Shown in pieces: positions 1 through 64,000 of a stretch of 64,000 nucleotides of DNA. Under the pieces are notes generated by a model. The model made no database searches. It was given only the letters and a program-made list of their open reading frames with translations, and had not been told where the DNA came from. The position numbers were made by a program, and so were the translations under genes. Source of the DNA: Tetradesmus obliquus (taxonomy: Eukaryota; Chlorophyta; Chlorophyceae; Sphaeropleales; Scenedesmaceae); the NCBI GenBank assembly GCA_030272155.1, contig CP126192.1, positions 5,490,501 through 5,554,500 of the forward strand. Reading direction: 5' to 3'. Each line of letters starts with the position of its first letter. The stretch's first letter is position 1.

Positions 1-133
1 TGGCTGTGACAAGCAAGCCAGGGCATGGCTGCGCGCGTATCGTTGCTGGCCGGCAGTAGCTGTTCATTGGGCAGGCTGCACAGGCTGTGCCAGGCGTCAC
101 CAGGTAGGATCCCGCGGGGCAACCTGCAAGTGT

Positions 134-198
<65 letters not shown>

Positions 199-347
199 CC
201 GTTGTGGTGTAGCTCAACGGTGTGCGCCCTGCTGGTGGCTGCCGCTGCGCAGAAAAGGGGGACGCCATGCGCCTGCACTCAGGCGGTGCTGTAGATTAAG
301 GTGCTTAAAGTTGATGTGCTCTGCTGCTGGCATGATGTGCAGCCTGC

Positions 348-380
<33 letters not shown>

Positions 381-1887
381 GCATGCCTGCATCACCATTC
401 AGCATGCCTTCATTACCATTCCACGCTGCTGTTAGCTGGTGCTGCTAATCCCGTGCAGTGCTAGCATGCATTGAAGACAATGCAGCTGATGTTGGCCTAC
501 ACCTTGTGAGGCGCTGCAAACCCATCTGCTGGCAAGGTGTGCTGATCAATACATGCCACGGTCTGGTACAGCTGCTGCGGTTGCGCTGCTCAGCAGAGTC
601 TGTAAGTGCACATCGTCGACTCACCGCATGCTGTGCGGTTGGGTGCTGGCACAAAGCCTGGCAGGCACTGCGTGCATCTGGTCCCCCTGCGGCTGCGGAT
701 GCATGCGCCTGGTGCGCAGGCCAGCAGCTGCAGGCCCGCACATGAGCCTGGGGCCTGTGCAAGCCCCCTGCGTGATGCTGTGTTGGTGGTAGTGACGTGG
801 CAAGTAGTGGCGTGGGGGTGGGGCGGCAGACACAATGAGGTGCACGGGTGGGTCAGTAGCCTGTATGCAGCCTCTCAGTTTATGCTATTGTTGCGCTTCT
901 GGTGCTTCTGCTACAGCACAGGCACGGGACAGGGACTGCAGCAGGAAGCAGATTGTTGGTGCGGAATTACAACATGCTGTACATCATAAGCGTTCGCATG
1001 TGCACGCAGCACAGCCTGCATGGCCAGTCACTACTGGTGTTCGAAAGCCATACCTGTTGGTGAGGCTGAAGGCAGGGAAGCGATACCAGCAAGTGACAGA
1101 AGGAGGACCCAATGAAGCAGTTTCAGCATCAAATCGGCAGTCTCTCCCCTGTGCACTCCGCACGCAGCTCCGTCAGGAACCTATCCAGAAGCTGTCGCAC
1201 GCCACGAAGACTTCGACATTGAAACATTCATTTGTTACTGTTCTTACACCCTTTCATGCCCTTGAAAACTTCGATCTGTCCAGTAGCAAACACTGGTTCA
1301 GAATTACCGAAGATGTCATGCGCTCGTGGAATCAGTCGTGCAAAATAAACGCTTGAGACCAGGCCTTGAATAGCTATGCATCAAATGGCGCTGGTGACAA
1401 GCCTCTCCTGCAAGAGTCCATGCTCCTCACAGGTCAGATCACAGTGCTTTTCCCTGTTACTTCGCACACTACACTTTTGACGATAGTCCTTTCCTGGTTT
1501 TTTAGAATCTGTGCATCGTTTTATTGTGACACTTTAGAAAGCTAGACAACAATAGTGCCGGTGAACACTCACTGTCCAATCCTCGCCGTCTGCCGAGCGC
1601 AAACAAGCAAGGCAGCGACACACAGCGCTTCAGACGAGGAAGATACCGGGATCCACTTTCTTCTTACCGCCCTCCCATCTTACAGCTCGGCCGCCATTGA
1701 AAGTGAACAGCTGGAAGTGAGCATCACACTGCATGGTGCTGTTGCAAAGTATGGCTAAGCCTGTATCCTGCAACTCTTTATAATCAGCGATGTTCTAGAT
1801 GCGCAGCCGGCTGATCACACCAATGGATACCCTTGTCTGCTGTTTAGACAGCTGCTTGTCGCGCTGCTGCTGCTGACAGCAACGCTG
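1..1887. other. no gene recognised; CAG microsatellite
   Basis: I see no exon chain with conserved protein motifs here. The open frames are short and repeat-driven. Bases 135-197 are an uninterrupted run of about 21 CAG triplets, and a shorter CTG run lies near 350-380. The stretch from about 1000 to 1800 is less repetitive and more AT-rich. It contains the probable 3' flank of the minus-strand gene that ends at 1888. Confidence 0.5.
1680..1684 (-). terminator. candidate TGTAA polyadenylation signal
   Basis: TGTAA on the minus strand about 205 bases after the stop at 1888. TGTAA is the standard green-algal poly(A) signal. Function here is inferred from motif and position only. Confidence 0.35.
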
Positions 1888-2287
1888 CTACGTCTTAACA
1901 TGCGGCGTCTTAAAATGCTCGCCCTGCTGCACTTGCTGCTCCCCGGCCTGCCGCTGCTGCCTCGTCAGCTGCGCCATGCACTCCTGCTGCCTGCGCATGT
2001 ACATATCAGACTTGAGCAGAGCAGCAGCACTGGTGCTTGCAGGAGCCAGCACGCGCCAGCAGTCTTCGTATCCACACCACAACGAGAGCTTTCCTACAGC
2101 AAGCACTGCTGGTTCCACTCCTTGCTTTGCTGCTGCTGCTGCTGCTGCATCCTCTGCCGTAGCCGGCTCATTGAAAAACATGTCCACCTGGACCCTGAGC
2201 CTAGCTGGCAGATGGTTCCTTGTAGAAGGGCTTCTCTACCTTCACCAAGCCTTCAAACAAAATTGCTGTCCCACGAGCAGGCACTGC

Positions 2288-2320
<33 letters not shown>

Positions 2321-3033
2321 TGCTGCGCTGCTGCCTGCTGCGCCTTGCTGCACAATGCGTGGCCTGTGCACTGTTGCAAAGTCGTCTTCTGCCACCCACT
2401 CATACATCAGCAGCTCGTAACAGCAGTTTGAGCTCAGCAAACAGCCAGCAGCAGCTGCTTTGTGTACATGCAGCTGCAACCTGTGGTGTGGCTCGGCCCT
2501 TCGGGCTGCTGCCTGCTGCCTGGCCTCTTTCTTCCACTGGCGCCAGCGCTGCTCTGCCTGCTGCATCATCTCGTTGTAGCTGTCACCATTCAAATCGTGA
2601 CATGATGGAGCCCAAGTCAAACCCTGTGTCAGGCCATATGGTCGAGCTGCTGCTGATTCCCAGCCGCTCCTGCTGTCCCTGCTAAAGGCTGACTGTGCCT
2701 GGCCTTGAGTGCTGCGCTGCCATGCTGAGTCAAAGCCATCTCCAGCTGCATGCGCTGAAGGCTCATGCACATCATGCTCTTCAATGGTGAGTATCTCCTC
2801 CATATGTGCCACTTCTGCCCTGTGATACCTGCTGCGGCCTGCCCCAACTGCTGCTGCTGATGCCACGACGTGTCTCGAGTGCTGACCAGCAACAAACCTA
2901 ACCCTCCTGCCTGACCTCCAGCTGGAAGCACCGCTGCTGCTGCTGCTGCCGCCGCCGCCTAAATGCAGCGATGAGGATGATGCAGCCCTGCCACTGCTTC
3001 CGGCTGCTGGGAAACATGCTCTGCCCTCAACAC

Positions 3034-3078
<45 letters not shown>

Positions 3079-3387
3079 GCTGGGGTTGAAGCTGGTTAGT
3101 GTTCAGCTCCCTGCCAGCTGCAGCTGATGTGGCATGCATAGGCCTACATGCATCAGCCGCATCACAGGGCAGCAGCAGGCCTACTGTTGGCTCAGCCTTT
3201 ACGGCAGCCGCTGCATTGTTGGTGGCGGGTTGCTGAGTGCCGGCTCTAGTAACAAGCCAAGCACCTTGGCTGCGGGCAGGTTCAGCCCTGCAGTGCGTGT
3301 CAGCTGGGCCACAGTGTTGCAAATGGCCTGCTTGCTGTTGATGTTGCGGCTGACGCTGCCGGCGCTGCTGCCAATGCTGCTGCTGCC

Positions 3388-3424
<37 letters not shown>

Positions 3425-3474
3425 GTGGTAGTTGAACTGTGGCACGGGTTTGAAGCACTGATCATGCAGCCTCG

Positions 3475-3515
<41 letters not shown>

Positions 3516-3610
3516 GACCGCCGCGGCGGTGGTGGCGGCATGTCCCTTGGCTGCAGATGCTGAGCAGTGCACTGCATGCCAGGTTGTGGCCAGCCCCTGG
3601 GCGTCATCAT
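1888..3610 (-). CDS. unrecognised Q-rich protein
   Basis: I do not recognise the family. A long frame runs from an ATG near 3610 to a stop at 2201. It holds three poly-Q blocks in its first half, a Ser/Gly-rich stretch, then a non-repetitive part with the segments AHMEEILTIEEHD, RPYGLTQGLTWAPSCHDLN and CYELLMYEWVAEDDF. A second frame, 2187 to 1888, reads VDMFFNEPATAEDA and ends KTPHVKT. The two connect in phase if a short intron of 52-58 bases is removed (donor at GTGAAG or GTAGAG near 2245, acceptor CCAG just before 2194), giving about 560 residues. A one-base frame error would explain the break equally well. No signal peptide or membrane segment is evident. The first ATG is a weak choice and a 5' exon may be missing. 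Confidence 0.45.
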
Positions 3611-3619
3611 ACTGTGCAC

Positions 3620-5085
3620 GTTCAGGTGTGCGGGCGGTTCCTCCTCATGTTTGATTTGAACGTGCTGCTGCTGCTGCTGCTGCTGTCTGGTTGGGTAGTA
3701 CTGGGGACACTTGTCTACTGCTGCAGGGCTGTTTGGTGGTGCAGCAGCCTCTGCTGGCCCTGCAACGAATGTGCCAGCATCACTCAGGCATCCCGCTCAG
3801 CAGCTCATCGCGCACCTTGACATCACAGCACTGGAGCGTATGCTCCAACATGGTGGGCACAAGTTGCTGCATGCTAGAATGATGAGCATGCCTGCAGCAG
3901 AGCGCCATGCTGAAGCAGGTTACGTCGTCGCGTCAGCTGTCTCAAAATCAAAGGCAGCAGATCTAGATACAACTGTGCCGCCACTTCTCGTCAAATGCCC
4001 AGACACGGGAGCCGCTGAGTCAATCCCTGCGCACCTTGACTGACTGCGTGAAAGCCGTCTTCAAGCATGTTACTATGCCAGCTGCTGCTGTCTGCCATGG
4101 CTAGTAGAAGTCGCCCTGCCATGGTGCACGTGACACAGCAGTGGCATTGCCACAATGAAATCAGCTGAGCTGTGGCAAATCATGGCGCATTGCACGGCAG
4201 CGAACCCCATGGTGTCGCCCACTTTGTTGAAAAACGTCGTGAGGCACGAGCTGCAGACAGCGCTGGCTGGGACATTCTGAGCAGGACCGAACGATCACAT
4301 CTCGAGGAAGCTCATGCCCCAGGCTCAGCATGCAATGTAGCGACTGTGACAGCAGGTTGGTACATTCGTTGATTCAGCGGTGGGAAAGTACGTTAGGTTC
4401 CTTTCAGTATGGTCTGATCGCAACTCACCGAGCACGGACTACAAGACGTCTCGAGGTCACGCACGTGATGCTGCTGCTCCCAGCCTGCTTGTCGTACGAT
4501 ACTCAGCTAGCAGGCCCTGAATACTCTGGCGTTTTTGTTTAACTATCGAAGGTGAGGTGAAGGCAGATACGGGCGTGATGCATTGACTGTCGGAGAGCAC
4601 ACATCGGGCTCCTTCGCCAAGTGACCTGAAGCAGGCAAGCACTGTTCGCTTTTGAAACACAATCTTTTACACACACGAACGTAAGACAGCCCTACACCGT
4701 TGCAAATGCCCATGCAAACCCACAACTACCATGCCATGGCATGGCACGTGGGTGCACCAAGCATGCCTTTATGACCTTCAACACCACACCAGCTGCTGCA
4801 GCTGCTGTAGCTGCACTACCTCCCACGCACGCAGCACACATTCAAACTCCACAGCTGTGCCTAAAGCGTAGTAAGCCGCACTAAGCTCCCTCCCGCATCT
4901 GCTGACGCCGGCCACTGCCACCTTGCAGCTGCCTGCATGGAACACTGCTCCTGCCCCTGCCCCTGCTGCGGCCTCTACCTCTGCTGCCCCTGCCTGCCAC
5001 GGACTGTACCCCTGCTGCCCCTGCCTGGCGTGCAATCTACTGCAGCTGCCTGCGTCGAGCACTGCCCCTGTACCTGCCCCTGCCC
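3620..5085. other. intergenic stretch, no gene seen
   Basis: This lies between the 5' end of the minus-strand Q-rich gene and the stop of the SNF2 gene at 5086. No frame shows family motifs. Near 4925-4965 and 5040-5085 a Pro/Ala-coding segment (GCAGCTGCCTGC followed by CCTGCCCC runs) occurs twice, so the helicase 3' flank carries a small tandem duplication. A minus-strand TGTAA lies near 4668. Confidence 0.45.
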
Positions 5086-5237
5086 CTAGCCCCGCCGGCG
5101 CCGCTGCTGCTGCTGCTGCCGCAGCTGGGCCTCATGTGCTGCGCTGTCGCTGTCACTCCCGCTGATGCCGTCACTGTCGCTCCCGCTGCCGCTGCTGAGC
5201 GTTTCACACCCACTCACCACGTATTCCAGTTCCAGCA

Positions 5238-5272
<35 letters not shown>

Positions 5273-5824
5273 GCGAGGCTGTTCCGCCGCCTGCCGCCTG
5301 GTGTAACCTCTGCTGCTGCTGCAGCTGCAGCTGCTCCTGCCACCGCACCATCTGGCATGTAATCATCTTCATCACTGCCTGCTCGCCTTCTCCGCCTCCC
5401 AACCCCACTGCCTCCCCGACCCCGCTGCCGCCTACCCTGCTGCTGCTGCTGCTGCTCCTCATCCTCAGAGTCCTGCTGTGCTAGCCGCTGCACCCTCAGC
5501 TCTGCTGCTGCACGCGCCCGGCGGCTCTGCCTGACTCCAACAGCAGCAGGCACACCATTAGCAGCAGCTGCAGCTGCAGCCCCTGCGATAACATCTGCCC
5601 ACGCTGCTGCCCTGCTGCTGCCAGCCAGCAGGCCAGCTACTGCCAGCTGCCGCTCCAGCTGCTGGTCAAACACGTGCGAGTCAAACGTTTGACCAGCCTC
5701 AGCAGCAGCATTTGCTGCTGCAGCTGCAGCGCGTGACGAACCAGCTGCAGCAGCACGCGAAGACCGAGCAGCAGCTGCACGAGAAGACCCAGCAGAAGCA
5801 GCAGCTGCTGCTGAACTAGACGGC

Positions 5825-5867
<43 letters not shown>

Positions 5868-8800
5868 CTGAAGGCAGCGGCGCTGCAGGAGGCAAGCTAG
5901 GCGTTGCAAACAAGCTCTCCAGCTCAGCAGCACGCACCCTCTGGCTATCTGCCTTCAGCGCCCCTGCCGTCGCCTGCGCTGCTGCTGCCGCCGCTGCTGC
6001 TGCTGCCGCTGCGCCGCGGAAGCCGGTGGACGGGCCTGCTGCTGCTGCTGCCGGCGCGACGTCGGCCCAGCGGCTGGTACCCGGAACGTGTGCGCCGCTG
6101 CGGCGTGCTTCAGCCAGCTGCATGATCTTCTCCTCGATTGAGCCCTGCAAGCCGGCCACAACATCATGTTGAGTGACACGTGGACAACTTGCAACGGAGT
6201 TGAGAAGTCAGCACAGTGGCGGCTGCAGTTGCTGGGGCCTAGATGCATTTTGGCTGACTTGAGTGTCAAGGGAGCTCAGCCGGCCAACAGCAGCATCACT
6301 TGCGCCTTGTGTAAGGTGGCAGCCAGCAGGAGTGCACGTAACATAGGTTGGAAGTGTTACATTGCCCTGCAATCTCGCTGTGTGTAACAGTTTCCTGGAG
6401 GCACGTGGTTCTCAAGCCGAAGCAATCACATGCCAGAGCAGCGCACCTTGACAAACAGCCGCTTGACCACCACCTCGCGCCGCTGGCCCATGCGCCACGC
6501 GCGCCCTGCACGGCAGCAGCACGGAACACCAAGCGTCAACTAATTGGCGCAAGCTACTGTGCCAACACTAGCAATAGTCCCCAGGACTCCAGCAGTAACA
6601 CGTAGCAGCAGCGACAGTAGTACAACGTCCACACATGCTGCTGCACTCTACTCACCGATGGCCTGCTCCTCCAGTGCAGGGTTCAAGCACGGCTCCAGCA
6701 GGAACACGTGGTTGGCTGCAGTCAGGTTGATGCCGCAGGCGCCGCTGCGCACACTCAGCAGAAACACTGCGGGCAGCGAATGGGCGGGCAGCGGCGCACA
6801 ACACGCGTGAGGGTTGCTGCAACAGCTGTGCCGTTTGATTCTACACTGAAATCACAACCAGGGCAGTTGATGGTACCCTGCCATGCCCAAAACAGCAGTG
6901 CACAGGCTGCTGGCATGCACAATTGTAGCGGAAACATGGCACACCAGCATTCTGGCCCCCTAATCTTCCCCAACCTGTGGTGGGCGGGTCCTTCTGGAAG
7001 TTCTTGATGGCTGCTGTGCGCTGGTTGAGCGGCATGCTGCCGCTGATGGAGCGGAAGCCAAAGCCGGCTGCAGGCAGCGCCTTCTTGAGCCACTCCAGTG
7101 TGCTGTTGTACTGCGTGAACACCAGCGCCTGACCGGCAGCAGCAGCAGCAGCAAAAGCAGCAGCAGTTGCGGCGGTTGTGTACATGTGGAATTAGGTGCA
7201 GAGCAGAGAGGGCCTGCAAGTCAGATATGTTGTGCTGTGTTGATGGCTACGCTGCATGTAAAACATTTACCGTTCAGCGCTTTTGTACATCCACGGCATA
7301 CTCTAAGCAAGAATGCTGCCGGGAGTGCTCTTGTGGGGCGCATGCATGGCAGGCAGGCAGGCACACTGTACAGCCGCGGATGCACTGCTGCTAAGCTGGC
7401 TGCTACAGCCAGCAAAAAGCAATACAGTTCAGCAGCAGCTGCATGCATGGGCTGCGTCATTTCCTGCCCACCTTGCTGCTGGGGTCTGCGGCACGCATTG
7501 CTGCCAGCTCCTGCACGGGCACAGCAGTAGCAAGCACCACCAAACAGCAGCAGGACTCAGCGACTCAGAACATCGCTAAGGAAATGGGCAAACGCAAGTA
7601 TCAGGCTACCATACAATTACTGACCACAATCCCAAAGCTGACAATTACAGCTGCCAGGCAAGCTCTGCATGCTCTGCAACCTCAGGACTCAGCAGGACTC
7701 CTGAGACGTTGCTTGCCTCAAAACCTGGTCTACTGCCTCACCTTGAGCAGCACCTTCAGCTTGCTGTCACACACCACCACCAACCCGCTCCTCCCCTGCA
7801 ACCACATCCCTCGGGCAACCTCCCTCAGGCAACCTCAAGACTAGTGCTTGCACGCTGCTTGCCTCAAACCATGTCTACTGCCTCACCTTGAGCAGAACCT
7901 TCAACTTGCTGTCACACACCACCACCCGCGAGCCGTCCTCCGCGCCAGCTTCTGCTGCTGCTGCCGCTGCCGCCCAGTCCTCCTCATCTGCCTGCTGCTG
8001 CTGCTCCACCAGGCCGGCCTTCAGGTCTTTGCTGCTGATGCCGGAGCGGCACAGCGGGCACAGCTTCTTGCTCTGCAGGCAGCTCATGATGCACTCCTGC
8101 ACGGAGTGCAGCCACACGGCAAAGTACACAGGCATGGTAGGGGTTGATGCATGCAGCTGACAGAGCATAGCCAGAGGATGAGCCATCCACCTGTTTGAAG
8201 TCTGTTTGAAGTCTGTTTGAAGTCTGTATTAACGCCTGAATTATGCCACAAAGCTAGCACCTCACCTTGCAGAACTAATGCGCAATTACCTGTGTATGGT
8301 TCACATGCGAGCATGCCTGCATGCATGCAAATAATAACATCCTCACCTTGCAGAACCAGTGGTTGCAGGGCGTCACCACCGGCACCTCCAGCACGTCCAG
8401 GCACACCACACACTCCCGCAACCCTGCTTGCATGTCAGCTGCTGGAGCACGCAATCCAAATACCTGGCTGGTGATCTCCTTACTAATGTCAAATGCAAGC
8501 TGTGCGCAACTCCCCATGTACATTTCCTATGCACGCATGCCTCCAAGCGTGTGTGGATCATACGCAACCCTAAACAACAACATCCTCACCTTGCAGAACC
8601 AGTGGCCACATGGGGTCACCACTGGCACCTCCAGCACATCAAGGCACACCACACACTCCGCATCCTCAGGGGCAGCCACGCCAGCACAGGGCAGCCCAGC
8701 CGTCAGCAGGCTGCTGGTGGCTGCGGCTGCTGCTGCCAGTGCCTCGGGAGAGATGGGCAGGTCGCCCAGCGTGCGGGACAGGTCGATGTCGCGGACCTGT

Positions 8801-11800
8801 GTGTAGGCAGTGATGATCAGCAACAGCGGTGTGGACATGTGGGACAGATGTACATGAGTGTCGTGGGTTTGAAACAGGCACATATTGCTAAACTACGCGT
8901 GGGCAGTGTGTGAGCAGTGGTGATGAGTAGCAGCAGCAGCATGGACATGCGGCAACACACATGTACAGAGGTGCCTGGGGTGCCAGGTTGCCGGCCAGAA
9001 GGCGCAAATCGCTGTGTGCCGCACAAATATCTGCTGCTACAGCTGGTCAAACATATATCCAAGTGTACTGCAAGCCCTGTCTGTCTGCCAACACAATACA
9101 CACAGAGCTGCCATCCAAACACACAAAACACACACAGCCGCAATAGCCGCCACCCCCAACCACAGCCCCGCCTGCATGTCGCTGTTGCTCAGCCGCCCGC
9201 CGCTGCAGATGCGCCGCTGCGGCAGCAGCAGGCTCATGGCTGCCAGGATGTGGCGGTTGATCTGCGCCGGGCCTGCTGCAGCCAGCTTGAGCCAGATGGC
9301 CCGCGCCCGCGCATACGCCTCCTTGTAGGCCGCAGCCTCCTCCACGTTCAGCACCACTGCATGCAGATGATTGAGGTGACAGCGACAGTGACAATGAGAT
9401 GGTGTTTGCTGCAATGCTTTGACATTATTTGCGACCTGTGCCTCCATAGATCCAACAGCATACAAGCCCCTCACACGCCAGCCTCAGGCAACGCAACGCA
9501 CTGCATGCTGCAAGCTGTGCCTGCCGTGCAGCTTTCAGCCCTCACCAGGCACGTCCAGCAGCGTCTTGGGCGGCAGTCTGAGCATCCAATCAAGCCCTTT
9601 AAAGGTCAGGCATGAACCAATGCAACGCAACGCAGTGCAACGCAACCCGCAAGCTGCCTATCATTCCACCTCACCTGGCACGTCCAGCAGCGTCTTGGCC
9701 GGCAGGCTGAGCACGGCCTGGCCGTCCAGCTGCTGCTCCTTGGTGTGGCGCGTGACCAGGCCACGCAGCACGTGCACCAGCGGCAGCGGGCTGTATTGCC
9801 TGCAGCAGCAGCAGCGGAAGCAGCAGCAGCAAACACATGTCAGCAGTGGTATCACACTAGCACAGCAAGTAACGGCATGCAACACGGCAGCCCCTGCGCT
9901 GCGCCGGTGCATGCTGCAGGCTGCACATGGATCACGGTTCAATGTGCATTGCCCCACCTGCTGCGCTGCCTGTTGTTGAGCATGTGGCGGGAGAAGGGGT
10001 GCTTCACCTGCAACAGCAAGCAGCAGCAGCATTCCTGTCAGGGCGCTTGTGAACCATGAAGCGTCAGGAGCCAAGTGGGCTGCTATCCACGCCACTGGTC
10101 TCACCAAAACAATAGCCAGCCATATTTGATTCCCATGCGAATGCGTGCACTCGCAGCAGCAACTAGCCAGAAGCACAGCCAGGGATGCACTGCAATGCTT
10201 GCCAGGTGCACCATAGAATGCATGCATGCAAGCACACCATTAGCGCCTGCAGGCACATGCCTCCAGCCGCCACGCCAGCCCACCACTCACATTGTCGTGG
10301 AACCAGCTGGGCACGTTGAAAGGCCACAGCTGCAGCGCCGCAAACTGGCCCTGCAGGTCGGCCACGTCACCGCCAATGGGCGTGCCCTGCACACAGCAAG
10401 AAAGATATGCACGTGCACATGCAGCAGGTGTGCACCCTTGTCAGCAGTCTGTGTAATAATACGAGTGAGAAAGTATTTACATGTTGTTGTGTGCCGCAGG
10501 AAGAACGCACAGCAGCGAGCATGCACAGAGGGTGTGCAGCCAGTGTCAGCAACCCGTCCTAGATGTTGTTGCACTCCATCTGACACAAAGCAAGTGCTGG
10601 GGCTGCAGTTGCAGTGCTCAGTGTCCCTTACACAACCTCAATGTACCTGCACCAAACCTAGCAACAATTGGCGCGAGATAACCAACTGGTACTGCACGTT
10701 TGTCATTGCATCGTGTTGTGTCGAGCGCTGCGCTCACCGTGACCACCCAGCGGTGCGGCGCAGGCAGCGCCACTGCTGCCCTGGTGGTGCCGCTGGACAC
10801 GTTCTTCAGCGCATGGCCCTCGTCAAACACGACACGCCTGCAGGGACACAACAGCCAAGCAACAAAGCTAAGGTCGAAATCAGGCAGCCTCAGCATCAGT
10901 CTGCCCAGCTGCTGCCGCTGGGCACGTTCTTTGGTATATGGCCCTCATCAAACACGACACGCCTGCAGGGACACAACAGCCATGCAACAAACACATACGT
11001 CGAAGTCAAAATGAAACATAGGCGAGTCGAACATAACGCGCCTGCAGTCCAGCACAACATGCCTGGGACGTTCCACAGTGCCGCAACACAGCACGGCCAG
11101 CAGTCGTCACACCAGCTGCAGAGTTGCAGCAACAGGCCTGCAGCGCTGCAATGCGCAATGCTGCACTGCCCCGTGTCCAATGGTCAAAACACATTGCTTG
11201 CATGCAACTGCCAACAGATGCAGGATGCAGCCATGTAAGCGCGGTGCCTGCCATGTACTATGTGGCCCCAACATACATACAACAGCACACACTCACCACC
11301 ACTGAATCTGCTCCAAAGGCGGCAGCGCATGCGCACCACAGTCAGCCACCTGCAGCAGCAGCAGCAGCACCACCAGCAGCAGCAGCACCACCAGCAAAAG
11401 CAGCAGCAGCAGCAGCAGCAGCAACACCAACGTGGTGAGCTGACGAGGACAGCTGTGGCCTTGTCGCTGCATCTTGCATAAACCCAGCCCAAGCTCGTGC
11501 ACCACACAAGCAACTCAGCTGCGCTACTCCTGTTGGTCTGTATACACTGAGAAAACACCGCAGTGACAGCTTGCGTGACCTGCCAGAACCTGCAGCTGCA
11601 GCGTTGCACAGCACGCAGCCAAGCAGCATGCCCGCCCGCCCACCAGCCACAAAGACAAGCAGCATGACCCATGGCCAAAAGACAAGCAGCATGCCCTTCC
11701 ACCCAGCCAGAACCTGCTACTGCAGCCCCGCACTGCCCAAAGCCAAGCAGCATGCCCGCCCACCCACCAGTGTCGAGTAGGTGGTAACCACCACATCATA

Positions 11801-14484
11801 ATCAGCAGCCAGCTGCTGCAGCGTCACCTGCGACAAGAAGCAGCAAGTAACGCGCAGCAAGGCTTCAGCAGCTGTGCATCTTGCCTGGATGCCATGTGTC
11901 AACCCATGGCTATGGTTAAAGCGGCTACCACCATGATTTGTCAGCATGGCACAGTCCGTCACATATGTTTTCTGGCCTGCTGACTGGCTATGAAGTGCTA
12001 CCAAGCATTGAAATGCAGCCAGCCCCACGCACCTTGTCCCTGCCGGGCCCATGGTACTTGAATATGCGCAGGCTGCTGCCGCCCTCCAGGCGCGTCTTGT
12101 CGGCCGCCTCATCCTGCCACTGCCCCACCAGGCTCACCGCACACACCACCCCACAAACAAAACAGAGTTACCAAGCCATGCCGCCAGCGCACACCCCGCC
12201 TTTGCCAGGCCCGCAGCATCTCAACAACTATGCAGCAACCTTCCAATGCACACAAAATGAGGCAAGCCATGCAGCCAGTCCCCACCTTGTCCCTGCCGGG
12301 CCCGTGGTACTTGAATATGCGCAGGCTGCTGCCGCCCTCCAACCTTGTCTTGTCCGCCGCCTCGTCCTGCCACTGCCCCACCAGGCTCACCGCACACACA
12401 ACCCCACATCCAAACAAGGTGCACCAAGCCATGCAGCCAGCGCTCACCGAGTCACTGCCAGGCCCGCGGCAACCTAGTTAGAAACAAGCGACACGTACTT
12501 GGACGCACAAAAAGGCACAAAGCCAGGCCCCACCTTGTCCCTGCCGGGCCCGTGGTACTTGAATATGCGCAGGCTGCTGCCGCCCTCCAACCTTGTCTTG
12601 TCGACCGCCTCATCCTGCCACTGCCCCACCAGGCTCACAGCACACACCACAAGCGTGGCACGGCTGTACAGCAGGCCGCCACCACCCACGCGAGGCAGCG
12701 CTGCTGCTGCCTCTGCTGCCTCAGCCTCTTCAAAAGCCTGCGGGCAGCAGGAAGAGCAAAGGTGTCACATGATGCGGGCAACGTAGAGTATGCAATGTCT
12801 GTCCACCACCAACGCGAGGCAGCGCTGCTGCTGCCTCGGCCTCCTCAAAAGCCTGTGGCGGGACACGTGGCGCAGAGAAACATTTTGAGGAAATTATGCA
12901 TCTCAGTGAATAGCTGGGGACGTAAAGCATGCATTGTCTGGGCCGCAGTCAGAGACACAGCAGTAGGGACCGACGCTTGTTGTGATGTATGGCATGCACA
13001 ACAAGAACCCTCTTTAAACTTCTCTACAGGTTAAAGACTCACTATAATCATTGCGCTCCTCCTGCCGCCTCACCTGCACAGCCTGGTCCACATGTGGCCC
13101 ATCCTTTCCCAGCAGCCGCCGCAGAACACCCTCCGTGACCTCACCTTAAAAATTGCATTCAACCCTAATCCCTTCCAGTCCCCACCCCCAGTGCCCTCAC
13201 CGCAACAGCCTCATCAACATGTGGCCCATCTTTGCCCAGCAGCTGCCGCATCACACCCTCCATGACCAGAACCCTAAACAAAACCCTCAGCCCTCCACCC
13301 CCACGACCCCACTGCCCAACCCTACTGCCCTCACCGCAACAGCCTCGTCCACATGTGGCCCATCCTTTCCCAGCAGCCGCTGCATCACTCCTTCCATGAC
13401 CTCAACCCTACACTAAACCCTAAAACCCTAACCCTCACTAGCCCACCCCCACGCACACCCCCTGCCCTCACCGCAACAGCCTCATCAACGTGAGGCCCAT
13501 CTTTGCCCAGCAGCCGCTGCATCACTCCTTCCATGACCTCATCCAGCGCGCTGCTGCTGCCGCCCCCCCCCCCCCCCCCCCCCCCTCCCCCCGCCCTCAC
13601 CTGCATAGCCTCGTCCACGTGAGGTCCATCCTTGCCCAGCAGCCGCTGCATCACACCCTCCATGACCAGAACCCTAAACAAAACCCTCAGCCCTCACCCC
13701 CACTGCCCCACTGCCCCACCCCACTGCCCTCACCGCAACAGCCTCATCAACATGTGGCCCATCCTTGCCCAGCAGCCGCTGCATCAATCCCTCCATGACT
13801 TCATCAAGCGCGCTGCTGCTGCCACCTCTACCGCCGCTGCGGCCGCCCCTGCCGCGCCCTCTGCCACGGCCCCGGCCCCGCCCGGCCGACGCTGCTGCTG
13901 CAGCAGCTGCTTCACCCTCTGCTGCTGCTGTGCTCTTGTCTGCTGCATCTCCTGCCTCCTCCTCATCGCTGCAGAGATCTATGGCAGTGCCTGATGCATT
14001 CTTGCGCCGTTTGGCTTTGCTGTCCTTGCCGGCACTCTGCTTGCGCTTGCCCTTGCCTTTCGCCTTCTTATCTCCAAGCAGCACACCATCATCTGCTGCC
14101 GCTGCTGCTGCTGCTGCTGCTGAGGAACCAGCCGCGGCAGCTTTGCCACGCTTGCTGCCTGCTGCAGCACCCTGCTTGACTGGCAGCCGCTCTCCCGGCC
14201 TAGTGATAATCGGCTGCATGCTCGCACTGCTGCCAGCACCAGCATCTGCTGCTGCTGCCGCAGCCGCTGCTGCCGCTGCTGCTGCTGCCGCTGCTGCTGC
14301 TGCTGCCGCTGCTGCTGCCTTGGCTGCCGCTGCTTTGCCGCCTCTGGCACCCTTTGCAGCCTTGCCTCGTGGCGTGCGTGCTGCTGCTGCTGCGGGTGGT
14401 GCTGGCGGCGGCTCAGGCAGCGTGGTGTGCACTGCTGGTGCAGGGTTGGCAAGGATGAGGCCCAGAATGGTGATGGTCTTGCCT

Positions 14485-14526
<42 letters not shown>

Positions 14527-15521
14527 CAGCAGCACATGTGAATACAGGCACACCGCAGCAACAGCAATAGCAACAGGGTTGGCCAACATGAGGCCCAGGA
14601 TGGTGATGTTCTTGCCTGCGGCAGGGGATCAGCACACCGCAACAACAGGTTCAGCATGTGTATGTGCGTGCTGTGTCATCCACCTAAGCGCCATGTGCAG
14701 CTGAGTGATCAAGCAAGCTTCCAGCTTCACCGACCCAGTTTTGTGTGTTCAGCTGTCGCGAGCGATTGTGCATCACCACAACGACGCCATGACTGACGGA
14801 CTAGGCAGCTGACCACATAGCAGTACTTTCAAGACACCAGCAGCACCACCACGATCCACAACGCAGCGCAAGCCCAAAATAATGAAGGAGAACAAAATTA
14901 GATCATAGAACGCAGCTTATGTTTGGAGGTTGCTTTGAGGAGGCAAAAACCGGCAGCTGTTGGGCAAACTAGATACGTTTATTTGGCAAGCCTTACTCAC
15001 CTAGGCCCATCTCGTCACACAGGAAACCACCCGTGACTGTGGCAGGCGGCGCCACAGCACACAGCTTGCTCAGCCAGGCTCAGCCACAGCCGCTGCTAGT
15101 CTTGCCATCTTGATCACAGCACCAGTTGCATCACTACTAGCAACCCCCCAAGAGCGCAGCATCAACGGTGACGCCGCAACTGGCTGGCAATGCAGCAGCA
15201 GGCACAAGCCAGCCCCACAGCAGCACAACCAGTGTATGTCTCACTCACCTAGGCCCATCTCGTCACACAGAAAGCCGCCCGTAACTGTGGCAGGCGGCGC
15301 CACAGCACACAGCTTGCTCAGCACCAGGCTCAGCCACAGCCGCTGCCCCCCTAGCTCCACACTCTGCCACAGCAGGCTGTTGAAGCCTCCAGGGGCCTGC
15401 TCCTGGGCCAACAGGCGCGCCAAGCTCTGCAGCTGGTGCGGGCGCAGCGGCACGGCCAGGCCTGGCGGCTGCGGCGCAGGCTCGCAGGGACCTGCAGCAG
15501 CAGCAGCAGCAGCAGCAGCAT

Positions 15522-15552
<31 letters not shown>

Positions 15553-18500
15553 AGCAGCAGGGAACCCTTTCACGCTGTGCTCACCCTAGCACACACCAGC
15601 ACTGCACAAGCATCAACAGTTCAATAGACCCCCCCTCCCCCTCTCGCTCTCACCTGTGCGCAGCACATCAAGCAGCCCCTTCACGCTGTGCTCACTCTAG
15701 ACTTGAATTTAACAACAGAATTTCCGTGACAATCATTCACCCTGCGCCATGTTGCATGCCGCACCAACATGCCTAGCTGCCAATGTCACCTGAGCGCAGC
15801 ACACCCAGCAGCCCTTTCACGCTGCGCTCACTCCAGCATTGACATCATTACTCTGCTGCGGCTGCCACAGGCACACCAGTATTCCATGGCCTACCCCTCC
15901 CCCTCCCCCTCCCCCCTGTGCGCAGCACATCCAGCAGCCCCTTCACGCTGTGCTCATCCCAACAGTCACAAGTTTGCTGATTGCTTGTGCAATAAGAGTC
16001 ACATGGCATCCCCTCCCCCTCTCGCTCTTACCTGTGCGCAGCACATCAAGCAGCCCTTTCACGCTGTGCTCATTCTAGCATTGCACAAGACTCACCAGGA
16101 CCTGCAGAGTCGGACCATAAGGAGGGGTACTAGCTGGACACAGTCACATGGCCCCACCTGTGCGCAGCACATCCAGCAGCCCTTTCACGCTGTGCTCAGG
16201 CGCGCCCCGCCACGCCTCCATGCTGCCCAGCCAGCCCGCGTACAGCCCAGCCGCAGCCGGCTGCCCAGCAGCAAGCAGCCGCAGCGTCATGCGCAGCGGC
16301 AGCTGCGACTTGTCGCCGCTGCGGTACAAGTTTGCCAGCTGCTGCGCCTCACGCAAGCTGCCAGCAGGCGCTGCTGCTGCTGCTGCTGATGGTGCGTCGG
16401 AAGCTGCAGCGTCACCGCCTCCAGCAGCAGCAGCAGCACTACCATCTGGACTGGCCGCTGCTGCTGGTGCGCCGGGGTTTGGCGAGTTGTTGACTGTCAG
16501 GAGACCTCCGCCCTCGATGTCGCTGTCGCTGTCATTGTCTGTCAAGCTGCAGCGCACAGCAAAAAAAGTCAGCAGATGGCGTGCGACACGCAGATCTGTA
16601 ACAGCTTCGCACCTAGTGTCATGTCAGCAGCTGTCTGGCTTAGCTTGGTGTAAGTGTGCATTGCTTGCGCCACAGGCGCACAATGCACAAGCGCAGCCGA
16701 CTTCGGCATGTCAGTACACGCTGGGTTGCTCTGCTCAGCAGTGCTGCACAGCACCTGGATGTCCTCATGCAGAAACATGCATGTCAGCGCAAGCAACAAA
16801 CCAACATTGCAGAACAGCCAACCGCTGCATGCACCCGGCAATCAGCCCCCTCCCTCTCCCTGAGCCACATCAGCATGCCATCCAAGTGGACTCCAACACC
16901 ACAGACAGCATTGAGATGGCCACCAACCCGCATGCAGGGGCCTGGCTAGAATGTAGCTCGTGAGGTAGTGCCGCAGTGCGCATCAGCACATACTAGGTTT
17001 AGTAAACAATGCAAACAGACAGCCGCCGCAAGTCACTTACTCTGCAATGAAATCGCCCGCCCCCATCAGCCCCATGAGCATGCCATCCATACGGTCTCCA
17101 CCATCACCCAAAGCATCAAGCAGGCCACCATACTCGCATGCAGCAGCACGACTGGCGTGTGGCATGTGAGCAAGTGTGCGTCAGCGCCCGCATTGCGCAA
17201 AGGCCCACAGCAACAACACAATGCAGACAGCAACGACACAATGCCAACAGACAGCCAAATCTTATACGGCACTCACTCTGCGATGAGGTCGCCCGCCCCC
17301 ATCAGCCCCATGAGCACGCCATCGATGCGCAGCGCGTTGGCGGCCAGGCTGGTCGGCTGAGACAGCAGCGAGCCATGCGCCGCGTTAGACGACGGCCACG
17401 TGTGCACCTGCGGGGAGAGGTTCAGCAGTGGCAAACAGACATTGGCAAACAGACATTTGAAAGCCTTCAAGCAAGGCCGCAACGGCAGCGAGCCATGCGC
17501 CGCACTGGACGACGGCCACGTGTACACCTGCAGAGATGATGATGGCACAGCAACACAGCAACACGAGTTAGAGGCCTGCGCAGGGGCGATAGTAGCAAGC
17601 TGTGACCCTGGTTGGGGACGACGGCCACGTGTACACCTGCAGATATGATGTGGCACAATACAACAAAGTCGAATAACCCAGACAGCAGGGTAGTGACAGC
17701 TGCGAGCCATGCGCGGTGTTGGACGACGGCCACGTGTACACCTGAGGGGAGAGGTTGAGCACAGCAATCCAACGTTTAGTAAGCCTGCGCAGCGGCGACA
17801 GCAGCAAGTCCGGTCAACCTGCCAGCACAGCGAAACCAAAGGCCAAACAAAGCCAACTGCGCCAGCTCAACAACACATATCAAGCGGCTGCTGCTGGCTG
17901 GCGCTTTCCTGCGCAAATTGCCCACAAAACCCACCATCAAACACACAGGACTGCTGGCATGTTGCCGAAAGCTACAGCCACACCTGTATCATTATGATCA
18001 TTAGCCAGGGTGTCACGAATGTCACTCTGCGCACCTTGAGCGTAGCCACGCCATGCTGCTTGCGCTCGGGGTCGAGGCACTCCAGCTGCTGGCCTTTTGC
18101 CCTCAGCTGCTGCAGGCACACCCATGTTACTATACATGTTAACTGTATATCTCGAATAATAATACGCACCTTGAGCGTCGCCACGCCGTGCCGCTTGCGC
18201 TCCGGGTCGGGGCACTCCAGCTGCTGGCCTTTTGCCTTGAGCTGCTGCAGGCACACCCACATCACTATATGTGTTACTATATACGTCCAATAATAATACG
18301 CACCTTGAGCGTCGCCACGCCGTGCCGCTTGCGCTCCGGGTCCGGGCACTCCAGCGCCAGCCGCACCGCCACCGCCGGCCGCGTGTTGCCCATGTAGCTG
18401 AACTCAGGGTGCACGCGCTGCGCAGCTGCGCGCAGCTCGCTGAGCACGTCATACAGCGGCAGCCGCCGCAGCAGCTTGCGGCGCTGCTGCCGCAGCCGGC

Positions 18501-21186
18501 GGTCGGCCTCCGCATCGCGCCGGAAGTCGCGCTCGTCTGCGGCGGCATGAGATGAGGTGAGAGCAAGTGCTGGCGGTTGGTATTCTGAGGATGTGATTAA
18601 TATTAGCAACAGCATCACGTGAGAGGCAGCGAAAACCACGCCGCAAGTCTTGCTCGTCTGCGGCAGCATGAGAGATCAGGTGACAAGGTGCTGACACTTT
18701 GGGTAGCATATGCAGCATGAGTATCGTATGTGACGTTGCACCGCAGCATACAATGATGAGAGGGCGACAAGCATGGCGGCTGGCTTCTGTTTCAGTTATC
18801 GTGGCAGTGGTTAGCAACACATGCGTGGTGCCGTGCCAGCTGAGACTGCGGCTGAGGAGGCACAACTACTGGCCAGAAGCCACCTGATGGGTCAGCAGTG
18901 CAAAGCACAGCCCACAGCTAGCGTCAGTCACAGCAACATCAAGTTGTTGAGGCGGAAGCAGGCATTGCGACTGCCGAGGCACTGGCGAATGCAAAAGACC
19001 ATGCACATACTCACAAGCGAGTGCTGTCTGCGCTGGTGACTGATCCACCCGCAGGCCCAGGTTGTAGTGGTCTCCCAGCACATTCTGCCCCTCAACATAC
19101 AGCTGGGCAATGAGGTCCTGGCAGAGCCAGGTCAGCTGCCCGCCAGGCTTGGCAAACGATGCTGCGTTGGTGCGTGGCGTGTTGTTGGGGCAGTATGAGC
19201 CGGCAATGCTGCCACTTGTGTGGACGGTGCGCAGCAGATGCACGTCAGGAGGGCTTTGGTTGTCTCGGTACACGCGCCAACAGTACCTGGAGCAGCGTCA
19301 CAAATGGTAAATTGTTTGGCAGCAGCGGGACGTTTGGGTTCAGCGCAGCAGCGGATACCACAGGACACCACAGCGGATCATGCACCTAACCGCTACAGCA
19401 ACAGAAGCAGGCAGTGGGCTGCAGAACACATTGCGCGCTTGCAGGCACTTGACATGATCATCCATTATGATGTGTAAGCACACCAGCATAAGGCACGCAT
19501 GACACATCCAGCATCATCATACGTATCAATATCAGAGTGCATCATGTTCTTTGGAGTTCACTCTTTGTCGTAGACCGTGCATTCACTTCGCTTGTGGCTC
19601 ATGCCATCTAAAACGGTGCCAGACCCGCATGTAATCATCCTGTCTCATATACTATGAGTCACATGATGTGCTCACTTGCAGTGCTTGTCCAGCAGCTGCA
19701 GCAGCTTCTCCTGCAGCACGCCATGCTGCCGCTTCCCACCAGACACACAATCATCAGGCAGTGGCAGCAGCTGCAGGTACTCTGTGCGCCGCGAGTAGCG
19801 CATGTGCTGCAGCAGCGCGTACTGCTTGGCGTAGTGCTGCTCTGCTTCGCCGGCAGGTGTGGCGGGCTGCTTGCCCTTGGCATCAGGCGCCTGCAGGACA
19901 CAGATCATACGTAAGGCAAGCAGGCAGGCAACATCAACCGCTTGTATCAAGGGAGCAAGCTGGCACAATATATAGGTAGGCGGCAGGAGGGCAGGAGGGC
20001 AGGCAGGCAGCGCAGCCTGTTGGCAATTGTGCATGCAGGCAGCAGCCCAATCCTCTGAAGGTCATGCCTGCAGCTACCATGGCTGCAGCACAGCAGCTGA
20101 GAACACTGCCTCCACCTAACGTAGCCGCCGCCAAAACAGCAATCCACAGCAGCTACACGACTCTCAAGCCCTAACCCACCCCTCCCGGCATATGCAGCCA
20201 CCCACCTTAGGCAGCCAGCACACCAGCAGCTCCTTCTGCTTGAACCTCGGGTGCGACGGGTCAATCGTGCACACATCAAAGCGCTCATCATCATCCGCTG
20301 CCGCTGTCACCAGCATGCCGCCATCCGCGCCGTCATTGCGCCACAGCAGCACCACTGCCTGCGGGGCGTTCGGCAGCTGCGGCTGCAGCTGCTGTGTGAT
20401 GGATGCACGGGCCTCGGCTATGCTGCAGCTGTTGGGCAGCTCTACGAGCATGTCTGACATTGGGTAGCCAGGGCGCAGCACCTGCAGCACAGCAGCACAG
20501 TAGCGGCGTGCATGAGGACAACGGTGCCATGTGAGAGTAAGGGAACAGCGGGGCAACACATAGAACCGGCAGGTCCTCGCAGTGGAGGCACGAGGCACTG
20601 TTGTATTCGTCGCTGCTGCTGCTGCTGCTGCTGCTGTGCTGCTAAGGCCGCCGCACAACCTGATGGCTGTGTCTGCTAGCGCTCTGCTGCGCTGGTCTCT
20701 GCCAGGCTGCGCGCAGCAGTGACAAATCAAAAAGGGCTGCGGGTGCTGCACGATACTCCTGCTGCTGCTACATGCGAGCTACCAGGGCGCAAATTGCAGC
20801 AGCTGCTGCTGCAGGCACCTACATTGATCTCGATGATCTGTGTTTCATTGGCATCCGCTGCTGGCGCCTCCACCTCAGGCACATCAAAGGTGAGGTACTT
20901 GGGCCTGTGCAGCGAGCCCCCTGACACGTTGAACAGGCTGCAGGGCAAGACACAGCAGCAGCAGCAGCAGCAGCAGCATGCAAAGACGCGAGACTCAGCA
21001 TACAGATCTAGTGCAGGGGCTGTGCTTGCTGCGCAGGTTCGAGCAGCTATCCAACAGTGCAGGCACACGCCAGGCGTGCTGTGGTACTTTAGGCCTCACT
21101 GCACAGCATGGCAGGTATGGGCTATACATGATTGTTGCTGTGCACGCCTGAAAGAAGGCTGCAGCAGGTCTGGCCTAATAATTGCG

Positions 21187-21222
<36 letters not shown>

Positions 21223-21856
21223 ACAAGCGGCGCCTCACTTGTCCAGGCAAAGCTCCTCCATGCTCCTGCCTGGCGTGTATCGCAGCCCATCCGGCACCAG
21301 GCGCTGCTTCAAGTGATCGATCGTGTAGCCCTTGCAAGCCTGCACAAATATAATTGTGACGTGAGAACGCATGCAGCACACAGCACAGCATGAAGCCCAG
21401 CACAGCACATGGACGCTGCAAGTGCAGGCACGCTGCTGCGCGCAGCTGACCAGTGCAAGTGAAGTTTTTGAAGAGATAAAGTGAGGCCTTATGCCTTTTC
21501 ATACATTCGTTATAATATGTTTGCCAGCAGCTGCAGGCACAGAGCACAGCAGCTAGCAGGGCTGGCACTGCTGTAGACAGTACACTGTGCAGGGCCTGCT
21601 GTGGAAAGCCTGCTGAGCATGCTCGTGGAGTTGCGGCCATGCTTGCCTTGACGGGAAGGCTGAGTTCTCCTAAGAAAATGGATGTGCGATCCCTAGAGGG
21701 GTCAGCGTTGTAGTCCTCCCTACTAGGCGGGCCAACCTGCACAGGTCCTCCATACATGCCCCCCATACCGTACATGTAGTCATCATCGTCGCTATAAAAG
21801 CTATCATCATCTTCCTCTGAATAGAAAGACGAGTCTGTTGATGTTGAGTTGCTCAT
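5086..21856 (-). CDS. SNF2-family ATPase with embedded RING finger (Rad5/HLTF class)
   Basis: Predicted DNA-dependent ATPase and RING-type ubiquitin ligase, acting in the nucleus on chromatin or stalled forks (family knowledge). My model has 25 exons and about 1,874 residues: 21856-21647, 21339-21239, 20937-20823, 20481-20206, 19890-19676, 19286-19015, 18536-18304, 17407-17277, 16546-16158, 15491-15249, 14482-13734, 12737-12534, 11827-11768, 11349-11297, 10837-10738, 10386-10291, 10007-9958, 9799-9675, 9356-9154, 8796-8590, 8096-7887, 7128-6975, 6766-6656, 6505-6447, 6144-5086. Phases agree at every junction. Motifs in order: acidic N terminus; [13 protein letters not shown]; Walker A CDEMGLGKTIT (about 725-732); a 200-residue Ala/Lys/Arg-Gly insertion; [17 protein letters not shown] (Walker B, DEGH form); VTGTPIGG; RLVTRHTK-like segment; [14 protein letters not shown]...TPCGHWFC...[44 protein letters not shown]; low-complexity tail. 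The donors of exons 1 (GC type) and 19 (GTGGCG) are weak. The N-terminal 470 residues match nothing I know. Confidence 0.85.
7712..7930 (-). repeat. exon echo, donor side of SNF2 exon 21 (2 copies)
   Basis: The exon end coding SKLKVLLK plus its GTGAGGCAG donor (about 7858-7930) recurs diverged at about 7712-7800 inside the next intron. Offset is about 145 bases. Substitutions between the copies argue against an assembly duplicate. Confidence 0.8.
8341..8670 (-). repeat. duplicated RING-half exon of the SNF2 gene (2 copies)
   Basis: About 85-100 bases are repeated at about 240 bases spacing. Each copy encodes [17 protein letters not shown]-x-HWFCK followed by a GTGAGGATG donor. The 5' copy lies in the 69-codon exon 8796-8590 (TPCGHWFC). 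The 3' copy lies in a possible 51-codon exon 8499-8347 (TPCNHWFC). Both candidate exons begin and end in phase 0. Confidence 0.8.
9538..9713 (-). repeat. exon echo, donor side of SNF2 exon 18 (2 copies)
   Basis: The end of exon 18 ([10 protein letters not shown] plus GTGAGG donor, 9713-9669) recurs at 9590-9538 as [10 protein letters not shown] with its own GTGAGG donor, in the following intron. Confidence 0.75.
10793..11045 (-). repeat. exon echoes, acceptor side of the Walker B exon (2-3 copies)
   Basis: The true exon 15 starts at 10837 (CTGCAG acceptor, [13 protein letters not shown]). An upstream copy starting near 10962 reads [16 protein letters not shown] and soon meets a stop. A third, shorter copy (RVMFDS) lies near 11019-11045. 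Spacing is about 125 and 80 bases. Confidence 0.75.
11575..11790 (-). repeat. intronic tandem repeat after SNF2 exon 13
   Basis: The donor region of exon 13 (GTGGGTGGGCGGGCATGCTGC on the minus strand) recurs three times or so in the same intron, interleaved with CCAGAACCTGC blocks. Only a few exon bases are included. Confidence 0.55.
12010..12690 (-). repeat. exon echoes, most of SNF2 exon 12 (3 copies)
   Basis: Three near-identical copies about 250 bases apart encode [15 protein letters not shown]-x-DKTRL and then [12 protein letters not shown], each ending in a GTG donor. Only the 5'-most copy (within 12737-12534) has the upstream exon part and acceptor. The other two (about 12400-12285 and 12150-12015) lie in the intron but keep almost all of the sequence. 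Confidence 0.8.
12680..12865 (-). repeat. exon echo, acceptor side of SNF2 exon 12 (2 copies)
   Basis: The exon start [20 protein letters not shown] (12737 leftward) has an upstream copy [17 protein letters not shown] with its own CCACAG acceptor near 12855. One Glu-Ala-Ala step differs. Confidence 0.75.
13065..13830 (-). repeat. exon echoes, donor side of SNF2 exon 11 (6 copies)
   Basis: The unit encodes [20 protein letters not shown] and ends in a GTGAGG donor. Copies start near 13830 (true exon), 13670, 13545, 13402, 13270 and 13140, with a period of about 130 bases. They differ by scattered substitutions. The spacers contain CCCTAAAC motifs and a C-run near 13563. Confidence 0.85.
13410..13436 (+). 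repeat. telomere-like CCCTAAA motifs inside an intron
   Basis: Four consecutive variants of the plant/green-algal telomere unit (CCCTACACTAAACCCTAAAACCCTAACCCT type). Single CCCTAAAC units occur at the same place in two other spacers of the array (about 13270 and 13670). The tract is too short to be a telomere. Confidence 0.5.
14446..14625 (-). repeat. exon echo, acceptor side of the Walker A exon (2 copies)
   Basis: True exon 11 begins at 14482 with [14 protein letters not shown]. An upstream copy near 14615 reads [14 protein letters not shown] behind a CCGCAG acceptor. Offset is about 130 bases. Confidence 0.75.
15000..15350 (-). repeat. exon echo, donor side of SNF2 exon 10 (2 copies)
   Basis: About 95 bases coding [20 protein letters not shown] and EMGLG plus the GTGAGT donor occur at 15350-15249 (true) and again at about 15095-15000. 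The intronic copy lacks three bases and has scattered substitutions. Confidence 0.8.
15545..16210 (-). repeat. exon echoes, donor side of SNF2 exon 9 (6 copies)
   Basis: The unit encodes [13 protein letters not shown] and ends in a GT donor. Copies lie near 16205 (true), 16080, 15960, 15838, 15703 and 15583, with a period of about 125 bases. The last copy is truncated at its donor side. Confidence 0.85.
17040..17330 (-). repeat. exon echo, donor side of SNF2 exon 8 (2 copies)
   Basis: The exon end [14 protein letters not shown] plus GTGAGT donor (17330-17271) recurs at about 17090-17040 with a GTAAGT donor. Confidence 0.75.
17357..17770 (-). repeat. exon echoes, acceptor side of SNF2 exon 8 (4 copies)
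   Basis: The true exon starts at 17407 with [15 protein letters not shown] behind CCCCGCAG. Three upstream copies near 17535, 17640 and 17745 read VYTWPSS followed by [11 protein letters not shown] or NTAHGSQL, each with a CAG acceptor. Confidence 0.8.
18025..18370 (-). repeat. exon echoes, donor side of SNF2 exon 7 (3 copies)
   Basis: The end of exon 7 ([17 protein letters not shown] plus GTGCGTATT donor) at 18370-18298 recurs near 18265-18165 and 18130-18025, with a period of about 135 bases. The two intronic copies extend further upstream alike (QLKAKGQQ), so they share a later duplication. Confidence 0.8.
18530..18685 (-). repeat. exon echo, acceptor side of SNF2 exon 7 (2 copies)
   Basis: The true start at 18536 (GCCGCAG acceptor, ERDFRRD) has an upstream copy near 18660 (GCCGCAG, EQDLRRG). 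Confidence 0.65.
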
Positions 21857-23284
21857 GATCTCCACTTCCAGGGACACTCAGCAAATCACTGCCTACACAG
21901 CGTACGTGGCGTCACCAAACACAACCTTCATCGTAATCAGGACAGTAACTAAGGTGACTGGCAGGTTCAAGGACGCAAGCGCGGCAAGTGCACCGCCTGC
22001 TTGTCAGTTTCAGGTTTAGGGTGTGCTGTGTGTGACGTGCTGTGGCTGGACGAAATTCAAAACGCCGGCATCGTCGCTCAAATAGGATGTTTTACAGTGC
22101 ACGGGGCACCAAAGACGCTGGTAGAGTTTTGGATGTGGCAGCTGCTGTGCTTACACCCCATGCACCACTGCTTGCGCATAGCCACGCTGCAAAAGCTGCA
22201 GGGCTTCATGTTGAATCAACAGTATGCCAGGCCAGCCACAGCAAGCTGCGATGCAAGGGCAAGGTTTCAAACCTACAGCTGAAACAAGTGCAGACATGGC
22301 TGGTGGCCAAAGCCTGCTGCAAGGCAGCTTCGCCAGTGCTGCCTATCTGAAAGTTCCAGACTGGAACACCATGATGCCCGATGCAGCAACAGAGTCATTT
22401 TACCAGCTGTTATTGCTGCGACTGAATCATCAACCCGATGCTGATGATGCAGATGCTACTCCTGCCGTTCAGCAGCAGAGGCCATGTGCTGCATATTGTG
22501 CGCACTGCACCTTACCAGGGCCTCATACACGAGCATGCCAAAGAGACGGCTCTACATGGTGCCCTGAACTGCCTGGCAATCAGCAACTGAACCTCAGTAT
22601 CAATATCTGCTGCTGATTGTGATTCAGCCAAAATGTTCACAAAGGGCGGCGTTCAAGGGCCCAGAACCTCAATAAGGGCACAGAAAAGGTTGCCAGCCAT
22701 ACTTCTACCATGATGACCTCTAAATCGAAAGAAAGGAGGTGAGCTCTTAGAGATTTGTCACTCCCGTCCCGCACTCCTGCAGTGTCAATGCTTTAGCAGC
22801 ACAGTTTGCGCTGTAGACAGCTGTCATGTGCACGCCACGTGCCGTCACTGGCGACACCCACAACACCGAAAATACACTGCATTCGTTCTGTGTCTGAGCA
22901 ACTGCCAAAACAACTGTGTACTTCAAGTGATGCAACACACCAAAAAGCAAATGACGGCAATCCCTACAAAACAACATCTGTCCACGTGCATTGTGCGCTT
23001 AATCTCAATACAACCAATATCACAGCCAACATATTACAGCATCCAGAGACGTCATGGTGTGAACACTGTCTTCTTTGAACGTTCACCTGTACTAACAGGT
23101 GCTGCCTGCCACTGGCGGGTGCGCCAGAAGTTTATCTTCGCTGTTGGCATAAACCCCACAGCTGGGTCATTGGTTGCTTTGTATTGCTGCTGCTTTTGGA
23201 GTGGTAACATGACGGTTGCTGCCACTGCAGTGGTTAGCTGTAAGCAGCACATCACCCACCCGCCACAACAACACCAACAGAACA
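21857..23284. other. intergenic; possible small plus-strand ORF at 22224-22616
   Basis: Between the starts/ends of two minus-strand genes. A plus-strand frame 22224-22616 contains a non-repetitive stretch (ASAAYLKVPDWNTMMPDA, then FYQLLLLRLNHQPD) that looks more protein-like than its surroundings. A possible upstream ATG (22087, MFYSARGTKDAGRVLD) could not be joined to it in phase. I recognise no family. From 22617 to 23284 I see no gene. Confidence 0.25.
23034..23038 (-). terminator. candidate TGTAA polyadenylation signal
   Basis: Minus-strand TGTAA about 250 bases after the stop of the secreted-protein gene at 23285. Confidence 0.35.
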
Positions 23285-25931
23285 TCAGAACATACACGAG
23301 TTGATCGGATCGCTCCACGTAACCTTGCCAACCGACTCAGCATACCCCGGTGCTGCCCCGCTAACATCAAACTGCACAAACTTGCCGGTAAACCACGGCG
23401 CCCCCAGCCCAAACCCCTGGTCCCCTTCCGGCGCCGGCAGCACATACGAGCACACAGCCACTCCTTGTGTTACGCCTGTGCTGCCATCACCATCGCAAAG
23501 CTTCAGGTCAATTGCCGTAGCAACCTCGGCCGCTGCCCCGCCCTGTAACGTTATGTTTATGCTCGGGTACATACTCAGCAGCAGCATGGTCGCCGTGGCC
23601 AGTTTGGACGGGTCGTCTGTCGCCATTGAAACCTGCTGGCATGTGTGTGGTGCATTTGAAGCCATCCCACACACTTGCTCGACCGGCGCGGGGCAGCGCT
23701 GTATTGTGAGCCCTTGAGCTGCAGCATCACTCCGCGCCTTAACAGCTGCCTGGTTGTAGTAATCCAGGAATGCCGTATACACTGGCGTCGGCACAGTCAG
23801 CATGCTGTGCTCGCCAGGATTGAAGCTGACAGCTGTGCCAGTAAAGTTTTGACTCCAAGGGCCTTGAGTCATGTTCGGTCTGAGGTAAACTGGCACGCTG
23901 GCGCTTGTAACAAGCGACATGTAGGTGTTTGCGTACGCAAACGCTGCTCCTGGCACTTGCTTCGGCAGCACAGCTGGGAGCAGCGGCGCAGAGTATGTTT
24001 GCACAGGCAAGATGGTGTCTGTGAGGTCCTTGGGCACTGCGGGTCCCAGCACTACGGCGCTGTTCCGCCGCAGGCGCCCTCTGCAGTTGTTGTCCTTTTG
24101 CGGCTGCAGGTAGCAGAAGCCCATCTGCAAGCAATGCAGGGCAGAGGAAGAGGGACGTGAGTATAGCCGTTGCTGCTTGCGTGAGCTGACTGAGCAGTTG
24201 ATAGCTGCTTGTAAAGTGGCAGATGCTTGAATCTGTGCAAGCACAAGACGCACACAGCAGCAGCACTTCCGTCAAAGTACAGGCTGCAGCCATTGTCGCC
24301 GCAGCTGCAGCTGCTGGACAGGACAGACGTAACTCGCAGGAATTCCACCAGGCATTGCTGCATACACTGCTGCTGCCGCTGCAGCAGTGCCATCTAAATG
24401 CAGGTTGCCAGCATCTAAGCAGTTCCTCTTGCACACACTCCATCTCATGACGCACTGCACACCAGTCAACTCACCACTCGATTTGAAACAGCTCCAGCCC
24501 TGAACAGCTGCTCAGGCACTGCCAGCGTGCCAGCTGCTGGCACCCCACCGTTACTAACAGCGTTATTTGAGCCGAATGACCAGCCTGCTGTCAGGCCCCT
24601 GCCAGAGCCAGAGCAGCCGCCTTGGAACAGCGGCGCAATGCCTGCTGCAGTTTTTGGGCAGGTGGTGGCATCGCTGTAGCAGCTGCTGGCGGCTGCGCCG
24701 CAGCTGATGGATGCTTGGCTGCAGCCAAAGTAACCCTTGAAGGAGATGACGTTGCCGTATAACACGTTACGCACGGTGATCATGTCTTGGCTGAGGACAG
24801 CATTGTGGATGGTGTGGCTACCGTCACGGTTGGTGACCTGTGCAGCAGCAGCAGCGGCGGCAGCAGCAGCAGCATTGTAGTCACGATTCGTGTTCAGACA
24901 ACAAGGGGGTGTTCACTGATGTAGGTGGTGCAGGAGCATGGCCAGCAGCAGCGACAGCAGGAATGCAGCAGATGACGCAGCCTGATGCGGCTTCCATAGC
25001 CCTCTAGTGCAGCAGGGTGTGTCTACAGCCAGGAGTTCATGCCAAGTGCTGCTCATCAAGCGCCGCCTAGCTGCCACTGCCCGATCCTGCAGCTGAGCAG
25101 CAAGAAGCAGGCATGCAATTGAACATAGCCAGCAGCTGCAGTCAGCTGCAGCATGCTCACCGGTTCAGACGCAAAACACCTGTTGTTCAGGGGGTCCGGC
25201 AGCGGACAGCCAACGCCTGTGGCGATGCTGCTGCAGTTGCTGCCTTTCACTGCGTTGGCCGCTTGCAGGACATAGTTGTCGCTTGCAGGAAGTCCTGCAG
25301 GACAGTTGGCACGGGCTGGGCCTGTCCTGCAAGTCATCAGCAGCACTGATGACGCTGTGTTGATGGTGAAGTCGTAGGGCCTGGCCTTGTCAGCCCTGCC
25401 AATGAAGAAGCTCATTGCTTTGCCGTGCGCTGCTCGAGGGTAGCGCTGGCCGCCCAGTGTTTGATGCTCGACAGAAATGACGTAAGAGCCAGCAGTGTTC
25501 CTGTGGGTGTCAAGTTTGTGCAGCAGACAGAGCAGGGCGACGGCGTGGTGGAAGTGCTCTGGCAGGGGTAGCTGCAGAAACAGCTGGGTGCCATGCATCA
25601 GATGACAGCAAGCACAACTGCTTGGAAGCCATCCTGGGTGGACAATGACATGACGTCACATCATGCAGTATATGCTGTTGCTTGGATGTTGGGCTGCATG
25701 CAAAGGCAGGTGCTGCAAGAGGGATGGGCCTGCTGCTGCTGACAGCTAGGAGTGGCAGAGTAGCTATGCAGCAACTCTGCGTCTGCTCTGCTGATGACCC
25801 AACGCGCGTTTTAGGCATGCAGAACCTCATCACCATACTAAGTGGTACTCAACAATCCCGTACCTGGCATCACCAAACGCTACAGCGGCCAGCAACACCG
25901 CGAGCAGCAGGCTGGACTGCGTCACTACCAT
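23285..25931 (-). CDS. secreted Cys-rich protein, family unknown
   Basis: Four exons with agreeing phases: 25931-25864, 25500-25161, 24837-24475, 24124-23285, giving 536 residues. The start is an ATG giving MVVTQSSLLLAVLLAAVAFGDA, a clear signal peptide with a plausible cleavage after the Ala-rich part, and this decided the start. The mature part has many Cys (for example NCSSIATGVGCPLP, FGCSQASISCGAAASSCYSDATTC, QRCPAPVEQVCGM) and N-glycosylation sequons, and ends WSDPINSCMF. I see no transmembrane segment or Pro-rich hydroxyproline shaft, so it is not an obvious pherophorin. It is probably a wall or extracellular protein (inference). The gene shows no exon echoes, unlike its neighbours. Confidence 0.75.
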
Positions 25932-27014
25932 CACGCACATGCTGTGCATGCGTCCACCAATAGCCTAACTATAGCATCATGAATGTAACCTTTAAAGGGT
26001 GCCACTACGGGCGGAAAAGGCTACAGCTACAGATGAAGCCCCGGCCAATCAAGCGACCCCGGCCTGCAAAGTACGCACTGAAGACACAAGGATATGAAGA
26101 ACCGTTTATGCTCACATCATTTGGTGTCATCTACGCGTTTGCTTGTAGTATCTGCTGCCACCATTCATGTGAGTCGGAAAAGGACGGAAGCCGTTGTGGA
26201 CGGCGAACCCTCCGCAGCACAGGCACGCAGTGCCTCTCAGCCAGACCTTGTGATCCATCTTCAACAACACATTTAGCCTTCACAAATAAATATGAACGCG
26301 TACGAACCGCGCCAGCTGGCTGGGGCGTGGGAAGTTCCCACGCATCCAACGCCAGCACTACTGCCTACACAGCAGAACCTGCTCTGAAGAGAGCCCACCC
26401 TTTGCTTGACGCAGGGTTTACTCTGCGCTTGCGGGTGGCCATGACTGTCACAGTCACATGTATCCCAGCAATGTGGTCTGCGCAGTGACAGATCAGCGGT
26501 ACGTGAACATACCTGCCGTTGTTGCATGCCGCACGCGGCGGCCAAGCCCAGCATGGCACTGCCAAACATGGCGGCGGGTGTCCGCTTGTAGCTGGTTTGA
26601 GCCTTGTGATTCGGCATGCAACGATTGTGGCACAGCCAGGTTTTGATCAGACGTGTGCGGCATGCCCCAGGCGATGCCAGCTGCATAAGACCCTTTACCC
26701 AGGCTGGTACTGCTTCAGCACCAAACTGACTGCTTCAGCACCAAACTGACAATTCCAGCATGCCAAGTAACACATGATTACACAGCATAGGAAGCTGGGG
26801 AAGTTCATGCTTTTCCAACCTGCACCAATATCTGCTAAAGGCACTTCCAGCTGGAAGCAGCTGCAGCTGCTGAGGCTGGCGCTTGGAAAAATATGCCCGC
26901 GTGCAGGGGAGGGGGGGGGGGGGGGCACGCAAGAAAGTGTAGGACATCACAGGGGGGGGGGGGGTACTCCAGAAAGTCCAGGACAGCATCACCAAAAACC
27001 CAACCAGGGCCCAG

Positions 27015-27048
<34 letters not shown>

Positions 27049-27361
27049 CCGTCGCCCCAAAAAGTCGCGTGTATAGGCCTGTTACTTATATGTTCGCTAT
27101 CATATAGCTGCAACGACACGTTTTTACGGCCTGAGCTGTGTTCACGCATGTTTCAGGGACCATTCTGCCGCTCTGATCTGGCCCAATAAACTTGCTGTTG
27201 TTGAGGTTCGACGTGAGGTCAGTCCATTGCCATGGCTGGCCAGCTGCTCCACATGTCTGTGATAGGAATAGGAATAGGAATAGGACACAGGCGTTTCCCC
27301 CCAGCAGTCCTCCTCCCCCCACCGCTGCGCCGGTCTTCAAGCACTGGGCCCAGTCCGTGAT
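25932..27361. other. intergenic with long G and C homopolymers
   Basis: No gene seen. It holds a G run at 26911-26925, a G run at 26952-26964 and about 33 C at 27015-27047, with a short GGAATA tandem near 27261-27285. The sequence around the G runs, read on the minus strand (GATGCTGTC then C-run), resembles the poly-C repeat family at 29.5-30.2 kb. Confidence 0.5.
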
Positions 27362-28848
27362 GTGAAGGCGCTGGCACCAGCCGTGCCCTCCCCTGTGCTG
27401 CCCCTGCCGCATCCGCAGCAGCTGTCAGACATGCAGCAGCTGCGACAACAGTTGCAGGCTGTGCAGGACGCGCCAGTGCTGGAGCCTGGGGCTTGGTGCA
27501 GCTTGGCGCCAGTGTTTGCCAACCCCTTCCTGCAAGCTGGGCTTGGGTTTGTGCCGGGCGGGCTGCAGTGCCTGCCAGTGCCCGCTAAGTGCAGGGAGCA
27601 TGAGTGTCGTGGCGGCAAATGCAGGCCGCGTCTTCGCACTGTGGCTGATCTTATTCGGGCGTGGTATCTCATTCAGCGTGTTGTTCAGCAGCAGATGCCG
27701 CACCCGTTGCTGCCTTACGGCTCCAACTACAGCAATGCTGACAACGAGGCTGAGGATTTGCAAGGCCTGGTTGATAAACTGCCCGTTGCATGGACTATGG
27801 CTGTTTTGCCTGTTGTGCAGCATCCTGCCGCAGACCGGCCTTGGCCGCCTGCGGCTGTGCCGGACCCACCATGTATACCTTCTGCAGCAGAACAGCAAGT
27901 TGAGGCCATGTTGGTGGCTCGGCTGGGTTGGCAAAATGTCCGAGGCAAGGCTGTTCCTGTTGCAAAATTGTCTGTTAGTGAAGCCACCTCACTGCAGCTT
28001 GGTCCGCTGCGTGCTGAGCGCCGTGAGAAGCGCACTAGGTTTGTCCAGGCTGCGCTGGGCTCAGGTGCTGCACCAGCAGCAGTGATGGCTTGAAGTGGGT
28101 GGCAGCTAACCAGAGCATGCTTTGGAAGATGCGCTGGGATAATAATGTCAAAGAGTTGTACTGGCGGCTTATTATGGATGGCCTGCCGACATCGCAGCGT
28201 ATGCACAAGTCGGGTGACACTTGCATGTGTGGCGCTGCCTGTCCTGATTGGGTTCATCATTTTTGGGAGTGCCCTGTTGCGGTAGCAGTGATTGACAGTG
28301 TGCTGTCTGAGTTGCCTACTGCTTGGTGCACGCGGGCTGCAGGCCGCCCGCCGCTTGCTATGCGGCATGTTTGGTTGATGCAGCCGCCAGCTGGCCCTAC
28401 CAAGCTCCACAGGGGCGTGTGGAAGGTTGTCTGTCTAGCTGCTCTGAATGCCATGGATGTTGGCAGACGACATGCTAATAAGTTGAGCATCCCGCCGCCC
28501 GCCCTGGCCGTGCAGCAGCCACCGCCGCTGCCGGCGGGCCAGGCGCTTATTACTGATACACTACAGCATGCAGCTCTCACTGCTGCGCAGCAACAGCATA
28601 ATCAGCTGGTAGAGCAGCGCCAGCAGCAGCAGCAGCTGCATCAACAACAACAGCGACAACAGCTAGTAACGCAGATGTTACAGGAGGCTAAGCAGCAAGC
28701 GGTGTTAAGGTTTTGGGAGTTGCTTGCTGATTTTGTGGCAACAGAGGCAGCGCCCGCTACTTGGCGGGTTGCGGTGCCTGGCAATCACCCGTTTCTGTGC
28801 TCTGATCCAGCGCAGCTGCGCATTGTACTGGCGCCCCGCTCTGGTTGA
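27362..28848 (+). mobile_element. retroelement-derived coding fragment with reverse-transcriptase-type zinc-binding domain
   Basis: The region codes for a His/Cys motif, C-x-C-x3-C-x4-HH-x3-C, in the context ELYWRLIMDGLPTSQR and VHHFWECP. This matches the zinc-binding segment found at the C-terminal end of many LINE-type reverse transcriptases. The flanking parts have no family I can name. No reverse transcriptase catalytic core (YxDD) is seen, so this is a 5'-truncated fragment or a host-domesticated relative. It looks broken, about one break. Codon use lacks the long CAG runs of neighbours except a short Q-rich tract near the end. A 600-base tail follows, ending in an A-rich run near 29469. 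Confidence 0.5.
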
Positions 28849-31368
28849 CCTTCCTGCCTCTGCATGTTGTGCTGTCAACAGTTGTCGATTTTCCAGTTTC
28901 TGTCACGGGCATGTTGCATGTGGTGGGTGTCGCAGCGCTGGTTTCTCAGCTCTTTCCTCCGTGCTGCATGTTTCTGTCCTTGTCAGCAGTAAGGATTGCA
29001 GAAGCAGCAGAGCGCTAGTTTGCCTTAGTTTGCCTTAGTTTGATTTGATTTGCCTGTCAGTCGTGCACCGCGTCAGTTATGCATGCTCCTGCTTGCTGCA
29101 GTCTGGTGAGTACAGCAGTGCCTTGATGCAATCATGCCAGACACTTATGGTGAGCAGCACCTTTGTGCACCCCGCTTACTGTTTGGAACATGCTTGTCCT
29201 TCCCTGTGCGCTTTTTGCTTGGTGCATGGAGCACATGCTGCTTTTCGTGCTGCATTTCGCACTTGCTGCCCTGCATGTACATGTTCGTTTATGGGGAGAT
29301 AGGGGCTGCGGGACGCCTCTGGAGTTGTCTTTGGTGGCGTCTTGTGGCTTGCTATCGAGTTCATACGATATGTGAGCTGAAAGTAGGGCGAGTGACTCAC
29401 TCTCGGGAGATAGCTTGCCTTCTCCTGTAACAAGCCTCTCTCTGCTCTGCCTTCCATAAAGCTCCTAACAAAAAAAAGCTAAAAATCTTGAGACAAAAAG
29501 TGACCAGCCCCCCAGACACCCCCCCCCACCCCCCCTCCCAAAATGTACCTCAGATTCCCCTCAGAAAATGACAGTAGTTATTTGTTATAACATATAACAT
29601 ATCCTGAAGTTCTCAGGAGGAAAGGAATGATGGTGCTGTCAGGGGATGGAGTGCCCCCCCCCCCCGACCCCCTGGACATCATCATAAAAAACCTTGACGG
29701 GCCTTAGACACCCCCCCCCACCCCATTGCAGAAATGTGCGCTGTCAGGCCCCAGAAGTACATATATATTATGTTATAGCTATTTTATCATTTCTGGACCC
29801 TAAATGCCTTGCTTTGGCGTGGTTGCAACATCACACGAACGATCTGATGTCTCTGCTGTACTGCTACTGCCGCCACCCCCGGCGCGTCTCGGCGTCTGTC
29901 TGCCACCTGGTTATCCTCTGGTATTTATGGCCAGGATACTAAAACGTGTGCAAACAACAGTACATGACCTAAGCTTTCATATGAGCCCACTCTTGCCTTC
30001 ATCGGGCTCCTGGCAAAAAAGTTCGGACCCCCAGTGGCCACTTGGCAAGACAGGGAAGTTGGTGGGCCCCCGGACACCCACCCACCCCCCCTCCCCAAAA
30101 CCACCTCAGAACCCCTGTAAAACTTGCAGTAGTTAATTTATATAGTATATAAGATGTTCTAAAGTTGCCAGCCAAAAAGGGATGATGATGTTGTCAGTGG
30201 AGAAAGTGCCCCCCCCCCTTGCCGCGTGAACAACAGCATGGCCACTCGCCTTGCGGAGTCTTGACCAGGCGCAAAAAACAACAATGCGCATCATGCGTAA
30301 CCAGCTGCCTCTGCAGAGTCCTCCCCAAAGCAACACTATGTGATGCAGGAGCACCAGCTGCAGAACGAGCTGTGCAGTTGGGGGAGCAACAGGGTGCGCA
30401 TGTTGGCGCAGCTGCAACAGCAGGCCAGACGCCATCAATTTTACCACCATCATCACCACCATCACCACTATCATTGCCAAACTGTCTGTCGGGCTAAGAA
30501 CAGTAGGTCAAAGAAGGCTTTCCGGTGCACACACTATGATGCAACTGTATTGGTTGCCCTGCTGCTATCTGCCCTGTGCCCCCATTGAGCTGCAAAAATA
30601 CGGGCAAATGAAGCAGCACACAGCAGTGATATAACAACACAGCACAAAGCTAGAACAGACATCATCAACCCTGACATGTGGATTGACAACCATGCATATG
30701 CTTGAGCTAGTACATACTATCACCAAAACGCTTGAGCTAGTACATACTATTACTAACACGCTTGAGCTAGTATCAGTGACTCCAGGCCACACACGCAAAG
30801 CATATCGACCTGCTTCTGTAACTCATCTGTACACTGGATGCTGGTCAGCATCATGATCTGCTACGGCACGATTTCTCAAAGCACGGTGCATGCAACTGCT
30901 CCGCGATTGCGGTCCGACAACGATCACACTAGCTGCACCCATTGCCATCACCCTCTAAGCATAGACCATGTATGGTCAACAAACAGCTGCACCCATACTA
31001 GCTGCACCCATTGTCATCACCCTCTATGGTCAACAGCAGCACATCCAGAGGAGGCAGCTGCTTCTTGGCGAGCCACTGAGCTGCAGCCAGTCACCCCATT
31101 GCACCTGCCCATGCCTAACTAAACATGCCCAAAACCCTTCAGCCAGAGGTGCAATCAACACGCACTATGCTCGCACTTGTCAGGCTTTGTGAAACACAAT
31201 CGCCACACGTTCCAGCACAGATGCAACCATCACGTGCAGAGGTATCATTTCGTGCACCAGCTGCCTGTGCTGCTGCACCAGCTAGGCCAGCACTGCACCA
31301 GGCAGTAGCAGTGGCAGGCCCAGCCCCACGGCAGCAGCAGCTGCTGCTGCTGGTGGCAGCAGCAGCAG
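28849..31368. other. repeat-rich intergenic region
   Basis: From 28849 to about 29480 lies the tail of the retroelement-like unit (TTTGCCTTAG tandem near 29018-29045, A-run near 29469). From 29505 to 30215 lies the poly-C repeat family. From 30215 to 31368 I find no exon chain, only short tandem duplications (GAGCTAGTACATACTAT near 30700-30770, CTGCACCCAT near 30930-31030). Confidence 0.5.
29505..30215. repeat. poly-C dispersed repeat, 3 diverged copies
   Basis: Copies lie at about 29505-29665, 29672-29800 (partial) and 30005-30215. Each begins near GACACCC plus a C-run, continues with an AT-rich TAGTTA...ATATA core and (copies 1 and 3) ends GATG-x2-GTTGTCAG...GAGTGCCCC. Identity between copies 1 and 3 is roughly three quarters by eye. 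No coding capacity and no clear inverted ends. Confidence 0.6.
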
Positions 31369-31454
31369 TCAGTGGCCTGCAATGTGGCTGACATGGTGTG
31401 GGTGGCGGCCAAACATCTTCTGGCGCCTGCAGAACAGCAACACAGCGGCAGCAG

Positions 31455-31515
<61 letters not shown>

Positions 31516-34279
31516 GGCAGTTCATATCAATAGGCAACGTCTGCATTTCGTCTGCTTGCATGTGGAGCTGCATCTGCTGACACCAGGCACTCCACAAAGG
31601 GCAGCGCCTGCCAAGCTAGCGGCAATTTGCTGTACACAAATCAATCCGTTATACACAGAGCCGGCACGCTTGTTGCTGGTGGCGGTGTGACAAGTGATGA
31701 TGCGGTCAGCCAGCCAGCCAGCCATCACGCCAGCCTCACCGCATGTGCTCACCGCAGCAAGTTGTAGTGCATGGGTGCAATGTATGTCAGGAAGACCTCC
31801 AGCCGCGACACGAGACTTTTGTTGCTGGCAGATGCACGTGATGCTAATGCATTCAGCTAGCCAGGCATCCAGACAGCTAGCCAGCCAGCCGGTCAGCACC
31901 ACAAGGCCGTGCTCACCGCAGCGAGTTGTAGTGCATGGGTGCGATGTAGGTGAGGAACACCTCCAGCCGCGACTTGTAGCTCAGCGGCTCGTAGCGCAGG
32001 TACCAGTTGCGCTGCTCGCTGGTCACCACGTGCACAGCCACGCCAAAGCTGTCACAGATCGCGCGCAGCGTCAGCTGCAGCGCAGAAATGTAACACAGCG
32101 CAGCAGAGACAACAGGAAGAGAACAGCAGCAGGGTGAGGTGATGATGCCGCAGATCGTGCGCAGCATCAGCTGCGGTGCATACACATGTACAGTAGAGTG
32201 CAGCAGCGGCAGCAGCAACAGGGTATAGATGTGAATGTGAGAAGAAAGGACATTGCAACAGGCGGGGGCAGCTTTGGCCGTTGCACAGCGGCACGCATCA
32301 CTTGCAATGCATGCATGCACGTATGTGGCCGCGTGCAGCGCACCTCGTCGCCCCAGGTGCCGTCCTGCGCCCTTCAAGCAACCCTAACAATGCAGCGATA
32401 GCCATTGTGCACATATGCATGTGCGCGCCCGCACCCTTGTTGCCACAGGCGCCACCCTGCGGCATGCCGCCAGTCCGTTGCTGCAACGACATGCCATATG
32501 CACACGTGTCATGCTGCCGTACCTCGTTGCCCCAGGTGCCGTCCTGAGCCATGCCTGCTTGGTGCTAGTTGCACGGGACAAAAAAGAGGCATGCGCGTCA
32601 ACAGCAGGAGAGCCTGCTGCCGGCTGTAGTCTGCGCACCTCGTCTCCCCAGGTGCCGTCCTGTGCCATGCCCACGCAGTAGTAGGCAAAGTCCTCCCCAA
32701 GGAAGGTGGCGTATGACGCCGGGTTGGCCCTGCAGCAGCAGCAGCAGCGGCAGCAGCAGCAGCAGCAGCGGCAGCAGCAGCAGCAGCAGCGGCAGCAGCA
32801 GCAGCAGCAGCAGCAGCAGCGGCAGCAGCAGCAGCGCAGTAGGAAGAACACGTCATCTCATACGCAGGTATGGAGTGAACGCCCTGGCGCGGCGACAACA
32901 GCAGCAGCGTGTTCAGCATGCAGGGGCGCGTCACCCTAGCTTTGTGTGACGCCTCACTCCATACACGCTGCTGACCTACTCTGGCACAGCGTCTGCAGAA
33001 ACTGCTTGCATGCGGCAGGGTCATATCATATGACTCATGTGAGGGCAGTGTCGCAGTCTACCGCTGCAGTGCAAGGCGCCCAGCAGCTCACTTGATGTGG
33101 TTCACAGCCTGCTGCCGCACGAAGCCGTGGAACTCCTGAGTGCCGTACAGCTGCTCAGACACAGAGCGGAACTGCACATGCAGCAGCAGCAGCGCGGGGC
33201 GGCGGCAGCAGATAACATGGTGAGTTGCTGTCATGCACGGCATGTAAAGTCATGCACGGCATGTAAAGTCATGCACGGCATGTAAAGTCATGCACGGCAT
33301 GTAAAGTCATGCACGGCATGTAAAGTCATGCACGGCATGTAAAGTCATGCACGGCATGTAAAGTCATGCACGGCATGTAAAGTCATGCACGGCTTGTAAA
33401 GTCATGCACGGCATGTAAAGTCATGCACGGCATGTAAAGTCATGCACGGCATGTAAAGTCCGGCCACAACGTACCAGCGTTCCAAGCACTGCTACACCAG
33501 CAGAAGGAGCTGCGATGGCAGCTTGCAACAAAGGAGACGAACGAAGAATGGTCAGCAGGGACAACTTTGCACAGGTTGCTCCATTTGCCGTCCCATGTTC
33601 TTGACACATCTTGGTATCCTACCTGAACCTACACCAGTCATAGTACTGGCGGCATGGCAAACCAGCACACCCGCATCTAGTCAAACCAGGGCGGGAACCA
33701 CACAGCACTGGCCGCCGCACAACAGCACAACATGCACGTTTCGCTGGTGCCCTACCCCTGCCCAGCTGCTGCCGATCCCATTCACACCAGTTGAAACAAA
33801 CCAACACGAATCAGCATGCGCATCAGCTCTCACCTGGCAGTTGCCGTCAGCCACGCTGAGCTGCTCCTCCAGCCGCAGCCTCGCCAGCCGCTGCACCAGC
33901 CGCTGCTGCTCATTCAGGTAATCAGGGCCCAGCTGCATTTGGCTAATGCTCTGCTCCATTGCCAGATTCGCCTCTAGCTGCTTGCGGCTGTCTGTCCAGC
34001 TGGTGGCACTCGCGTGGCGCGCTGCTGCTGCTGCTGCTGCTGCTGCTGCAGCCGTCACAGCCGCCGGCAACGCCTGCTCCTGCTGCTGCTGCCGGTGGTG
34101 CTGTGGGTGGTATGCTGCAGCAGCAGCGTGGTTGCCGCCAAAGACAGGTGCAGTGTTGAAGCCCACTTGGCCTGACACGACAGACGCGAGCTGCTGCTGG
34201 TACTGCTGCTGGTGGGGCTGCTGGTAGTGGTGGTGGTAGTGCTGCAACGGTAGCTGCTGCTGCAGGTGCTGCTGTGGTA

Positions 34280-34325
<46 letters not shown>

Positions 34326-35188
34326 TGCAGATTCGATCAGCAGCAAAGAGTCAGCGCGGAGAGGTTGCACATCAGCACAGATGCGAGGTGTGCAGCTGCC
34401 ACTGCTGTGCGAAATGATGCATTGCTTGCTGGGGCACCGGTCCAGCCACCCGCATGTCGCAGCCTGGCATACTTTTGCGTAACTTCACATGCGCTGGCCG
34501 CTGCACTCTCGCAGAACCTCAATTCCTCACCACCCACAGCAAATCACCGCAGCACTACCACAGAACGCTGGCCGCTGCCATTTCGTGCATCGCATTGTGC
34601 TGCACAAAGGCGCTGCGGCTCGCATACCCACTCTAACATCACTGCTGGCTAAAGGCCAGCAGTGTTGCTGGCCAGCAAGCTCCATCGCTCTGCTCATACA
34701 CATCCCACCATCCACCCAAACCTCAGCATCCTGTTGCACATCCTATGCCCTGCACCCTCACCTCTTGCTTGCGCCGACAGCAGCCGCCGGAAAGTGTCAG
34801 GCCCGGGCTGGTATGCCTGCGGCTGCCAGCTGCCTGCATCCATGCTCTGCCTGTCACAGCCCACATTCACCAAAAAGGAAGCGTCCCGTGCGACCAAAGT
34901 GGGCAATGCACCGTAGCCATCTGATAGGGAGCGCTGCAGCCGCTGCTGCCGTAGCTTGTCTGTCCATTTCACAAAGCGGGGGTCTGGCAGAGGTCTGCTG
35001 AGGGTGGGGGCCACAGGGGACTGTGGCTCCTCTAAGAGGTAGCAAGTTAGAAAGCGTATGATAGATGAACAGCCATCAGGCTCCGAGCTTCGCTGCTGCT
35101 GTTGCTGTTGCTGCTGGCGGTGCAGCTGCTGCTGTTGCTGGTGGTAGCGTTGCTGCTGTAAGTGGTGTGCACCTGCCATCCAGCGCAC
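31369..35188 (-). CDS. OTU-domain cysteine protease (deubiquitinase, plant OTU9-12-like)
   Basis: Predicted ubiquitin-chain-cleaving OTU peptidase. Six exons in agreeing phase: 35188-34762, 34324-33834, 33171-33092, 32729-32639, 32074-31917, 31426-31369, about 434 residues. The N-terminal 290 residues are Q/H/A-rich and unlike the family. The OTU domain begins late: catalytic Cys in ADGNCQ (about residue 305) at the very end of exon 2, then FRSVSEQLYG, FHGFVRQQAVNHI, FLGEDFAYYCVGMAQDGTWGDE, LRAICDSFGVAVHVVTSE and the catalytic His in APMHYNSL (about 411). All this fits plant OTU enzymes closely. The last exon (RRQKMFGRHPHH) is chosen on splice phase and is the least certain. It is divergently arranged with the ChaN-like gene, with starts 675 bases apart. 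Several introns carry exon echoes and one carries a 19-bp minisatellite. Confidence 0.85.
31457..31514 (+). repeat. CAG microsatellite in OTU intron, abutting an acceptor
   Basis: About 19 CAG triplets, read as CTG on the gene strand, lie some 30 bases upstream of the proposed last-exon acceptor at 31427-31429. Confidence 0.7.
31710..32000 (-). repeat. exon echo, donor side of OTU exon 5 (2 copies)
   Basis: The exon end SRLEVFLTYIAPMHYNSLR with GTGAGCAC donor (true copy ends 31917) recurs at about 31815-31735 as SRLEVFLTYIAPMHYNLLR with GTGAGCAC. The copy therefore repeats the catalytic His region. Offset is about 160 bases, and the spacer has CCAG tandems. Confidence 0.8.
32050..32185 (-). 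repeat. exon echo, acceptor side of OTU exon 5 (2 copies)
   Basis: The exon start LTLRAICDS at 32074 has an upstream copy near 32173, LMLRTICGI, behind a CAG acceptor. Confidence 0.7.
32339..32700 (-). repeat. exon echoes, donor side of OTU exon 4 (3 copies)
   Basis: The true end MAQDGTWGDE plus GTGCGC donor (32639) recurs near 32555-32519 (MAQDGTWGNE, GTACGG) and near 32375-32339 (AQDGTWGDE, GTGCGC). A fourth, weaker match lies near 32440-32470. Confidence 0.75.
32730..32835 (+). repeat. interrupted CAG/CGG microsatellite at OTU exon 4 acceptor
   Basis: About 35 triplets, CTG on the gene strand with periodic CCG interruptions, run directly into the CTGCAG acceptor of the exon starting at 32729. 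Confidence 0.8.
33231..33459. repeat. 19-bp minisatellite, about 12 units
   Basis: Unit TCATGCACGGCATGTAAAG, perfectly tandem with one variant (CTTGTAAAG). It lies in the OTU intron that follows the catalytic-Cys exon, about 60 bases upstream of the next acceptor. The unit contains TGTAA on the plus strand. Confidence 0.95.
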
Positions 35189-35862
35189 GGTATCACTGCA
35201 GCTGCGAGTGATAACAGGTCTTGGTGTCTTGCAGCTTGACTCCTAGCAGTTGCCTGCTGCGGGCGGTTGCCGTACGACAAGTGCAGCAACCTAGGCCACC
35301 CAGTTAGCCCCACTGCTCTGCCTGTCCCACTCGACTGCTGCGTTGCGTGATGCTCCACCTGTGCACTACAGCATCTGTTTCTTAAAAAGAGCTCGTAAAG
35401 AAAGTGAAGCTCGCAACTGCACTGGCCTGAAGCGCTAAGAATACCGCACCGGACCGCTGTGGACGTGTTTGCAAATCTTGCGTGGCGTATGGTGCATTGC
35501 ATTGCCACTGTAAATACTGAGAGTTCTCTTCGTGAACTCGGCGTCAACAAACGGTTGAACATGCCTTAAACCGCCCATAACGATCCTTTCCTTTGCTTAT
35601 GGTGCTAGCCCCAGCCGTGCACTGATCGCCAGTGTTGCCGCGATAAATTCGGACATGATTACAGTGTATTTCGAAACGTTAACTACCAAAGAGTCGTGAG
35701 GCAGTGTTGGGCCGCAAGTTGTCGCTGCCACGCCCACTGCTGTGGCACAGGCCTCATCTTGGGTGGGGCACTACTTACCCTTCCTGCAGACAAGCTCGCA
35801 TACTTCTGGTTTAAACTCTGTAGATTGCGGTTTGACAGGCCTCACCCCTCCTTTACAGCAGA
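35189..35862. promoter_or_regulatory. putative bidirectional promoter interval (OTU / ChaN-like)
   Basis: The 674 bases between divergent start codons. It is less repetitive than the rest of the window and should hold both promoters. No defined element could be identified, so the role is inferred from gene order. Confidence 0.35.
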
Positions 35863-36322
35863 ATGTGGCGACGCAGCGCTGGTGTCCTGGCTGCAGTACT
35901 GGCAGCCAAGGCACATCAGCGCTGCCATGTTCTGGCTGAAGCTGGCGTGCCCATTCCTGCAAAAAACATTCACACAGCATCACAGCAAAGCTTAATTCCA
36001 GGAAACACCACCAGCAGCAGCGCTAACAGTGAGCTAGCGGGTCAGTCTAGCGCACAGGACTTGCATCAAGACCCCAGCAACAGCAGCAGCAGCAGCAGCA
36101 AGCTCAGCAAGTGGCCCCCATCACTGAAAGAAGGCACCCACTTTGCAGTGCTGACAGGCGATGGTGTTCCTGCAAGGCTCAGCAGCATTGTGGCAGCCAT
36201 GCAGGCTGCTGACGTGGTGCTGCTGGGTGAGTTCCATGATGACCCAGTGGCCCATGCACTGCAGCTGGACCTACTCAAACGCACCGCTAAGGCACTAGGC
36301 TACCAGACACCAACCCAAGCAG

Positions 36323-36359
<37 letters not shown>

Positions 36360-36931
36360 CGGACCTGCAGGACAGCATGGTCAGCCAGCAATGCAGCAGC
36401 AGCAACTGCAACAGGATGGTAGCAGCAAATCACAAGCTAGCAGGGCACCTCCAGCTGCATCTCATGCTGCAGGCACCACACAAAACCAGCAGCAGCAGCA
36501 GCAGGGTGAGCCGGTCAGGCACCCGCTGCGGCCGCTGGTGCTCGGGCTTGAGATGTTTGAGCGTGATGTGCAGCCGGTGCTTGACGAGTACCTGGCAGGC
36601 AGCATCAGCCTGGCTGACCTGATGAGGGATGGCCGGCCGTGGCCCAACTACAGGTGCGGCTGCTGCTGCTGCTGCTGCTGCTGGTATCTTTTAGGGTGTT
36701 TTACGACATACTACATGATTGGCTGATGCTGCTGCAGCGGCACTCTCAGTGCAGGCAACTGCAGCTGGGTGCAGTTGATCAGCTTACATCTGCTGCTGCT
36801 CATACCTCTTGCTCAACTGCGCTGCTGCGCATGCTAGTTGCTCCTTCTTCATGCTGCTGCTGCTGCGCTGCAGGCGTGACTACCAGCCCCTGGTGGACTT
36901 CTGCAAGGGCCTGGCAGCACTGCACAACAAC

Positions 36932-36975
<44 letters not shown>

Positions 36976-37254
36976 CGTGCAGGGCGGCAGCTACAGCAGC
37001 GCTTCAGACACATCCGCGCCAACTCCAGCTGACAGCAGCAGCAGCAGCAGGAACTGCGTGAGGGTGATTGCTGCAAATGCGCCCAGGCGTTACGTGTCAC
37101 TTGCTGGCCGGGCAGGCCGGCAGGCACTGCTGCAGCTGCCGCCTGCTGCTCAGCAGTTCCTGGCTCCGCTGCCTTATGCGCAGCCCTCTCAGGAGTATGT
37201 AGCAAAGGTGACTGGCAGCATGCGGCAGGCGGCAGCTGATATGCAGCGGCACAG

Positions 37255-37287
<33 letters not shown>

Positions 37288-37348
37288 GGCTGCAGACAGT
37301 GGTGCTGCTGCAGTGAGGCACAGCAGCACGCCAGCCCCAGCAGCAGCA

Positions 37349-37394
<46 letters not shown>

Positions 37395-37915
37395 GCCCTG
37401 CAGATGGTGGCGCATGCCCTTACATTGGGTTTAATGTGTCTAGTAACTTCCTGGATGCTCAGTGCCTGTGGGACTCCACAATGGCACACAGCATTGCGCA
37501 GCAGCTGACAGCAGGTGCAGCAAATACAGTAACACCAGCTGCAGCAGCTGGTAGCAATACAGCCAGCAGCACAGCTGGCAACACATGCGGCAGTACAGCT
37601 AGTAGTACAGCTAGCAGTACAACTGGCAGTACATTGAGCGGCACATCTCAGCAACAGCAGCCGCAGCAGCAGCGGGGGCCTCTGGTGGTCCATGTGTGTG
37701 GCAAGTTCCATGCAGAGCATTACCTGGGCATCCCAGAGCACCTGCAGCTGTATGCGCCAGGTGCTAGGGTTGTGGTTGTTACTTTTGTGCCGGCTGACAG
37801 CATGACAATGGAGCAGCAGCAGCTTGAGGCTGCTGGGCTGCTGGGGTCAGCCGATTTTGTGGTGCTGACTGACGGCAGGCTGCCTAGGTCGTTCACCAGC
37901 GTGCATCCTGTGTAG
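35863..37915 (+). CDS. ChaN-like haem-binding-uptake (Tiki superfamily) protein
   Basis: Two exons, 35863-36653 and 36874-37915, 610 residues. Start MWRRSAGVLAAVLAA gives a basic/hydrophobic N terminus resembling an organelle transit peptide. The ChaN (Cofac_haem_bdg) signature is clear: VVLLGEFHDDPVAHALQLDLL (about 117 on), LVLGLEMFERDVQPVLDEYL, RPWPNY split by the intron, RDYQPLVDFCK, VRVIAANAPRRYVS, and a C-terminal HVCGKFHAEHYLGIPEHL. Bacterial ChaN binds haem; plant and algal relatives are largely uncharacterised, so the substrate is unknown. Poly-A and poly-Q blocks interrupt the domain at four or five places, doubling the usual length of about 300. A TGTAA lies 130 bases after the stop. 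Confidence 0.85.
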
Positions 37916-38700
37916 CTGTTGTCTGCCCAATGAGACTGTCATTGGCTCCCCCAACGGGCAAGGTTACTTGCGTGAACTCCAAGGTGTCACTTCCAAGCGG
38001 GCAGGCACGCTGCGGCCGCATGCTGACGAGTGCTCATCAGACTGGTGTAAGCTACAATTTCTTCAATACTCAGGCTTGGTGTGAGGTAGGCTTAGGCCTG
38101 GTTAGGGAAGCACGCACGTTGCAAGGCACAGCTGCAGCAAGTGAAAGTGCTGCCCTGCGGCTGTGCTGGTGGCAGTTGTTGAGTCATGGATATGTTACAG
38201 TAGACGAACGTCGAGAAGACAGAAAACTTTACAATGCTGCCAGCATGCTGTAGCTATAGTGCACTATGCCATGTGACATGTTCCACACACTGAGGTTGGC
38301 AGTGCAAACGCCTGACCCAAGGCCGCCAACATGCTGTCTTGTAGATGCATATTGCGGATCAAACAACGCAATGGGCATGGGGCCTGGCTATGGGGCAAAC
38401 AAATGGCACACAGAAGATAAAAATAATGGCACGCTTTTGGTGTGATGTACAGTGCAATGCTGTGCGCAGAACAGTTGCACGTGCAACAGGTGCACAGCCG
38501 CCTGGCGGGTGAGCCGGGAAGTGAGCACATGTACATTGCAACTGCATGCACAACACATAGTTTAATTCACAGAGCTGATGCAACACTTTGCATGGTGCTG
38601 CATTAAAATGGTGATACAATACACGCAATCCAGCCGTCACATACGACTGTGGAATCCACGCTCCGGCTATCTAGCCAGCAATGCGCCAACAACCTCTGCA
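37916..38700. other. convergent intergenic interval
   Basis: Lies between the stops of the ChaN-like gene (+) and the mTERF-like gene (-). No further gene seen. It should contain both 3' UTRs. Confidence 0.5.
38046..38050 (+). terminator. candidate TGTAA polyadenylation signal
   Basis: About 130 bases after the ChaN-like stop codon. Motif and spacing fit green-algal practice. Confidence 0.45.
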
Positions 38701-38974
38701 TCAGCTGCTGTACCTGCTGCTGCGTCCACTGCCGTTCCTGCGCCTCATGCTGCTGCTGCTGCCTTGCATAGCACCTTGAGGGTTGCGGCTGCCACTGGAA
38801 TCCAGTTCTACCAGCAGCAGATGAGGGTTGGCTGCCATTACTGCTGCCACCTCAGCTAGGCTCAGCCCAGACTGGGCCTGCAGGGTAGCAAGCCTTGCCA
38901 AAATGTCATCAGGCTGCTGCAGCAGCAGCTCTGGATGTGACAGTGCAAAGTCCCTGACCGATGCTTCTGAGATA

Positions 38975-39010
<36 letters not shown>

Positions 39011-39953
39011 TGCTCGTCTGGGTGACTTCGCCGCTGCTGGTTGCTGTCTGATCCTTGCTGTGTCCCGCCTAGCAGCCCCCCAGCTGCTGCTGCAGTTGCT
39101 GGGTGAGTGCCACAGCCAAAGCTCTGCTGCCCAGCAGCAGCTAGCTGCAGCAGCTGCTGCAGCAGCCGCAAGCTGGATGCCAAGTGGTAGCTGGCTGGCA
39201 GCAGCTGAGGGTGCTGCTGCAGCAGCTGCAGCAGCTGCTGCTGCTCCAAGCCCAAGCAGTGACCCATGCCTGTCAGGCGCTTGCTGAGCTGGTTGGGGCT
39301 CCAGCACAGCAGTGAGGGCTCTTGCAGGATCAGCTGTTTAGAAAAGTCAAAAAGCGGCAGCAGCAGCAGCAGCACCAGCAGGGCGAGCTCATCAGTCACA
39401 TGCCGTGCAGGCGCTTGCTGCGTTGGTTGGGGCTCCAGCACAGCAGGGAGGGCTCTTGCAGGACCAGCTGTTGTGCATGACAACGATGCAGAAGCAGGAC
39501 AGCAGCAGCAGCAGCAGTAGCAGCAGCGGGACCAGCACAATAGTCACGATGCAGAAGGACGTGCTTCAGCTGCTGGCAAACCACGTAACAAGTTAACAAC
39601 AGCAGAACTGCCGGCTCATAAATGGGAAGTATGCGCAGAAGCAGCACGACAACTGCCCACCTGTTGTACAGCAGGAAGGCCCCCAAACAGCCGCAGCAGC
39701 ACACCAACTCGCTGCTCAAAGGCATGCAGCGAAGAGCCCAGCAACCGAGGGTCTTCCACAAGGGCAGCAGCCAGCTGCTGCGGCTGCAGCTGCAGCAGGC
39801 CTGCCATTTCGTGGAGTTTGTCTGCTAGGCGAGCGTGGTTGAAGTCGGAGAGTTGAGGGTAGTCCAGTAGCATGGCTGCTGCTTGGCGGGGGTGCAGCTG
39901 CACAGCACGAGCAAGGCTGACGGCGCGGCTGTTGCCCGAAGCGTTGCGACGTG

Positions 39954-39985
<32 letters not shown>

Positions 39986-40182
39986 ATTTGCTGCTGCTGG
40001 TATGTGCTATTGTCATAGTCATTTAGGTGCTGGGATAGCTGCTGCAGGGGCTTGCGAGGGTCGAGCTGCTGCTGCTGCTGCTGCTGCTGTTGCTGCTGGT
40101 TGTGATGGTGTGGCGCTGCAGGGGCAGTGCAGCCACGCACAAGAAAGGCAAGCAGCTTCCGTAACAGATTAATGAGACGCAT
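38701..40182 (-). CDS. mTERF-like helical-repeat protein
   Basis: Two exons, 40182-39661 and 39333-38701, 384 residues. Start MRLINLLRKLLAFLVRG could be an organelle targeting peptide. After poly-Q blocks, repeats of about 30-40 residues with the mTERF-type pattern (helix, P-x-LL, helix) appear: LDYPQLSDFNHARLADKLHEMAG, VEDPRLLGSS, QEPSLLCWSPNQLSKRL, QHPQLLPAS, SHPELLLQQPDDILARLATL, ANPHLLLVE. mTERF proteins bind nucleic acid in mitochondria or plastids to control transcription and splicing (family knowledge). Assignment rests on repeat pattern only, and another alpha-solenoid is possible. The intron holds an echo of the exon 2 start. Confidence 0.6.
39266..39475 (-). repeat. exon echo, acceptor side of mTERF-like exon 2 (2 copies)
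   Basis: The true exon at 39333 begins LILQEPSLLCWSPNQLSKRL. A copy starting at 39467 behind an ACAACAG acceptor reads LVLQEPSLLCWSPNQRSKRL, then HGM and a stop. Offset is 134 bases. Confidence 0.8.
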
Positions 40183-40872
40183 AAAACTTCAAGTCAAGTA
40201 ATCAGTGGCCGGGTAAGCTGGTGTTCATGAGCTGCAGCACATGCTGCTGCTGTCATAGCTCACCTGGCTGCCAGGCAACCGTGCTGCTGCTGATGTTGCT
40301 GCTGCTGCAGGCGAAGAACGTTGATGAATTGAAGTTATTAAGTGCTCGTAGGCGTTGCCGGTGGGTTGGAATACGCGGCAACAGCTGCTGCTGCTGTGCC
40401 GGCAGCATCGGTGTGCACTGTACGAATGTCATTGACATAATTTGAGCACATCCTGATTGTTGTCGGCATGCCATCAACGCACACGACACGATCTGCGGCT
40501 GCTGATGCCCCTCAGGTAAACATTGGCACGAGCCCTGGACCTCACCCAAACTGGTTTGAAACCATGAATTAAAGCTGGCAGGACAACGCCAAGTTACACC
40601 GCCAAACTTGCCACGAATGGCGTTCAAGCATCACAATTTGCCTCAGCATGGATGTGGATCTCTGCATCGGCTGTGCTTGCTCACCACAGCATTGTGACTG
40701 GCGTCAATGGCAGTCAACAGTTTACACAGTGCCTCACAGCCTGCACACCACATTTCTGCACAAGATTATTGGCATACGCCCGCAGCTGCCACGAAGGTTC
40801 ACAATTTGACAATTCTTCAGACCGCTGCTGCCTCCAGCCGCTTCCTCCTGTTCTTAATTATTGCAGTAGCGG
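40183..40872. other. intergenic interval between two minus-strand genes
   Basis: No gene seen. It contains the promoter side of the mTERF-like gene and the 3' flank of the TraB gene, with a minus-strand TGTAA at 40722-40726. Confidence 0.45.
40722..40726 (-). terminator. candidate TGTAA polyadenylation signal
   Basis: About 147 bases after the TraB-gene stop at 40873. Confidence 0.4.
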
Positions 40873-43456
40873 CTATTCGGCAGCTGTTGCCTCCAGCTGC
40901 ATGCCGCTGCCATGTGCCTGAGCAAACACGTTGACTACGCTCTCAATAACATACACCATGCCAGGGATGTGTCCCTTGCCCACAATAGCCACCACAGGCG
41001 ACCCGAGTGCGTTGTGCGCGCTGATCTGTGCTGCCTGCAAGGTGTTGGTTGCCAGCACCCAGTTCCTGCATGGCGCAGCAGCAGCAAACGCAGGCAGCAC
41101 ATAACTCAGCGCGCAGCAAGTGGAACACCAGACAGGTGCTTGAATTGAACGTAGATGAGGCCCTCTAGTCAGCTGCTTGCAGACACACCGTGTGACTGTG
41201 CAGCTGTGGCAAGTGCAGTGACTGTGCAGCTGTGGCAACACCTGGGTGGCTGCAACTGCAGCAGCCGCATGCAGACCACTCAGGGCTGAACACTGCCACT
41301 GCCACATCACAACACACAACATCCTGCAAAGGCTTTGTATCGGCTGCTCTCATGCTCGGCTCGAACAAACCAGTTGCTGTGCCACTGCCTCACAAAGCAC
41401 TGCGATGCAGCAGGCTACATTACTCTCATACGCAGCGCACCTGTCATGCAGCAGCGGCCGCATCACTTCTGGGTACTCCTGCGCAAACTCTGTGAGCAGC
41501 AGCTCCACCATGTCTGCCTCAGCCAGCGACTTGATGTCATCCTCGCTGATCTGGCGGCAGCAGCAGCAGCAGCAGCAGCATCGACAAGTAAGCGCAGCAG
41601 TATCGGGACATGCCAGGAGATGCTTCCTTAGTCTGCAGTGCGCGTCTACACCATGACACTCCCGATATATTTGTGGGCGTTGACGCAACGCCATGCGCGG
41701 AGCAGGGGGTCCAGCTGCGCCTGCAGGCCCACACCCATGCTGCTCATTTGCTGCTGCTGCGCGTCAAAACTCACCCCGCACACCAGCGCTGTGAGCAGGT
41801 CCCAGATGAACTTGAGCCGCCGCCAGGGCTTCAGCGAACCCCACAGCCCCAGCAGCGTGTCAAGCAGCTCCCTGTCACCAGCCACACAGCGCTCGACCCA
41901 CACGGCCTCATGCGCTGGCTGCTGCTGCTGCAGCTGCTGCTGCTCCTGCAGCATCTCAATCAGCGTGGCGCGAGCAGCGATGAACTCGCAGCCAGCACGC
42001 ACCTCCAGCTTATCTTCCAGCTGAGAGTACATGCCCTGCAGCACAAACCAGCAGCAACAGAGGTTAGCAGAGGTCAGCACGTGCGACAAGCACTGTTTTG
42101 CAGAAGCTGTCAATTCTACACCAGTTGTGCCAGCATGCGCCTGCTGCCAGCCTCCTGCAAAGCAACACACCACACCCACTGCAAACTACTTCAACCACAA
42201 CACAGAGCAGATGCAAATAACATTTGCAATCGTGTTAACTTCTGGCCATAACCCCCTCACCCCCATCATCGCCGACAGCACATTGTGGTCCCTGCTCTTC
42301 AGCGCCGCCGACAGGATCTCCGCCGTGCTGCGCTGCTTGAGCGCTGCCGCTGCCGCCATCTTGTCTGGGCAGGGCTCCAGGTCGTGCAGCGGGTCCCTGT
42401 ACGGCTCCACCAGCATGGCCTGGATGCGCGCCTGGCACAGCTCCAGCACCACCAGCGACGGGTTGAGCGCCTGCAGGCGGACAGGCAAGTGCATGAGCCA
42501 AGGACACGAATTGAATCAGCATGGCCTGGATGCGCGCCTGGCACAGCTCCAGCACCACCAGCGAGGGGTGCAGAGCCTGCAGGCAGGCAGACAGGCAAGT
42601 GCATGAGCCAAGGACACGCACTGAATCAGCATGGCCTGATTGGGCGCTTGGCACAGCTCCAGCACCACCAGCGAGGGGTGCAGAGCCTGAAAGCAGGCAG
42701 GCAGGCAGGCAGGCAGGCAGTTGCATGAGCGCACCAAGAACGCAAAATAGTGGGTGGGCATGGTCTGGATGCGTGCCTGGCACAGCTCCAGCAATGAAAC
42801 CTCTCTGCTGGGACCCAGCATGTTGTCCCTGTGAATTTCAAGGACCAGGCAACACAACTAGCCAACTGCTGTGGTGGTGTCAGAGACAAGTAGGAACTGA
42901 GCAATGATCCTGCAAGCCTGCTCACCCGCAGCACTTGCTTGACCTGCTCTGCCGACTGTTTGGACACGTGTACAGTGCCGATGATGAACAGCAGCTCTGG
43001 GAGCTTGTTGACCAGAAGGTTGTGCAGCGCAGGGCTCTCAACCAGCTGTGCATGCAAGTCTGCTGTGCCGGGTGGGCCCTCTGTTGCATCTGCCTGTGCT
43101 GCGCCCTCCTGCTGTGCCTGCTGCTCTCCAGCTACGGCTGCTGCGGCGCCAGCTTGCTGCTTCTGCATCCTTCCTGCAAGCATCTTTGCGGGCTGCACTG
43201 CCACCAGGATGCCGCTTTCAACTAGTGGAAGCAGCTCGGGGTAATGCTGCTTCACCAGCTGCAGAGACTCCTGCTGGACCGCTGTGGGCTTGTAATCTGC
43301 CGTTGGGATGCAGTTGTGGTGGACTTTCTTGCTTTCATCCACTGATATGAGAACATGGTGCACCCAGCGTGCAAGCTTGTACAGCAGCCGGCCAAAGTAA
43401 AGCAGCAAAACTGCTGCCAGCAGCTTGCGAGTGCTGGGCAGATTCGGTGGCTGCAT
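40873..43456 (-). CDS. TraB-domain membrane protein
   Basis: Five exons in agreeing phase: 43456-42926, 42470-42261, 42035-41775, 41550-41441, 41065-40873, 434 residues. The N terminus has a hydrophobic segment (KLLAAVLLLYFGRLLYKLA), a likely membrane anchor. TraB signatures follow: FIIGTVHVSKQSAEQVKQVL (about 157 on), PSLVVLELCQAR, DMVELLLTEFAQEYPEVMRPLLHDR, NWVLATN and VVAIVGKGHIPGM near the C terminus. Bacterial TraB relates to pheromone inhibition and the fold is the Tiki superfamily; eukaryotic relatives sit on the mitochondrial outer membrane, and plant ones have been linked to organelle contacts and mitophagy (family knowledge). Enzyme activity here is unknown. Intron 1 contains three echoes of the exon 2 start. 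The gene is divergent from the phosphoesterase gene. Confidence 0.85.
42413..42800 (-). repeat. exon echoes, acceptor side of TraB exon 2 (4 units)
   Basis: Units begin near 42413 (true exon), 42519, 42629 and 42758, with periods of 106, 110 and 129 bases. Each codes ALHPSLVVLELCQARIQAM or a remnant. Units 2 and 3 keep AG acceptors; unit 4 is partly replaced. The spacers hold an expanding GCAG/GCAGGCAG tandem. Confidence 0.85.
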
Positions 43457-43982
43457 GAATGCTCTGTAATGTCACTATCAAGTGCAGGCTGCTGAAACTG
43501 TTGAGTGAACGTGCACACAGTAGGGGGTTGCTGCTGTAGAAGTTGGGTTGATGGAGCGGATTGCACAGGGTCACAAGGGCCACGGTGACGCCGGACCCAT
43601 GTAAATGATTGATGTTGTAACTAAGATTGGCTGATGGACCAATGCGGCCTCCAGACGTGGGACATACATAGGAGGGACTGACGAGGCAGGGTTTGCGCCA
43701 GTGACACCTCTGTAGCCAGGGCCGATGCAGGCTGATAATACCCCACACAACGCTTCATTCTAGTGCTTACTTTGCGAGCGTGGCGGTGCAGGGTTGCGTA
43801 AACGACGTGCGTGAGCCGAAGCATTCCCCGCTTTTTGGAGGAGCGGGGCTGTGGCCTCCCCCCAACAACAGAAGCAGCTTATAAGTAATCTACATTGACC
43901 CATCGTGACGTAGTCGAGCAATTAAAACCTCTCTGGTGCCAAGCAGAGAACAGGCTGCTGAGCAGCAGCACTGTCGACTAAA
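43457..43982. promoter_or_regulatory. putative bidirectional promoter interval (TraB / phosphoesterase)
   Basis: The 526 bases between divergent ATGs. No defined element recognised. Role inferred from gene order. Confidence 0.35.
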
Positions 43983-44750
43983 ATGCGTGCTCTTGGAGAG
44001 TTGCAGAGATCAGTCAGCCTCAACAGTCTCACTGGCTGCTGCTCCAGTCCCCGCATGCTGCGTGCTGGCTCTGCACGACGTGTGTCTGCTAGCAGCGCAA
44101 GCAGCAGGACTGATGGCAGGCTAAACAAGTTCGCCAGCAGGTGGGCTGGCACTGCATTCGGGTGGCTTGGTGGTCCTGTTTCAGCTCATCTTCACACAAC
44201 ACGTTATAATAATGTATTTTGTGGTCAAAGGGCAAATCATCATCTAGTGTTGCCAGCCAGCGCCTAGTTGCAGCACGCGCCCACACACAACGGCTCCCTC
44301 CCAGTCTTAACAATCATAATTGAAGCACGCATTTTCCGGCCGACACCATCAAGCTACATCAGTTTGCCTCATCTTCTTGTAATTGCCTGTCCTGCAGCCA
44401 TGAGGGCCCCTACAGTGTGTCAGTGCTGGGTGACTTGCACCTGGAGCCTGGGCAGATGCACCTGTTCCACGAGGCGCAGCAGCAGCTAGCAGCAGCCATG
44501 TCACAAGCTGGCAGTGGGGCGCGTGTTGTGCAGCTGGGTGATCTAGGCGGCTACAAGTACAAGCCAGGTGAGCTGGAGATGTCATGACTAAGCTGTGGGT
44601 GTTGTGTTTCAGCAGCTGGCAGCGGGGCACGACATGCAGCGTTGCAGCAGTAAAGCATTGATTGACGCCATGATGGTTCCGCATCAACTGCTGCAGGCAA
44701 TAACTGTATGCCAGAGTCGTCCCTCTGCAGCTGTATAACCGCCACTGTAC

Positions 44751-44790
<40 letters not shown>

Positions 44791-47551
44791 GCTTCAGGCT
44801 CTCGTGCCTGCTTCCAGACAGCAGTGGAGTACCTAGATGGCTTCCAGGCGCCTGTAGCACTCATCCTAGGCAACCACGGTGAGCAGCATTGCTGAAGCAT
44901 CTCCAAGCATAACCTGCTAAGAATCTCCTGGCATGCCAGCTGTGGGTAATATGCCAAGGGACGTGGTTCACATGGTGCATGCAGCGACTTTGCAGGTTCG
45001 CAGAGCTTCAAAGGAGCCACGTGACGCCCTTCTGCTTGGCGTTCATGCAGCAGCTATGGAGCGCGCCGCACAGCTGCAGCCCTCGCAGCTGCTAACCACA
45101 GCCAGTATAGTGACTTCAGGCCACTCTCATGCCTAACGCTGTTACAAACACCTGCTGTACCTGATGGTTGTCTGTTGTGCTGTATGCTGCTTTTGCTTCA
45201 GACCTGGAGGGTGATGAGTTTGAGGAGGATGTTGAGAACCTTGCTGCGTGGCACGAGGCCTTCCAGCAGCACCACTACTGGGCCAGCGAGCTGGGCCCGG
45301 TACTGGCGGTTGGGCTGTCCACAGTGCGCTTCAGGAGCAACCAGCACAGGTGACAGGGGCAAGAAGCAGCGCCGGCTGAGGCTGATGGGTTGCCTGCGAG
45401 GTGCTTGGTGTATGATATGCATGTGCTGCCTGTCTAGAGTGGTGACCGTTGATCATCAGCTACTGATATGCGGAGGAAAACATTGTCTTGCATGCGCAGC
45501 AAGCATATGAACATACGCTGCTACCTGCCTTGCTTCTGCTGTGGCTGATCACTGGTGTTGCTGCTGCTGCTGCCCCTACTTCTGCCTTGCCAACTGCCTG
45601 TCATCATCACAGTGTGCACGAGGTGTACATTGATGATGAGCAGTTCTCTTGGTTTGAGCAGGTCCTGGCAGCCAACAAGAACCGACCCATTGTAGTGTTC
45701 ACACATGCACCACCAATGGGATGTGGCCTCAAGGTTGTGGAGAACGTTCACGTCAAGAACCGCTGCGCGTTCTTAAACCACAGCGACCGGCCGCAGCGGT
45801 TCATCCGGCTCGTGGAGGCAAACCCCAACATCAAGCTGTGGTTTAGCGGGCACTTCCACCTGAGTCAGGTGGGCGCCGTGCTACTGCAGGACACTGCAGT
45901 TGTGTAGGCACACAGCCTGGCTTGGTCAAGCACGGCATGCGGGGGCACCAGACGCTTGCTCTGTCCACTCTGTCTTTGAAAAGGCGCATGGGGCCTTATT
46001 CTGTATGGGTATGCGGTGCATGGCTGTGCAAGCATCGACCACGCAGCTGCACAGACAATAATCAGTGAGCTTGATAGGTGCTGGTCCTGACAGGAATGGC
46101 ACTTCCTGCTGCTGCTGCTGCTGCTGCTGCTGTGCAGAACTACCTCGACAGCATTAGCGTGGTTGGCAGCTGCGCCTTTGTACAGACAGGCGTCATTGGG
46201 GAGTGCAACAGGGACGGCAACAGGTGTGCCGTTGCTGTCACAGCAGCAGCTGTCGATGCTTGTTTTGATGCATGCTGAGGTACTGTCCTGCAGGCTGCCG
46301 GCTGCACCCTTTGCAAGGGTTGTCAGCATGTCTGCAGCACTGCGGTTCAACACGCCACAGTTGTCCTGCAAACCCCTGCTCAACAGCATAGCTACTCACC
46401 AACACAAGCTTGCAGCAACGCAACTTTACAACCACAGCACGGCCAAAACTCCAGGGCCAGCACATCCGTTGCACATCACTCGCACGCCTGCCTCACACGC
46501 TGCCCGCAGGCAGTCCCGCCTGCTGCGCTTCGACGCGCAAGGCTACCAGCTCTTCACCGTTGATCACAACAGCGCCGGCAACCTCCGCCTGGACCTGCAG
46601 CAGCCTTGGGCCTCTGCCAGCCCACCAGTCCCTGTCACACCGCAGCACGAGGTCATCCCTGACCCCAATGCAGGCTGGCTCAGCAGCAGACTGGAGTGTG
46701 GCCTGACTGACAGTATGGAGGAGGAGCTCGGCAAGGTGCAGTGGCATGCAGCGGGCCCGAATGTGATGCTGGCGGTGCAGGATGACATGCTGGTGGAGTA
46801 TGACGTGGAGATGCGGGCGCCTGTGGGCATCGTGGCGTTCCTGGAAGGTGGGTGAGTGGGCAGAGGCACCTTGTACTGCAGATGACAGTAGCGGCAGCAA
46901 GGGGGGCGGCTGGACAGCGTAGTGCTGCTTGGGGGGTGGAGGAAGCTGGAGGCAGGGAGCGCCAGGCAGCAGTGATAGCGTGGCAGGGGGCAAGCGGGGT
47001 TTCTACTTGAGGCGGAAGCCAGACTGTGGGTATGCCTGCAGGGTTGCATGCGGTGTGCCACATGAAAGGCATGTGCCCAGGCTGAGCTGTTTAGTGACAG
47101 AGTGAGGTGTGCTGAGACAGCATGTTTCGAGCCCCAGTTGCGCCTGCTAGTGCAGCACTTCGCTTGCAGGAAGCTGCCCCTGCATGCTGCAGCCACTGCT
47201 TCTTTGTCATTCACACAAGGTAGTCATGCTATCAGCTGCTGCTGCATGCAACCACCATTCATTGTGCCCGTCGCTGTCCTATGCTCTGCAGGCCGACGAG
47301 TGTCGTTAGTGACAGCAGCAGGCACGCAGCCTGTGGCTGATGATGGGTCTGACGTGGCAGCGGTGCTGCTCACAGACTCTGCCAATCCAGAAGTGACTCG
47401 CCTGGAGCGGAATGAGGCAGGAAGCTTTTACAGGATCTTCCAGGCGAACAAGTGGGTAGCTCGCAAGAAGAAGGAGCGGGAAGAGGCAGCAGCAGCAGCA
47501 GCAGCAGCAGCACAGGCGCAGCAGTTGGTAGGCTCATCATCCACAAGTTGA
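43983..47551 (+). CDS. calcineurin-like metallophosphoesterase
   Basis: Eight exons with agreeing phases: 43983-44140, 44398-44567, 44798-44878, 45202-45349, 45613-45868, 46138-46223, 46510-46847, 47292-47551, 498 residues. The Ser/Arg-rich N terminus (MRALGELQRSVSLNSL) resembles a plastid or mitochondrial transit peptide. The complete dimetal set is present: GDLHLE (about 64), QLGDLG (about 100), GNHD formed across the exon 3/4 junction (about 135), VVFTHAPP (about 217), SGHFHLSQ (about 265). The C-terminal 200 residues (LLRFDAQGYQLFTVDH, VQDDMLVEYDVEM, NEAGSFYRIFQANKW) are outside the catalytic fold and end in poly-A. Protein or nucleotide substrate cannot be told from sequence. The exon 3 and exon 6 acceptors sit on CTG repeats. 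Confidence 0.88.
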
Positions 47552-49279
47552 GAGAGTGAGAACTGCGGCGGCTGTTCAATGCCAGAAACACCCAGGAAGG
47601 CGTTCGTGCTGTCGGCATAGAGTGGATGAAGAAGTGTACAGGTGCAGGCAGGTCTGCTGTGAGCGTTGTGGAAGCAGAGGTGTGCATGCTGAGTGAGTGA
47701 GGGGCACTTGACTTTCATATCTTGAGTCTGGCTGGCTGAGCAGCAGGTTGTGGGAGTGGAAAGGCAGGAGTGACAGCAGAGTGGAGCATCTTGTGGAAGA
47801 GCAGCAAGTTTCTTTGGTGACAGCACAGCAAGCAGGCAGTGCAGTACGCTGTATGACACTGTGGCAGGTCTTTCAGCAACAACGCGTGGAGTCGGCCATG
47901 ATTGCTTGCAGGATCGCTGGCAGGCAAATCGTCTCAAGGTCTGTGCAAGCTCTGTCAGACTGCCCAGCAGGCAGAGCTTGTCAACGTCATATCATCAGGC
48001 TGAGCGTGTTTTGGCCATTCATCTGGTGCTGGGTGCCTGCCACTTTGCACAGTTGACGGTTTGATGGTCGATTTGGCACCATGGCCGAGACCTTTCATCT
48101 GCTGGGCCAAGTATTAGACAGCATTGCTGGCAGATGGTATGCAGGCCATTTTCCATTTTTCTGTGAAGTGAATATTGCCTCAAACATCCTGAACCACCTT
48201 GATTTGAGGGTGGGGGGGCCAAGTAGGCGGAAGCTGCCGCAAGGTAGCTGCCACAGCGCTGCGGCTGCAGTATGCTGTGTTCTTGCAGCGTCCGATGTAT
48301 ATGCCCGGCAGATTTGTGACTTGTGTGCTGCTGTCATGCTTGGGTCAGCATAAACTCATGTAACAAAATAGTGCTTGGCATGTACTCTCTCAGTACCAGA
48401 CTGGGTAATACTAGACGACGTAGGAGCAGAAGCAGGAGCTGCACATGCTAATCTGAGGTTCAGCAGCCACGGTGGCCTTTCGGGGGACCACTTCTTGCCA
48501 TGTGAGTGCGCATTATGTTGCATGATGCTGATGCTTGTAATGAATGCAATTCGGCAACTTTCCTTATTTGGGTGTCTAGGTTGATGAGGTTTGTGGATCT
48601 CCGCAATCACGTCATGCGTGCCAGTGGCTGGCAGTGACTGGGTGTTGAGTTGGGGCAGTTCAATGCTTGAAAAATGATAATGAAATTCAGCAGGCAGCAT
48701 GGCGCGTTGCAGAATGCGTTGGTGAACTGGAAGTGTCTTCAAGGCTGCAAGTGCGGCTGCTATTAGAAGACTGCAGGCACAGTGGTCGCGCTACAGCGTG
48801 CAGTAAGCATGTGCAGGGGCTGCTGGACTCCAAAAGAAAATGGATCATGCAAACTCTGCAGCGGTTGATAACAGGCATGTGCTGTGGTCGGCACACCAGG
48901 AGCTGAATAGACATCAGGGGCCAAATGGGGCACTGCGTACTGCCACACCAGACCCAGGGCTCAGATTGTGGCTCAGACACTGTTGGTAGTCTGAAATCCA
49001 ATGCCGAATTTCGTATTATGACTATTATCTTGCGCGTTCGCTCCCATCAGTTTTGCGTAGCTGCAATTCAAGCAGCATGGCGCGCTTTGCCTCTTGAAGC
49101 TCATCACTTTTACACTTGGGCTGAAGTTTTGCGGCATTTCCTGATCAAAGATTTCCATGTATTTCTACATCAGGCCTGAAGCGTGAACAACAACGTTGAA
49201 ACTGCTTATTGCTTTGCGCGTGCTGATGCGCGCATCTATTCGTTTTGATGGAAGTTTTAGCAAATAGTTGTTGGAGAAC
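47552..49279. other. intergenic interval, no gene seen
   Basis: Between the phosphoesterase stop and the proposed start of the coiled-coil gene. Short frames on both strands lack motifs. It should include the phosphoesterase 3' UTR and the coiled-coil promoter. A plus-strand TGTAA at about 48358 is too far away to assign. Confidence 0.45.
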
Positions 49280-52200
49280 ATGGAGAGCTTGTGGGAGACA
49301 TCTCGTAGAAACCGCTCACTGAAGCAGCAGCAGCACTACCAGTACAGCAGCACATCGCCCCCGCTGTCTCCACAGGGCACCTCCTGCCCTTTTGTGCCAA
49401 GCCTTCCCAGTCATGACGGTCATCTCAGGTGCCACTCTTGATGCTTGTGCTGAAAGTGCATGCACAACTCAGTCTTCGGGCATCAACCAGCACAGCTGCA
49501 GCAGATGGCAGGCCAGCAGCTACATGCTGATGCCCGCAGTACAATGGCAGGCTGCCTGTTGCCATTCCTGCACATGACAGCGTGGTTCTGATGCTGTTGT
49601 GCTGTGCTTGCAGGACAACAAGCGCAGCTGCGCAGCAGCAGTACACAGGGAAGGACATCGCTCAGCTGAGAGCAGCGCTGCAGGGCGAGGGAGTTGCGCT
49701 TGGCCATCAGCGCCAGTATCAGCATCACAGCAACGGCACCAGTCTGCAGCAGCTCAGGTCTCAGACACTGCCAGCAGCAGCCAAACCTGCGGAAGCTAAG
49801 CCTGCAGAACCCAGTGGGTTTGACTTCAGCCAAGTGGCAGCACGGCTGCAGGCAACACAGGCACGGGTGTCAAGCTTAGGAGAGAAGCACGGGCAGATTG
49901 ATGCGCAGCGGCACTTGCGGCTACAGGGATCCATATCTGCTGGTAAGCAACAACGCATCCCATGTCTCCTGGCGTCTGTGCTGTATGAATGTGGCTGCAA
50001 CTTGCTCTTACAAGTCAGCAAAGCAGTTGTGTAACGCAATGCAGCTCAACATGCCTGTACGTATTGGCAGATTCTGGATCTCGTCCTTGTCCAGTCAGCC
50101 TAAAATTTGTTGAAACCCTCCATGCTTACATTAGTGAAGCTAAAACATGGTCATCACATGTATTTCGGTGTTGCCGCTGCTGTTTCTGCTGTATATTATG
50201 ACCTCAGCATCATCTAGGCCCGGCAGCAGCCTTGAGATGGCACCAGCACCAGCAGCACAAGGATCAGCACAGCAGCCAGCCAGCCCTACACCTGCAGCAA
50301 AAGCAGCAGGCATTGCCGTTCAAGCCAGCTTTGGTGCAAGAGTGAGTGGATACAGCAGCAACCGCTGTGCCCTGGTGGTGTTTCCACGCATTGTACGGCT
50401 GTGAATGTCGCAGCAATTGAGCCGCATATGTTTTTTGCCGGTGCGCAGTGCTTGCAGATGTCCGTGCGTGCTGGTTGTTAACCTGTGGTAGACAATGTAG
50501 TCGCCACTGTATGCATACACCATGCAGCTGTGTGTTTACCACTCACTGCAATCGCGGCCGCTTCTACCTGCAGAGTGCTACGGACACCAACCTAGCAGTG
50601 CAAGCACAGATAGCAGCGTTTGGTAGCAGCCTCAATAGCATGTTTGCGCCCTCCACAAGCAACACGCATCCAGCAGGAGCAGCGACAGCAGCAGCGCCCT
50701 TCAGCAGTCAAAGCAGCACCGAGCAGCCGCTGACGCCTGCGCTGTCGCAAGCTCCCACACTGCAGCGCTCCTCTGGACTGCTGGGCATCAGCAGCAGCAG
50801 CAGCATCACCAGCAGTGGCCGGCCTGCAGCAGAGCAACTTGGCGCCCTGATAGCAGCTGGGTCTAGCCTGGTACCCAGCTCGCAGGAACAGCGGCAGCTG
50901 CTGCTGCCGCAGCAGGTGGCGCAGACAGCTGTGCGGCAGGTGGCGCAGGCAGGCATGGCGCAGCTGCGGGACGTTACTGCAGCAGGCGCAGCGCTGCGGC
51001 CGGTGGTCGAAAGCATACGCGATGCTACAGCAGACTCACAGGCCAAGCTTGAGGCTCTGCAGGCATTCTTCGATCAGCATCCGGGGCTGAAGGATACACG
51101 AGGCCTGCAGCGGCTGGTAGATGAGAACAGACGTCTTGCAGCTGCTAACCGCCAGCTGGCAGAGGAAAAGCAAGAGCTGCTGGATAGCAAGAAGGAGCTG
51201 AGCAACGAGCTGTTCTCGCGCCAGCAGCTGCACAACAGCGCAGTAGCAGCGCTGCGGGAGCACCAGCGCACGCCAGTTGATAAGAAGGTAGCTGCCTTGC
51301 AGGAACAGGTGCGCATGCTGAGACAGCAGCTGCATGCACGAGATGCAGCGCTTACTAAATCAGAGGATGAGAACAAGGACATGCGGGACAAGTTAGGGCT
51401 GCCGCACCGGTCCCTAGAGGAGTGCAGGACAGGCAGTGACCTGTCGCCCTGCAAGGCAGAGGGAGGGCGGTTTAGCAGCCGTTCCGCATCGCCTGATGTC
51501 AGCAGGCAGCTGTGGGCTGACGCTGACGAGGATGATGACGGCATGCACAGCAGCACCTGCAGTATTGCCAGTGGCAGCATCAGCCCAGATCTGCAGCAGC
51601 GGCAACAGCGGCAGCAGCAGCAGCAGCACAGCAGGCTGCGGGAGGAGGCTGAGCGCTTGAAGGCAGCGCTGGCTGCTAAGGATGAGCAGCTGCTGCTGCT
51701 GCAGCAGCAGGTGGAGCAGCTGGAGCAGGAGGCAAACCTTGCACGTGAGTAGAGCGGGGTTGCTTGTTGCTCGCTGCATGCAAGGTGGTTTGTGACATGT
51801 TACACAAGGCTCTGCTGAAGAGGCTGTGCAGTAAGGCAGTAATGCTTGTGGAATGTGAAGGGACACCAGCCCCAAGGCTACAGGGTATGCTGTATGGTAT
51901 GGTACCACATGTATGCCTCAAACTCATCATGCTGTCCTTGGCTTTCTCCTTTCCTGGTGCAGATCAGTGATGATCTGCCATCATGCTGTCTCATGTGCTG
52001 TTTGCTTGTTGCTGTCCGCAGCCGCACGCGCTGTGTCTCCAGCTCCTCCCGTCATTCACCACCAAAAGCCTAAGACCTTCACTGAGGCCCTGCAGCAGCT
52101 GGAGGTATTGCACCAGGCTGTTGCAAACCACCAACAGCAGCTGCTGGACCAGAACCAGAAGGCAGCGCAGCGCGCACAGGACGCGCATCAGGCGTTCAAC

Positions 52201-53762
52201 CGGCAGCTGCAGACTGAGAAGGTGCAGCTGGTGAGTGAGCGCAAGAAGAGTGAGCTTCTTATGTGTGAGGTGGAGCAGCAGCGCGAGAGGCTGGCGCAGG
52301 CAGAGGCCAACTGCGTGCAGCTTGAGCAGCAGCTGGAAGCTTTGCAAGACGAGCTGGAGGAGGCACGAGCTGCTGGCAGCAGCAGCAGCGGCTCCGCCAG
52401 CCACATCACGCAGCTGCAGTGGCGCGTGCAGGAAAAGCAGACGGCGCTGATCAGCTTGCAGGAAGCTGTGCAGGAGCTGCTGGGGCGGCTGAAAGCAGCA
52501 GGCCGGCCGGTGGATGCTGCTGCCTTGTCAGCTGCTGGTCCGAAAGGTGGCGCAATGAAGCAGCTGGAAGCAGCCGTGCAGCAGCTGCTGGCAGACGTGA
52601 CCAGCCAAGCGGCTCTGCTGGAGCAGCAGCACCAGCAGCGGCAGGGCCAGCAGGCGCAAGGGGGAGATGCAGCAGCGCTGCGGCAGCAGCTTGAAGCAGC
52701 GCAGCAGGAGGTTGCGCAGCTGCAGGAGCAGTATGCACATCTGCAGCGTACTGAGGCTGAGAAGGAAGCAGCATTGCAGCAGGCCATTGAGTGGCAGCTT
52801 GGGGTTGAGCAGAAGCTGCTGTCAGTGACCCAACTCAACCAGCGTAAGGAGGCGCTGAAGCAGCAGGTGCAGCGGCAGCAGCAGCAGCTGCAGCAGCAGT
52901 CGATGCGCTTGGAAGGTGACCGCGTCGAGCTTGACAAAGCTATCCAGGACCGTGCAGCGCTGGCAGCACATCTGGAGGAGTGCAGGCAGCAGCTCGCGGA
53001 CTCAAACCAGCAGCTAGCGCAGCGCACGCAGCAGCTGGCGGAGCTTGCTGCAGAGCGGGAGGTCCTGCATGACCGCATCCGGGAGTTTGCAGACCGCCAG
53101 ACAAGCTGCCGCAGCAGCGGCGCTGAGCTGTTCAGCAGCAGCAGCGGCAGGGCCGGCCGCTTTGGCAGCAGCAGCAGGGGCAACCCGCTGCACGACAGCA
53201 GCAGCAGCAGCCCCAACAGCATGAGCCCTGAGGCGCATCAGATGCTGTCTGTTGCGTGTGCTGAGCTGAACCAGAAGGTGGCTGTTCTTGAGCAGCAGCT
53301 GGGTGAAAGCCATGCGAAGCAGGATAGGCTGCAGCTTGCGAATGCACAGCTTCAGGAGCGTCTCAGCGCCATGCAGGTGAGCTGCTACAGCCTGCTTTCG
53401 TGTGTGGGTGTGGAGGTGTGGATGGGTGGGTGTACTTTGGCATGTGCGTGTGCGCACTGGTGCGCTGTCAGGCTGGCAGCAGGTTGCACAATGCGACATA
53501 TGCATGTTGGTCAGCGCACACTGTGGAAGGCAGTCACAAGAGTTGTCCTTTGACTGCTTATCCTACCAGCAACGTGCCCAGCTGCTGCATCCATGCTCAC
53601 CTGCTGCCTGTGAACACTGCATGCTTGCCCGCAGTTGAATCGACCCAGCGCTGAGCAGGATGTGCTGCAGCAGCGCATGCAGCAGCAGGCTGACCACGTG
53701 CAGAGGCTGCAGCAGCAGCTGCAGCAGGAGCGGGCCAGTGTGCAGGACCTGCAGGCGCAGCT

Positions 53763-53793
<31 letters not shown>

Positions 53794-53965
53794 CAGCAGT
53801 CACAGCTCCAGCAGCAGCTGCAGGACAAGCAGCAGCAGCTGGACAAGCAGCAGCAAGCTGTGCAGCAGCTGCAGCGGCAGCTGCGGCAGCAGCAGCAGCA
53901 GGTCGAGGGCTTGGAACAGCAGCTGCAGCAGAAGGAGCAGCAGCTGGCAGACACCCAGCAGCAGT

Positions 53966-53999
<34 letters not shown>

Positions 54000-55604
54000 T
54001 GTGCCGCAGCAGGTGCAGCAGCTGCAGGATGAGCTGGAGGATCGAACTCGGGAGCTGCTGGAGTGGCAGATACATGCAGACGTGAGTGATGCAAGCTGCT
54101 GCGTATCCTGCAAGTTTGACATGTGCATACTGCCGTACTGCTGTTTTTGGTGCTTGCCTTGGTGTTGAGCACGTGTGAAATCCACTTGTTCGGAATAGTG
54201 AGCTTCAGTGCAGCAGCTGCTTCCATTTTGTGGCTGACACTGTTGCGATGCTGAACGACATGCCTTACCCGTGTATATGTGTGCATGTGTGTTGCTAATG
54301 TTACACTGTTGTACGTGTTCACAGGCCTTGGAGAAGGACCTAGCAGACCTCAAGGCGCGTGCCGACTCCGCGGATGCGCTGCAGCAGCAGCTGGAGCGCG
54401 CAAACCAGCAGCTAGCCGCGCATGGCGGCGAGGTGGAGGCGCTGCAGCAGGAGCTTGGTCAATGCAGGGAGCGCATTGCCACGCTGGAGTTTGACCTGCA
54501 CGGTGCGCTGCGCTGGTTGCTGCTGACACATGTGTACTGTGGTCGAGTGGCTGTGCTGCTTGCACAAAAGTGCAGGGCAGACGGGGCAGTTGTTCGCTGC
54601 TTCGAGTTCTATATGATGTCCGGCACGGTGCGCTTCTTGCTCTTGTTGCTGCTGCGGCTGTGCATGTGTGCTGGCTCTGACGCACTCAGTCATCGCTGCC
54701 CCATGTGCCAGATGATGGCTGGCGCAATGCATTCACGTGCTGCCTCCTTTGCGAGGTATATCTGACACTCACCTACCCTTAGGTGCCTGCCTGCCTGGCT
54801 TGGCTGCATTTGCCACTTGCCATTCACCATGCACCATTCACTTTGGCGCAATGCAGATGCCGCCAAGGACCACAGCGCGCTGCTGCAGCGCTTTGAGGGC
54901 GTGACCGCTGAGCTGGGCCGCGTGCGCGAGGGCGCGGCAGACATGCGGCTGCGGCTGGATCACTTCACGGGGCCAGCAGGCCCGCAGGCGCGCATCCGGC
55001 AGCTGGAGGGCTCGCTGCAGACTGTGAGAATCTGCTGCGCTGGTGCTATGTGTTTGTGGCGATGTTGTGCCATATCTAAGGATATGGCTGTTGGCAAGAA
55101 GAGCAGTCATCAAGAACGGTGTGGATGGCTGCTGGTCATTGTGTCAGCTGCCCTGGGTGGTCTGCCGCAACATGTGGTGGTGCAAAAAATACATTCGGGG
55201 TCACTGAGCTGCTGTGCTTGTGCAATGCCGCGTGTATATGCTGTTGCCTGCTAACGCCGCTTTCCCTGCTTGCTTTCCCTGCCGCATTCCATGTTTGTTC
55301 ACCCCGCAGGTGCAGCGCAAGTACGAGGGCGCGGAGTCGCGCGCCACAGCAGCTGCAGATGAGGTGCGGCAGCTGACCGCCAAACTGAGCAATTGCCTTC
55401 TAACGCGCCACACTGCCTGCCTTCGTGTATGTTTTGCCTCTGCAGGTGCAGCGCAAGTACGAGGGCGCGGAGTCGCGCGCCACAGCAGCTGCAGCTGAGG
55501 TGCGGCAGCTGACGACCAAGCTGAGCAATGCTGAGGATGAGATCCTGGCTCTGGAGGGCCAGATCAGCATCCCGGAGCAGGAGCTGGCCAAGTACGCGAG
55601 CTGA
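49280..55604 (+). CDS. long coiled-coil protein
   Basis: Nine exons in agreeing phase: 49280-49428, 49614-49942, 50208-50341, 50574-51744, 52022-53376, 53635-54081, 54325-54502, 54857-55023, 55446-55604, about 1,362 residues. The first about 350 residues are Ser/Pro/Ala-rich and probably disordered. From about residue 350 to the end heptad-like Leu/Gln/Glu sequence dominates (LVDENRRLAAANRQLAEEKQEL, QLEQQLEALQDELEEAR and many more), broken by Ser-rich linkers and a poly-Q block near exon 6. It ends LEGQISIPEQELAKYAS. No GRIP, kinesin motor or other named domain is seen, so a scaffold or golgin/centriolar-type role is only a guess. The first exon and its GTGCCA donor are the weakest part. Exon 9 has an upstream echo. 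Confidence 0.75.
55310..55530 (+). repeat. exon echo, acceptor side of the last coiled-coil exon (2 copies)
   Basis: The 85 bases after the acceptors at 55310 and 55446 are almost identical (VQRKYEGAESRATAAADEVRQLT against AAAEVRQLT). The second copy continues to the proposed stop at 55602-55604. The first runs into other sequence and, if read through, ends in a different stop near 55498. Confidence 0.85.
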
Positions 55605-57406
55605 GCTGAGCGCACTCAACTCAGCTGGGCCGAGCCGAGTTGAGTCGAGTCGGCTGCGCAGCAGGAAAAGCCATCAGCAGGGGGTGGCTGAGGCTCAGGG
55701 AAGGTGTGTCTGTGTCAGTGATGCTGGTGGTGGGGGTGGAAAAGGGGTTGAAAACTGCTGCGAGGTGATCTGCACTGCGTCAGGTGATTGGTTAGTGCTG
55801 CTTGCTGGCAGCTATTTCCAGCCATGAACTGCACGTGACACGACAGCCTGTGTACGCGATGCAGTTTTGTCCTGTGGGTGTGTTTAGAAAGCCTGTTACG
55901 GCCTTCACAGGATGTGCTGAGCTGTGCTGTGCTGTGCTGAGCTGAGGTGGCGTCCTGTGTGCTGGCTGTTGGTGACCGTGGCCGCCAGGCGCACAGATCA
56001 AACCTGGTGGGCGGGATCTCACTGCTTGACAGTATCATTCTTTGACAGTCCGAGTTACCCACCACATACATTGACTAGCAGCGTTTGACGACTCTGACCT
56101 TAGCGGTTTTGGCATATTTTGTTTTGATCGCCTATGTTTGTGCACAGTACAACAGCAAGGGCGGTAGGGATGGGGAGATGACGCTCAGCAAGTGCCTTCG
56201 CTTGCTGGATAGAAACTAACACAAGGCACAGCAATGTTGTCTCACTGGTTGGATGCCGACCATAGTTTGCAACAGTGCTGCATCAGGCTGTCTTGTGGTG
56301 TTGGCAGCTGCTTGGCACAATCTGCTAGCGCAGTCAGCTGGACTGCATGCAGTGTTGCAATAGTCATATTCTTCAGGCACCTCCTGGTGTCATTGTGATT
56401 CTCTGGGTGATGCTGGTTTGAGCTGCAGGTTTCGTGCGTTGTTCAGCGCGGCTTTGCTGAGCAGCACTGTGCGCTTGACGGCCCATGCATGCCGGGCATG
56501 CCATCCCTGGGAGCCTGCAATAGTCTGCTCAGCGCATTGGGAAAGCCCAAAGGTGGTGAATCACTTGCTTCAGGCTTGACGCCAATCAATGGCCTTGTGT
56601 TGATTTCACGCCTTTTTTGGCAGTAGGGTGCGTGTAATCCTGTGTTTGAAATTCACCCGGCAGCGCCTCATTGAGTGAACATTGCGTAATTGAGCTGTAG
56701 CACACCAAGGGGTGTGAAGGTTCAACTCCTCTGCTTATTTTTTTGGTCCGGGAGCTGGGCACCTCCTGTATAGGGGTGTTAGACGTGTCTTGCTGGTGGA
56801 GGCATCGCCTTTGTGTCCCCTCCAGTCAGGTTCGCCTGACTGTTGCGTGTGACTAGCCAGTAGGATTTCGCCCCCCCCCCCCCCCCCCCCCCTGGTAAAA
56901 AAACATTGCGTAACATTGATGTTCAGCACACTGCTAATTGCCAGACTTGATGTGCACCAGGGCGGCCCTGGTATGCAGAAGCATATTCTTTTACCGTTGA
57001 GTTTGCTTTTTACGTGGAGTGCTGTCTGCTGTCGGTGGCCTGCAAGTACATCCACAAACCAGTGTTCAAGAAAACCCTGGCGTTAGTTGCGAGCTCCGAT
57101 GGATCGTCAATTGCTGACCTTGGTTGCTAGGCACCTAAGAATGTCATAAAAAAGCCCATACGCTCGCTCCTCTGTTGCCTTGCAGCTCAGTAGCTCATAA
57201 CGAGCTGCCCAGTTCACGCAGAAGTGCAGCTCTGTCACCGTCATCGCTGTTCTCTTACAAGTCGCGTGTCCAGAAATTCAATTCAGTTTCGGTGTGTTTC
57301 TACGTCACAAGGAGTCCATGTCCCTTTATCAGGGCTTGCTGGGAGCGCAGGTGACAACAGCCACAGCCTGCAACCCCCTTGCACCCTCTCACTGTGCTGC
57401 CTGCAG
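55605..57406. other. intergenic interval with a C homopolymer
   Basis: No gene seen. 55604-55650 is a short GAGCTGAGC/GAGTTGAGTC tandem, 55910-55945 a GAGCTGTGCT tandem, and 56871-56892 a run of 22 C. The 5' end of the hydrolase gene may begin here: an ATG at 57318 (MSLYQGLLGAQ, donor at 57351) could not be joined in phase. Confidence 0.45.
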
Positions 57407-57479
57407 CACCTACAGATGAACTGACAAAAAATTTCTTTTTAACCAATTCCGCTAGAAAAGGCGCTTTCAGTGAATGCTT

Positions 57480-57518
<39 letters not shown>

Positions 57519-57911
57519 GTCAGGCACAGCCATTGCTGCGGCAGTCACAGTATCCTGGCACCGCACATCCCCATGCATGCTCACCTCATTCACTGTGCAC
57601 TGCACCAATCACTCACTGTTATGTTTATGTCTGCACCACACTGCCTCATGCTCACCCGCAGGTGGAGCTTGCTGCAATCAGCAACCCAGTGCACAAGCTG
57701 CGCAGGATTGCATCCATCAGCAAGCTTTTTGCCAGCGAGCTAGTCTCAACAGTAGCGCTAGCCCCATTTGCAGTGCGTGCGCTGCGGCTGCACAAGTCCC
57801 TGCCTCACTTGGACAGCTACAGCCCGCAGGACGAGCAGCCAGTGTATGTTGTAAAGGATGTGCGGTATGCAGAAGCACCCAGAGCGCTCGTGGACCTGTA
57901 CCTGCCAACAG

Positions 57912-57948
<37 letters not shown>

Positions 57949-58106
57949 GGCGGCGGCAAAACCTGAGCAGCAGCAGCAGCAGCAGCAACAGCTTGCAGGA
58001 CACGCTGGCAATTGCAGCAGCAGTGGCGTGCCAGTGGTGGTGTTTGTGCATGGAGGTGAGCTCTGTGGCCGAAGCAGCAAGGCTGCTAGGGTGCAGTACG
58101 TGGGCT

Positions 58107-58154
<48 letters not shown>

Positions 58155-59442
58155 CCCAGGTGAACTTGCAGGATTAGGAGCATGCATGTTTTTGTGTGTC
58201 TGCACGGTACTGGACAAGCCAGCAGGTTTTGGTGATGACAGTGCTTGATTTATCAACGCACAGCACAGCAAACTCATCCATAGTCACACATCACAGCAGA
58301 GTCACCTTGTCTGCTGCTGTGGTCCTGCCGCTGCATGCAGGTGTGTGGGCGGCAGGCGACAAATGGTGAGGGGCCCTGCCAAACTTCACTGCAAGTGCTG
58401 TTGCTGATGCAGCTTCGTTGACGCAGCTGGCCTTACTTGCTGGAAAATGCTCCACTAGGTACTTCCGTCTATAGTTGTACACCGCTGAGGGGCTGTATTT
58501 CAAAAGCTGCTAATTGTTGTGGTGTCCTGTTGTGTGGCCTGCAGGCACTATGCGCCCATGGCTCACTACCTGGCACAACTTGGCGTGATGGCGTGCGTTG
58601 TGCAGGTCAGAACAGCAGCAACAGCAGCAGCAGCCCTGACCCAGCACCCTTGCGCTTGCGTTTGTGCCCATGCATGCTTGGCTGGTGTATCTTTGTATCT
58701 TTGCAGACATTGCATGTGTTGTGCTCTTTGTGTTGCTTGTTGATCCCTGTACTGCTTGTACTGATTGTACTGCTGTGTACTGCTTGTACTGCCGTTGCTG
58801 TGTGTACTGCCTGCAGTACACGCTGTACCCTGAGGGCCTGGTGCCCCAGCTGGTGGAGGAAGTGGGGGCAGCCTTTGACTGGGCCATGGAGCATGTGGGG
58901 CAGTACGGAGGCAACACGCAGCAGGTGTGTGTCTGCCGCATTGCGTCGTGTTACAGTTGCAGTTGTGGGATGCTTTTTCGTGCTGCTGCTGCTGCCTCTG
59001 GCATGACATGTTGCAGAGCTTGGTGGTGCTGTGCCACCCTGCAGCAGTACACCATGCAGGCAGGCATAGCATTGCTGCAAGCATGAGAGCTTTTGAAGTT
59101 GCATGTGCGCTGCTGCATGCTTCCTTTCCCCCTGTAGGTGTCACTGGTCGGCCACTCTGCAGGGGCCCAGCTGTGCATGATGGCACTGCTGCAGCGGGCA
59201 CAGCAAGCACACATCTTGAGCCAGCAGCAGCAGCAGCAGCAGCAGACTGGCGCCGCGCCACTGCAAGCCGCGCCGCACTTCCCTCGGCAGTTTGTGGCTG
59301 TGACTGGCGTGTATGACATAGCTAAGCATTACAGTTATGAAAAGGACAGGGGTGTGCATCAGCTGAGCACCATGAAGAGAGCTATGGGCGGCTTCCAAGG
59401 CTTTGCTGCAATGTCGCCGGCAGTCATACTTGGAGCAGCGCT

Positions 59443-59487
<45 letters not shown>

Positions 59488-59807
59488 AGAGGAGGCGCTG
59501 CTGCTGAAGCAGCAGCAGCAGCCGCCGCCGGCCTGTGGCTTTTACGGTAGCTTCCAGCTGGCAGGGGAGAGCATCGCACACCGCATAGGTGCGCTGCTGC
59601 TGTTGCGCATGTCTTGCTTCGTGGATTGCAAATGCAATCAGCTCTGTGCTGCAGCTGCGCTACATGCCCTGCTGCCTTGGGCGACGCTTTCTGACTGCTT
59701 GCCTGTTGGCCAGCACACTGTTCTGTTTTGGCAGCATGGAAACCCATGCTTCTGTCTTCAAACAAACTGCTGGAAACGAGTGTGTCTCTGCTGACTTGCT
59801 GTTGTTC

Positions 59808-59859
<52 letters not shown>

Positions 59860-60228
59860 AGGCTTTGAGCGAGGCAGTGCGCACCACTTTGCCAGCGAGG
59901 CAGCCCTGCAGCTGCAGAGCATGGCAGGCATGGCCCCCCTGCCGCCCTTTGACCTTGCAGCAGCAGCCTTCCTGCCACCCACAGTGCTGCTCAGCAGCTG
60001 CAGCGACCTCACTGTGCCCTGGTGAGCTGCTGCTGCGCTGGCTGCATCTGCTACTGTGCACAATGCACTGTGACATATACAGCTACCTGGGGTGAGCTGC
60101 TGCTGCACTGGCGGCTGCATCTGCTGCTGCGCGTATATGTGACATATAGCGCTGCCTGTGGTGTCAGGTGTTGTTTTGTGTGCTGGGTGTGTGTGAAAAT
60201 TGAGGCGCCTGTTGTGAATAGAGCTCTG

Positions 60229-60267
<39 letters not shown>

Positions 60268-61192
60268 AGGTACGAGTCTGCTGAGATGTACTACCGGCTG
60301 CTGGACTGCGGCGTGCCTGCAAAGCACCTCGTGTACAACAAGGTGCGATGCCGTTGCAGCTGCTGAGCTTAGTGCTGAAACACAGGGCCCTGGCGCCCCT
60401 GGCAGGTCACAGCTGACGCTGGCAAGGCACCAATTGTGCTGACACAGGGCCTTGTATTATTTGCACACCTGTTATGCAGCAGTAGTAGCACTCGGCATGC
60501 CCAGTCTACTGCACCCAGCTGAGAGATCTGAGCAGCTCATGTTATGTCGCTTTTGAACCAACACTGTCAGTTACAAGACTGTGGCATGCCTGCAAAGCAC
60601 CTCGTGTACAACAAGGTGCGCTGAGGTTGCAGCTGAGGGCTGAGGAACAAAGGACAGACAGATATCAGGCTTTCAGGCACAACCTCATACTGTCTAACGG
60701 GCTTTCAAGCTCAAGCCCATGTCTGCTGGTAGCAACTTGTTTCCCACGCAGCATCCAGGCCCTGTTTGTGCAAGTGCTGAACTAGCAACCTCATCTGTGA
60801 TGTTCTGCTGCCTGCGTAGGTGGGCCATGGAGACTTTGTTGTGGACTGGCCAACTCGCCTGAACGCCACCAGCAGCGATGAGTGGGGAGGCGCCAGCAGC
60901 AGCAGCGGCGGCGGCGGCCTGCAAAAGCAGTCAGTCGAAGATGCTGATGACTGGGGCAGCAGTGACGGCAGCGACTGTGGCGTGAACAGCAGCAGCAGAG
61001 GCGGCAATGGCAGGGCACCAGTGCAGCAGCGGCAGTTGCTGCTGGAGCAGCTGCCGCACTACTTGCGGGACATTGCTGTCGTGGCGATGGGGCAGCAGCA
61101 GGTCAACTTTGTGCAGCGGGCGCCTGCGCACAGCAGGCAGGCCGTGGAGTCAAATGGCAGTGCTGCAGCAGCAGCCATGGAGTGGCAGGCAG

Positions 61193-61253
<61 letters not shown>

Positions 61254-61314
61254 AAGCAGCAGCAAGGCTGTGGCGCTTTCACTGCAAGCTGCTGAAGCAG
61301 CAGAGCTGAACTGA
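57407..61314 (+). CDS. alpha/beta hydrolase, isoprenylcysteine methylesterase-like
   Basis: 5' end not resolved. Exons: 57407-57549 (partial), 57662-58055, 58341-58365, 58545-58605, 58817-58924, 59138-59588, 59862-60021, 60270-60342, 60820-61314; phases agree throughout, over 630 residues. ICME-type hydrolases remove the methyl ester from prenylated-Cys termini at ER/Golgi membranes (family knowledge). Seen here: LVDLYLP, the oxyanion-hole HGG formed across the junction to a 25-base microexon (GVWAAGDKW), HYAPMAHYLAQLGV, YTLYPEG, nucleophile elbow SLVGHSAGAQL, TGVYDIAKHYSYE, acid in SSCSDLTVPW and catalytic His in VGHGDFVVDW. Poly-A, poly-Q and acidic insertions enlarge the core. Another carboxylesterase of the same clan is the main alternative. 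CTG repeats precede the acceptors of exons starting 59862 and 60270. Confidence 0.82.
59812..59861 (+). repeat. CTG microsatellite forming a 3' splice site
   Basis: About 16 CTG triplets end in CTGCAG, the acceptor of the exon starting at 59862. A second run of the same kind at 60229-60269 precedes the exon at 60270. Confidence 0.8.
60020..60165 (+). repeat. duplicated 5' splice site in hydrolase intron (2 copies)
   Basis: The donor GTGAGCTGCTGCTGC at 60022 and its following 65 bases recur at about 60094, with a period of 72. Confidence 0.7.
60296..60640 (+). repeat. exon echo, donor side of hydrolase exon at 60270-60342 (2 copies)
   Basis: LDCGVPAKHLVYNK plus GTGCG donor (60303-60350) recurs at 60577-60625 as DCGMPAKHLVYNK plus GTGCG. 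Offset is about 274 bases. Confidence 0.8.
61201..61251 (+). repeat. CAG tract coding poly-Q in the hydrolase C terminus
   Basis: About 17 CAG triplets in frame, near the end of the last exon. Confidence 0.85.
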
Positions 61315-63555
61315 AGTGAAGAATGTCTGAAGTGGCACATATGGTGCCAGGCCAGCTGTCAGGTCTGGCAGCACTGGCTTGGACCGGCTCTGTAATGCCA
61401 AGGTTGACGACACTGCTGTGTAGACTATGCCTGCCTGCTGTGTGTGACATTGTATCGAACGCATACGTACGATTGCATCAACATGATGTTGCGCAGATGT
61501 GGTCTAAGCACCTGCAGGTGGTGCAGCCGTCTGACGTCGGATGTGTAGCTTACAAAGTAACCTGTCCAACGGATACTGTGCCTGCGTGATCAGCCCACTT
61601 GGAGCGCAAGAAGTCTTCGGGCAGGGGGGCTTCTGGTCCAGCATTTCTTGCAGGTGCGCAGTTGTGCATTTAGCATGCCTAACTGTCATATTACTGTATG
61701 CTTTCTCGGCGGTGGCAGAGCCCTGCAACTGCTGGGTACTGCAAGACACAGCAACTGCTGTACTATGCAGTACACAGCCGTGGACGTCGGTATGGGTATA
61801 CATACTGAACCCTTTGCTGATCTTATGAGATTGTGGCTGCGGCCCAGGCAAGCCATAGTCCAAGGTTGCAGCATGCATGCATGCGTGCGCACGCAGCGTA
61901 GGCTGCATGCAGCAACGCGCATCGCTGGACTGCTCACACACAACGAGTTGCAATTCTTTGTCAACGCAGCAAATGGCACAGCTGGCAAAATGCTATCAGC
62001 TTTACAAATGCAGGACTGTCGCCACTTGCTCTGCCAGCGCCGATCAAATTGGAGTCTGCACAACTGACGCGAACCGAGTAGGATAAGGAGAAAAGAGTAT
62101 GGATTGCAGTGTGAAAAGGGCGGGGTTACATATGTCTACAGCTAGCTGGACTACTCGTTGCTGACACCTAGTGCGGCCGCAACCTAGAGTGGCCATAACG
62201 CCGCCCAGAACCCCACCCAACAGTGCGGCAGTGGCAGTGCCGACTGTTGCTACAGGTGCCAGTCAGTGCGCGCACGCGCCTGCCTTCCTCACACCGTGCA
62301 TGGGCAGAGGCATGCAGCAGCGCAAAAGCGTAGGATGCTCAGCCTGGTATGCCTGCCCTGTGGTCAGCACGCTGCAGGCTGCAGCCGCTGCTGTCCCGGA
62401 TGAAGGGCACTGTGTGGCAGTGCTGTGGGTGCACACGCGCCACGTGGCCAAATGCACTTGGCGCGCCAATACGCGCAGCCACCCGAATGCAATCAAGCCA
62501 TGCATCATGATTGCTGCACATCCAGTGCAGGGAGTCTGGTGCAGGGAGTTGATGCGCAGATCTGGCTGCACTAGGAGGCAGCAGCAACGGCATCTTTGAA
62601 CCGGTACATGCAAAGCTGCAGCTGCTGCGCTGTTGCACTGGCCGGGTGCAATCTGTGTTATGCATCAGTGCATATAACGCAGTTGTGGCACAACACGCAC
62701 GCGGTGCCAGCTCACCACCAAGGCAACCGATGCAGGCTGCAACACTACGCTTGTTGCATCCGCTAGCGCTGCAGCTAACCAACGCCGCTCTGGCGAAACT
62801 GAGTCCGGTGGTGGAGGTTGATCAGCCACTGGAAGCATGTCCACGACACGACGTGACGGACGAGTTCACTGGCCGCTAAGCAAGCCAGCTGTAGCAGCGC
62901 GAGCATTTGCAGCCAGCTGCACACCACACACATGCTGTGCATAGCGGCGTAGGTCCAGGGTACCAATGAACCAGATAATCCGCAATGCTCTGGAAAGTGG
63001 ATCACATGTTTCCCTCGTGTCTCTGTCCTCCCCACAAGCTCCACAGATGACACGTGACAACCAACAAGCGGCCAGCCGGCAGAGCAAGCCGCCAATTTGT
63101 ACCAAAAAACCGTAAGCAACCATGGGCGCTCCACACACAGCAACAGACACACGCGCTGCAAGGCAGCCGCGCAGATGCCTCAGCGGCACGAGCACACGCA
63201 CATGCAATCGGCACATAGATTGTGCGTCACTGCCGCATGCGCTGCACCCGCGCACCACTTGAATTTAACCCAACAGCCAGCCACACACTTAGGCCAACGC
63301 AGGCGCTAAAAGCCACCATCCTCTCCAGTCACACAACGGCTGTGTGCCCGCAATGAAATGCAGCAGCTACGCCAGCAGAGCCTCCCCTGCTACAGAAAAG
63401 CCCGCGAGGCGTCCCCTCAGCGCTGCCGCGGTCCGTAGCGCGACACAGCGGCAACCACACGCAGCACCAGGTAAGCCGCCGCAGGCGCCCGAGCACCCTC
63501 TCAGTAACAGCAAACAACAACAGCAGCAGCAGCTCCTGTGTTCCCTTTGCCCGTC
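61315..63555. other. intergenic interval, no gene seen
   Basis: No exon chain with motifs on either strand. The left 100 bases are the hydrolase 3' flank with TGTAA at 61391. The right end is the 3' flank of the minus-strand RRM gene. Confidence 0.45.
61391..61395 (+). terminator. candidate TGTAA polyadenylation signal
   Basis: 77 bases after the hydrolase stop codon, at a typical distance. Confidence 0.45.
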
Positions 63556-63741
63556 CTACAGCGGCATGCTCATGCCTCCGCGGGATTTGGTGGAGGGAGA
63601 CACGCGCAGCTGCCTGCCCTGGAAGGGCCCCGCCACTGCCATACCGTTGAGGTGGGAGATGGCTGCTGCTGCTGAGCCGGGGCTGGCAAAGGTGACGAAG
63701 CCGTAGCCGCGGTGGCTGCGCGTCTCGCGGTCACGGATGAT
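63556..63741 (-). CDS. RRM-domain RNA-binding protein, last exon only
   Basis: This terminal exon follows a (CTG)n-CCGCAG acceptor and codes IIRDRETRSHRGYGFVTF, then SPGSAAAAISHLNGM and GRQLRVSPSTKSRGGMSMPL, then stop. RGYGFVTF is RNP1, and the spacing to HLNGM and the basic strand is that of the second half of an RRM. The first half (RNP2) must lie on exons to the right, beyond the window or unrecognised. It probably binds single-stranded RNA; the partner is unknown. Confidence 0.75.
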   Translation of the reverse strand: MIRDRETRSHRGYGFVTFASPGSAAAAISHLNGMAVAGPFQGRQLRVSPSTKSRGGMSMPL

Positions 63742-63784
63742 CTGCGGCAGCAGCAGCAGCAGCACCATTTGTTAGCGTTCGCGC

Positions 63785-64000
63785 ATGTTGGTCGACGTTG
63801 ACTTTTGTGTGCTTTTGATTCAAATTCTGCGGGCAGCGCAGGAGCTCCAGGATGTGGCAGAGCTCAAGCAGCAGGAGATGCTTGCTGCTGCACAGCACGA
63901 CCAAAGCACTGTAGACCACTGCCTGACACAGCCCCGCCTGCCTGCCAGCTCCATGCAGGCACAGCAAGCCTGGCCCCCTGCCACACCCTCTGGCAGCTAC
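63785..64000 (+). CDS. possible start of a plus-strand gene, cut by the window end
   Basis: An ATG at 63785 opens a frame with no stop to the end of the window (72 codons): MLVDVDFCVLLIQIL, then AAQELQDVAELKQQEML, which is coiled-coil-like. Alternatively the coding part begins at an acceptor GCGCAG before 63842. It would lie inside or beside the upstream part of the minus-strand RRM gene, so one of the two readings may be wrong. No family recognised. Confidence 0.25.
   Translation, partial: MLVDVDFCVLLIQILRAAQELQDVAELKQQEMLAAAQHDQSTVDHCLTQPRLPASSMQAQQAWPPATPSGSY

Follow-up and report, generated by a model that had tools for sequence, protein, structure and literature searches.

The window, a stretch of 64,000 bases of the Tetradesmus obliquus genome (C2:5490501-5554500), carries several predicted intron-containing genes. 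Pfam matches bear out the names that an earlier note, made from the letters alone, had given to most of them (OTU, SNF2 plus RING, TraB, alpha/beta hydrolase); the reading frame that it called mTERF-like has no Pfam match. CAG/GCA-type repeats are pervasive across positions 1-64000, where the masking of short-period repeats covered 6,895 of the 64,000 bases, and positions 33230-33460 hold a minisatellite in which a 19-bp unit recurs about 12 times (99% match). After this masking, self-BLAST of the window at E ≤ 1e-3 returned 51 direct pairs, none with members more than 1.5 kb apart, and nothing distant or inverted. The pairs group into 21 arrays: 17 combine bases of predicted exons and introns, a further one sits at a stop codon, another is confined to an intron and two fall outside predicted genes (Table 1). 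We refer to a copy of an exon edge in the adjoining intron or flank as an echo. The earlier note had counted such copies in more than twenty introns; the echoes are real, and at this threshold the 17 exon-intron arrays make that figure a small overcount. In the donor-side array with four echoes, the 41-bp cores are 93–98% identical to the exon and the spacers are poorly conserved. The echo of the RING exon was found by repeat search and missed by the masked edge scan.

Table 1. Repeat arrays in the window (positions counted from its first base)
Feature	Position	Strand	Details
Donor-side array	7706..7926	-	Exon edge 7887-7926, echo 7742-7781, offset ~145
RING exon, donor-side echo	8329..8659	-	Predicted edge 8590, echo 8329-8416, offset 243; RING domain by Pfam
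Donor-side array	9540..9713	-	Exon 9675-9799, offset 129
Acceptor-side array	10776..10991	-	Exon 10738-10837, offset 125
Array touching donor edge of predicted exon 11768-11827	11579..11770	-	Mostly intronic, offset 124
SNF2 donor-side array	12013..12650	-	Exon 12534-12737 and two echoes 248 and 501 bp downstream
Six-copy array	13058..13810	-	Spacing 127-137 bp; exon edge model uncertain
Acceptor-side array	14444..14617	-	Exon 13698-14482, offset 133
Donor-side echo	14992..15315	-	Exon 15249-15491, offset 248; all 4 differences over 67 aligned bases at third positions
Donor-side array	15632..16198	-	Exon 16158-16546 and four echoes (126, 242, 368, 504 bp)
Intron-only array, the sole one in the window	16875..17176	-	
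Acceptor-side array	17361..17761	-	Core four times; predicted edge probably misplaced
Donor-side array	18030..18355	-	Exon 18304-18536 and two echoes (134, 269 bp)
Acceptor-side array	18518..18693	-	Exon 18304-18536, offset 121
OTU gene, stop-codon edge array	31745..31973	-	C-terminal codons and stop repeated in 3' flank, offset 164
OTU gene array	32338..32671	-	Offsets 116, 179, 295
Array, two AG-preceded copies	39265..39472	-	Offset 134; no predicted exon, no Pfam match
TraB gene, acceptor-side array	42411..42793	-	Three echoes; matches end 7-22 bp from predicted edge; TraB by Pfam
Acceptor-side echo, coiled-coil gene of the earlier note	55306..55529	+	Exon 55446-55604, offset 136
Hydrolase gene, donor-side array	60304..60635	+	Exon 60270-60342, offset 273; hydrolase by Pfam

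The assembly comprises 104,662,953 bases in 17 contigs with about 57% G+C; the T. obliquus genome is given as 107.7 Mb with 57% G+C in PMC5966456. Our sample of 264 kb consisted of the window and twenty 10-kb stretches at fixed positions, which between them sampled every one of the 17 contigs. Gene models were made without annotation, by a hidden Markov gene finder trained on the 264 kb. Unconstrained self-training drifted from 245 to 751 introns over eight rounds, and a constrained version was used instead; it converged, giving 304 exons, 246 introns and the consensus CAG/GTGAG at donors and TGCAG/G at acceptors (slash at the splice edge). Because this gene finder sometimes calls echoes as exons and sometimes misplaces edges, the edge tests were limited to exons of at least 100 bp and left out L017, which holds a long tandem array (1-3958, unit ~276 bp, copies ~95% alike) that the gene finder reads as a largely open coding frame. 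Array counts use 91 of the 94 arrays, the other three being two in L017 and a satellite-like array outside predicted genes at L005:1-1135 (unit ~190 bp).

Exon-edge echoes are real and genome-wide in T. obliquus, where they affect about one in five exon ends. Pairs of the kind seen in the window were present in 15 of the 20 stretches outside it, and the twenty stretches together gave 163 near direct, 17 far direct, 2 near inverted (both in L018) and 2 far inverted pairs, so that window and stretches combined hold 214 near direct pairs versus 2 near inverted ones. Offsets have a main peak at 100–140 bp and a second at 240–280 bp, in agreement with the periods of about 105–160 and 240–275 bp read earlier from the window. 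When exon sides were compared with their adjoining 600 bp, 61 of 295 had at least one direct copy (36 donor, 25 acceptor). These amount to 108 copies, of which 81 reach the splice edge within 6 bp, 9 stop 7–30 bp off and 18 lie farther inside; the same 295 sides yielded no inverted copy, and swapped-gene controls with five draws per exon side yielded 0 copies. The 81 edge-reaching copies sit at 49 exon sides, 20 of which have two or more echoes. The window contributes nine of the 18 copies that lie farther than 30 bp from the predicted edge; the six-copy array, where the exon edge was probably misplaced by the gene model, accounts for seven of these nine. Arrays spanning the splice edge of an exon of at least 100 bp made up 58 of the 91, against a mean of 28 (maximum 43 in 1000) for random placement in the same locus and 41 (maximum 54 in 500) for placement in genic sequence only.

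The phenomenon is not specific to splicing. Copies were found at 7 of 39 stop codons, 3 of 38 start codons, 25 of 141 acceptors and 35 of 144 donors, with no inverted or other-gene match at any of these four kinds of edge; the rate at stops equals that at acceptors and comes near that at donors. The stop-edge counts rest on predicted gene ends, some of which may be wrong. Six of the seven stop cases were re-aligned (the seventh, in L019, gave a self-match), and all six copies end in a stop codon, with TAA versus TGA between the copies in one case. In three of the six, the similarity breaks off no more than 4 bp from the stop codon; over all six echoes, mismatches fall 6/10/24 on first, second and third codon positions. 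That copies occur at stop codons too argues against a role in splicing and for a general rule by which duplicated coding edges are tolerated.

We think it likely that the echoes are remnants of short tandem duplications that survived at coding edges, perhaps in part by way of allelic exchange. Short head-to-tail duplications of ~90–250 bp, mostly 110–160 bp, would arise frequently, presumably through a break-repair or slippage step. Selection would purge those internal to exons unless they were in frame, and those straddling a coding/non-coding edge (donor, acceptor, stop or, less often, start) would be tolerated because one intact edge remains joined to the gene. The spare copy would turn into intron or flank and then decay, and later exchange between copies would raise the number in an array to between three and five. 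In a considerable share of the cases, the two copies may be coding alleles that had diverged along with their respective non-coding flanks before unequal exchange between homologues joined them. Duplication is supported by the edge test, in which direct copies gathered at exon edges with neither inverted nor swapped-gene matches, and by changes private to the echo at all codon positions (33/32/57 in 20 arrays with at least two echoes; 2/2/16 private to the exon). Against it, the echo-private changes still lean to third positions, 57 of 122. Junction-spanning duplication, the simplest model of the earlier note, is best supported and extends to stop codons, but it is incomplete, given a shortage of arrays away from edges, echoes that lack matching intron sequence and an excess of synonymous differences.

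With respect to the first of these, the 91 arrays divide into 64 with exon and intron, 11 with exon and non-genic sequence, 2 mixed, 7 intron-only, 5 non-genic and 2 exon-only. If units were placed at random and every class could be recovered equally well, the 64 would be accompanied by 59 intron-only, 163 non-genic and 72 exon-only arrays; recovery relative to exon-intron edges is 0.12 for intron-only and 0.03 for intergenic arrays. This rarity, which counts against simple duplication, could reflect partly a recovery bias, coding sequence staying recognisable, and partly a duplication bias towards genes; faster loss of similarity in non-coding sequence covers part of it, not clearly all, and duplication may therefore be biased to genes or exons. 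The absence of arrays made only of exon-internal sequence, as read earlier, holds in the window and gives way in the whole sample to the two exon-only arrays, whose three offsets (102, 243 and 909) are all multiples of 3.

Collinear intron homology (p ≤ 0.1) adjoins 30 of the 49 nearest echoes. The other 19 lack it though their exon parts are highly alike, which also counts against simple duplication; a looser search detected intron similarity in 7 of the 19, leaving 12 of 49 without any after both searches. Exon-echo differences are too synonymous for neutral echoes, most clearly in these 19. Across the 49 nearest pairs, mismatches by codon position were 39/43/137, a ratio of 3.35 (bootstrap 2.48–4.71), and simulated neutral echoes gave a mean of 1.68 with a maximum of 2.48 in 200 runs. 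The bootstrap median was 4.45 (3.31–6.69) for the 19 echoes without collinear homology, 3.28 (1.98–6.14) for 13 with weak homology and 2.52 (1.31–5.45) for 17 with clear intron homology, the last being compatible with neutrality and not significant. The codon signal is only moderate in echoes not predicted to be coding: the ratio was 3.0 (2.13–4.35) in the 34 of 49 nearest echoes so classed and 2.64 in the corresponding 55 of the 81 edge-reaching echoes, with 4.45 (2.58–9.57) in the 13 of 49 predicted coding, after two that were neither clearly coding nor clearly non-coding had been dropped. At L006 the nearest echo differs from its exon by seven changes, all synonymous, and the next by two, one of them synonymous. 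Faster mutation at third positions was considered and rejected, as mismatch rates by base and CpG context at positions 1–2, applied by hand to position 3, fail to predict the signal.

The intron and codon pattern could credibly be accounted for by coding alleles that diverged together with their own non-coding flanks and were then joined, which would need deep allelic divergence; the ratio in excess of the simulations and the TAA versus TGA difference both support this allelic component. According to PMC8226300, only 44.1% of the intron sequence can be aligned when Chlamydomonas reinhardtii is set against the closely related C. incerta, and synonymous sites are regarded as restrained by codon usage; such poor intron alignment makes poorly alignable introns beside similar exons credible. 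It is possible, though we hold this tentatively and lean the other way, that many echoes are fossil exon alleles, each set with its own intron or 3' flank beside another allele by unequal exchange of strongly diverged homologues. If so, introns would lengthen as former coding edges piled up in them, and every such stack would record the allelic history of its exon.

Recurrent gene conversion from the exon to old echoes, keeping the exon parts alike as the spacers decay, is the alternative that fares best, and we still judge it unlikely. In its favour, exon parts were 0.85 alike between echoes in 20 arrays versus 0.70 for intron parts, which had many gaps, and two arrays had four informative site pairs of which three failed the four-gamete test, though a third array had none failing among 21. 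However, by our reasoning an exon donor on the same chromosome should give a ratio of about 2 or less, well short of that observed, and differences are unclustered along the copies (30 pairs with at least four differences, combined p 0.28).

The earlier note had also raised a functional reading, in which echoes are kept as decoy or alternative splice sites that regulate splicing or add alternative exon ends. The gene finder's coding calls and the largely synonymous differences speak for it, as does the retention of GT in 40 of 48 donor echoes and of AG in 27 of 33 acceptor echoes. This retention is nonetheless about what 5% decay per site would leave, by our own estimate from exon-echo identity (median 0.93 over the 81 copies), and we found no upkeep of echo splice sites beyond the neutral expectation and none of frame. 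The point differences and small indels described earlier are both present in the exon-echo alignments; among the 81 edge-reaching copies, 35 of 41 indels are not a multiple of three and in-frame stops number 5, and frameshifts affect 11 of the 49 nearest echoes. Unit lengths are likewise off-frame, with remainders of 0, 1 and 2 on division by three in 28, 32 and 27 of 87 arrays, and copies are as frequent at stop codons as at acceptors. The D1 protease gene allows a comparison with a solved protein, and an acceptor echo lies 91 bp upstream of its exon at locus position 1910. The gene's exons, as assembled by the gene finder, align with residues 33–388 of PDB chain 1fc7, which we take to be the Scenedesmus obliquus protein, with two mismatches and one six-residue gap as read from the alignment; the chain aligns contiguously at the exon with the echo, and the echo's peptide is absent from the solved protein. 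The decoy reading accordingly seems improbable. Another C-terminal-protease-like gene (L026, 2942-3388) has an array with a 135-bp unit lying across its predicted stop codon.

Slightly less probable again is copying specific to exon edges, for example RNA-templated or guided by the splice machinery, that would halt at the splice site. It would suit the 19 nearest echoes with no collinear similarity past the first intron bases despite high exon identity; against it stand the 30 with collinear intron homology and two cases in which intron sequence was plainly copied. A donor-side copy in L016 repeats 65 intron bases with a score of 125 out of a possible 130, and an array in L019 (2627-2959) has a 54-bp exon part in triplicate and an 83-bp spacer in duplicate, with no difference between copies, so that its 83 intron bases are repeated perfectly; the latter is apparently very recent and should be a good marker for polymorphism between strains. 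It is also at odds with the three stop-codon copies whose match breaks off no more than 4 bp from the stop, a place where the transcript has no boundary, and since copies can end at stop codons too, we give RNA-templated copying little weight. Assembly stutter at haplotype switches could create false local copies whose differences look allelic, as these do, but we consider it very improbable given the edges with two or more echoes, the density of arrays (94 in 264 kb) in a 17-contig assembly, the clustered offsets and the frameshifts. Introners, mobile intron-like elements inserted near exon edges with long target duplications, could explain spacers with no detected homology to the original intron, yet the window has no distant self-match and two spacers searched genome-wide each matched only their own array, which leaves this the least probable account.

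Tandem duplication, then, remains the reading that we prefer, and parts of it have precedents. As described in PMC4974935, an intron of the potato RdRp gene was gained by a tandem duplication crossing an intron-exon boundary; there too the duplication spans the edge, with splice signals taken over from the parent structure, but it concerns one gene, one event and a new intron, whereas in T. obliquus about a fifth of tested exon sides, donors and stop codons among them, are involved and an existing intron seems to lengthen. The AGGT model (Rogers 1989; Hellsten 2011, as described in PMC4974935) likewise has short tandem duplications in coding genes tolerated through splicing; it duplicates an exon-internal AGGT and makes a new intron, whereas in T. 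obliquus an edge that was already there lies within the unit. Tandem exon duplication with mutually exclusive splicing (PMC9013439) also repeats exon sequence beside its source, but there a whole exon is copied with both splice sites and its frame kept, and the copies here mostly carry one exon edge (81 of 108), with off-frame spacing and frameshifts. Fill-in repair at breaks gives short, direct, head-to-tail copies similar to these; the system in PMC8355091 is break repair in mammalian cells with mostly shorter (<100 bp) insertions, and a link to the alga is our inference. Introner elements (PMC9860276) also add non-coding sequence within genes at genome scale, unlike T. obliquus, where the two spacers searched genome-wide revealed no dispersed family. 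Among the matches listed from open-licence PMC papers, a set that mostly leaves subscription papers outside, there was no report of genome-wide partial-exon echoes. What is known is tandem duplication and, from PMC4974935, one duplication across an intron-exon edge; what appears new is a fifth of exon sides in one genome.

Intron lengthening and intron birth by tandem duplication consequently become measurable in one organism. A practical warning is that gene finders, like ours, will mistake echoes for exons. With the recognised arrays collapsed, predicted intron sequence shrinks by 13% (from 71,360 to 62,074 bases), and in PMC5966456 the mean intron of T. obliquus, 462 bp versus 230–302 bp, is the longest of the five algae tabulated.
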